This document shows, one piece after another, positions 1-34,948 of a DNA stretch of 34,948 nt (position 1 is its first letter; every line of letters begins with the position of its first letter). Location: the NCBI RefSeq assembly GCF_028287845.1, contig NZ_JAQBOW010000012.1, positions 1-34,948 on the forward strand. Direction: 5' to 3'. The translations under genes were made by a program, and so were the position numbers. The DNA is from Mucilaginibacter sp. Lineage in GTDB: Bacteria; Bacteroidota; Bacteroidia; Sphingobacteriales; Sphingobacteriaceae. The notes below the pieces were generated by a model. That model was not told where the DNA came from. It was given only the letters and a program-made list of their open reading frames with translations, and did not search any database.

Positions 1-695
1 GCCAGTTCTTCGGCAACATCGGGGTGGTTTAGCACCTGCAGGGCCCCGAACAGTTCGGTATCGCTTTCGCGTATCTGTATAGCTAAAACACCTTGTGCAG
101 GTGCGGGTACAATTTCGTTAGGGGTTAGTTCTTCTACGTGAAATTCGCTCAAGTCAATCCCTAAACGGCTAACACCGGCTTTGGCCAGCATAATGGCGTC
201 GTAATTTTCTTTGCGCAATTTACCTATGCGGGTAGGTACATTGCCGCGAAGGTCCTCAATTTCCAGATCAGGGCGATAGGCCAGTAGCTGTGCCTTGCGC
301 CTGTTGGATGAAGTGCCTACAATAGCGCCAAATTTTACAGATAGCTTTTGGTGAACATCCACACAGTCCTTCAAGATCAGCAGCAGCTCAGAAGGGTCTT
401 CCCGCTCTGATACTGCCGCGATGATGAGTCCCGGAGGGTTTTCGGTGGGCAGGTCCTTGTGTGAGTGTACCGCAATGTCAATAGTACCTGCCAATAATTC
501 TTCTTCCAGCTCTTTGGTAAAAAAGCCTTTACCTTCTAATTTATCAAAACTTAAATTAAGTAAGCGGTCGCCTTGTGTCTTAATAATCTTTAGCTCTACA
601 GTAATATTCACTTTTGCCAGGCTGTCCTTAACAAAATTAGCCTGCCATAGTGCAAGTTCGCTTCCGCGTGTACCTATAATTAACGTTCTTTCCAA
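1..695 (-). CDS. hemC: hydroxymethylbilane synthase (porphobilinogen deaminase), 3' end outside window
   Basis: This enzyme joins four porphobilinogen molecules into hydroxymethylbilane in cytoplasmic tetrapyrrole (heme) synthesis. The minus strand reads without interruption from position 695 to the window edge. The N-terminus IIGTRGSELALWQANFVKD, then KIIKTQGDR, AVHSHKDLPTE and GTSSNRRKAQL are hallmark HemC motifs, including the lysine and arginines that bind the dipyrromethane cofactor and substrate. About 231 residues are present, so the cofactor-attachment cysteine (near residue 240 in the family) lies outside the window. The only start is TTG at 695-693, because the same frame has a TAG four codons upstream. 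A TAnnTTTG box lies 23 bases before it. The related gene hemA is about 2.3 kb upstream on the same strand, separated by unrelated genes. Family assignment is certain. Confidence 0.95.
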   Translation of the reverse strand, partial: MERTLIIGTRGSELALWQANFVKDSLAKVNITVELKIIKTQGDRLLNLSFDKLEGKGFFTKELEEELLAGTIDIAVHSHKDLPTENPPGLIIAAVSEREDPSELLLILKDCVDVHQKLSVKFGAIVGTSSNRRKAQLLAYRPDLEIEDLRGNVPTRIGKLRKENYDAIMLAKAGVSRLGIDLSEFHVEELTPNEIVPAPAQGVLAIQIRESDTELFGALQVLNHPDVAEEL

Positions 696-717
696 GTGGT
701 TATTCTATTTGCAAGTG

Positions 718-725
718 CAAATTTA
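718..725 (-). promoter_or_regulatory. -10 box (TAAATTTG) of hemC
   Basis: On the minus strand this reads TAAATTTG, a perfect match to the Bacteroidota -10 consensus TAnnTTTG, ending 22 bases before the TTG start of hemC. No clear -33 TTG is visible at the usual distance. It suggests hemC is transcribed from its own promoter rather than from hemA. Confidence 0.55.
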
Positions 726-854
726 ATTTTTTATACGGATGGTTGTCTATTTTATTAATGATATGAAAATAAAGTGACTATTCAATGAGTGTACGGGTAA
801 CCCCGCCAATACTATTGATGCCGCCAACCGGAAATTTAGTTTTTTAAAAAAACA

Positions 855-903
855 TTTGCGTAACCCAAAAGTTACCTATATCTTTGAGTAACTTCAAAGT
901 TAC
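855..903 (+). promoter_or_regulatory. promoter with tandem palindromic operators of the SRPBCC-ArsR operon
   Basis: A -33 TTTG (855-858) and a -10 TATCTTTG (879-886) are separated by 20 bases, a textbook Bacteroidota promoter. Two palindromes of the form GTAAC-N6-GTTAC are superimposed: site 1 at 860-875, between the -33 and -10 boxes, and site 2 at 888-903, just after the -10 and covering the expected transcription start. They are spaced 28 bp start to start. The inferred binder is the ArsR-family protein encoded by the second gene of the operon, which would repress by blocking polymerase. The placement also rules out a TTG at 884 as start of the first gene. Confidence 0.75.
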
Positions 904-907
904 ATAT

Positions 908-1339
908 ATGAAAAAAAGCATTAAACACCAATTTTTCTTCCCTCATCCACCTCAAGCGGTTTGGGATTACCTCACGAAACCTGAATTAATGGAGCTATGG
1001 CTCATGAAAAATGATTTTCAGCCCGTTGTAGGGCTCGACTTTCAATTCCGGACAAACCCAATACCGAGCCTCGATTTCGATGGGATCTTCTACTGCAGAG
1101 TATTAGAGATAGTTCCTTTTAAAAAGCTTTCATATTCATGGAAGAGCGGCCCCGGTGGTGGCGAGATAACGCTTGATTCTGTAGTTGTTTGGAAATTGCA
1201 GCCAACAGATAAAGGCACCGATCTTTTTTTAGAGCATAGCGGTTTCGCGAAAAAGGAAAATCTGAGTTTTTACAATGGTTTGGCAGATGGCTGGGTTAAA
1301 AATATACAAAAGATGATGAATCATTTAAATGCTGAATAA
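908..1339 (+). CDS. SRPBCC (AHSA1/START-like) domain protein
   Basis: This is a small cytoplasmic protein of about 143 residues with the SRPBCC (Bet v 1-like) fold, a helix-grip barrel enclosing a hydrophobic cavity for small lipophilic ligands. The family pattern is clear: the N-terminal strand KSIKHQFFFPHPPQAVWDYL, then the TKPELMELW helix, a central sheet with KLSYSWKSG, and the long C-terminal helix ending GWVKNIQKMMNHL. The ATG at 908 is chosen because it lies about 15 bases after the predicted transcription start, whereas a TTG at 884 lies inside the promoter. It is the first gene of an operon with an ArsR regulator starting one base after its stop. Such pairs are common in Bacteroidota and Actinobacteria. 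The ligand is unknown. Confidence 0.85.
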   Translation: MKKSIKHQFFFPHPPQAVWDYLTKPELMELWLMKNDFQPVVGLDFQFRTNPIPSLDFDGIFYCRVLEIVPFKKLSYSWKSGPGGGEITLDSVVVWKLQPTDKGTDLFLEHSGFAKKENLSFYNGLADGWVKNIQKMMNHLNAE

Positions 1340-1340
1340 C

Positions 1341-1664
1341 ATGGCAATACCAAGGCTTGACGCATTCCAGGTAATCGGTGATCCCAGCAGGCGAAAAATG
1401 CTAATGCTGCTCTCCGCAGATAGCTTGACTATCAACAGTCTTGCTGATAATTTCGATATGAGCCGTCCCGCCGTTTCAAAGCATATTAAAATATTGGAAA
1501 CCGCTGGCTTCATTTCTATCCAGGATATTGGCCGGGAACGGTATTGTATGCTGAAAAAAGATGGTTTTGAAGAACTGCAAGGCTGGATCTCCTACTTCGA
1601 CGAATTCTGGGCATCGAAACTAAAAAAGTTAGAAACACTATTAAATAACAAATTACCAAACTAA
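1341..1664 (+). CDS. ArsR-family winged-helix transcriptional regulator
   Basis: This is a 107-residue DNA-binding protein of the ArsR/SmtB superfamily, in the branch that accompanies SRPBCC proteins. The N-terminus MAIPRLDAFQVIGDPSRRKM matches the usual start of this branch. The recognition region is SLADNFDMSRPAVSKHIKIL, followed by the wing ETAGFISIQDIGRERYCML. No cysteine cluster of the metal-sensing ArsR proteins is visible, so a metal sensor is unlikely. ATG 1341 is preferred to the in-frame ATG at 1329, which overlaps the previous gene. It is inferred to autoregulate the operon through the two GTAAC-N6-GTTAC palindromes at 860-903. The signal that relieves repression is not evident. 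Confidence 0.88.
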   Translation: MAIPRLDAFQVIGDPSRRKMLMLLSADSLTINSLADNFDMSRPAVSKHIKILETAGFISIQDIGRERYCMLKKDGFEELQGWISYFDEFWASKLKKLETLLNNKLPN

Positions 1665-1671
1665 AAAAACA

Positions 1672-2169
1672 ATGAAAATGACAACATCAGATTTTACCAC
1701 TACCCTGTTGGTAGACCAAACTCCGGCAGAAGCGTTCAATGCCATCAATGACGTTCGCGGATGGTGGTCAGAAGAAATTGAAGGCAGTACAGACAAACTC
1801 AATGATGAGTTTAAATATCATTTCGAAGATATTCATTCCTGTAAAATGAAATTGATAGAAGTTATTCCCGACAAAAAAGTTGCATGGCTTGTTATGGACA
1901 ACTATTTTAAATTCACGAAGGACAAAAGCGAATGGATAGGCACAAAAATTAATTTTGAGATCACTAAACAGGATAACAAAACGCAAATTTGCTTCACTCA
2001 TCAAGGTTTAGTTCCCGAATATGAATGTTATGATATCTGCTTTAATGCATGGACCGGTTATATACAAAATAGTTTGCGTAGCTTGATTAGTACAGGTAAA
2101 GGGCAGCCCAATAGCACTGGCAACCCAAAAACTGCAGACGAAGAGAAACTTCTGGCTGACCGAAAGTAA
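1672..2169 (+). CDS. second SRPBCC (AHSA1-like) domain protein
   Basis: This protein of about 165 residues has the SRPBCC fold, with the characteristic N-terminal segment QTPAEAFNAINDVRGWWSEE (the paired tryptophans are typical of this subgroup) and the C-terminal helix CFNAWTGYIQNSLRSLIS. It starts 7 bases after the ArsR stop, so it is the third gene of the same operon. A second ATG two codons downstream is an equally good start. The C-terminal 25 residues are polar and probably disordered. It is different in sequence from the first SRPBCC protein and closer to the broken copy that follows. The biochemical role is unknown. Confidence 0.85.
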   Translation: MKMTTSDFTTTLLVDQTPAEAFNAINDVRGWWSEEIEGSTDKLNDEFKYHFEDIHSCKMKLIEVIPDKKVAWLVMDNYFKFTKDKSEWIGTKINFEITKQDNKTQICFTHQGLVPEYECYDICFNAWTGYIQNSLRSLISTGKGQPNSTGNPKTADEEKLLADRK

Positions 2170-2175
2170 TTGTGA

Positions 2176-2201
2176 CAAGATTTGACAGCATTCAAATCTT
2201 G
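2176..2201 (+). terminator. hairpin downstream of the second SRPBCC gene
   Basis: CAAGATTTG (2176-2184) and CAAATCTTG (2193-2201) form a perfect 9-bp stem with an 8-base loop, seven bases after the stop codon. There is no strong U tract, so it may be a weak terminator or an mRNA-stabilising hairpin. Confidence 0.45.
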
Positions 2202-2235
2202 ATTGTAAAACAATATTAAAACCAAAAAGACACAT

Positions 2236-2422
2236 ATGAAAGACTATCAAAAAAGCATTACAGTAAACAACCCGGCCGATGAAGTGTATTCAGCTATTAT
2301 TGAAACCATTCAGGACTGGTGGAGTGATGATTTTTCGGGAGTTGAAAAGCCATTCGTCAACAAGTTGTCTGGTTATACCTAAAGGCTGGATAGAAACTGT
2401 CCCGAATTATCTCAATGAGTAA
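2236..2422 (+). pseudogene. truncated third SRPBCC-domain gene
   Basis: An ATG at 2236 opens a 48-codon reading frame, beginning MKDYQKSITVNNPADEVYSA and continuing through IQDWWSDDFSG, a clear N-terminal third of the same SRPBCC subgroup as the preceding gene. It then loses similarity and stops at 2380-2382. A second frame (+1) continues from about 2366 with VIPKGWIETVPNYLNE to a stop at 2420, resembling a C-terminal end. The simplest reading is a large internal deletion that joined the N- and C-terminal ends out of frame. It would have been the fourth gene of the SRPBCC-ArsR operon. A full-length member would need about 140 residues. Confidence 0.75.
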
Positions 2423-2891
2423 AAGAAGTATTTTCGCTTCGCTCCTGATAATAGTGTACCAGTGTATCCAAATTATCTACGGAAATATTTAAATTATCAA
2501 TTTTTACAGTTAAGTGTTTTTCAGGCACCTGGTAGGCAAGATAATGAGAGCCCCTTCTCCTCCAACCTATTTCTTTTACCTTAACTTCTGTTATTTCATG
2601 CCAGGGATAAAATGGCACCGTATCGGTTTGTATGCCTTTATTATTGATAATTATGCGGGGCTCATCAATAATAAAATTTCTGCCTTTTATATAAATAAAA
2701 ATACTGGTGAGTATACCAAGCATTATACCGCCGGCATAATAATCCGGCCCCCGTGTTACAAGATATACAGCGCATCCAAATCCAATGAATAATAAAACCA
2801 ATTTAAACAGTGCGTCGCCTTTAGAATAATAAATTCTTGTTTCATCCGGAATTGGATTAGCTACAACAATATTTCCCCTGGTGAATCTCAT
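2412..2891 (-). CDS. small membrane protein, PH-domain-like (STM3941-like), function unknown
   Basis: This 159-residue protein has two hydrophobic stretches at about residues 28-46 (LFKLVLLFIGFGCAVYLV) and 50-68 (AGGIMLGILTSIFIYIKG). A soluble C-terminal half follows, rich in beta strands: IIDEPRIIINNKGIQTD, FYPWHEITEVKVKEIGWRRR. This order, two membrane segments then a bacterial pleckstrin-homology-like fold with a W-x-E-I motif, is common in uncharacterised Bacteroidota proteins. The fold is my inference from pattern, not a confirmed match. Its 3' end overlaps the broken SRPBCC gene on the other strand by 11 bases. A palindrome lies 15 bases upstream of its ATG. Confidence 0.65.
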   Translation of the reverse strand: MRFTRGNIVVANPIPDETRIYYSKGDALFKLVLLFIGFGCAVYLVTRGPDYYAGGIMLGILTSIFIYIKGRNFIIDEPRIIINNKGIQTDTVPFYPWHEITEVKVKEIGWRRRGSHYLAYQVPEKHLTVKIDNLNISVDNLDTLVHYYQERSENTSFTH

Positions 2892-2905
2892 TAGTATATA
2901 GCACT

Positions 2906-2920
2906 TTAGATAATATCTAA
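2906..2920. promoter_or_regulatory. 15-bp palindrome upstream of the PH-like membrane protein gene
   Basis: TTAGATAATATCTAA is a perfect odd palindrome (7-bp arms around one base) located 15 bases upstream of the minus-strand ATG at 2891, where an operator could sit. No TAnnTTTG box is obvious beside it. Confidence 0.35.
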
Positions 2921-3043
2921 GTTACTGAATTACATTGACAAAAAAAATATATTATTTTCTGTCTGGCGTGCAGAGATCGCCACGTTACCGCTGATGATGA
3001 CGTACGGCTGAGCTATATTAATAAAGAAGAATTGGGGATAATA

Positions 3044-4270
3044 TTAATGATTATTGATCAAAATATCCTTAGCCATTACCATGGGTACGCTAATGTATTT
3101 TTTTTCCATGTAGTTGATAACGCGTTCCAGCACCTCGCGCGATTGCTGGTCCATGCCTTGCAGCTCGTCGGCAAATACACTATTGATGGCGGTATTGCGT
3201 ATCTCTTTTATCTTTTCGGGCACCTGGCGCATGGCTAATTCTATGCGACGCTGTTTAAGCATCTGTATAAATTCGGCCATATTTTGCGCTATTATAGCTT
3301 CGGCATGGGTAAGCTCTTGATAACGCTCTTGTAAATTGCGTTTGGCAACCTCGCTTAAAGAACACACCTCTATATAATTTACCGGAAACCGCTCCAGTAC
3401 TTCGGGCGCGGTATCATTAGGTATAGCCAGATCGACGATAGTTTTTTTGCCGGTTTCGCCGTTTAGTAAGCTTGCATAAATTTCGGGCGTAATAATAGGC
3501 TCTGTTGCTGATGTAGAGGTAATAATAACATCAAAGCCCTTATTGTAAGTTTTTAATCCATCCAGCGTAAATGCTTCTCCATTCAAATCAACAGCCAGTT
3601 TTTGGGCCTTTGACAGGGTGCGATTAAATACCGCGAAGTTGGAGAATTTATGTTTTTGAAGATATTTGGAAATATTTTGGTTGGTTTCGCCTGCGCCGAT
3701 GATAAGGATACGCGCGTTTGAACATAATTTAAGATCATTAAGTTTACGATAAGCCAACGACACCACCGAAATTGGATTTTTAGCGATGTTGGTATTTGTG
3801 TAAACCTCTTTAGCTGTTTTAACCACACAAGTCATGAACATTCGCAGGCAGTCGCCGGTAAGGCCCGCCTCACGGCTATCCTCATAAGCTTTTCGCAGCT
3901 GTGATAAAATTTCTTTTTCGCCAACCACCAGACTTTCTAACGAGCACGACATACGCAGTAAGTGGTTAAGCGCTTCCTGGTCCTGGTAAATAGAAGCCGC
4001 GTCAACAAAAGCACCCATATGTTCTGCGCATAGGTCGATGTCTAATGCTTTAATAAGCTTATTGGCAAATGCTTTGTCAACATCCTCGGGGGTTATTATT
4101 ACAAATTCAACCCGGTTACAGGTAGCCAGGTAAAAAATTTCGGATATACCAAACTCGGCTTTTACATGCTGGAGCTTATCTGTAAGATTCTCCTCGCAGA
4201 TTACCAGTTTCCCCAGCTCCTTTAGTTCGATCTGTTTATGTGTAAAAGCTATTACCTTTAAATACTTCAA
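3044..4270 (-). CDS. hemA: glutamyl-tRNA reductase
   Basis: This enzyme reduces glutamyl-tRNA to glutamate-1-semialdehyde with NADPH, the first committed step of tetrapyrrole synthesis by the C5 pathway. It has 408 residues. The catalytic domain has the motif FYLATCNRVEF with the nucleophilic Cys51. The SLVVGEKEILSQLRKAY segment of the tRNA/substrate region follows, then an NADPH-binding domain with ILIIGAGETNQ and a C-terminal helical dimerisation domain ending in ERVINYMEKKY. The start is TTG at 4270, because an in-frame TAA lies just upstream and the protein begins exactly where the family does (KVIAFTHKQIELKELGKLV). hemC, normally next to hemA in this phylum, lies 2.3 kb downstream. Confidence 0.97.
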   Translation of the reverse strand: MKYLKVIAFTHKQIELKELGKLVICEENLTDKLQHVKAEFGISEIFYLATCNRVEFVIITPEDVDKAFANKLIKALDIDLCAEHMGAFVDAASIYQDQEALNHLLRMSCSLESLVVGEKEILSQLRKAYEDSREAGLTGDCLRMFMTCVVKTAKEVYTNTNIAKNPISVVSLAYRKLNDLKLCSNARILIIGAGETNQNISKYLQKHKFSNFAVFNRTLSKAQKLAVDLNGEAFTLDGLKTYNKGFDVIITSTSATEPIITPEIYASLLNGETGKKTIVDLAIPNDTAPEVLERFPVNYIEVCSLSEVAKRNLQERYQELTHAEAIIAQNMAEFIQMLKQRRIELAMRQVPEKIKEIRNTAINSVFADELQGMDQQSREVLERVINYMEKKYISVPMVMAKDILINNH

Positions 4271-4291
4271 AGCATTTTAAATTTGACCCAA

Positions 4292-4319
4292 CAAAAGTAA
4301 CATCCTAAACCAGAACCAA
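4292..4319 (-). promoter_or_regulatory. promoter of hemA
   Basis: On the minus strand a -10 TACTTTTG (4299-4292) is preceded at 17 bases by TTG (4319-4317), matching the Bacteroidota pattern TTG-N17-23-TAnnTTTG. The -10 ends 21 bases before the TTG start codon. Confidence 0.65.
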
Positions 4320-4425
4320 TGTCAAGACTTTGTCATACCGTTGAATTTAGAATGTTTATAAATAAACGGCATTTTATTATTCAAATAGTCGTTTTATAGC
4401 CAAAAATATAGCTAAAATTACGAAA

Positions 4426-4698
4426 ATGCTAAAAAAAACCAGTTTGCTTATCCTCATAACCGGCTATTTATATGCCGGAGTAAACCATTTCCGCAATCCG
4501 CCGTCGTACATCCGCATCATTCGGCATTATATTCCATATCCCCAATTTATAAATTCTTTGTAGGGTGTTCTTGAAATATTGTTTGGCGCGGGATTGATGT
4601 TTAAAATACCACATCTGTTTGCCGCCATTAGCCCAAGTTTAATGCTGACGGCGTATTTACGCATGCATATACAAAATAGGTTGGAGATGCGCCGTTAA
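4426..4698 (+). pseudogene. DoxX-family membrane protein gene with in-frame stop
   Basis: From ATG 4426 the frame reads MLKKTSLLILITGYLYAGVN, then HFRNPPSYIRIIRHYIPYPQ, and hits TAG at 4561. The same frame resumes directly with GVLEILFGAGLMFKIPHLFA up to a TAA at 4698. This is the N-terminal two thirds of a small DoxX-like membrane protein (the HF-x-NP and YIPYP..I..L motifs followed by GxxEIxxGxGL are typical), with one nonsense codon and a lost C-terminus. The rest of the gap (4271-4425 and 4699-4860) holds the hemA promoter and no other convincing gene. A 29-codon frame at 4730-4819 is too short to judge. An intact gene of a distant DoxX type lies at 20416-20808. Confidence 0.75.
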
Positions 4699-4860
4699 AT
4701 TGGGTACATTTACCTTTACTGTTTTAATGGCTGTTGCGGTTGCATCACAGCCGACATTGATAACCGGGGCGCGGGATGGAAGTTTTGTAACAACCACAGG
4801 TAAAAAGCATCTATAACTTGGTTAACGCCGCGCATTGTGGTATAATTGGCTTATATAACA

Positions 4861-5691
4861 ATGATTAAAAAAGAATTTTTCACACTATCAGGCGCTAAAG
4901 GCAGGGGCATGTTAATGGACCTTACTTATGATGAAAATTTTAAAGATGCTCCGCTGGTTATCTTCGTACATGGCTTTAAAGGGTTTAAAGACTGGGGTGC
5001 GCATAACCTGGTAGCCAATTACTTTGCCCAAAACGGTTACCGTTATTTAAAATTCAACTTTAGCCATAACGGCACCACGCCTGATAATCCGATAGATTTT
5101 ACGGACCTGATAGCTTTTAGCGACAATACGTTTTCTATTGAGTTGGATGACCTGAACACGGTTATTGATTTTGCCATTAATGGCTCGGCAATACCGCGGG
5201 CAAATGGCGTATATTTAATTGGCCATAGCATGGGTGGCGGCATTAGTATAGTTAAAACTGCCGAAGATAAGCGGATAAAAAAACTGGTTACCATGGGTTC
5301 TACTTCAAGCTTTCATAACCTTTGGCCTAAAGAAGCCGAACAGCAATGGAAATTACAGGGCATAATGTATATGCTGAACAGCCGTACCAACCAACAAATG
5401 CCTTTAAAGGCCAGTTTGTTGTACGACCTGGATAAACACCCGGAAAGGCTTAACGTTTTAAAAAAAGCAGCTGAAATAACGCAACCGTGGATAATTATAC
5501 ATGGCGATGCGGATAAAACCGTAGCTCCTACCCATGCCGAACAACTACATACGGCACAACCCCATGCCGAACTATTGCTAATAAAAGGTGCCGACCATAC
5601 CTTTGGGGGCACACACCCCTATGCTAAAAATACGTTACCTGCTGATTTGCAAAAATTTTGTAATGCGGCCATCAAATTTTTAAATAAATAA
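4861..5691 (+). CDS. alpha/beta hydrolase, serine esterase/peptidase-like
   Basis: This is a cytoplasmic hydrolase of 276 residues with the alpha/beta fold. The oxyanion-hole motif FVHGFKGFKDWG is near residue 35, the nucleophile elbow GHSMGG has Ser123, an acid (Asp216 or Asp218) lies in IIHGDADKTV, and the catalytic histidine is His246 in KGADHTFGG. All triad members are in order, so it should be active. The sequence resembles prolyl-oligopeptidase-type or acyl-esterase hydrolases. The substrate cannot be told. ATG 4861 is preferred to a TTG 15 bases upstream. There is no signal peptide. The MBL-fold gene follows 72 bases downstream on the same strand. Confidence 0.85.
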   Translation: MIKKEFFTLSGAKGRGMLMDLTYDENFKDAPLVIFVHGFKGFKDWGAHNLVANYFAQNGYRYLKFNFSHNGTTPDNPIDFTDLIAFSDNTFSIELDDLNTVIDFAINGSAIPRANGVYLIGHSMGGGISIVKTAEDKRIKKLVTMGSTSSFHNLWPKEAEQQWKLQGIMYMLNSRTNQQMPLKASLLYDLDKHPERLNVLKKAAEITQPWIIIHGDADKTVAPTHAEQLHTAQPHAELLLIKGADHTFGGTHPYAKNTLPADLQKFCNAAIKFLNK

Positions 5692-5763
5692 TTTAATACA
5701 ACGCCATTTAATACCTTGTTGTATAATTATATACCGGTACTTTATGTAATATGTAATGTGAAT

Positions 5764-6756
5764 ATGATATCAGAGTCAAGAAAAAAAGACGGAAAATATT
5801 TAAACCCCATACCAACAGACGAAGCTGGTTTTGACAAGATGATACCCATTATGCGGGCCTATGCTACCAACAAGGCCGAGGTGGTACCACATAAAAACCT
5901 GGGGCCTTTTAAAACTGATACTTCCATTTTTACAACGCCGCCAAAAAGCGGCCTGCGCATAACCTGGGTGGGGCACTCCAGCTTATTAATAGAAATTGAC
6001 GGGCGAACCATTTTAACCGACCCGGTTTGGAGCCAGCGGGTATCTTTTGTGCAATGGATGGGACCAAAGCGTTTTTTTAGGCCGCCTATAGCTTTGAGTG
6101 ATTTGCCCCCATTGGATGCCATCATTGTATCTCATGACCATTATGACCACTTGGATAAAGAAACCATTAAGTTTTTTGCGGGTACCGATATACCGTTCTA
6201 TTGCTCACTAGGCGTTGGACAGCATTTGGAGAAATTTGGCATCGTAAAAAATTACATTACCGAAATGGATTGGGGTGATAGTGTAATGATAAATCATGAT
6301 TGTGTGATAACCGCTGCACCGGCAAGGCATTTTTCGGGCAGGGGGATATTTAGACGTAATGAAACTTTGTGGTCGTCATTTATCATAAAGGGCAAAAAGC
6401 ACAATATATTTTTTGGGGCCGATTCGGGATACTTCCCGGGGTTTAAAGAAATAGGAGAGTTATATGGCCCATTTGACCTAACCATATTAGAAATTGGCGC
6501 CTATGGCGAGTACTGGCCCGATATACACATGGGGCCTGATAATGCATCAAACGCCCACGTGGCTTTAAAAGGCAAATTAATGATGCCGATACATTGGGGC
6601 ACCTTTAACCTGGCGCTGCATGATTGGTTTGAGCCTATTGAAAAACTGCAACAATATGCTGCCGATAAAAAGATAGAACTATTTGTACCCGAACCTGGCA
6701 AGCCAACCGAAGTTACGGGGGCGTATAATTCTGGTTGGTGGAAACCATATTTATAG
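5764..6756 (+). CDS. MBL-fold metallo-hydrolase (NAPE-PLD/UlaG-like)
   Basis: This metallo-beta-lactamase-fold hydrolase has about 330 residues. The sequence WVGHSSLLIEIDGRTILTDP marks the start of the fold. The metal-binding motif SHDHYDHLD gives His124, His126, Asp128 and His129, followed by further ligands in AARHFSGRG, GADSGYF and MPIHWGTFNL. This pattern is that of the N-acyl-phosphatidylethanolamine phospholipase D / L-ascorbate-6-phosphate lactonase branch. In bacteria the substrate is usually unknown. No signal peptide or lipobox is convincing, so a cytoplasmic location is likely. ATG 5764 is chosen because the residues upstream of it are atypical and begin from a TTG. Its stop abuts the heptad repeat at 6755. 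Confidence 0.88.
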   Translation: MISESRKKDGKYLNPIPTDEAGFDKMIPIMRAYATNKAEVVPHKNLGPFKTDTSIFTTPPKSGLRITWVGHSSLLIEIDGRTILTDPVWSQRVSFVQWMGPKRFFRPPIALSDLPPLDAIIVSHDHYDHLDKETIKFFAGTDIPFYCSLGVGQHLEKFGIVKNYITEMDWGDSVMINHDCVITAAPARHFSGRGIFRRNETLWSSFIIKGKKHNIFFGADSGYFPGFKEIGELYGPFDLTILEIGAYGEYWPDIHMGPDNASNAHVALKGKLMMPIHWGTFNLALHDWFEPIEKLQQYAADKKIELFVPEPGKPTEVTGAYNSGWWKPYL

Positions 6757-6827
6757 TTTGCAGCAGGTAGAGAACAGTTTGCAGTTAAAATTTACTGCCA
6801 ACTGTTCTCTGAAAACTGTTAACTGCT
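6755..6827. repeat. heptad repeat pair forming a hairpin between convergent genes
   Basis: Nine heptamers in strict 7-bp register occupy the gap. On the left are AGTTTGC, AGCAGGT, AGAGAAC, AGTTTGC, AGTTAAA (6755-6789). On the right are AACTGTT, CTCTGAA, AACTGTT, AACTGCT (6800-6827), the complementary orientation. The two arms fold into a long stem at 6769-6810 whose outer 11 bp are perfect. The array touches the stop codons of both flanking genes and may serve as a bidirectional terminator. The same 7-bp design recurs at seven other loci in the window. Confidence 0.75.
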
Positions 6828-8562
6828 ATAACACTTCCTTCAAATGCTTATAATTTGCTTTAACGGTATCCAGCACTTCGTCCATTCTGCCATTTAATAC
6901 CAGTTTGGTCATGGATAATGCCATGCCTTTTACCTGTTCAAACTCAATTTTTGGCGGCATGGCTAAGGCATTGGGATCGGTCATGATATTTATTAATACA
7001 GGACCTTTATGTTGCAAGGCTTCCTGCAATGCTTGTTTAACATTATCAGGCTCGGTCACTGTAATTCCTTTTATGCCCATAGCTTGTGCCACTAAAGCAA
7101 AATCAGGGTTAACCATATCGGTTTGCCAGTCGGGCAGGCCGGCAACTTCCATTTCAAGCTTTACCATACCTAATGACCGGTTATTAAATAAGATGATCTT
7201 AACCGGTAATTTATATTGAACTATAGTAGCCAAATCGCCTAAAAGCATAGATAAGCCCCCATCGCCACACATAGCTATTACCTGCCTGTTGGGGCACGTT
7301 AATGCCGCGCCAATAGCCATAGGCATAGCATTAGCCATGGAACCATGATTAAAAGAACCTAACAGCTCACGTTTGCCGGTGGCGTTAATATATCGCGCTC
7401 CCCATACGCACGACATGCCAGTGTCAACCGTAAATATGGCGTCATCAGCAGCTAGCTCATCCAATATACTGGCAACCTTTTCGGGATGAATATTATCGGT
7501 TTCCCCGCCATCATTCACATAGCCTTGCATCTGTTTTTTCACCTCGGCATAAAACTCCAATTGCTCTTTTAAAAAGCTATCGTCCTTTTTTTGAGCGACC
7601 AATGGCAACAAAGCTGTTAATGTATCTTTTATATTACCACATAAACCCATATCCACTTTAGCACGGCGGCCCAAACGCTCGGATTTAATATCCACCTGTA
7701 CAATTTTGCACTTTGGTGGCATAAACTGGGCATAAGGGAAATCGGTACCCAGCAGGATCAGCAGGTCGCATTCATGCATACTATGAAATGCCGATGGCAA
7801 GCCCAGCAAGCCGGTCATGCCAACCTCATTAGGGTTGTCATATTGGATACTCATTTTACCTTTGAAAGAATAGCCTACCGGTGCGTTTAGCTTATTGGAT
7901 AGATTTACTACCTCATCGTGCGAATCCGCTGCACCTATCCCGCAAAAAACAACTATCTTTTTATGCTCATCTATTAATTGAGCCAATTGTTTCAAATCAG
8001 TGGCTGAAGGTCTGACCTCGGGAACAGGATTATAATTTTGTGTAGAAGACACTCCTTCTTCTGCATTCATTTTGGTGAGGTCGCCGGGCAGGCCTATTAC
8101 TGATACCCCTTTTTTATTCAAGGCATACTGTATGCCTGCCTGCAGCATACGCGGAAATTGAGCCGGCGTGGTCGCTATTTGGTTATAATGGCTGCAATCG
8201 TCAAAAAGCTTGATGGTATTGGTTTCCTGGAAATAGTCTGTACCAAATTCCATACTCATAACGGTTGATGCGATGGCAATTACAGGCGCCCCGGCTTTAT
8301 GGGCATCATACAATCCGTTAATTAAATGTACGTGACCGGGGCCGCTGCTGCCAGCGCAACAGGCAAACCCCGACAGCTGTGCCTCGGCACTTGCTGCGAA
8401 TGCTCCGGCTTCTTCGTGGCGTACATGTATCCATTGTATACTGCCTTCGCGCCTTACCGCGTCGTTCACCTCGTTCAAACTATCGCCGGTTACGGCGTAT
8501 ATTCTTTTTATGCCATTGTTAACCAGCATTTCTACCAGTTGGTCGGCTACGTTCTTTACCAT
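6826..8562 (-). CDS. poxB: thiamine-diphosphate-dependent pyruvate oxidase/dehydrogenase, PoxB-like
   Basis: This 578-residue member of the acetolactate synthase/pyruvate oxidase family probably oxidises pyruvate to acetate and CO2 using thiamine diphosphate and FAD. The Pyr domain opens with GIKRIYAVTGDSLNEVNDAV and contains the catalytic glutamate in VRHEEAGAFAASAEAQLSG. The central domain carries KIVVFCGIGAADSHDEVVNL. The C-terminal PP domain has the metal/cofactor motif GDGGLSMLLGDLAT ending in FNNRSLGMVK. These match ubiquinone-dependent PoxB more closely than acetolactate synthases. The C-terminal amphipathic tail resembles a membrane-binding segment, but that is inference. ATG 8562 fits the family N-terminus better than the upstream TTG at 8592. 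The gene lies downstream of ispG on the same strand, separated by a repeat-containing gap. Confidence 0.88.
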   Translation of the reverse strand: MVKNVADQLVEMLVNNGIKRIYAVTGDSLNEVNDAVRREGSIQWIHVRHEEAGAFAASAEAQLSGFACCAGSSGPGHVHLINGLYDAHKAGAPVIAIASTVMSMEFGTDYFQETNTIKLFDDCSHYNQIATTPAQFPRMLQAGIQYALNKKGVSVIGLPGDLTKMNAEEGVSSTQNYNPVPEVRPSATDLKQLAQLIDEHKKIVVFCGIGAADSHDEVVNLSNKLNAPVGYSFKGKMSIQYDNPNEVGMTGLLGLPSAFHSMHECDLLILLGTDFPYAQFMPPKCKIVQVDIKSERLGRRAKVDMGLCGNIKDTLTALLPLVAQKKDDSFLKEQLEFYAEVKKQMQGYVNDGGETDNIHPEKVASILDELAADDAIFTVDTGMSCVWGARYINATGKRELLGSFNHGSMANAMPMAIGAALTCPNRQVIAMCGDGGLSMLLGDLATIVQYKLPVKIILFNNRSLGMVKLEMEVAGLPDWQTDMVNPDFALVAQAMGIKGITVTEPDNVKQALQEALQHKGPVLINIMTDPNALAMPPKIEFEQVKGMALSMTKLVLNGRMDEVLDTVKANYKHLKEVL

Positions 8563-8630
8563 ATTACATACTTGCTTTAAAACTTTAACCAACCAACTGT
8601 GTGTGAGTTTTAAAATTTGTAAATAAGGGC

Positions 8631-8665
8631 AAAGATCAGAGATTAGTTATTAAAGATCAGGGGAA
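8631..8665. repeat. degenerate heptad array between ispG and poxB
   Basis: Five consecutive heptamers AAAGATC, AGAGATT, AGTTATT, AAAGATC, AGGGGAA lie in exact 7-bp register, the first and fourth identical. It sits in the 142-base gap upstream of poxB. It shares the design, and partly the GATTAG-like wording, of the arrays at 16053 and 32491. Confidence 0.6.
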
Positions 8666-8704
8666 TAATTTTAAAGGCTAAATTTAACAGACAAGTATTA
8701 ATCT

Positions 8705-10723
8705 TTAAACCGACGGCTCTATCCAGTTACCATCCTCGCGGATAATACCTATCAATTCGTCAAGCGCGTTGGCGGCGCTGATGTTTTTCTTTACCGCTTC
8801 CTTGCCGCGATAAAGCGTGATCTTATCGGTGCCTGATCCTACATAGCCGTAATCAGCATCGGCCATTTCGCCGGGGCCATTTACTATACAACCCATGATG
8901 CCAATTTTCAATCCTTTTAAATGACTGGTGCGGCTGCGGATCATCTGCGTAGTAACCATCAAATCAAACAAAGTGCGCCCACAACTTGGGCACGATATAT
9001 ATTCTGTTTTTGATATGCGCGATCGCGTTGCCTGTAAAATGCCAAACGCGGTGGAAGTTATTGTTTTAATGTCGATTGAAGGCACGTCTATCCATATACC
9101 ATCGCCAAAACCGTCAATTAGTAAAGCGCCCAGATCTGTAGCGGCTTGTAGTTGTAAGTTCTGAGTCTTGAGTTCTGAGTCTTGAGTTTCGAAACTGTAA
9201 CTTCTTTTGATGATAACCGGCACTTCCAGCTCCAACTCTTCCATTTTAAAGAAGAACAAGCGCTGATCAGCCATGCCATGCAGGGCATCAGTCTCCAAAA
9301 CAAAAACCAGTGAATTGCTGAAAGGCAACAAACCAAACTCTTCCGAATCAATATCCGCAGGTTTTAACCGCACCAGGTTCAATGCTGATGAACGATCGTT
9401 GGCATTTACGTACTCACTCAAGGTAAATACAGGGTGGCAATTAACTTTATGGGTTAGTTTTTGCCAGGTTGGGTAATTATATAGTTGCTTTAAGTTAGCG
9501 GGCAGGTTAAATGATGGCAATTCATCACCCAAAAACACAAAATCAACCGACTGATCGGCCATATTATATTTATCTAACAACGGCGAATAGATATAACCGG
9601 CATCATTAAGCACCGAAGCATCTTTCAGATTAGCTTCCGACAGATCAACCACCACGCGCGGCACCATGTGCCCCCCTATAAAAGCGTTGGCTTCGTAAGT
9701 GTGGCGCTTTTTGTATTCGTAGGGACTGTAAGAAGAAGGTAAAAGGTTAAAGGTTAAAGGCGAAAGGTTTGTATTGTCCTTAATATCACCTTTAACCTTT
9801 TGCCTTTCAGCCTTTAACCTCTCCGCATAGCGGTTCACCAAAGCAATAGCTACCGGTGCCTCTGCTTCGGGTTCTTCGGTAAGAGATACACGGACGGTAT
9901 CGCCCAGGCCATCTTCTAATAAAGTACCTATCCCAACGGCTGATTTGATGCGGCCATCTTCGCCGTCGCCGGCTTCGGTAACGCCTAAATGCAGCGGATA
10001 GTTCATGCCCTCGGCTACCATGGTTTCAACCAATAAACGGTAGGCCTGTACCATAACCTGGGGGTTGCTTGATTTCATGGAGATAACCAAATTATAATAA
10101 TTCAGCGTTTCGCACATCCGCATAAATTCCATCGCCGACTCGACCATGCCCTGCGGGGTATCGCCATAACGGCTCATTATCCTATCGCTTAACGACCCAT
10201 GATTAGTACCAATGCGCATGGCGGTACCATATTCCTTGCATATTTTTACCAGTGGCGCAAATTTTTGGTATATGCGCTCCAGTTCGCCCTGGTATTGCAG
10301 GTCGGTATAATCTATCTGGTCGAATTTCTTTTTATCGGCATAATTGCCCGGGTTAACACGTACTTTTTCGACAATGCGGGCGGCGACTTCGGCAGCGTTG
10401 GGGGTAAAGTGGATATCGGCAACCAATGGTACTGTATAACCCCGCTGGCGCAATTGTTTTTTTATCTCCGCTAAATTCTGTGCCTCTTTAATACTTGGCG
10501 CGGTAATGCGCACATATTCGCAGCCCGCATTGATCATCCGGATAGATTGCTCTACCGTACCTATAGTGTCCATGGTGTCGGTAGTGGTCATGCTTTGTAT
10601 GCGGATGGGGTTATTACCCCCCATGGGCACATCGCCGATAAAAACTTCGCGCGTTACAAAACGCGAATATTCTGTTAGTGAGTTACAATATCGGCCGGGA
10701 AGTAATATAGTGGGGGTGTGCAT
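8705..10723 (-). CDS. ispG: 4-hydroxy-3-methylbut-2-enyl diphosphate synthase, large three-domain form
   Basis: IspG (GcpE) reduces MEcPP to HMBPP with a [4Fe-4S] cluster, the penultimate step of the MEP isoprenoid pathway. At 672 residues this is the long form with an extra central domain, as in Bacteroidota, Chlamydiae and plants. The N-terminal TIM barrel starts VTREVFIGDVPMGGNNPIRI and has PLVADIHFTP and KVRVNPGNYADKK. The C-terminal cluster domain has ISCPSCGRTLFDL and GIMGCIVNGPGEMADADYGY, with the cluster cysteines and catalytic glutamate intact. Two linkers, about residues 301-330 (between the barrel and the extra domain) and 513-522, are encoded by heptad repeats and look inserted in frame. 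ATG 10723 matches the family start. A TAnnTTTG box lies 17 bases upstream, and a toxin gene ends 33 bases upstream. Confidence 0.96.
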   Translation of the reverse strand: MHTPTILLPGRYCNSLTEYSRFVTREVFIGDVPMGGNNPIRIQSMTTTDTMDTIGTVEQSIRMINAGCEYVRITAPSIKEAQNLAEIKKQLRQRGYTVPLVADIHFTPNAAEVAARIVEKVRVNPGNYADKKKFDQIDYTDLQYQGELERIYQKFAPLVKICKEYGTAMRIGTNHGSLSDRIMSRYGDTPQGMVESAMEFMRMCETLNYYNLVISMKSSNPQVMVQAYRLLVETMVAEGMNYPLHLGVTEAGDGEDGRIKSAVGIGTLLEDGLGDTVRVSLTEEPEAEAPVAIALVNRYAERLKAERQKVKGDIKDNTNLSPLTFNLLPSSYSPYEYKKRHTYEANAFIGGHMVPRVVVDLSEANLKDASVLNDAGYIYSPLLDKYNMADQSVDFVFLGDELPSFNLPANLKQLYNYPTWQKLTHKVNCHPVFTLSEYVNANDRSSALNLVRLKPADIDSEEFGLLPFSNSLVFVLETDALHGMADQRLFFFKMEELELEVPVIIKRSYSFETQDSELKTQNLQLQAATDLGALLIDGFGDGIWIDVPSIDIKTITSTAFGILQATRSRISKTEYISCPSCGRTLFDLMVTTQMIRSRTSHLKGLKIGIMGCIVNGPGEMADADYGYVGSGTDKITLYRGKEAVKKNISAANALDELIGIIREDGNWIEPSV
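9159..9186. repeat. perfect 14-bp x 2 heptad array inside ispG
   Basis: Four heptamers TTCTGAG, TCTTGAG, TTCTGAG, TCTTGAG run in register, that is two exact copies of a 14-mer. They encode the polar segment TQDSELKTQN of IspG, at a place where the family normally has a short loop between KRSY and LQLQAA. Confidence 0.85.
9738..9819. repeat. inverted pair of heptad arrays inside ispG
   Basis: The left arm is GGTAAAA, GGTTAAA, GGTTAAA, GGCGAAA (9738-9765). The right arm, in the opposite orientation, is TTTAACC, TTTTGCC, TTTCAGCC, TTTAACC (9791-9819, one unit of 8). The arms are imperfectly complementary and could form a hairpin. On the minus strand they encode a linker of about 28 residues that includes LSPLTFNLLPSS, between the IspG barrel and its extra domain. 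Confidence 0.8.
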
Positions 10724-10740
10724 GCATAAGAAATTTAATG

Positions 10741-10748
10741 CAAAGATA
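10741..10748 (-). promoter_or_regulatory. -10 box (TATCTTTG) of ispG
   Basis: On the minus strand TATCTTTG matches TAnnTTTG exactly and ends 17 bases before the ispG ATG. It lies between the toxin stop codon and ispG, so ispG can be transcribed independently of the toxin-antitoxin pair. The -33 region would fall inside the toxin gene, and no clear TTG is seen there. Confidence 0.55.
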
Positions 10749-10755
10749 AGGAATA

Positions 10756-11013
10756 CTAATAATGTCCTTTTAACGATAGTATAAAGACTACGTCATCATT
10801 TACTTCATAAACCAATCTGTGTTCTTTATTAATTCGCCTTGACCACGCGCCTGAAAGGTTATATTTTAAAGGCTCGGGCTGACCAATACCTTTGTAAGGA
10901 TCATCACTAATAGCTCTAAGCAATTCTTTTATCTTTTTTATAATTTGCTGATTTCCGCTTGTTTTTAAATAATCAAGGTCAGCATCAGCTTTCTTAGTAA
11001 ATTTTATGATCAC
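10756..11013 (-). CDS. YoeB/RelE-family toxin of a toxin-antitoxin pair
   Basis: This 85-residue protein has the RelE/ParE fold typical of YoeB (Txe) mRNA interferases, which cleave mRNA at the ribosomal A site. It begins IIKFTKKADADLDYLKTSGN and contains PYKGIGQPEPLKYNLSGAWS, then RRINKEHRLVYEV and a C-terminal LSLKGHY, where the family has its catalytic histidine and terminal aromatic residue. Length and motif order are normal, so it is probably intact. It starts with GTG, overlapping the antitoxin stop by four bases (GTGA), which implies translational coupling. It ends 33 bases upstream of ispG on the same strand. Confidence 0.88.
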   Translation of the reverse strand: MIIKFTKKADADLDYLKTSGNQQIIKKIKELLRAISDDPYKGIGQPEPLKYNLSGAWSRRINKEHRLVYEVNDDVVFILSLKGHY

Positions 11014-11201
11014 AGATCATCAATATTTACAACACGAGTTTCACCTCTTTTAACCTGATCTCTACTTTCTTGTATTTTGGCGACAAATTTAGGATCGTAA
11101 GGCGACTTTTCTTCTTCAAAAGAAATTTTAAAAGCTTTCATAAAAGTTTTCAAGGCTGCCAATTGCTCTTTATTACCAGGATGTACGATTAATGTTTCCA
11201 T
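11010..11201 (-). CDS. antitoxin partner of the YoeB-like toxin (DUF2683-like)
   Basis: This 63-residue protein is encoded directly upstream of, and overlapping, the toxin gene, the usual antitoxin-first order. The N-terminus METLIVHPGNKEQLAALKTF, FMKAFKISFEEE and the central SPYDPKFVAKIQES match the small DUF2683-like proteins paired with Txe/YoeB toxins in Bacteroidota, not the YefM/Phd type. No obvious DNA-binding helix-turn-helix is seen. The C-terminal half is charged and probably wraps the toxin. The -10 box TAAATTTG ends only four bases before the ATG, so the mRNA may be leaderless. Confidence 0.8.
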   Translation of the reverse strand: METLIVHPGNKEQLAALKTFMKAFKISFEEEKSPYDPKFVAKIQESRDQVKRGETRVVNIDDL

Positions 11202-11205
11202 ACTA

Positions 11206-11213
11206 CAAATTTA
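11206..11213 (-). promoter_or_regulatory. -10 box (TAAATTTG) of the toxin-antitoxin operon
   Basis: On the minus strand TAAATTTG matches TAnnTTTG, with only four bases between its last G and the antitoxin ATG. Transcription starts usually lie about 4-7 bases after this box, so initiation at or next to the A of the ATG is predicted. No palindromic operator is evident in the flanking sequence. Confidence 0.6.
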
Positions 11214-11367
11214 AGACTTTTTCCTTACATCACTATAATCATATGCCCTTCCCTCTTCAACATCTTATAATCCGTTTTTGAACTTCTTTGACATCTTTAT
11301 ATAAGCTAATATACGAAATATGTTTTCGCTATAAATTTTTCGATAGTAATTATTTACCTTTTAAAAG

Positions 11368-11375
11368 TATTTTTG
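11368..11375 (+). promoter_or_regulatory. -10 box (TATTTTTG) of the RDD-protein gene
   Basis: TATTTTTG matches TAnnTTTG and ends eight bases before the ATG at 11384, implying an almost leaderless transcript. It lies inside the frame that could be read from an upstream start at 11288, which supports ATG 11384 as the true start. Confidence 0.55.
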
Positions 11376-11383
11376 CCTCCACG

Positions 11384-12001
11384 ATGAACGAAGAATACTA
11401 CCTGGTAACGGGCGACGATAAAAAAGGACCATACACCCTTGACGAATTAATGGACATGGATATTGATATTCATACAGAAATTATTACGCCATTAAGTGAC
11501 AAACCGCAATACGCGTCTGAACTGCCGGAGCTGAATGATTACTTTGAGGCACAGGGTATATACTTCCCTACCGAGGACAACCTGGCTCCCTTTGGCAAAC
11601 GTATTGCTGCTTTTTTTATTGACTATTTTGGGATATATATCATTGTATCAAACATAGCAACACGCACAGGATGGGTTACATTACCTACCGATTACAGAAT
11701 TGGTATGCCGGTGCCTAACTCCATGCTGATACTTACTATAAGTGTTTTAACTACATTTCTGATTTACAACACCATTTGTGAAGCTACCGATTTAAAAGGC
11801 AGCTTGGGTAAAAGAATATTTAAATTAAGTGTGGTGGATATTGATGGCAAGAGATTGTCGTTGCCGAGAGCCTTCCTTCGTAATTTGGGCGTAACGCTGT
11901 CTATTACTATATGGATACCGTTTTTAAGCGTATATTTTAGCGAGCACCGCCAGGCCTGGTATGATAGTTTAGCTAAAACATATATTATATCAACCCCTTG
12001 A
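11384..12001 (+). CDS. RDD-family membrane protein with N-terminal GYF_2-like domain
   Basis: This 205-residue protein begins with a short soluble domain, EEYYLVTGDDKKGPYTLDEL, a GYF_2-like pattern (G-P-[YF]-T-x-x-[EQ]-[IL]) seen at the N-terminus of many Bacteroidota membrane proteins. The RDD membrane domain follows: FGKRIAAFFIDYFGIYIIV (first membrane helix with the R and D residues), a second helix LILTISVLTTFLIYNTICEA, and the signature GSLGKRIFKLSVVDIDGKR, then RAFLRNLGVTLSITIWIPFL and HRQAWYDSLAKTYII. The function of RDD proteins is mostly unknown; some affect ion transport. Its stop codon forms part of the hairpin shared with the convergent LiaF-like gene. Confidence 0.85.
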   Translation: MNEEYYLVTGDDKKGPYTLDELMDMDIDIHTEIITPLSDKPQYASELPELNDYFEAQGIYFPTEDNLAPFGKRIAAFFIDYFGIYIIVSNIATRTGWVTLPTDYRIGMPVPNSMLILTISVLTTFLIYNTICEATDLKGSLGKRIFKLSVVDIDGKRLSLPRAFLRNLGVTLSITIWIPFLSVYFSEHRQAWYDSLAKTYIISTP

Positions 12002-12041
12002 TTTTAAGGTGAGGAGATCAATATCTTCTCACCTTAAAATC
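12000..12041. terminator. bidirectional terminator overlapping the ends of two convergent genes
   Basis: GATTTTAAGGTGAG (12000-12013) and CTCACCTTAAAATC (12028-12041) are a perfect 14-bp inverted repeat with a 14-base loop. The left arm contains the last bases of the RDD-gene stop (TGA 11999-12001). The right arm encodes ADFKV near the C-terminus of the LiaF-like protein, whose stop (12018-12020) lies in the loop. The T-rich ends of the arms would supply short U runs in both directions. Confidence 0.75.
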
Positions 12042-13004
12042 AGCCATTCCGCCGCTCATTTTTATATATATCTTATTCTTAGCGCTGCTAAAGCCCGGGG
12101 TTTCATAATTATTGTCTGTAGTTTCGGTAAAACCCTCAAAGTTTTTAGAAGACAACCCTGTTTCGCTTATAATCCTGCAGGCTGCATTTTCAGGAATGCT
12201 GATATTTGTTGCAGACATGCCTGTTGATATAATAACATTGGTGGCGAGTAATGGCTGACCCAGCTTTACATCAAATGCTGCCGCGCCGCCACTTATCTTT
12301 AATAATCTTACCTTGAATTTAGTTAAATCAAAATTTAGTTTGGTAGCACCTGCTTTTACATTAATTTCCCATTCGGGGTTTGGATTGAGCTTAAAAACTG
12401 CCGAGTTTGTTTTATCATTTTTGCCATCATTATCACCGTCGTGCCAGTTCCAGTTAATGCCATGGCTATTTTTCATGCTAAAATCAAGCACATAAACAGA
12501 ATCTTCTTTACTATGGTTAAAAGTGTAGTTGCCCCTGAATTCTTTGGTACTGGCGTTAAATAGCTGGTTAGTAGTATCACTTAGACTGTAAATGGTACCC
12601 CCACCGCTAATATTAAGGCGGGCAACTTTTATATCATTGGTAAAAGGTTCGTTATAAACACTATTGCCTTCAATTTTAACTATGCCTTTGCCGCTACTAT
12701 CGTCGTCATCATCATTATCATCATTGTAGTTATAAGTATTGTTGTTCCAAAAACCATGATGGCTACCAAAATTGCCAAATACAATTAACCCAAAGCCAAT
12801 TATAATTACGGCTAACTTAAGCAGCATGGCCCAGGTGGACCTGTTATGAGCAAATATTAAATTAATACCGCCAATTACTATAAATATGGGCCATAGGTAT
12901 ATAAAGTTTTGCCAATGGAAATTTATATAGCCATAGTTGTGAAGCAGTATTACCGCTCCAATTAATATCAGGACTACCCCCGGAATTATTTTATCGTTTC
13001 TCAT
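12018..13004 (-). CDS. LiaF-like membrane protein with DUF5668-type N-terminus
   Basis: This 328-residue protein starts with three or four hydrophobic helices: IIPGVVLILIGAVILLHNYG, IYLWPIFIVIGGINLIFA, LLKLAVIIIGFGLIVFG. An acidic, Asn/Asp-rich linker containing NYNDDNDDDDDSSGK follows, then a C-terminal all-beta domain with repeated ISGGGTIYSLS, VKAGATKLNFDL and KISGGAAAFDVKLG segments, ending MSGGMADFKVRRY. This matches LiaF / cell-wall-active-antibiotic-response proteins, whose beta domain folds as a right-handed helix. LiaF in Firmicutes inhibits the LiaRS sensor. No such kinase is nearby, so the partner here is unknown. It follows the PspC gene by 46 bases on the same strand, a recurrent envelope-stress pairing. 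Confidence 0.82.
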   Translation of the reverse strand: MRNDKIIPGVVLILIGAVILLHNYGYINFHWQNFIYLWPIFIVIGGINLIFAHNRSTWAMLLKLAVIIIGFGLIVFGNFGSHHGFWNNNTYNYNDDNDDDDDSSGKGIVKIEGNSVYNEPFTNDIKVARLNISGGGTIYSLSDTTNQLFNASTKEFRGNYTFNHSKEDSVYVLDFSMKNSHGINWNWHDGDNDGKNDKTNSAVFKLNPNPEWEINVKAGATKLNFDLTKFKVRLLKISGGAAAFDVKLGQPLLATNVIISTGMSATNISIPENAACRIISETGLSSKNFEGFTETTDNNYETPGFSSAKNKIYIKMSGGMADFKVRRY

Positions 13005-13049
13005 GATTGTAATTTTTATGTTGATAAAGCTATTGCATTTATCTATTTG

Positions 13050-13682
13050 TTATTCTGCTGGCGGCGTATCACCTGTTGTGGATATATCACCGGTTGCTTC
13101 TTCTTTTTTTTCTGCTTCGGGTTCTTTTGCAGCGTGCCAGTTTTCTTTTTCCCACGGGTTTTTCTTTTTGCGGGCAAATACCAACACTAAACCCATCACA
13201 ATAAATATTAGCGGCCATAAACGGTCAAAGTCCCAATCAGGCAAAAAATCAAACTCATCCAGCAAAAAGAAAGAGCCAAATGCCACTAAAGCAATACCTA
13301 TAATTATTGACGCGGTTGATGCTCTTTTTGGCGGAGCTACAAATGGCACCCCCGGTTGCTGAGGAGGGGTAAAACTTCCATATGGATTTGGCACACTGTA
13401 ATCAACCGGATTGTTTGGCTGTGGCGGTACAGTATAATCAACCGGGCCGCTGTTATTAACCGGACCATAATTACCCGGGCCATTAGCATTAAAGCCATAA
13501 ATCTTTTTAGGTAATACTATCCATAATATAATATAAGGGACAAGAGCCACCCCTTTTAATATTAACACAAGCAAAAACACTACCCTTACCAGGATTACGT
13601 CTACGCTCAGATAATCAGCCAGGCCGGCGCATACGCCTGCTATCATTTTATGCTGCTCATCCCGTTGTAATTTCTTTTCCAT
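13050..13682 (-). CDS. PspC-domain membrane protein
   Basis: This 210-residue protein starts with a PspC domain: KMIAGVCAGLADYLSVDVIL, then VRVVFLLVLILKGVALVPY and ILWIVLPKK. A proline/asparagine-rich linker with repeated GPVDYTVPPQPNNPVDYSVP-like units covers about residues 68-115. Two further membrane helices (ASIIIGIALVAFGSFFLLDE and LWPLIFIVMGLVLVFARKKK) resemble the LiaI/LiaF N-terminal type. The C-terminus is charged and acidic. PspC acts as membrane sensor or effector of the phage-shock response in Proteobacteria. In Bacteroidota it commonly neighbours LiaF-like proteins, as here. It begins 19 bases after the SDR gene and is probably in one operon with it. Confidence 0.85.
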   Translation of the reverse strand: MEKKLQRDEQHKMIAGVCAGLADYLSVDVILVRVVFLLVLILKGVALVPYIILWIVLPKKIYGFNANGPGNYGPVNNSGPVDYTVPPQPNNPVDYSVPNPYGSFTPPQQPGVPFVAPPKRASTASIIIGIALVAFGSFFLLDEFDFLPDWDFDRLWPLIFIVMGLVLVFARKKKNPWEKENWHAAKEPEAEKKEEATGDISTTGDTPPAE

Positions 13683-13701
13683 GATCTTAATTTTAATCAG
13701 T

Positions 13702-14406
13702 TTATAATTGCCCGCCAGCGGGTTTTATTATGAGTTCGTCAACATTGGCTCCTTTGCTCATTTTGTAAATATTTACAATTGCCGATGCTATGTCTTCGGG
13801 CATCACCATTGTATCTTTGTCAACGGCTTGGCCCTTCCATGAGTCTGTTAATGTTGAGCCGGGAATAACCGCAGTTACCTTAACCCCATGCTGTTGCATC
13901 TCTAATCTCATTACGTTATTGAGACTATACAGTGCAGCTTTTGTTACACTATAAATGCCCGCTTCGACCACCGGATGGAGCGCCGCGACCGAGCAAATAT
14001 TGAAGATATGACCTTCACCGACAGAAACCATAGTTTTACCGAAAAAACGGTATAGTTCGTAGGAAGGCATTAGATTGGTATTTATCATTTTTTGGAATAA
14101 ATTTTTTTCATCATCCAGTATTTTAGAGTACGCGTACATACCTAAATTGTTTACAAGGATGGTAATTGTGCCCAATTCCTGCTCTGCATTTTTGGCAAAT
14201 TGCAGCAATTCGTCCTTGTTACTGCCATCAGCAACGGCGGTAAAAACCTTTATGGCGGGGTTAATTTGCAGCAGCTCGGTCTTAAAAGCCGCCAGATCTT
14301 CGGCCTTGCGCGAGTTAACTGCAATATTTATACCTTCATGAGCTAAAGCAATAGCTATGGCGCGACCTATACCTTTAGTGGCACCGGTAATCAGAGCATT
14401 TTTCAT
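13702..14406 (-). CDS. short-chain dehydrogenase/reductase (FabG-like)
   Basis: This 234-residue classical SDR oxidoreductase uses NAD(P)H. The N-terminal cofactor motif is ALITGATKGIG (Gly8, Gly12, Gly14), followed by the structural NNLG motif in ILVNNLGMYAYS. The catalytic residues are Ser139, Tyr152 and Lys156 in NICSVAALHP and YSVTKAAL. The family length is normal. The best general match is the 3-oxoacyl-ACP reductase type (FabG-like), but the substrate cannot be inferred. PspC and LiaF-like genes lie immediately downstream on the same strand (19- and 46-base gaps), so all three may be co-transcribed. Upstream, mlaE is divergent with a 165-base gap. Confidence 0.85.
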   Translation of the reverse strand: MKNALITGATKGIGRAIAIALAHEGINIAVNSRKAEDLAAFKTELLQINPAIKVFTAVADGSNKDELLQFAKNAEQELGTITILVNNLGMYAYSKILDDEKNLFQKMINTNLMPSYELYRFFGKTMVSVGEGHIFNICSVAALHPVVEAGIYSVTKAALYSLNNVMRLEMQQHGVKVTAVIPGSTLTDSWKGQAVDKDTMVMPEDIASAIVNIYKMSKGANVDELIIKPAGGQL

Positions 14407-14449
14407 AATGAATAAAAGTAGGGGAAATTATTGGATTGCCTATTTTACT

Positions 14450-14457
14450 TATGTTTG
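14450..14457 (+). promoter_or_regulatory. possible -10 box (TATGTTTG) upstream of mlaE
   Basis: TATGTTTG matches TAnnTTTG, with TTG 16 bases upstream at 14431-14433, slightly closer than usual. It would give a leader of about 107 bases before mlaE. Confidence 0.35.
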
Positions 14458-14571
14458 TATTATTTGTATCTCGTTAGTTTTAAACAAACCACCCCCAATT
14501 CTGTTAAATAGCGTTAACTTTTATCAGGTTCAAAGTAAAAACGTATTTTTAGCAGAATTTTACAGCAACGC

Positions 14572-15303
14572 ATGTTTTATAGTTTAGGCAAATACATACT
14601 CTTATTACGTTTAAGTTTCCGCAGGCCCGAAAAATTCAGTGTTTACTGGGCCGAAGTTATGCGCGAGATGGTTTCCATCGGTATTGGCTCTTTGGGCATT
14701 ATCGCTATTATATCTCTTTTTATTGGCGCGGCAACCACTATACAGGTAGCTTTTCAATTAAGCAGCCCGCTGGTGCCGCTTAGTATTGCGGGGAAAATAG
14801 CGCGCGATTCTACCATACTGGAGTTTAGTCCCACCATATCAGCATTAGTACTGGCCGGTCGTGTTGGCTCAAGCATTGCCTCGCAAATAGGCACCATGCG
14901 GGTTACCGAGCAAATTGACGCGCTGGAAATTATGGGGGTAAATGCTCCCGGCTATTTAATATCGCCCAAAATCATTGCCAGCATGACCATGGTGCCCTTA
15001 CTGGTCATCACATCAATAACCCTGGGTATAACCGGTGGTTATATAGCTTGTGTAGTATCCGGTGACATTACTCCTGCCGATTACTTAGCCGGCGTCCGGG
15101 ATGGTTTTGACGGATTGACCATACAGGTTGCATTGGTTAAAGCAATAGTATTTGGCTTTCTAATTTCTTCCATTTGTGCTTATCAGGGTTTTTATACATC
15201 TGGCGGCGCGTTAGAGGTTGGGCAATCATCAACCAAAGGCGTGGTATACAGCTGTGTAATGATTCTGTTTGCCGATTTGGTGATAACGCGTATTATGCTA
15301 TGA
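14572..15303 (+). CDS. mlaE: MlaE-family lipid ABC transporter permease
   Basis: This 243-residue integral inner-membrane permease belongs to the MlaE/TTG2B family that moves phospholipids between inner membrane and periplasm. Family features are visible along its length: the N-terminal amphipathic segment, SLFIGAATTIQVAFQLSSPL, SPTISALVLAGRVGSSIASQ, the conserved EQIDALEIMGVNAPGYLISP cytoplasmic motif, then hydrophobic helices VPLLVITSITLGITGGYIAC and AIVFGFLISSICAYQGFYTS with the typical GGALEVGQSSTKGVV ending. It overlaps the following ATPase gene by four bases (ATGA), so the two are translationally coupled. The usual third component, an MCE-domain MlaD protein, does not follow. Confidence 0.92.
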   Translation: MFYSLGKYILLLRLSFRRPEKFSVYWAEVMREMVSIGIGSLGIIAIISLFIGAATTIQVAFQLSSPLVPLSIAGKIARDSTILEFSPTISALVLAGRVGSSIASQIGTMRVTEQIDALEIMGVNAPGYLISPKIIASMTMVPLLVITSITLGITGGYIACVVSGDITPADYLAGVRDGFDGLTIQVALVKAIVFGFLISSICAYQGFYTSGGALEVGQSSTKGVVYSCVMILFADLVITRIML

Positions 15304-16052
15304 TTGAAGTTAAAAACATTCATAAAACATTTGGCGAGAACGACGTGCTCAATGGCATATCGGCAGCATTTAAAAAAGGTAAAAACAATTTAATTATTGG
15401 CGGGTCGGGCTCTGGTAAAACCACTTTGCTAAAATGTATTGTGGGCCTGCATGAACCAACCAAGGGCAATGTTTTTTTTGATAACCAGAATTTTACCGAC
15501 ATGAGCTTTGAGCAACGTGTGCCCATACGCACCCATATTGGTATGCTGTTTCAAAACTCTGCCCTGTTCGACTCGATGACGGTGGAAGAGAACATTATGT
15601 TCCCCTTGAACCTGTTTACTAAACGAACCCATGCCGAAAAATTAGAAAGAGCCAATTTTTGCCTGGAGCGGGTTAACCTGGCCGGCAAGAACGCACTGTA
15701 CCCGGCCGAACTATCGGGCGGGATGAAAAAGCGGGTAGGGATTGCACGCGCCATATCTATGCAGCCCAAGTATTTATTTGTGGATGAACCCAACTCGGGC
15801 CTCGACCCTAAAACGTCTATCCTGATAGATGACCTTATAAATGACCTCACCGAAGAATATCAAATGACCACCGTTATTGTTACCCACGATATGAACTCGG
15901 TTATGGGTATTGGTGATCATATTATCTTTTTGCACAACGGCGAAAAATGGTGGGAAGGCAGCAATAAAGAAATTGCCAAAACCGACAACAAAGAATTAAA
16001 CGAGTTTGTATTTGCCAGTAAATTTATGCAAGCAGCGAAAGCTAAATTATAG
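15300..16052 (+). CDS. mlaF: MlaF-family ABC transporter ATP-binding protein
   Basis: This 250-residue cytoplasmic ATPase powers the MlaE permease. Walker A is IIGGSGSGKTTL (residues 33-44), the Q-loop is GMLFQNSALFDSMTV, the ABC signature is ELSGGMKKRVGIARA, Walker B is YLFVDEPNSGLDP, and the H-loop is VIVTHDM. The SGGMKKR wording and NSGLDP instead of TSGLDP are typical of the Mla/TTG2A branch. The ATG at 15300 overlaps the mlaE stop as ATGA and fits the family start IEVKNIHKTFGENDVLNGIS; longer frames upstream lie inside mlaE. No MCE gene is seen in the 326-base gap after it, which instead contains repeats. Confidence 0.93.
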   Translation: MIEVKNIHKTFGENDVLNGISAAFKKGKNNLIIGGSGSGKTTLLKCIVGLHEPTKGNVFFDNQNFTDMSFEQRVPIRTHIGMLFQNSALFDSMTVEENIMFPLNLFTKRTHAEKLERANFCLERVNLAGKNALYPAELSGGMKKRVGIARAISMQPKYLFVDEPNSGLDPKTSILIDDLINDLTEEYQMTTVIVTHDMNSVMGIGDHIIFLHNGEKWWEGSNKEIAKTDNKELNEFVFASKFMQAAKAKL

Positions 16053-16080
16053 TGATTAGAGGTTGGTGATTAGAGATTAG
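16053..16080. repeat. heptad array directly after mlaF
   Basis: Four heptamers TGATTAG, AGGTTGG, TGATTAG, AGATTAG run in exact 7-bp register starting two bases after the mlaF stop codon. The wording is close to the array at 32491-32522 (complementary or shifted GATTAG/GGTTAAA units). Confidence 0.75.
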
Positions 16081-16112
16081 ACTGCCGATTATTGATGCCT
16101 TTGTTAGTGTTT

Positions 16113-16207
16113 TGTTACACTCTGTGGTGAAACAAAATGTAACAAGTGTAACAAGATTTTGACTTAAAGCATTGTTTATAAGATAATTGCGAAAAAGTGA
16201 TGTAACA
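16113..16207. repeat. TGTAACA repeats in the mlaF/CBM9 intergenic gap
   Basis: TGTAACA occurs at 16138-16144, 16147-16153 (9 bp apart) and 16201-16207, and in inverted form (TGTTACA) at 16113-16119. The gap (16053-16377) lies between convergent genes, so these are not obviously promoter operators. They could belong to a transcript end or a decayed repeat. The rest of the gap (16208-16377) shows no convincing gene; a short minus-strand frame there ending at 16260 is too weak to call. Confidence 0.4.
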
Positions 16208-16377
16208 AAATGTACAACTTATTCGTCAGTATTTTTATGAATGATATTAGGTTAATATATTAATTGTCAACTAAATACAAATCAGCTGTTTTAAAGGTAG
16301 TGAAACAACTTTTTTTGATGACCTTGCTGGTGTTGTCATCATAGGTTTTGGGATAAACTTGCGAAGTTTTCAATAAG

Positions 16378-17217
16378 TTATTTCTTCGCCAAAGTATATT
16401 CTCCCCAAAAATCGGTAGGTGTAGTTCGTATTCCATCGAGTCTGGCAGACACGGCAAGAATCCTTACAACTCCCGGGGCTGTAGCCGAGGCACCATTGTC
16501 AGGAGTAGGTGGAGTTATCGGACGACCTCCGTTAACCCTTATGTGATATGCAAATTTTATAGCATCATTTGCTGAAAACCTCAAATATTTCAATCCAACA
16601 GATATTTCAAAAGTGTAAATCTTTCTTCTATCAAATAGTCCAGCAGCTTTAATACCATCAATATTATACACAGATAACAAAGTATCTAAATCTGGTATTC
16701 CTTTAATCCTTATCCATTTACAATTTATTTCTAATTTTTTATTGTTATATAGCATTGTAGAATCAGCAGCCCTTGCAGATGTATCTGGTACAAATCCTTT
16801 CCTGTTTCTTAAGTTAAACATTAGATGATTTTTTCTATCCGCCACAGGATAAGTAATACTTATATTATTTTTATCTTTTTTATCGGTTGATTTTTGAATG
16901 GTCAACGTAACACCACCATCAACTATCTTATTAATAATATCCGGGTCTACCGCCTGTACTGTAAGATAAAGGTTTTCGTCATCATTAGCCATTCTATAGA
17001 ATATATCCGTAGCATGATTATAAGCCTGGAATTGATCACCCCACTCCGTTAACTTACCATCAATTTTAATATTAGCCGGAGCGCGCAAGCTTATTTGCTG
17101 CACATTGGGTAACTTCTGCGCATTTGCTATAAAAGCGATAACAAGAAACAATACTGATAAAACAATCTTAGTTTTTATTTGATATATTATTTTTTTGCTA
17201 AAGTATACTCGCTCCAA
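16378..17217 (-). CDS. secreted CBM9-like protein, second (downstream) paralogue, unusual start
   Basis: This secreted or periplasmic protein has about 270 residues. After a signal sequence ending FLVIAFIANAQ comes a CBM9/DOMON-like domain with LPNVQQISLRAPANIKIDGK, then LTEWGDQFQAYNHATDIFYR and NDDENLYLTVQAVDPDI. It shares its N-terminal region and the ending EYTLAKK with the upstream gene, so the two arose by tandem duplication, but the middle has diverged. No ATG or GTG lies in frame near the signal peptide. The only conventional option is TTG at 17217, which lies 31 bases inside the upstream gene and gives a long basic n-region. Function unknown; carbohydrate or cell-wall binding is inferred from the domain type only. 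Confidence 0.72.
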   Translation of the reverse strand: MERVYFSKKIIYQIKTKIVLSVLFLVIAFIANAQKLPNVQQISLRAPANIKIDGKLTEWGDQFQAYNHATDIFYRMANDDENLYLTVQAVDPDIINKIVDGGVTLTIQKSTDKKDKNNISITYPVADRKNHLMFNLRNRKGFVPDTSARAADSTMLYNNKKLEINCKWIRIKGIPDLDTLLSVYNIDGIKAAGLFDRRKIYTFEISVGLKYLRFSANDAIKFAYHIRVNGGRPITPPTPDNGASATAPGVVRILAVSARLDGIRTTPTDFWGEYTLAKK

Positions 17218-18005
17218 AAATCTGTATTGCTCATTAATAATTCCATATCTGATGACTTTCTGGTGGTCAAACCAATTGGCACATCAGTAACAGTTGCAGC
17301 TTCACCGGTTTTAGACTTCACAACTTTGGCATTTATGGACATTCCCCTTATCATCAAATTATAAAAAAATTTCGGCTGATTATTTGTAGCATTATTTAAG
17401 TATTTTAAAGGTATGGTCAATTCAAAATTTAACGCACCTGTCCTATCAAAAAGCAGAGCTGTTTTAATACCATAATTATTATAAACAGATATTACATTGT
17501 CAATTCCTTTTATTCCCCCCACTACCATCTCTTTTGACTCGTTAGTCAATTCTTTATTCATAATTGACCATAAAGAGTCGGTTTGTTTAGATTTAGTTTT
17601 ACTATCTGCATATTCCATAAACTGCATATAAGCAGAACTTATGCCTAAGCGCCCTTTATTAGTTATAAGTGGGCCAACTCCTGCACCGTGCTCAAACTTA
17701 TTTTTAGCAGGCGTTATACTTAGTACAATACCACCGCCAATTATTTTTTTTGCTACAGCTTCGTCTTTCGCCTGTACAATCAGGTACAGATTGTTATCAT
17801 CATTAGCTATTGTATAAAAGGCATCAATACTATGGTTAAATGCCTGGAACTGGTCGCCCCAATCCGTCGTTTTGCCATCAATTTTAATACTAATTGGAGC
17901 GCGCAAGCTTATCTGCTGCACATTAGGCAATTTCTGTGCATTTGCTATGACAGCAATTGCACTAAACAAAGCCAACAAGAGCGGTTTCTTATTAATTATT
18001 CTCAT
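17187..18005 (-). CDS. secreted CBM9-like protein, first (upstream) paralogue
   Basis: This 272-residue protein has a clear signal peptide (KKPLLLALFSAIAVIANA, cleavage before Q). A beta-rich domain resembling carbohydrate-binding module 9 / DOMON follows: SLRAPISIKIDGKTTDWGDQ, FNHSIDAFYTIANDDNNLYL and IVQAKDEAV. The C-terminal half, with NVISVYNNYGIKTALLFDR and LNFELTIPLKYL, is also shared with the downstream copy, so the whole protein is duplicated. No catalytic domain is attached. It may be a substrate-binding or scaffold protein, but that is inference. ATG 18005 is directly upstream of the signal peptide. A perfect 11-bp inverted repeat lies 20 bases upstream. Confidence 0.8.
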   Translation of the reverse strand: MRIINKKPLLLALFSAIAVIANAQKLPNVQQISLRAPISIKIDGKTTDWGDQFQAFNHSIDAFYTIANDDNNLYLIVQAKDEAVAKKIIGGGIVLSITPAKNKFEHGAGVGPLITNKGRLGISSAYMQFMEYADSKTKSKQTDSLWSIMNKELTNESKEMVVGGIKGIDNVISVYNNYGIKTALLFDRTGALNFELTIPLKYLNNATNNQPKFFYNLMIRGMSINAKVVKSKTGEAATVTDVPIGLTTRKSSDMELLMSNTDFWSEYTLAKK

Positions 18006-18024
18006 TTTCAGGAAGATTAGGTTT

Positions 18025-18052
18025 ATAATTAACTATAAAATTAGTTAATTAT
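18025..18052. promoter_or_regulatory. inverted repeat upstream of the CBM9-like gene pair
   Basis: ATAATTAACTA (18025-18035) and TAGTTAATTAT (18042-18052) are perfect 11-bp arms around a 6-base spacer, 20 bases upstream of the start of the first paralogue. Size and place fit an operator. The AT richness leaves open a chance palindrome or structural role. Confidence 0.4.
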
Positions 18053-18107
18053 ATGACACTACCAAATACATTTAAATTTTTAACAACATACCATTAGCTT
18101 TTTATTT

Positions 18108-18115
18108 TAATTTTG
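18108..18115 (+). promoter_or_regulatory. possible -10 box (TAATTTTG) of the methyltransferase gene
   Basis: TAATTTTG matches TAnnTTTG. Transcription from it would start about 40 bases before the ATG at 18163, so the heptad array at 18134-18161 would form most of the 5' leader. Confidence 0.45.
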
Positions 18116-18133
18116 TCGCAAACGTATCTTGCT

Positions 18134-18161
18134 ACTTGATACTACATACTTGATACTATAA
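18134..18161. repeat. heptad array in the 5' leader of the methyltransferase gene
   Basis: ACTTGAT, ACTACAT, ACTTGAT, ACTATAA run in exact register, the first and third identical. The array ends one base before the ATG at 18163 and so occupies the ribosome-binding region. Confidence 0.75.
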
Positions 18162-18162
18162 A

Positions 18163-19047
18163 ATGATCCAACTCCTTACCCCCACGCACTGGAAAGATTA
18201 CGAGCTGATAGATTGCGGCGATTTTGAAAAGCTGGAACGCTTTGGTAATGTAATATTGATACGCCCTGAGCCACAGGCCGTATGGAGCAAGGTTTTGCCC
18301 GCGGCAGAGTGGCAGCGGCTGCATCATATTAAATTCAAGGGTCGCTCGGCAACATCGGGCGAGTGGATAAAGAAAAATCCGGCTACGCCTGATAGGTGGC
18401 ATGTGGAATATAAAAACCCGGAGGCAGCTATTAAATTCAGGCTGGCGCTTACCTCTTTTAAGCATTTGGGTATCTTCCCCGAGCAGGCGGTTAACTGGGA
18501 CTACATATCATCAAACATTAAAAAATTTAAAACACCCGAGCCTAAAGTACTTAACCTGTTTGCCTATACCGGCGGCGCATCATTAATAGCGAAGGCTGCG
18601 GGAGCAGATACAACGCACGTAGATTCGATAAAGCAGGTGGTTACCTGGGGCAATGAAAACATGGAGCTATCGGGCTTGAAAGATATACGCTGGGTGGTTG
18701 AAGATGCCCTTAAATTTGTAAAGCGCGAATTAAAACGCGGCAAAAAATATAACGGTATCATCCTTGATCCGCCCGCTTACGGCCACGGACCAAACGGCGA
18801 AAAGTGGAAGCTTGAGGACCATATTAACGAAATGATGCGCGATGTTACTCAACTACTCGATCCCGAAGAACACTTTTTAATATTGAATACCTACTCGCTG
18901 GGCTTCTCGGCAGTTATTGTAGAGAACCTGATAAAAAGTTCGTTCCCGAAAGTAGAGAACCTGGAAATTGGCGAGCTTTACCTACAAGCAACATCAGGAA
19001 TAAAATTGCCTCTGGGTGTTTTTGGTAAATTTTATAAGCATAAATAA
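18163..19047 (+). CDS. class I SAM-dependent rRNA methyltransferase, RlmI-like
   Basis: This 294-residue cytoplasmic methyltransferase belongs to the COG1092 (RlmI/YccW-like) family, which methylates 23S rRNA cytosine C5. The SAM-binding motif is VLNLFAYTGGASLIAKAAGA (residues 129-148), with the acidic ribose contact in THVDSIKQVVTWGNEN. The catalytic/post-I motif is GIILDPPAYGHGPNGEKW (residues 198-215), and FLILNTYSLGFS follows. It lacks the N-terminal PUA domain of E. coli RlmI, which is usual for this shorter Bacteroidota form, so the exact target nucleotide is uncertain. The start ATG 18163 is immediately after a heptad repeat array. Confidence 0.87.
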   Translation: MIQLLTPTHWKDYELIDCGDFEKLERFGNVILIRPEPQAVWSKVLPAAEWQRLHHIKFKGRSATSGEWIKKNPATPDRWHVEYKNPEAAIKFRLALTSFKHLGIFPEQAVNWDYISSNIKKFKTPEPKVLNLFAYTGGASLIAKAAGADTTHVDSIKQVVTWGNENMELSGLKDIRWVVEDALKFVKRELKRGKKYNGIILDPPAYGHGPNGEKWKLEDHINEMMRDVTQLLDPEEHFLILNTYSLGFSAVIVENLIKSSFPKVENLEIGELYLQATSGIKLPLGVFGKFYKHK

Positions 19048-19066
19048 TAGTTTGAATATACCCTAT

Positions 19067-19249
19067 ATGATGATATTTGATACAAATATGGTTAAAGATG
19101 AGTCTACTTTTGAGCATCCGCACGCCTATTCAACCGGCTTTAAATATGTATTAGTAAACGGCCAGCTAACTGTGGATAATTTTAAACACATTGGTACCAG
19201 AAAAGGTGTTATTTTGCATGGCGCAGGATACGTGGCAAAAAATAAATAA
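19067..19249 (+). pseudogene. C-terminal fragment of an N-acyl-D-amino-acid deacylase (amidohydrolase)
   Basis: Sixty codons read MMIFDTNMVKDESTFEHPHA, then YSTGFKYVLVNGQLTVDN and GTRKGVILHGAGYV. This is the conserved C-terminal end of D-aminoacylase-type amidohydrolases, where V-x-D-x-[AS]-TFE-x-PH, the GFKYVLVNGQ strand and GTR.G..L.G form the final part of the composite beta domain. The remaining about 450 residues, with the metal-binding barrel, are absent. The sequence upstream in the same frame is unrelated and belongs to the end of the methyltransferase gene. It is therefore a relic of a deleted gene. Confidence 0.75.
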
Positions 19250-19297
19250 TAAATAATCAGGTTATACTGATAATAACAACAAAAAACAATCGGGTAA

Positions 19298-20350
19298 ATG
19301 AAAAATATATTTCTTTCAACAGTATTATTACTGTCTTCATTAGGGCTTTTTTCTAACTGCGCGCAAAATAAAGCAGGCAGTACAGCCGCTAAAACAACAA
19401 CAACTGTTGCTACTGCAACGGTTGAGGTCAAAACAGAAGATACTACCACAAAAGTAGTATACCAACCAATAAACAAAAAACTGTATGACTCTTTAATGAA
19501 ACGGATGGCTCATGGAGATACAACCGGGAAATGGCCCGTTAAAAACACACCTTACCCAATACCCGGCGCTATTTTGCCATTTAAACGTGTAGTAGCTTAT
19601 TACGGCAACCTATACTCTAAAAAGATGGGCATTTTAGGCGAGTTGCCCCCTAACGAAATGCTGGCCAAATTAAAAGGCGAAGTAAAACATTGGGAAAAAG
19701 CAGATCCGCAGGTACCGGTTCAACCGGCTTTGCATTATATAGCCGTTGTGGCAAGTGGCGACCCCGGTAAAGACAAAAAGTACCGCCACCGCATGCCTTT
19801 TAAGCAAATTGATACAGTTTTATATTTAGCCAAAAAGGCGCACGCTATTGTATTTTTAGATGTGCAGGTTTCTTTAAGTAATATCCGTACAGAATTACCG
19901 CTATTAGAAAAATACCTGATCATGCCTCAGGTTCATTTTGGTATGGACCCTGAGTTTTCTATGAAGGATGGCACCCTGCCCGGCAAAAAAATAGGCACTT
20001 ATGATGCGGATGACATTAACTACGTATCAAATTATCTTACGGGCCTTGTTAAAAAATATAACCTGCCTCCAAAAATTTTAATAGTACACCGTTTCACCAA
20101 GAAAATGGTAACTAACTATAAAAACATTAAACTTCATCCCGAAGTTCAATTGGTAATGGATATGGATGGCTGGGGCGAACCTGAGCTAAAAGAAGGTACC
20201 TGGCGCTATTTTATATATAGCGAACCGGTACAGTTTACAGGCTTTAAGCTTTTTTATAAAAATGATATTAAGAAGGCCCCGCACCACATGTTAACTCCCG
20301 AAGAAGTGCTAAAGAAAAAGCCTTATCCTATGTATATTCAATACCAGTAA
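19298..20350 (+). CDS. uncharacterised lipoprotein with TIM-barrel-like C-terminal domain
   Basis: This 350-residue protein has a lipoprotein signal peptide with lipobox GLFSNC (Cys21), a Thr/Ala/Val-rich linker to about residue 55, then a domain of about 270 residues. Conserved-looking segments are LPFKRVVAYYGNLYSKKMGI, PALHYIAVVASGDPGKD, HAIVFLDVQVSLSNI, VHFGMDPEFSM and GTYDADDINYVSNYLTGLVK, then KILIVHRFTKKMV and LVMDMDGWGEP. The alternation of hydrophobic strands ending in acidic residues suggests a TIM-barrel hydrolase fold. I recall similar proteins of unknown function in Actinobacteria. No function is established. A perfect terminator follows the stop, and it is probably monocistronic. 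Confidence 0.75.
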   Translation: MKNIFLSTVLLLSSLGLFSNCAQNKAGSTAAKTTTTVATATVEVKTEDTTTKVVYQPINKKLYDSLMKRMAHGDTTGKWPVKNTPYPIPGAILPFKRVVAYYGNLYSKKMGILGELPPNEMLAKLKGEVKHWEKADPQVPVQPALHYIAVVASGDPGKDKKYRHRMPFKQIDTVLYLAKKAHAIVFLDVQVSLSNIRTELPLLEKYLIMPQVHFGMDPEFSMKDGTLPGKKIGTYDADDINYVSNYLTGLVKKYNLPPKILIVHRFTKKMVTNYKNIKLHPEVQLVMDMDGWGEPELKEGTWRYFIYSEPVQFTGFKLFYKNDIKKAPHHMLTPEEVLKKKPYPMYIQYQ

Positions 20351-20363
20351 TGGTATGAATCAT

Positions 20364-20399
20364 AAAAAAAGCTCCTTGAAAAATCAAGGAGCTTTTTTT
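20364..20399. terminator. bidirectional rho-independent terminator
   Basis: GCTCCTTGA (20371-20379), an AAAA loop and TCAAGGAGC (20384-20392) make a perfect 9-bp stem flanked by seven A on the left and seven T on the right. It therefore serves both convergent genes, the lipoprotein on plus and the DoxX protein on minus. Confidence 0.95.
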
Positions 20400-20415
20400 A
20401 TGGCTTGTTATTTAT

Positions 20416-20808
20416 TTATACAGTAGGCTTAGCTGTAAATATGCTGGTATAATATTTAAAGTAACCAATACATAAAAACACGTTCAATATAAGTACTGCC
20501 GAACCAATAGGTACACCATAAGGGGCCAGCATAGCATGGAACAGGAAAATATTTATTGTAATAGGTAAAAGTACCAGTAAAAAGAACGCGGTAAACCGGT
20601 TAAGCAGCAAAAACAAACCGCTGGTAATTTCAACAACTTTTAAAAATTGAAAAAAATAACCCGAACCATATAAACCGCCAGAGAACGCGGCTGCGGTCGG
20701 GCTCATGGCAGGAGGTTTAACATGCAAGAAGTCATAGAAAAAGTTAATACCAAATACCACGAAGATAAGGCCCAGTAATATCCGGGCAATTAATACTGCA
20801 ATTTTCAT
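20416..20808 (-). CDS. DoxX-like integral membrane protein
   Basis: This 130-residue protein has four membrane helices: IAVLIARILLGLIFVVFGIN, FLKVVEITSGLFLLLNRF, AFFLLVLLPITINIFLFHAM and IGSAVLILNVFLCIGYFKYY. The layout and the motif ARILLGLIFVVFGINFF followed by GxFLL match the DoxX/DoxD superfamily of small membrane proteins of unclear function. ATG 20808 is chosen over an upstream TTG at 20832, since the family starts directly with the first helix. It is convergent with the lipoprotein gene and divergent from msrA. Confidence 0.75.
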   Translation of the reverse strand: MKIAVLIARILLGLIFVVFGINFFYDFLHVKPPAMSPTAAAFSGGLYGSGYFFQFLKVVEITSGLFLLLNRFTAFFLLVLLPITINIFLFHAMLAPYGVPIGSAVLILNVFLCIGYFKYYTSIFTAKPTV

Positions 20809-20912
20809 AATAAGTTTTTTAAGTTTATTCAAAACTTAGCATTTAAATCGACAAAATCAAATGTTTAAACACATATTTTTAAACTAAACTATCTTACCTT
20901 CGTTTAAATATT

Positions 20913-21458
20913 ATGCACATACAGAAAATAACATTTGGCAGTGGGTGTTTTTGGTGTACCGAAGCCATATTTCAAACACTAAAGGGTATAAAGGCAGTAA
21001 CATCCGGTTATATGGGTGGAAAAATTAAAGATCCAACCTACGAACAAATTTGTACAGGCGATACCGGTCATGCCGAAGTGGTTGAGGTAGAATATGATGC
21101 TGATGAAGTTAGCTTAGACGAATTGTTGCTTATTTTTTTTAAAACGCATGATGCTACCAGCTTAAACCGCCAGGGGAATGATGTGGGCACGCAGTATCGC
21201 TCTGTCATATTTTATCATACCGACATGCAAAAGCAGCATGCCGAAGCCATGATAAAAAAACTAACCGATGAGCAAATTTATAACAAACCTATTGTTACTG
21301 AAATAAGCCCGGTTGGCGAGTTTTATAAAGCCGAGAATTATCATCAAAATTATTTTGCCGATAATTCAATGAAACCGTATTGTGCCTTTGTGATACAACC
21401 CAAGCTAAATAAGTTTGCCAAAGAGTTTACCGGGAAAATTAAACCGGAACTATTATAA
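20913..21458 (+). CDS. msrA: peptide-methionine (S)-S-oxide reductase
   Basis: MsrA reduces the S epimer of methionine sulfoxide in proteins, repairing oxidative damage. The protein has 181 residues. The catalytic motif GSGCFWCTEAIFQTLKG gives the nucleophilic Cys12 and Cys15; the family also has GYMGG, TGHAEVVEVEYD, NRQGNDVGTQYRSVIFYH and a C-terminal KAENYHQNYF. No recycling cysteine is visible in the extreme C-terminus, so resolution may involve Cys15. No msrB is adjacent. There is no signal peptide, so it should be cytoplasmic. The gap to the divergent DoxX gene contains only a near-consensus -10 (TACCTTCG at 20895-20902). Confidence 0.96.
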   Translation: MHIQKITFGSGCFWCTEAIFQTLKGIKAVTSGYMGGKIKDPTYEQICTGDTGHAEVVEVEYDADEVSLDELLLIFFKTHDATSLNRQGNDVGTQYRSVIFYHTDMQKQHAEAMIKKLTDEQIYNKPIVTEISPVGEFYKAENYHQNYFADNSMKPYCAFVIQPKLNKFAKEFTGKIKPELL

Positions 21459-21540
21459 TATTACCCGGATAAGTAACTCATACATATTAAGTTTTTGTAA
21501 ACTGTTAGCTTTGGTGTAAATCAATCTGTATTTTTGATTC

Positions 21541-23994
21541 ATGCACTACAAAGCCATGAATCACAAATCAATACTCAGTTTTACTTTCCTCATTGTATTT
21601 GCCTTACAGGCATCTGCGCAATTACCCGGCAAAATAGAACAAACCGGGCAAATGCTTTTACCTAACGGATGGAAGCTAAGTCCGGCAGGCAGCTCACTAC
21701 CTTTGGGCGATCTGCCTTTAAACATACAGCTTTCATCATCGGGGAAATTATTGGCTGTTACCAATAATGGCCAAAGCACCCAATCTGTTCAATTAATAGA
21801 TCCTGTAAACCAGAAACTGCTGGATGAAAAGGTAGTTGGTAAATCATGGTACGGGTTAGCTTTTAGCCATGATGAAAAAATGCTGTATGCATCAGGCGGT
21901 AATGATAACTGGATAATGGCTTTCCATATCCAAAACAATAAAATTGGCAAGGCCGATACCATTAAATTAGGTTTACCATGGCCAAAAAATAAAATTTGTG
22001 TTACGGGTATTACTGTTAACAAAAGTAATACACTACTGTATGCCGTTACCAAAGAGGATAGCTCTTTGTATATTATTAACCCGGTAACACATAACATCCA
22101 AAATAAAATTAAACTGGCAGCCGAGGCTTATAGCTGCGTATTATCGCCTGATGACAGAACATTATACATATCTATTTGGGGGGGCGAACAGGTTAGCTTA
22201 TTTAATACCGTTACAAAAAAATTAAGCAATATTAAGGTAGGCAGCCATCCAAACGAGTTATTATTAAATAAAAAAGGCACCCGTTTATTTGTAGCCAATG
22301 CTAATGACAACTCTGTATCTGTTATAAATACCGGTACCAATAAAATTACCGAAGTAATTTCTACTTCACTTTATCCAACAAAATTAACGGGTTCAACTAC
22401 AAACGGGTTGGCATTGTCTGCTGATGAAAAAACATTATATATAGCCAATGCCGATAATAATTGTTTGGCGGTATTTGATGTTAGCAACCCCGGGAATAGC
22501 CAAAGCCGCGGCTTTATTCCCGTTGGCTGGTACCCCACGAATGTAAAAACGCTGGGTACTAAAATACTGGTAGCTAATGGCAAAGGGTTTACTTCTATGG
22601 CAAATCCTAACGGACCGCATCCTCTAAAAAGGGCAGATAACAGCAGTTACCAAAAAGGAGCGAGGGATGCAAAAGAACAATACATTGGCGGGCTGTTTAA
22701 AGGCACTCTCTCTTTTATTGATATGCCTAAACCAGATCAGCTTAAAAGCTATACAAAACAGGTTTATGCTAATACGCCTTTTAATAATGAAATAGCAAAA
22801 ATAGCACCCGGAGAGATAGGTAACCCTATCCCGCGCAGCCGTGCAGACAAATCGCCTATTAAATATGTGTTTTATATTATTAAGGAAAACCGTACTTACG
22901 ACCAGGTTTTGGGCGACATGCCTAAAGGCAGCGGCGATACTTCGTTATGTATTTTTGGCAATAAAGTTACCCCAAACCAACATGCTATAGCCAACGAGTT
23001 TGCCTTGTTAGATAATTTTTATGTGGATGCTGAAGTTAGTGCCGATGGCCATAATTGGAGCACCGCCGCATATTCAACCGATTTTATTGAAAAAACATGG
23101 CCCACCGGTTATGGGAATCGCGGGGGCAATTATGATTCGGAAGCTGAGCGCGAAATAGGTAATCCAAAAGATGGTTATATATGGGATTATTGTAAACGTG
23201 CCGGCGTTAGTTACCGTTCTTATGGCGAATTTGCCGCATACGATAAAGCTAATATCAAATCTTTACAAGGTCATATTTGCGTAAAAACACCTGGTTTTGA
23301 TTTGACCATAACAGATAGATACCGAGAAGAGGTATGGGCACATGATTTCGACTCGCTTCTGCGCATAAATGCTGTACCCCGGTTTAGCTCCATTCGTCTG
23401 GGTAATGACCATACCAGCGGACAAAAAAAAGGAGCTATATCGCCTATTGCGGCTGTAGCTGATAACGACCAGGGTGTAGGAATGCTTATTGATCATCTTT
23501 CAAAAAGCCCGATATGGAACGAATCGGTAGTATTTGTGTTGGAAGATGATGCACAAAATGGGTCTGACCATATTGACGCTCACCGTTCGCCAATATACAT
23601 TGCCGGCCCTTATGTAAAACGCGGGGCAATAATACATGGCATGTATTCAACTTCGGGGGTGCTGCGCACAATGGAACTTATACTGGGCCTGCCGCCAATG
23701 AGCCAATATGATGCCGCGGCTATGCCGTTATTTGATTGCTTTACCACTAAGCCTGATTTTACCCCATACAACGTAAAACCTGCCGAAGTTGATGTAGAAA
23801 AACGCAATGTTGCTGTTAACCAAAGCAGTAAGCGCTCGGCATTATTTGACCTGGCAGACGAAGATAAGGTGCCCGATCTGGAACTGAATGATGTAATATG
23901 GAAATATGTTAAAGGCGAAAACGCCGTAATGCCGGCCCCAAGGCGCAGCGCATTTGTAATTTTAGAGCAAAAAAAGAAACATGATGATGATTGA
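21541..23994 (+). CDS. secreted bifunctional YncE-like beta-propeller / phosphoesterase
   Basis: This 817-residue exported protein has two domains. After a signal peptide (ILSFTFLIVFALQASAQ), residues about 40-370 form a YncE-like seven-bladed propeller with repeated blades such as GKLLAVTNNGQSTQSVQLID, SYSCVLSPDDRTLYISIWGG-type and GTRLFVANANDNSVSVINT units. The C-terminal part is a phosphoesterase/alkaline-phosphatase-superfamily domain starting KYVFYIIKENRTYDQVLGDM (residue 441), with NEFALLDNFYVDAEVSADGH, VVFVLEDDAQNGSDHIDAHR and SPIYIAGPYVKRG. This combination is a recurrent Bacteroidota protein of unknown substrate. ATG 21541 or the in-frame ATG at 21556 both fit; the latter gives a more compact signal peptide. 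Confidence 0.87.
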   Translation: MHYKAMNHKSILSFTFLIVFALQASAQLPGKIEQTGQMLLPNGWKLSPAGSSLPLGDLPLNIQLSSSGKLLAVTNNGQSTQSVQLIDPVNQKLLDEKVVGKSWYGLAFSHDEKMLYASGGNDNWIMAFHIQNNKIGKADTIKLGLPWPKNKICVTGITVNKSNTLLYAVTKEDSSLYIINPVTHNIQNKIKLAAEAYSCVLSPDDRTLYISIWGGEQVSLFNTVTKKLSNIKVGSHPNELLLNKKGTRLFVANANDNSVSVINTGTNKITEVISTSLYPTKLTGSTTNGLALSADEKTLYIANADNNCLAVFDVSNPGNSQSRGFIPVGWYPTNVKTLGTKILVANGKGFTSMANPNGPHPLKRADNSSYQKGARDAKEQYIGGLFKGTLSFIDMPKPDQLKSYTKQVYANTPFNNEIAKIAPGEIGNPIPRSRADKSPIKYVFYIIKENRTYDQVLGDMPKGSGDTSLCIFGNKVTPNQHAIANEFALLDNFYVDAEVSADGHNWSTAAYSTDFIEKTWPTGYGNRGGNYDSEAEREIGNPKDGYIWDYCKRAGVSYRSYGEFAAYDKANIKSLQGHICVKTPGFDLTITDRYREEVWAHDFDSLLRINAVPRFSSIRLGNDHTSGQKKGAISPIAAVADNDQGVGMLIDHLSKSPIWNESVVFVLEDDAQNGSDHIDAHRSPIYIAGPYVKRGAIIHGMYSTSGVLRTMELILGLPPMSQYDAAAMPLFDCFTTKPDFTPYNVKPAEVDVEKRNVAVNQSSKRSALFDLADEDKVPDLELNDVIWKYVKGENAVMPAPRRSAFVILEQKKKHDDD

Positions 23995-24035
23995 TGTGTT
24001 ATTATGAATACCTTTAATAGAAACCATCACCATCA

Positions 24036-24902
24036 ATGACAATTATAGAAAACAACCTTTTTAAAATAGCAATCCGTGCACAGGGCGGAGAATTAGCATC
24101 ATTTTATAACAAAACAACTAATGTAGAACATATGTGGCAGGCCGATGCTACTATATGGCCATGGCATGCGCCCAACCTGTTCCCTATAGTTGGCGGATTA
24201 ATTAATAACCAATTGTTTGTTGATGGCCATACCTATGAATTGCCAAGACATGGATTTACCCGCACCTCTGAATTATTGTTGATCTCTTCTAATGAACAAT
24301 CAGCTTGGTTTTCTTTGCCTTATTCCGAAAAGACATTAGCTAAATATCCTTATAAATTCGATTTTCAAATTCATTACGACCTAATAGACGATGCTTTACG
24401 CGTAACCTATAAGGTTATTAATTTGGATAAAAAACCTATCTATTTTTCGGTTGGCGGGCACCCGGCCTTTAATGTTCCATTTAATAAAGGCGAGGATTAC
24501 GAAGACTATTATTTAGAGTTTGAAGCCGATGACAAATTAATAACACACCAATTATCTGCTGATGGCTTTTTTAATGGGGAAACAGCCCCGGTTCCTATAA
24601 AAGTGAAGAAACTTTTTTTAACGCGGGATCTGTTTAATAAAGATGCTTTAGTATTTAAGAACCTGCATTCACGGATGGTAACCATTAAAAGCACGCAGCA
24701 TGATCAAACGCTTACCGTTGAGTTTCCGCATTTTAATTATTTAGGACTTTGGGCAAAACCCGGCGCCGATTTTGTATGTATTGAACCCTGGCTGGGCTGC
24801 GCCGATACCGAAGGGGCGCATGTTGATATGAGCAAAAAAGAAGCTATTCAAAAATTAAATGTAGGTCATGTTTTTGAGGCGGCATTTTTTATAAGTATGT
24901 AA
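24036..24902 (+). CDS. aldose-1-epimerase family protein (LacX-like)
   Basis: This 288-residue protein has the galactose mutarotase-like beta-sandwich. Typical motifs are IRAQGGELASFYNK at the N-terminus, PWHAPNLFPIVGGL, the arginine/histidine strand LPRHGFTRTSE, the catalytic histidine region FSVGGHPAFNVPF, and the C-terminal acidic motif CIEPWLGCADTEG. These define the LacX/YihR-like subgroup of COG2017. It probably interconverts sugar anomers in the cytoplasm, as no signal peptide is present. It begins 41 bases after the YncE-phosphoesterase gene on the same strand and may be co-transcribed. A strong hairpin follows its stop. Confidence 0.88.
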   Translation: MTIIENNLFKIAIRAQGGELASFYNKTTNVEHMWQADATIWPWHAPNLFPIVGGLINNQLFVDGHTYELPRHGFTRTSELLLISSNEQSAWFSLPYSEKTLAKYPYKFDFQIHYDLIDDALRVTYKVINLDKKPIYFSVGGHPAFNVPFNKGEDYEDYYLEFEADDKLITHQLSADGFFNGETAPVPIKVKKLFLTRDLFNKDALVFKNLHSRMVTIKSTQHDQTLTVEFPHFNYLGLWAKPGADFVCIEPWLGCADTEGAHVDMSKKEAIQKLNVGHVFEAAFFISM

Positions 24903-24906
24903 GCAG

Positions 24907-24943
24907 ACAGCCTTACGAAGTTTTAAAAACTTCGTAAGGCTGT
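24907..24943. terminator. bidirectional terminator-like perfect palindrome
   Basis: A 37-base perfect inverted repeat (18-bp arms around one base) runs from ACAGCCTTACGAAG to its complement CTTCGTAAGGCTGT. It lies between the convergent epimerase-like and parC genes, four bases after one stop and six before the other. It lacks a separate U tract, but the stem centre is T/A-rich. A terminator role is inferred from position. Confidence 0.75.
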
Positions 24944-24949
24944 AGGATA

Positions 24950-27793
24950 TTAAAACAACCCCAACTGCCCTTTATCGTCTATATCGATATCATCCGGGTT
25001 GGTTATCTCAAAATCTATTTTTTTAGCTGGTGATTCCACTGATTCTTCGGGTGATTCCTCCGATTTGTCCTGTGATTTTTCCAATTCCGGTATTGGTTCA
25101 GTTGGCTGTTCAGCCACCGGTTTTGGCTCAGGAATTTCTACTTTGAGTTTTGCAATTGCTATCGGTGCCGGTTCTTCAACAACCGGCGGTTCCTTATCTG
25201 CTACTACTTTATCTTCCGGAGTTATAACAATTTCTGTATCTGCAACAGATTCCGGTTCGGGGTCCGGTACATCTTCCGCGTCATCATGTTCTGCTTCCAG
25301 TACCACACTTTGAATGATGTGAACAGACAGGCGGTTACCCATCGCTTTCATACCTTTAATATCTATCAGGTCGGCCAAATTAAGCTCAACAGTTTCAGGA
25401 GTTTTAGCTGCGCCTTTCAACTGCTCAACTTTTACAATAGCTTGCGATGCGCCAGATATTAATATCATTTTTGATCCGCTCTCTTCACTAATAATACTGG
25501 TTTGCTTACCTATTGCCGTATTCTCGAAAGCAAATCGCTTAATCAGGTAGTTTTTTGATTTACCATCATAATGCACAACCGAGTAAACTTTTTCAGGGTT
25601 ATACTTTTCTATTACCACCATCTTATCATCAAAATGGTTGTTCAGATCAAAGCTGGTTAATTCGTAAATCCCATTCGAAAAAACAGTTAGTATACGATCG
25701 TCGCCATCAAACTCGCCCAAAAATTTACCGCGCGAATCAACATTTAAACGTTTTAAAATATCATCATACCAAATCTTTCTGCCTGCAAGGGTTGACAAGC
25801 CTTTGCTCTTTAACAGTATCTTTTTAACCGGGTATTTGGTAATAATATTACCCATAGAGTTACGGCCCTTTATGGCAAGCTGCGCAAAGTCTTCATCAAA
25901 CTGTAGTTTCTTTAGCTTGGCATGCGGTTTCAACTGCACATTCACTACTTCGGCCTCGCCGTTAGGATTGGCAGAGAAGTACAGCACTTTAGAGCCTTTG
26001 CTCCCTTTGGTCAGATCGTATTCCTTATCGCGGGTTACGCCGGTTACGGCAAAGCGTTTAATATAACTTACGCCGCTTTGGCCGTCTTTATATATCATGT
26101 TATACACCGTACGCTCGTCGTTCTTTTTAAATACGGCTACGTGAATGATCTCTTTACCAACAAAAATCTTCTCCTGCACCTTGGTAATAATACACCTTCC
26201 ATCTTCACGAAAAACTATGATCTCGTCAATATCAGAGCAATCGCCCACAAATTCATCTTTACGCAAGCCGGTACCAATAAAACCATCCTCACGGTTAACA
26301 TATAGCTTGACATTAGCCAATGCCACTTGCGATGCCTCTACCCTATCAAAAGTGCGCAGTTCGGTTTTACGTTCGCGGCCCTTTCCGTATTTCTCTTTTA
26401 GTTTTTCAAACCAATCTATGGTATATTCAGTAAGATGTTTCAGGTGATTTTTTACCGTCTTTATCTCGTTTTCCAGGTTCTTTATTTGCTCATCCGTTTT
26501 CTTCACATCAAAACGGGTAATGCTACTCATTGGTTTATCAATAAGCTTTTTATAATCTTCATCTATTATCGGGCGATAAAATTGCGGGAAGAATGGTTCG
26601 AATAATTTATTCAATACCACCAGCACCTGTTCAAAGTTTGCAGAACTTTCGTAATCAGGGTGTTTGTACATCCCTTCCTGGATAAATATTTTCAGCAATG
26701 AGCTAAAAAATATCTTTTCCATCAGCTCCTTCAACCTTATCTGCAGCTCCTGCTTAAGCAGTTCGCGGGTGTAATGTGTGCTTTCTGTAAGCATGTCATT
26801 CACACTCATAAAGCGTGGCTTATCGTCCTGTATTACACAGGTATTTGGCGATATGGAAACCTCGCAATCGGTAAAAGCATACAACGCGTCAATAGTAACA
26901 TCAGGCGATATACCCGGCGCTAAATGGATAACTATTTCTACATGCTGCGCTGTGTTATCCTCTATCTTCTTAATCTTGATCTTGCCCTTATCATTGGCAG
27001 ATATTACGCTATCAATTAAACTGCCTGTAGTAGTAGTAAAAGGTATCTCGGTTATAGCCAGGGTTTTTTTATCACGCTCTACAATTTTTGCGCGTACGCG
27101 GATACGGCCTCCACGCTGCCCATCATTGTAGGCAGATGCATCAGCCATACCACCGGTAGGGAAATCCGGCAATAAATTTGGCGTTTGGCCGCTTAATACG
27201 GCTATTGACGCATCCAGTAGCTCAATAAAATTATGGGGTAATATTTTGGTTGCCAAACCTACGGCAATACCTTCGGCACCCTGTGCCAATAGCAACGGGA
27301 ACTTAACCGGCAGCGTAATAGGCTCCTTATTACGGCCATCATAGCTGGCTTGCCAAACGGTGGTGTCGGGGTTAAAAACAACTTCGAGCGCGAACTTTGA
27401 TAAGCGCGCCTCAATATAACGCGGCGCGGCTGCCGAGTCGCCGGTTACCGGGTCCCCCCAGTTACCCTGGCAATCTATCAGCAGGTTTTTCTGGCCTATC
27501 TGCACCATAGCATCACCAATCGACGCATCACCATGGGGGTGATATTTCATGGTATTACCAATAACGTTGGCCGCTTTATTAAAACGCCCGTCGTCCATCT
27601 CTTTAAGCGAGTGCAGTATACGGCGCTGTACAGGTTTTAAACCATCATTTATATGCGGAACGGCACGATCAAGAATTACATAAGAGGCATAATCAAGGAA
27701 CCAGTTTTCGTACAGCCCGTCAAGCGAGGTAACATTATGTATTTTTTCTTCGTTGTTAGCAGGTATGTCGTTTTCGTTCAGGTCTTCACTCAT
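24950..27793 (-). CDS. parC: DNA topoisomerase IV subunit A
   Basis: ParC is the DNA-cleaving subunit of topoisomerase IV, which decatenates replicated chromosomes. It has 947 residues. The breakage-reunion domain includes YASYVILDRAVPHINDGLKP, the quinolone-region helix HPHGDASIGDAMV and the catalytic Tyr126 in AAAPRYIEARL. A coiled-coil gate (KTDEQIKNLENEIKTVKNHL) follows, then a C-terminal propeller with blade motifs FVGKEIIHVAVFKKND and GSKGSKVLYFSA. The last about 120 residues are a Glu/Pro/Val/Asp-rich low-complexity tail ending DIDIDDKGQLGLF, a common Bacteroidota feature. ATG 27793 is chosen over the TTG at 27802. parE lies 2.7 kb upstream on the same strand, which supports topoisomerase IV rather than gyrase. 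Confidence 0.93.
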   Translation of the reverse strand: MSEDLNENDIPANNEEKIHNVTSLDGLYENWFLDYASYVILDRAVPHINDGLKPVQRRILHSLKEMDDGRFNKAANVIGNTMKYHPHGDASIGDAMVQIGQKNLLIDCQGNWGDPVTGDSAAAPRYIEARLSKFALEVVFNPDTTVWQASYDGRNKEPITLPVKFPLLLAQGAEGIAVGLATKILPHNFIELLDASIAVLSGQTPNLLPDFPTGGMADASAYNDGQRGGRIRVRAKIVERDKKTLAITEIPFTTTTGSLIDSVISANDKGKIKIKKIEDNTAQHVEIVIHLAPGISPDVTIDALYAFTDCEVSISPNTCVIQDDKPRFMSVNDMLTESTHYTRELLKQELQIRLKELMEKIFFSSLLKIFIQEGMYKHPDYESSANFEQVLVVLNKLFEPFFPQFYRPIIDEDYKKLIDKPMSSITRFDVKKTDEQIKNLENEIKTVKNHLKHLTEYTIDWFEKLKEKYGKGRERKTELRTFDRVEASQVALANVKLYVNREDGFIGTGLRKDEFVGDCSDIDEIIVFREDGRCIITKVQEKIFVGKEIIHVAVFKKNDERTVYNMIYKDGQSGVSYIKRFAVTGVTRDKEYDLTKGSKGSKVLYFSANPNGEAEVVNVQLKPHAKLKKLQFDEDFAQLAIKGRNSMGNIITKYPVKKILLKSKGLSTLAGRKIWYDDILKRLNVDSRGKFLGEFDGDDRILTVFSNGIYELTSFDLNNHFDDKMVVIEKYNPEKVYSVVHYDGKSKNYLIKRFAFENTAIGKQTSIISEESGSKMILISGASQAIVKVEQLKGAAKTPETVELNLADLIDIKGMKAMGNRLSVHIIQSVVLEAEHDDAEDVPDPEPESVADTEIVITPEDKVVADKEPPVVEEPAPIAIAKLKVEIPEPKPVAEQPTEPIPELEKSQDKSEESPEESVESPAKKIDFEITNPDDIDIDDKGQLGLF

Positions 27794-27827
27794 TAGTAAC
27801 AAAAAAATTTAGATGGATAAAGATAGG

Positions 27828-27869
27828 GATATGTGCAGATATGCAGATGTGTGGATGTGCAGATTTTAT
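27828..27869. repeat. octad array upstream of parC
   Basis: Units starting with GAT repeat mostly every 8 bases: GATATGTGCA (10), GATATGCA, GATGTGTG, GATGTGCA, GATTTTAT. It lies in the 199-base gap between the YdeI-like gene and parC, 35 bases upstream of the parC start. It follows the same design as the heptad arrays but with 8-bp spacing. The rest of this gap shows nothing recognisable. Confidence 0.6.
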
Positions 27870-27992
27870 GCACATAATGCAACCGTTTTGTTATTTCGCC
27901 TCAAACTTCAATGTATTTCAAAGTTAAAAAAATGAAATTGTAATTATAACGATATTCGACAACAAACAAAATCCTAAAAACGCAAACTATAA

Positions 27993-28499
27993 TTACTCCT
28001 TTCTCATCTCCCTTATCATCACATTGTAGGACCATTTACGAAGCATCGCATTTACGGTATTTACTATGCGCTTATTGCGCGTTTCGCTGGTCTTGGCTTG
28101 TTCTATCCATTTAAGAAAATATTCCCGGTGTGATTTTGCAAGGCTATTAAAAAATTCCAAAGCTTCAGGTTCAAAATCAAAACACTCCTGCAAATCATCG
28201 GGCACGTTAAATTTATAATCTTTATCTTCTTCCAGCTTTACCTGCAGCATAGCGCCTGCATTTTTATGTATGCCTTTTCTTATATCTGCCTTAAGCGCCA
28301 TAATAAAATTGCCCTCGCCCATGGGCATTAATGCCATACCTTTTACCGTCATACCATCTAGCATACCACGTACCCTGAAGGATTTTTTGCTACCCGGTTT
28401 TAATTGCTGCGCTAAATCTGCAGGAATTTCAATATAGCTCCACCCGGTTTTTTCGCCCTGTTCTGCAAACTGTAAAATGATGGTATTGAACTCAATCAT
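27993..28499 (-). CDS. YdeI/OmpD-associated-family protein with DUF1905-like domain
   Basis: This 168-residue cytoplasmic protein has two parts. The N-terminal DUF1905-like barrel has GWSYIEIPADLAQQLKPGSK, SFRVRGMLDGMTVKGMALMP and MALKADIRKGIHKNAGAMLQ. The C-terminal YdeI/OmdA-type helical domain has DDLQECFDFEPEALEFFNSL followed by KSHREYFLKWIEQAKTSETR, where the HR-x-Y-x-x-WI and ET-R-R-I..-A/V motif is diagnostic. Members have been linked to bacteriocin or peptide resistance in Enterobacteria, but their mechanism is unknown and I do not assign one here. ATG 28499 is preferred to the TTG at 28517. Confidence 0.85.
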   Translation of the reverse strand: MIEFNTIILQFAEQGEKTGWSYIEIPADLAQQLKPGSKKSFRVRGMLDGMTVKGMALMPMGEGNFIMALKADIRKGIHKNAGAMLQVKLEEDKDYKFNVPDDLQECFDFEPEALEFFNSLAKSHREYFLKWIEQAKTSETRNKRIVNTVNAMLRKWSYNVMIREMRKE

Positions 28500-28651
28500 G
28501 CTATAAATATCACTCAAATATGCTTATGGTAAAAATAGGGCAAATGTTAAGTTTTAGTTAAGTGATTAATAAATATATTATTTTTTGTAACGTTTCGAAT
28601 GCTGGTGCTGTCCTATGGATATAAAATAATTAACCAAAAAACTCTAATATT

Positions 28652-29080
28652 ATGAAAACTTTAAAATCAATTATGCTTGGTTTAGCATTACTAGTTGCTG
28701 GCACAGTTGCCAACGCTGCAAATAAACCCACTCCGGCTGCATTAACAAAAAATGAAGTCTTAAATATTTATATAAATGCAGTAGTACACGGTAAAACAGA
28801 GGGCCTCAACGAAATTTTGGATGATAACATTCAATACATTATGACCCGCGGCAGCAATGTAACTACTTTAAACAAAAAACGCATCCTTGCATCTTTTAAA
28901 GCATCAGAAAACATTGAGCAGGACTGTAAATATATTACCACAATAATTGAAGATACCAGAGAGGGAATGATTGTAAAGCTAGAACTGCAATATGGTGGTT
29001 ATGTACGCACTAACTTGATCACTATTTCACTTAACCGTCCGGACTGGAAGATCACTAAGATCGAAAACGTACCTTCTTAA
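28652..29080 (+). CDS. secreted NTF2-like (lumazine-binding-type) small protein
   Basis: This 142-residue protein has a signal peptide (LKSIMLGLALLVAGTVANAA). A cystatin-like NTF2 fold follows, inferred from the pattern helix-helix-strands: NEVLNIYINAVVHGKTEGLN, EILDDNIQYIMTRGSNVTTL, KRILASFKASENIEQDCKY and paired strands ending LNRPDWKITKIENVPS. Such proteins are frequent in Sphingobacteriaceae as small periplasmic proteins with no known enzyme activity. It is the only plus-strand gene between parE and parC and has its own terminator, so it is probably a later insertion or an independent unit. Confidence 0.7.
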   Translation: MKTLKSIMLGLALLVAGTVANAANKPTPAALTKNEVLNIYINAVVHGKTEGLNEILDDNIQYIMTRGSNVTTLNKKRILASFKASENIEQDCKYITTIIEDTREGMIVKLELQYGGYVRTNLITISLNRPDWKITKIENVPS

Positions 29081-29110
29081 ATTTAGTTTAGTTTTATTTA
29101 TATGGCTGGG

Positions 29111-29136
29111 GGCTTCCGTTTTGCGGAGGCCTTTTT
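29111..29136 (+). terminator. rho-independent terminator of the NTF2-like gene
   Basis: GGCTTCCG and CGGAGGCC pair around a TTTTG loop (one G-U pair) and are followed by TTTTT, 30 bases after the stop codon. It precedes the convergent SGNH hydrolase end by a few bases. Confidence 0.85.
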
Positions 29137-29143
29137 ATTTAAG

Positions 29144-29806
29144 TTATTTTATATAATCCTGCAAAATAACCTGCCATCTATCATAACCCTTATTATTTAA
29201 GTGAAGCATATCTTTTTTATACAGGGATGAATCGGGCATCATGGTTTGCGGGTTTAACACCGTAGTGGCTACATCAATAAAATAGGTTTTGGGTTTTGTA
29301 CTGATGTAGGCCTTTATCAACTTATTAGCTGTTATAAAATCAGCCGAGTATTTTAACCTGCTCGGGCTTTCTTTGATAGATAAATAATAAAATTCAACAT
29401 CCGGCAATTGTTGCCTTATCATATCGTATATTTTGGTGAATAAATCGAACACAGATTGAGGCGTTTTACCGCTGACAGCAATATCATTCTCGCCGGCATA
29501 TAAAAATATTTTACGCGGATGATATGGAAACAATACGTAAGGCGTATAATAAGCTACCCACTGTGACAACTCTGAGCCCCCAACCCCGCGCTGAATTATT
29601 GGCGCACCACTAAAACGCTGCTGCAAATCACTCCATAACCGTATAGATGAAGCACCTATAAACAGTATGCCGTTGGGCTTTGGAAAATTCAGGCTATCCT
29701 GGTGCTTGTAGGCACGTATCTCCGCATCGTAAGGGAAACCCGTTTGCGCGTACAGTTTTGTACAAAAAACCAAAACAGTTAAAAGCAGCGTTAATTTTAA
29801 TTTCAT
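29144..29806 (-). CDS. secreted SGNH/GDSL hydrolase
   Basis: This 220-residue exported esterase-like hydrolase has a signal peptide ending LVFCTKLYAQ. The four SGNH blocks are in order: ILFIGASSIRLW with the nucleophile Ser53/54, RGVGGSELSQW (glycine oxyanion residue), FLYAGENDIA (Asn107), and DMLHLNNKGYDRW with Asp199 and His202. This subgroup resembles lipases and acetyl-xylan or platelet-activating-factor acetylhydrolase-like esterases; the substrate is not determinable. It starts five bases after the cytidine deaminase stop, so the two are likely co-transcribed although functionally unrelated. Confidence 0.87.
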   Translation of the reverse strand: MKLKLTLLLTVLVFCTKLYAQTGFPYDAEIRAYKHQDSLNFPKPNGILFIGASSIRLWSDLQQRFSGAPIIQRGVGGSELSQWVAYYTPYVLFPYHPRKIFLYAGENDIAVSGKTPQSVFDLFTKIYDMIRQQLPDVEFYYLSIKESPSRLKYSADFITANKLIKAYISTKPKTYFIDVATTVLNPQTMMPDSSLYKKDMLHLNNKGYDRWQVILQDYIK

Positions 29807-29811
29807 AATCT

Positions 29812-30297
29812 TTAAGTTAATCTGTCTTCAAAAAATAAAAACGGTAAAAAACTTTCTATACCAAGGGTTACCCAAACAGGGCCGTCTTTACAAAATAGTA
29901 TTGTTTTTATAGGCTTATTTTGTTTCTTCTCATACTCGGCTATTACCTGCAGGCAAGAGCCGCATGAAGTTACCGGTTTATTCAGGATAAACTCATCTGT
30001 ATGTGCTGTTACGGCCATACTTTCTATTGGGTCATCAGGATGATTGGCACCCCAATAAAACAGGGCAACCCGCTCTGCACATAAACCTGATGGATAAGCT
30101 ACATTTTCCTGGTTACTGCCATGTATTATTTTGCCGCTTTGCAATTGTAATGCTGCGCCTACCCTAAACTTTGAATAGGGGGAATGCGAGTTTGCCATCG
30201 CTTTAACCGCTTCATTGCATAAGCTTTGGTCGGTTGTATCAAGCTCCTCTACGGAAGCAAATTCCTGGAAATTTATTTTTATTTCGTGGTTAGTCAT
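29812..30297 (-). CDS. cdd: cytidine deaminase
   Basis: Cytidine deaminase converts cytidine and deoxycytidine to uridine forms in pyrimidine salvage. It has 161 residues, the small homotetrameric type. Key motifs are AMANSHSPYSKFRVGAAL, GSNQENVAYPSGLCAERVAL with the zinc ligand Cys73 and proton-shuttling Glu75, and TSCGSCLQVIAEY with zinc ligands Cys112 and Cys115. The usual P-C-G-x-C-R-Q is changed here to S-C-G-S-C-L-Q, while all metal ligands remain, so activity is still likely. The N-terminus has an extra about 20 residues before the common start. It lies downstream of parE, behind a strong terminator, and just upstream of the SGNH hydrolase. Confidence 0.92.
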   Translation of the reverse strand: MTNHEIKINFQEFASVEELDTTDQSLCNEAVKAMANSHSPYSKFRVGAALQLQSGKIIHGSNQENVAYPSGLCAERVALFYWGANHPDDPIESMAVTAHTDEFILNKPVTSCGSCLQVIAEYEKKQNKPIKTILFCKDGPVWVTLGIESFLPFLFFEDRLT

Positions 30298-30352
30298 TTA
30301 GCCTCATCTGCCTCTTTAGGAGAGGGTTCTTTTTTAAGTTTATAAAAAGCAA

Positions 30353-30382
30353 TTCCCCCGTCCTTTAAACGAAGCGGGGGAA
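30353..30382 (-). terminator. rho-independent terminator downstream of parE
   Basis: Read on the minus strand, TTCCCCCG and CGGGGGAA form an 8-bp GC-rich stem around a 14-base loop, followed by TTGCTTTTT. It ends parE transcription and insulates the cdd gene that starts 55 bases further on. Confidence 0.85.
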
Positions 30383-30492
30383 ACAAGATAAGTATTATTT
30401 ATAATAAGTAACTACAATAGGCAATACTCTTTTTTATTCATTACCTTTTAATGCAAGGATCCTGGCAATCCTCAAATCTTAAAAATCAAAGC

Positions 30493-32382
30493 CTAACTCG
30501 CTATCGGCAACTCATCCGCGTCATCAACAATAGTTGGATTAACCGATTCGTCATCTTTCTCTACCCGCAGGTTACCAATGATATGTTGCTGCCTTGCGGG
30601 GGTGTTTTTACCCATAAAATATTCCAGCAGGCCTTTAATATTTGCATCTTTTAATATAACCGGGTCAAGACGGATATCCTTACCTATAAACAGCCCAAAC
30701 TCATCCGGTGATATTTCACCAAGCCCCTTAAAGCGGGTAATTTCAGGCTTAACTCCCAATTTAGCAATGGCATTTCTTCGCTCCTCATCGCTGTAGCAAT
30801 AAATAGTTTCCTTTTTATTACGCACGCGGAATAGCGGGGTTTGCAAAATAAACACATGTCCGGCTTTTACAAGGTCAGGGAAAAATTGCAAAAAGAACGT
30901 CATCAGCAATAAACGGATGTGCATACCATCCACATCGGCATCGGTAGCTATTACTATATTATTGTAGCGCAATGCATCAAGGCCATCCTCAATATTAAGG
31001 GCGTGTTGCAGCAGGTTAAATTCCTCGTTCTCATACACTACCTTTTTGGTTAGTCCGTAGCAATTAAGCGGTTTACCTTTTAAGCTAAATACGGCTTGCG
31101 TTTGCACATCGCGCGATTTGGTGATAGATCCGCTGGCCGAGTCCCCTTCGGTAATAAACAGTGTTGTATCCTGCTTACGCTCATGGGTATCATCAAAATG
31201 CAGCTTGCAATCGCGCAGTTTACGGTTGTGCAGCGATGCTTTTTTGGCGCGGTCATTCGCCAGTTTTTTAATACCAGCTATATCCTTACGCTCACGCTCT
31301 GATTGCATAATGCGTTTTAATAGCGCATCGGCGGCTGAAGGGTTTTTGTGCAGGTAATTATCTAATTCTTTCTTTACAAAATCGCCAATAAAAGTGCGGA
31401 CAGACGGCCCTTCCGGACCAATGTTTTGTGAACCCAGTTTGGTTTTTGTTTGCGACTCGAACACCGGCTCCTGTACTTTTATAGCGATTGCCGATACAAT
31501 AGATGCCCGTACATCAGAAGCATCAAATTCTTTTTTGTAAAATTCACGAATGGTTTTTACTACCGCTTCGCGAAAAGCCGCCTGGTGCGTACCGCCCTGT
31601 GTGGTATGCTGCCCATTTACAAATGAGTAATATTCTTCGCCATATTGCTGCCCGTGGGTCATGGCAATTTCTATATCCTCGCCTTTTAGGTGGATGATAG
31701 GATAACGCAGTGTTTCAACATCTGTATTCTTGGTAAGCAGGTCATACAGCCCGCGCTCCGAGAAATATTTTTGATTGTTAAAATTAATGGTCAGCCCAGA
31801 GTTTAGGAACACATAGTTCCAGATCATGCTATCTATAAACTCCGGAATAAAATGGTAATTCCTGAAGATGGTTTCATCAGGATAAAAGTTTATGGCAGTG
31901 CCATTGCGTTGTGTGGTTTCTTTTTCCGGCTCGTCTTTTATTAATTCGCCTTTTTCAAATTCGGCAATTTTGGTACGGCCGTCCCGGTATGATTGTACAA
32001 CGAATGACGTTGAAAGCGCATTAACCGCCTTGGTACCTACACCATTTAGACCTACAGATTTTTGAAACGCCTTGCTATCATATTTACCACCGGTATTAAT
32101 TTTTGAAACACAATCTATCACCTTACCCAATGGAATGCCGCGGCCATAATCGCGCACGGTAACTTTATGGTCACTTATATTGATCTCGATAGTTTTGCCC
32201 GAGCCCATTACAAACTCATCTATCGAGTTATCTACTATTTCTTTCAGTAATACATATATCCCGTCATCATAAGCCGAGCCATCGCCCAACTTGCCAATGT
32301 ACATCCCGGGGCGCAGGCGGATATGTTCTTTCCAATCAAGCGACCGTATACTATCTTCACTATAATTTACTGCTTCTGCCAT
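30493..32382 (-). CDS. parE: DNA topoisomerase IV subunit B
   Basis: ParE is the ATPase subunit of topoisomerase IV. At 629 residues, it has the GHKL ATP-binding motifs [24 protein letters not shown] and [15 protein letters not shown], then the transducer region with [20 protein letters not shown]. The TOPRIM domain has [14 protein letters not shown] and [15 protein letters not shown]. The C-terminal region has [19 protein letters not shown], typical of type IIA subunit B. The shorter length and the companion parC downstream favour ParE over GyrB. Between parE and parC lie cdd, the SGNH hydrolase, the NTF2-like and the YdeI-like genes. A -10 box lies 47 bases upstream. Confidence 0.95.
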
Positions 32383-32429
32383 GTTTTATACGTGTATTTT
32401 AAATATGGAGACAGGGAGCCTCCTTAAAG

Positions 32430-32437
32430 CAAAAATA
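32430..32437 (-). promoter_or_regulatory. -10 box (TATTTTTG) of parE
   Basis: On the minus strand TATTTTTG matches TAnnTTTG, with 47 bases from its last base to the ATG of parE. No good -33 is seen at the normal spacing. Confidence 0.45.
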
Positions 32438-32490
32438 AAGTTTAGTACCCGAACTTCTAATTCAAATCTGTTAACTTATCAACATTGTTG

Positions 32491-32609
32491 TTGAAGATTG
32501 AAGATTAGAGGTTAAAGATTAGTTGAATGTCTGATTTTTAGAATTTCGTACTAATCTTTAATTAACTAATCTTCAATCTTTAATTAACTAATCTTTATTA
32601 ACCAATCTT
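32491..32609. repeat. inverted pair of heptad arrays upstream of parE
   Basis: The left arm has TTGAAGA, TTGAAGA, TTAGAGG, TTAAAGA, TTAG in register (32491-32522). After about 28 bases the right arm (about 32550-32609) carries the complementary wording, with repeated AATCTTTAATTAACT and TAATCTTCAATC units of 7 and 8 bases. The two arms could form a large imperfect hairpin. It fills most of the 234-base gap between parE and the secreted unknown gene and ends eight bases from the latter's stop. Confidence 0.75.
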
Positions 32610-32616
32610 TACGCCC

Positions 32617-33231
32617 CTACTTAAACTTAAGGCAATTACCGGCCTTGTTCAGGTTTTTAAAAAAATCTGGGCCTTTATCGTTAGTAAAACAAATAGCCAT
32701 AACTGTGCCCATTTTATTTTTTTGGAGCATAATCAATAATGCATATTTATAATGCTTGGTAATTAACGAGTCGTTAAGGTTAAACAGGTAAGTAGCACCT
32801 GCATCGGCATTATATCTATCCAGGATATATGGTGGCAGTGTTCTTTTAAGATAGATATTTTCGGATGTAAAGGCCGATATCTGGTCTTGTGCCAGGCTCA
32901 AATATAAAGAGTCGGGATTGGTTACGTGTATATTTTTATCATTTAAAAACTTTTCATCTTCTTTTTGAGTGTTGATACGGAACCATATCTCAAAATCGAC
33001 ACCCGGAATTTCCATCGCATAATCAAAAGGGAAGTTTTCGGTATCAACGGGCTTGATCTCTTTAAACCCTTCGGGGAAAATAAAGTTTAGGTTTACCTCA
33101 CCCACTGAATTATAGAAATTTTTAAACTGACCCTTTGCAGCAGGTTTTACCTGTGCAAACGCAGGGGCAACCAGCCATAGCAACAACACAACAAACAAGA
33201 AATGCTTAATACTTTTTGTGATGGCGGTCAT
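32617..33231 (-). CDS. secreted protein of unknown function
   Basis: This 204-residue protein has a signal peptide (HFLFVVLLLWLVAPAFAQ). The mature part begins VKPAAKGQFKNFYNSVGEVN and includes LNFIFPEGFKEIKPVD, a YAMEIPGVDFEIWFRI strand, and a C-terminal AGNCLKFK. I do not recognise a family with certainty. The pattern of a leading FxFPxGF segment and a single domain of mixed strands resembles small periplasmic proteins of Bacteroidota. No cysteine lipobox is present. It is between ftcD upstream (117 AT-rich bases with nothing recognisable) and the heptad repeat downstream. Confidence 0.7.
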   Translation of the reverse strand: MTAITKSIKHFLFVVLLLWLVAPAFAQVKPAAKGQFKNFYNSVGEVNLNFIFPEGFKEIKPVDTENFPFDYAMEIPGVDFEIWFRINTQKEDEKFLNDKNIHVTNPDSLYLSLAQDQISAFTSENIYLKRTLPPYILDRYNADAGATYLFNLNDSLITKHYKYALLIMLQKNKMGTVMAICFTNDKGPDFFKNLNKAGNCLKFK

Positions 33232-33347
33232 TCTTTATAGAATTTTTAAAATGCGAGGTTTAGAAATTATTGCATTTATCATTAAAAATAAAAAATATTA
33301 TAATATAAATTTAAAAAATAAACAATTAGGTTAATTGCGTGACCAAT

Positions 33348-34355
33348 TTAAAGCAAATATTCAATTATCCTCTTCTGCGGGTCAAAGGGTGCTAACTGAT
33401 CCAGGCCCATTGCATTTATAGCATCTTCAATGAGTTTACCTTCATTTGCCGTTTGTGGCTCGCCCTGTTTAAGCCGAAAATAACTACCTGCGTCCAGCAT
33501 AGCTTTTAACGGTATCATGCCTATTAATTCGCTACCGGTTATATTAATACCATGTTCATTTGCCTTGGCGCTGACTTCGTTAAATACAATATGTATGGGG
33601 GTTGCTGTAATGTTTGTTAAATTCATAGACACCTGGGCCATGCCATATTCTTCAATATACCAGCCAATGGCTTTAACGTATTTTAACGTACCCTGGATAC
33701 GTTGCTTACCATTTTCATTTGTAACAATTTTACCTGTTTCGCGCACCTCGCTTGCTATTTCATTTGCAATAGTAACCGACTGTGTATCCAGGTTAATATT
33801 ATAAGCTATTAAAAAATCACGCGCGCCAATTACGGTGGCCCCGCGTTGGGCATCCATTTCGGCGGGACCAAAATCGGGTTGCCAGTTGGGCAGCTTTATT
33901 TTTTTAAAAAACCCTTCATATTCTCCTGCCCTTATAGCTGCTAAATTGCTGCGCGCTTTATTGGGCTGAGCGTGCTCATATAAATAAACCGGTATCTGTA
34001 AATCTTCGCCTACGCGCTTTGCCAATTGTTTAGCGTATAGGGCAGTTTCATCTAAAGTGATATTACTGATAGGTATAAGCGGGCATACATCTGTTGCGCC
34101 CATCCTTGGGTGTTCGCCTTTTTGGGCGCGCATATCAATTAGCTCGCCGGCTTTTTTTATAGCCAGGTATGCCGCTTCTATTACTGCTTCGGGCTCGCCG
34201 GCAAAAGTTATTACGGTACGATTGGCCCCTTTGCCCGGATCAACATTTAACAATTTTACACCTGTAACCGAACCGATCTCGCCGGTAATACTATTGATGA
34301 TGTCATGATCAACACCCTCACTAAAATTAGGCACACACTCTATTATCTGTTTCAT
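33348..34355 (-). CDS. ftcD: glutamate formimidoyltransferase
   Basis: This enzyme transfers the formimino group from N-formimino-L-glutamate to tetrahydrofolate in histidine degradation. It has 335 residues, the formiminotransferase (N- and C-subdomain) part only, without the cyclodeaminase domain fused in animals. Motifs include IIECVPNFSEGVDHDIIN, the catalytic histidine region AQKGEHPRMGATDVCPLIPI, NRTVITFAGEPEAVIEAAY and MAQVSMNLTNITATPIH. No hut genes are nearby in the window. The ATG at 34355 matches the family N-terminus, and a TAAATTTG box ends 11 bases before it, leaving a very short leader. Confidence 0.94.
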   Translation of the reverse strand: MKQIIECVPNFSEGVDHDIINSITGEIGSVTGVKLLNVDPGKGANRTVITFAGEPEAVIEAAYLAIKKAGELIDMRAQKGEHPRMGATDVCPLIPISNITLDETALYAKQLAKRVGEDLQIPVYLYEHAQPNKARSNLAAIRAGEYEGFFKKIKLPNWQPDFGPAEMDAQRGATVIGARDFLIAYNINLDTQSVTIANEIASEVRETGKIVTNENGKQRIQGTLKYVKAIGWYIEEYGMAQVSMNLTNITATPIHIVFNEVSAKANEHGINITGSELIGMIPLKAMLDAGSYFRLKQGEPQTANEGKLIEDAINAMGLDQLAPFDPQKRIIEYLL

Positions 34356-34366
34356 ATATGGGGTTG

Positions 34367-34374
34367 CAAATTTA
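34367..34374 (-). promoter_or_regulatory. -10 box (TAAATTTG) of ftcD
   Basis: On the minus strand TAAATTTG matches TAnnTTTG, 11 bases before the ftcD ATG. Transcription would start only a few bases ahead of the start codon. Confidence 0.55.
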
Positions 34375-34440
34375 GGTTATTGTTTTTAAAAGTGTATGTG
34401 CCTGCACCTATATACCCCCGCCCGGACCATCCGAACCGGG

Positions 34441-34710
34441 GTGATCCTACCTGATCCCACCTGGTCCTACCTGGTACCTGGTCCCAATGTCATTAAGTTA
34501 AGAGCACCCCATTGGGGTTCAAGTTCGGTAGAAGAACAAATTCCAACGAAATGCCGTGCCGTCAGGTACGGAACTTCGCCGATTGTTGCGTACCTGATGG
34601 CACGCCAAATGATTTTATATGACGTTTTCTACCGACGTTTTGCACCTACAGCGCATTTTTTTAATAATCTCCCTTAACTTAATGACATTGTACCTGACCC
34701 CACCTGATCC
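34441..34710. repeat. decamer array interrupted by the 206-bp element
   Basis: Units of 10 bases with the theme CCYACCTGRT run on the left side as GTGATCCTAC, CTGATCCCAC, CTGGTCCTAC, CTGGTACCTG (34441-34480). The same theme continues directly after the inserted element as TACCTGACCCCACCTGATCC (34691-34710). The right part is the natural continuation of the left, so the element at 34485-34690 appears to have entered an existing array. Confidence 0.65.
34485..34690. mobile_element. 206-bp MITE-like element with 18-bp terminal inverted repeats and nested hairpins
   Basis: CAATGTCATTAAGTTAAG (34485-34502) and its exact complement (34673-34690) bound the element. Inside, TCGGTAGAA (34525-34533) pairs with TTCTACCGA (34627-34635), and CGTGCCGTCAGGTACG (34555-34570) pairs with CGTACCTGATGGCACG (34589-34604, one mismatch). 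ACCCCATTGGGGT (34506-34518) is a further small palindrome. There is no credible coding frame. The perfect ends point to a non-autonomous transposable element; the nested stems would also make one long folded RNA. I recall similar GGTAGAA- and GTACGG-containing repeats in Bacteroidota genomes, but name no family. Confidence 0.75.
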
Positions 34711-34740
34711 TTTAAAAAGTTGACAAATCTACTCAGTTAC

Positions 34741-34768
34741 CCTCTTTGCCGCTTGCGGAAGAGAAGGT
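34741..34768. repeat. small imperfect hairpin, possible intergenic repeat
   Basis: CTCTT, TG, CCGC, TT, GCGG, AAGAG forms a stem with a two-base bulge. It resembles the CCCTCT...GAGAGG-type intergenic palindromes frequent in Bacteroidota. The 34691-34860 stretch holds no gene that I can support. Confidence 0.35.
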
Positions 34769-34819
34769 CGCGCACAAAGTGCCACGGGGTGAGTCAACGG
34801 CACGCGTCTAACTAATTAT

Positions 34820-34893
34820 CAAATATTTATAAAAATATTTGGCAATGTAAAATCATTAATTACATTTGCAGTGTACTATTTAACTAATACACT
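34820..34893 (+). promoter_or_regulatory. promoter with two palindromes ahead of an ABC transporter gene (GntR/YtrA-type operator inferred)
   Basis: TTG at 34839-34841 and TACATTTG at 34861-34868 are separated by 19 bases, a consensus Bacteroidota promoter. A 24-bp imperfect palindrome begins AGTGTACTA (34870) and ends TAATACACT (34893), with 20 of 24 positions symmetric. It covers the expected start site and ends one base before the ATG. Palindromes with GTGTA...TACAC ends are typical operators of YtrA-subfamily GntR regulators controlling ABC transporters. A second, perfect palindrome CAAATATTT-N4-AAATATTTG (34820-34841) overlaps the -33. Confidence 0.65.
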
Positions 34894-34894
34894 A

Positions 34895-34948
34895 ATGATC
34901 AAAATATCGCAGTTAACTTTTGGGTACGGCAAGCAAAAATTATTTGAT
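34895..34948 (+). CDS. ABC transporter ATP-binding protein, 5' end only
   Basis: Eighteen codons from ATG 34895 to the window edge read MIKISQLTFGYGKQKLFD, the standard first strand of an ABC ATPase (I-x-I-x-x-L-x-F-x-Y-x-x-x-x-L-F), just before where Walker A would be. The perfect promoter and operator directly upstream support a real start. The operator type suggests a YtrA-regulated ABC-2 exporter operon. The remainder is outside the window, so the subfamily is uncertain. Confidence 0.75.
   Translation, partial: MIKISQLTFGYGKQKLFD

Follow-up and report, generated by a model that had tools for sequence, protein, structure and literature searches.

Heptameric repeats have been described from cyanobacteria, from Xanthomonas and Beggiatoaceae, and from some Bacteroidota, with no maker known for them. 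The STRR sequences of cyanobacteria are period-7 repeats located mostly between genes, and MITEs and Rickettsia palindromic elements are short palindromes that turn over at their sites and sometimes lie in frame within genes. In Xcc, the part of the literature consulted describes 70 cases of paired inverted heptamer arrays, which on the sense strand lie close to stop codons and on the antisense strand ahead of starts (PMC4692102). The Coxiella IVS, according to the sections available to us, has two to three tandem GACAGAT heptamers and a degenerate one directly upstream of its ORF, in a number that depends on the strain (PMC4990558). Proteins of PF05635, labelled 'four helix bundle' or 'S23', are called functionally uncharacterised in the portion consulted of one report (PMC11270868) and are likened to Avd in that of another (PMC10053308). 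Outside the Coxiella IVS, the accessible portions of the open-licence literature yielded no link between heptad arrays and these proteins, which we term IVPs. Here, repeats and PF05635 proteins are joined by position, word, period and strand polarity.

The window (the whole stretch of 34,948 nt of Mucilaginibacter DNA that was analysed) contains the following features.

6757–6828, no strand assigned: heptad palindrome with two arms, AGTTTGC / AACTGTT, which takes up the whole gap of a convergent gene pair
8629–8676, no strand assigned: heptads AAAGATC/AGATTAG in a weak array, located between the stop of ispG and the gene next to it
8705–10723, minus strand: ispG (NCBIfam ispG_gcpE / PRK02048), a host gene whose frame stays open across both of its heptad inserts
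9157–9188, minus strand: in-frame heptad insert at ispG site 2, a period-7 array of TTGAGTC/TTGAGTT
9736–9769, minus strand: two-armed insert in frame at ispG site 1, its 3′ arm as read on the coding strand, AAAGGTT word
9788–9820, minus strand: 5′ arm (coding strand) of the same two-armed insert, in frame
16050–16081, plus strand: 5′-type arm, GATTAGA, starting where the gene for an LptB-like ABC ATPase has its stop codon
18128–18161, plus strand: 3′-type arm, ACTTGAT (the GTATCAA word), immediately 5′ of the ATG that opens the 18163 gene
27828–27869, no strand assigned: octad array ATGTGCAG, upstream of a GyrA/ParC-like gene
32491–32522, minus strand: AAGATTG/GATTAG words forming the 3′ arm of an element with two arms, in the gap past the stop of the 32617–33231 gene
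32550–32611, minus strand: 5′ arm, partner of 32491–32522
34441–34710, no strand assigned: decad direct repeats surrounding a separate 206-bp element at 34485–34690

The heptad arrays of the window are real. A preliminary description had reported in-register heptads at seven loci and had proposed a comparison with shuffled sequence, in which the shuffles fell well short of the observed number: a four-copy scan at an identity of 0.60 gave nine degenerate period-7 arrays in the 34,948-nt window against 1.5 expected (30 matches over 20 order-3 Markov shuffles), and, over 493 kb of this genome, 78 against 19 in a shuffle. Eight of the nine window matches (6794, 8630, 9146, 9729, 9784, 16048, 18126 and 32489) fall on the seven loci, all of which were recovered, and the ninth (16716) is low-complexity sequence. 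At a score of 30, TRF called period 7 at 9736–9769, 9788–9820, 16050–16081, 18128–18157 and 32491–32506, periods 7 and 14 at 9157–9188, period 21 at 8631–8676, and periods 22 and 14 in the arm at 32553–32611; the array at 6755–6827 was absent from this output. The arrays at 6755 and 8631 (lag-7 13 and 14 of 21) are thus the weakest. Tandem 7-nt units exceed chance in the window, as in STRRs and LSSRs; the copies are degenerate and of many words, with no perfect or near-perfect iteration of a single genome-wide word. A stricter all-period lag scan returned 4 lag-7 and 6 lag-14 events in the own-genome sample plus window, 2 in G010, 0 in G011 and G013, and 10 in 16 class genomes; it was replaced by the four-copy scan because the events in G011 and G013 were too scarce for a claim. 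At periods 5 and 6 the four-copy scan gave high counts in shuffles too (228 and 158 in the own sample; 206 and 67 in the shuffle), and a reversed-pattern control was uninformative, as GATTAGA reversed is the same circular word.

The grouping of the heptads as one family by period holds, as does the proposal that facing arms form hairpins, with z-scores against shuffles of −6.1 for the two-armed insert at ispG site 1, −6.4 for the element at 32485–32616 and −5.7 for 6757–6828. The window arms can form complementary stems, as IVS arms do, and for 41 of the 78 own-sample arrays a complementary stretch lies no more than 150 nt away, compared with 29/400 and 12/400 random segments. The octad version is also real, by a TRF call and a lag-8 of 17/21, and has no matching word among the IVP arms compared (best 0.15). 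The decad array was misassigned: its direct repeats surround a distinct 206-bp element with 18-bp terminal inverted repeats and further copies in the genome, and it does not belong to the heptad family.

IVP (PF05635) is an S23-type four-helix-bundle protein, and its genes are mostly framed by two complementary arms, the 5′ one rich in G and the 3′ one rich in C, composed of heptads or, in some subfamilies, octads. Framed IVP genes occur in the same genus, among Bacteroidota at large and on plasmids of cyanobacteria; the likeness to cyanobacterial heptanucleotide repeats, originally drawn from form, extends to IVP genes of those plasmids with the same type of arm. All 31 same-genus genomes carry IVP genes, 2–15 per genome. 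The window is without one; the seven PF05635 matches of its own genome all lie on other contigs and, by inspection, all seven have arms (L259 was missed by a nine-protein panel and examined separately), and none of the 78 own-sample arrays adjoins a PF05635 match. Many IVP loci occupy shared sites, so the raw counts that follow are non-independent. Arm complementarity of at least 14 was found at 49/55 same-genus, 52/80 Bacteroidota and 7/11 plasmid loci (6, 28 and 4 fall below the cut), compared with 7/600 control ORFs. A lag-7 of at least 15/21 was found at 40/55, 54/80 and 9/11, respectively, compared with 42/600 control ORFs, and admitting lag 7 or 8 raises these to 49/55, 55/80 and 10/11, leaving 6, 25 and 1 below the cut. 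In a later set of 20 loci, lag 7 or 8 was found in 16 and complementarity in 19. The G/C polarity of the arms is kept in 59/64 and 8/8 loci (52/64 and 8/8 by purine content), and 5/64 violate it. IVP genes are co-directional with both neighbours in 131/147 loci versus 225/461 control triplets, and 156/166 are flanked on both sides by ORFs of at least 90 aa within 400 nt. Heptamers adjoining the IVP ORF, as in the Coxiella IVS, occur in the ORF-bearing relatives only. IVP number per Mb and array density were not correlated in 16 class genomes sampled at up to 20 kb each (rho 0.21, p 0.44).

Both word and period follow the IVP subfamily. At non-homologous sites, arm word tracks protein identity (Mantel r 0.463, 0/2000 permutations, 7039 pairs; 18/146 loci with short or broken frames excluded), with mean arm 6-mer cosine rising from 0.10 at identity below 0.3 to 0.37–0.43 above 0.7, and thinning to 59 representatives leaves r at 0.395 (0/5000 permutations). 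Ten of the 20 later loci have a nearest IVP at a non-homologous site that is at least 70% identical; among about 126 IVPs, its arm word ranks first in six, then 2, 5, 29 and 54. In this later set L426/L428 and L436/L438 resemble shared-site pairs, L436 and L438 have a shifted word despite a 71% identical neighbour, and the L425 arm looks hexameric. The period had been described as constant; it is 7 or 8 and changes with the protein subfamily, 7 times on a tree of 113 proteins versus 16 when shuffled (0/500; 34/147 whole-frame loci without a clear period excluded).

The window arms were compared with those of the non-plasmid members of a set of 128 whole-frame loci, together with the later set of 20, and for 6/8 segments the three best IVP arms come from one subfamily or its neighbours. 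The highest cosines were reached by segments 9730 (0.64) and 18125 (0.61). The arm at 9736–9769 is closest to L428, L426 and L372, all of the DYKKLD subfamily (0.64, 0.60, 0.40), and the own-genome IVP locus L253 carries AAAGGTA arms, similar to its AAAGGTT. The three closest arms to 18128–18161 all belong to the MHNFKELKVW subfamily (0.60–0.61), and those to 16050–16081 (0.28–0.42), 8629–8676 (0.25–0.29) and 32491–32522 (0.17–0.30) all belong to FTDLEVW; the AAGATTG word of the last also forms the arms of own-genome locus L258, whose broken frame placed it outside the comparison. Its partner at 32550–32611 is closest to L274 of FTDLEVW (0.43), with second and third matches from another subfamily (0.27, 0.20), and the palindrome at 6757–6828 to L432, L427 and L425 (0.40, 0.34, 0.21). 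The 9157 insert has no good match among the arms compared (best 0.20); L373, picked by eye as its cognate, was rejected, being absent from the best three. Across 72 ORF-less arrays of the genus (gaps with an IVP ORF skipped; a lag-7 cut of 15, waived for the eight window segments), mean best cosine to IVP arms was 0.279, compared with 0.156 for column-permuted copies, in a vocabulary without the lptB-site and plasmid loci. Of these arrays, 53 score below 0.35 against every IVP arm of the first sample, and the 20 later loci supplied some of the missing words.

In relatives, the orthologous gaps hold arms of other words, with or without an IVP gene, or are empty. Heptads occur in 22/24 same-genus ispG orthologues at site 1 and, with differing words, in 12/24 at site 2; ispG was matched in 38/41 genomes, and the rows listed have no internal stops. 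They lie downstream of the LptB-like gene stop in 18/30 loci and in the gap before the 18163 gene in 24/30, and the 32491 gap reaches a lag-7 of at least 14 in 3/29 loci, its own included. The gap 3′ of the 6757-locus gene scores 13/21 in the window and at most 11 at the other 29 loci, where the next gene often differs. In the comparison of sister species, proposed in the preliminary description, both occupancy and word change, the word abruptly. No target-site duplication was definable at the gaps compared (the trio G013/G017/G047 and the cas6–cas4 plasmids), and none is claimed, because these sites show element replacing element, not a clean empty site at high identity. The DNA of window positions 9700–9860 has a single match on a Nostoc plasmid, of 32 bases at 93.8%.

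The window heptads are, in our judgement, rather likely to be ORF-less or solo-arm members of an IVS-like mobile element family, since the two-armed form, and mostly also the words, are common to them and to the repeats that frame IVP genes. We infer both binding and mobility: IVP likely binds the heptad hairpin. An IVP oligomer would bind the transcribed hairpin, each protomer taking up a single repeat unit. This arrangement would hold the period constant and leave the word to co-evolve with its protein. Binding would let the element, or an ORF-less palindrome of the same word, be copied or inserted at permissive places, such as right past stop codons, 5′ of starts or in tolerant in-frame linkers (two in ispG), and local slippage would afterwards gain or lose units.

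The dN/dS of the IVP reading frame is ~0.06–0.08, which shows purifying selection. A model of one IVP, L289 (pLDDT 96), has a predicted fold similar to 2gsc (TM up to 0.89), to Avd 4dwl_D (TM 0.80/0.87) and to the DGR complexes 8ub7/8ub8 (0.79–0.82), with weak Foldseek E-values for the Avd matches (0.085 and above); by this predicted fold, it matches an Avd-type four-helix accessory protein. Reverse transcriptase (PF00078) is present in 18/31 same-genus genomes and was not found in 13 (two below 65% complete), though all 31 carry IVPs, so that it is not supported as the constant copying enzyme; at the ten annotated plasmid IVP loci, the annotation shows no such enzyme next to the IVP gene. A broader reading, which we offer tentatively and hold to be possible rather than probable, is that IVP/S23 proteins read a tandem code in nucleic acid, each subfamily recognising one 7- or 8-base word and each protomer of an Avd-like pentamer one unit of it, and that they drive reverse-transcriptase-independent palindromic mobile elements of which the 23S IVS and the heptamers of cyanobacteria, Xanthomonas and Bacteroidota are members or relics.

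A first alternative to element membership is that the arrays pre-exist, born in the host or by slippage, and that IVP genes enter by homing wherever an array carries their word, the arms being target site and not element. The lptB gap lends this some weight: in L230/L232 (the L265/L267 elements) an IVP gene lies between two direct arms inside a larger arm–promoter–arm layout that the ORF-less L240, L249 and L250 share, word included. Arrays also outnumber IVPs (78 in 493 kb, ~19 by chance, versus 7 IVPs in the whole genome). Homing is nevertheless rather unlikely, as on its own it leaves unexplained the complementary, many-word arms at IVP-free sites and the dependence of word and period on the protein tree, and the cas6–cas4 gap of Nostoc UHCC 0302 is almost empty. 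It is slightly less likely still that the arms serve the host as RNA signals around gene ends and promoters (terminators, or hairpins for processing or for insulation against read-through), with IVPs as regulators that bind them, each with a word-defined regulon. The hairpins are stable, their G/C polarity is fixed, and arms lie directly past stops, before starts and, by eye, on both sides of a promoter-like TA..TTTG box, a Bacteroidota motif, in the lptB gap; such a role sits poorly with in-frame copies within ispG, with the lack of heptads at the cut in 26/29 loci of the 32491 gap, and with words and element types that swap at a single gap between sister species. Ordinary heptanucleotide repeats arising by replication slippage, point drift and local homogenisation at a polymerase-favoured 7 nt, with no element involved, are very improbable and already disfavoured by the association with IVP genes, the tracking of protein subfamily by word and period, and the complementarity and strand polarity of the arms, even if TRF periods of 14, 21 and 22 are compatible with block duplication and heptamers, in the part consulted of a secondary account that mentions a proposed polymerase explanation, are more frequent than any other long simple repeat in the majority of genomes surveyed (Mrazek 2007 via PMC4679880).

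Element membership agrees with the preliminary description that an active process generates the arrays; slippage with drift, one process named there, is not supported as the main cause: the word jumps abruptly at one gap between sister species and matches an IVP subfamily framed by such arms elsewhere, the period shifts between 7 and 8 with that subfamily, and most loci of the 32491 gap are without heptads at the cut used. Slippage and drift alone are insufficient, and local slippage probably still tunes copy number, which is reported to vary for the heptamers of the Coxiella IVS (PMC4990558). Such inserts account for odd in-frame linkers of ispG and for unstable intergenic hairpins, which matters for annotation. 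The joining of repeat and IVP makes the nucleic-acid target of IVPs and the mobility of the element directly testable, and if the word-by-subfamily code proves true in binding assays, nature would offer in the IVPs a set of small proteins that read repeats with sequence specificity.

Among described systems, the 23S rRNA IVS of Leptospira and Coxiella shares with the ORF-bearing relatives an S23/IVP frame between complementary terminal arms. The elements here differ in lying in intergenic gaps and in the protein gene ispG, not in rRNA (the window has no Rfam match), in having several word families per genome and abundant ORF-less two-armed copies, and in a word and period that follow the IVP subfamily. 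MITEs and Rickettsia palindromic elements resemble the elements here in being short palindromes with turnover at their sites and some in-frame positions; here no terminal sequence is constant across copies, and the inverted arms are heptad arrays of a word that differs by family. Diversity-generating retroelements share the predicted IVP fold through Avd (one model, L289), whereas the repeats here are heptads, not a template/variable repeat pair, and a dedicated reverse transcriptase is not a constant partner. Heptameric LSSRs (Xanthomonas GGGAATC, Nostoc GGGGAYT, Beggiatoaceae TAACTGA) have the same period of 7 and mostly intergenic location; the LSSR papers, in the portions consulted, centre on one word per genome and name no protein partner, whereas the arrays described here are degenerate, multi-word and linked to IVPs.

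The window comprises the whole of a 34,948-bp contig, part of a draft genome of 3.74 Mb that has numerous relatives in its genus. The heptad arrays reported in its preliminary description are present and occur above chance. There are nine period-7 arrays of four copies in the window, where Markov shuffles average 1.5, and eight of the nine lie at the seven loci originally described; the array at 6755 was not detected by TRF. Hairpin folding at three window loci gave z-scores of -6.1, -6.4 and -5.7. The other contigs of the genome (493 kb) carry 78 period-7 arrays where 19 are expected by chance. A complementary partner lies within 150 nt of 41 of these 78 (none adjoining a PF05635 match, about a quarter expected by chance), compared with 29/400 random and 12/400 AT-rich segments.

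Arrays of this kind are associated with genes for IVPs, the S23-type four-helix-bundle proteins of family PF05635. IVP genes occur at 2-15 per genome in all 31 same-genus genomes searched, with seven in the window's own genome, and none was found in 14 well-known control genomes. By inspection, complementary arms of heptads or octads flank all seven own genes, one of which has a broken frame. Complementarity was scored between the 130 nt 5' of the start and the 150 nt 3' of the stop, and a cut of at least 14 was reached at 49/55 same-genus loci (six own genes included) and at 52/80 loci from the wider Bacteroidota. Of 11 plasmid loci, ten of them cyanobacterial and one from Gemmatimonadota, 7 reached it, as did 7/600 control ORFs. 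Periodicity at lag 7 was present at 40/55, 54/80 and 9/11 of these loci, respectively, against 42/600 control ORFs, and periodicity at lag 7 or 8 at 49/55, 55/80 and 10/11. Twenty IVP loci fetched later were complementary in 19 cases and periodic in 16. One locus of genome G021 (L379) has a 9-base unit, AAAGGTTGT, on either side of the gene; it was left out of the word and period tests because its reading frame is broken.

Both the word and the period of the arms co-vary with the protein. For IVP loci at non-homologous sites, meaning that their outer flanks share no tblastx match, the arms become more alike as IVP identity rises (r 0.463 over 7039 pairs, 0/2000 permutations), and the correlation persists on thinning to 59 representatives (r 0.395, 0/5000). 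The period-7 or period-8 label changes 7 times on a 113-protein IVP tree, compared with a mean of 16 when labels are shuffled (0/500). Ten of the 20 later loci have a neighbour of at least 70% identity at a non-homologous site, the other ten being without one; the neighbour's arms rank first in six and 2, 5, 29 and 54 of about 126 in the other four, although L426/L428 and L436/L438 look like shared-site pairs, so that the ten amount to some eight cases. The later loci include words known earlier mainly from arrays lacking an IVP gene (ORF-less arrays), namely CAGTTTG (the 6755 word), TGGACTA, AAAAGTC and GTGAGTGG.

Arm words of IVP subfamilies
MHNFKELKVW (Mucilaginibacter genus): GTATCAA
FTDLEVW: GATTAGA-type words
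xFKFEKL: octad AAGTCCGA, 4/4
SNRIEDLE: mostly octads, AATGACC type

ORF-less arrays share this vocabulary. For 72 such arrays from the genus, those of the window among them, mean similarity to arms of the first IVP sample was 0.279, against 0.156 for column-permuted versions; 19/72 reached at least 0.35, against 43/1080 permuted, and 53/72 fell below it. The rank test on these 72 counts related arrays as independent. For six of the eight window segments, the top three IVP arms (later loci included) belong to a single subfamily or its neighbours, and the window arrays are likely to be members of a wider set of IVP-linked palindromes.

Window genes, and window segments with best IVP arms and similarity
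6755: YKDLLxYKK, 0.40; third match L425
8629: FTDLEVW, 0.29
8705-10723: ispG, frame open through two heptad inserts
9150 (ispG site 2): best arm only 0.20
9730 (ispG site 1): DYKKLD, 0.64
15174-16052: LptB-like gene; the gap runs from its stop to the gene at 18163
16050: FTDLEVW, 0.42
18125: MHNFKELKVW, 0.61
27828-27869: octad, best arm only 0.15
32485: FTDLEVW, 0.30
32548: first L274 (FTDLEVW), 0.43, then others

Within ispG, which was aligned across 24 same-genus orthologues (matches in 24/25 genomes), heptads at a lag-7 score of at least 15/21 occupy site 1 in 22/24 and site 2 in 12/24. The inserts keep their sites, their period and an open frame, while the word varies by species (AAAGGTT, AAAAGTC, GACTCAA, GACCATG, CTCACCA, AACCCAC and others). 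Two of six orthologues from other families (L027, L029) show, by eye, brief runs of heptads at site 1; short linkers are present in the other four. Several relatives carry in-frame CTCTCC..GGAGAGG palindromes within ispG, related to the CCCCCTTTAGGGGG-like family.

Orthologous gaps at gene ends differ in content. In the LptB gap, heptads (at least 14/21) lie just 3' of the stop in 18/30 loci and just 5' of the start of the 18163 gene in 24/30, whereas at lags 5, 6 and 8-11 at most 3/30 reach this cut. In most of the gaps inspected by eye, the arms are complementary, with a promoter-like box between them, and the words differ between species. The window has two genes inside this gap (16378-18005), where many relatives have arm-promoter-arm only, and the words of its two remaining arms are unlike each other. 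By contrast, downstream of the gene at 6826, 0/30 loci reach the cut; the window's own score of 13 is the highest, the rest do not exceed 11, and the gene that follows is often a different one. At the 32491 gap, 3/29 loci have heptads, with a separate word in each. Arrays have therefore been gained and lost within the genus.

The content of single sites is also swapped between related genomes. Of three sister genomes with flanks of 87-90% DNA identity, G013 has a CCCCCTTTAGGGGG palindrome in the gap 5' of the gene MEVQEIKQ..., G017 has an IVP element with AAGAATC arms there, and G047 a palindrome with a different word and no ORF. In the gap shared by L287, five loci (L415, L417-L420) have a second, CCCCCTTTAGGGGG-like palindrome family where other species carry an IVP element. 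In the cas6-cas4 gap of cyanobacterial plasmids, an IVP gene and its heptad arrays are present in both Anabaena sp. 90 and Pseudanabaena galeata. The same gap holds four ATTACGA-like units in Pseudanabaena ABRG5-3 and another palindrome in Dolichospermum, whose flanks are 99.2% identical to those of Anabaena 90, and it measures 23 bp in Nostoc UHCC 0302. The Dolichospermum palindrome (L412:1030-1255) reads GTAGGTTGGGTT...AACCCAACCTAC. The IVP genes and arrays of cyanobacterial plasmid loci L390 and L397 lie in CRISPR operons; the IVP domain is named in a published CRISPR-neighbour survey (PMC10910872), where it may reflect insertions of this kind.

A separate element of 206-208 bp has terminal inverted repeats of 18 bp (CAATGTCATTAAGTTAAG). 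The sequences examined include three copies with both ends (window 34441-34710; L168:15564-15771; L177:1445-1651), and direct decad-like repeats of CCTACCTGAC type lie on either side of every one; L162 and L163 have single ends.

The arms are polar. Two-armed IVP loci combine a G-skewed 5' arm with a C-skewed 3' arm in 59/64 cases from Bacteroidota and 8/8 from plasmids (52/64 and 8/8 by purine content), and the same rule holds in 25/30 and 24/30 cases at the LptB gap. IVP genes are co-directional with both neighbours at 131/147 loci, against 225/461 control triplets, the 147 not being independent since many share sites. Only 5/9 plasmid IVP genes are co-directional, and polarity is kept in 8/8 two-armed plasmid loci despite this, so polarity tracks the IVP gene and not host transcription.

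Selection acts on the protein: IVP pairs of 75-97% identity have a dN/dS of about 0.06-0.08 (dS saturated in 73/143 pairs), which shows that the IVP is in use. A model of the L289 protein from a 27-sequence alignment (pLDDT 96) matches 2gsc (XCC0516; TM up to 0.89) and 2rld (up to 0.86), entries of five chains each that a sequence profile also retrieves from the PDB (5.8e-32 and 4.6e-10). Matches to Avd, the accessory protein of diversity-generating retroelements (4dwl_D; TM 0.80/0.87), and to chains of the retroelement complexes (8ub7/8ub8; TM 0.79-0.82) have E-values of at least 0.085. Avd is a pentamer that binds RNA within its complex, and the modelled fold would naturally suggest an RNA-binding oligomer. 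We infer that IVPs may bind the arms, with one unit per protomer, and that the elements may be mobilised.

Among known systems, heptad arrays and IVP genes were linked in no paper of the literature searched outside the Coxiella 23S rRNA intervening sequence (IVS). PMC4990558 describes that IVS as having terminal inverted repeats and an S23 ORF, with two or three tandem heptamers directly 5' of the ORF, their number depending on strain. PMC11270868 places IVP ORFs within rRNA insertions of CPR bacteria. MacGregor describes repeats of the word TAACTGA from Beggiatoaceae, from cyanobacteria and from five Bacteroidetes, and relays Mrazek's view that polymerase may favour 7 nt (PMC4679880). In Xanthomonas, according to Rehm et al., GGGAATC heptads form 70 inverted pairs in Xcc, with G-rich arrays on the sense strand near stops and on the antisense strand before starts, a polarity identical to that of the IVP-linked arms (PMC4692102). 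The window arrays resemble the arms of a 23S rRNA IVS, but are not classed as such because they lie outside rRNA and have no ORF.
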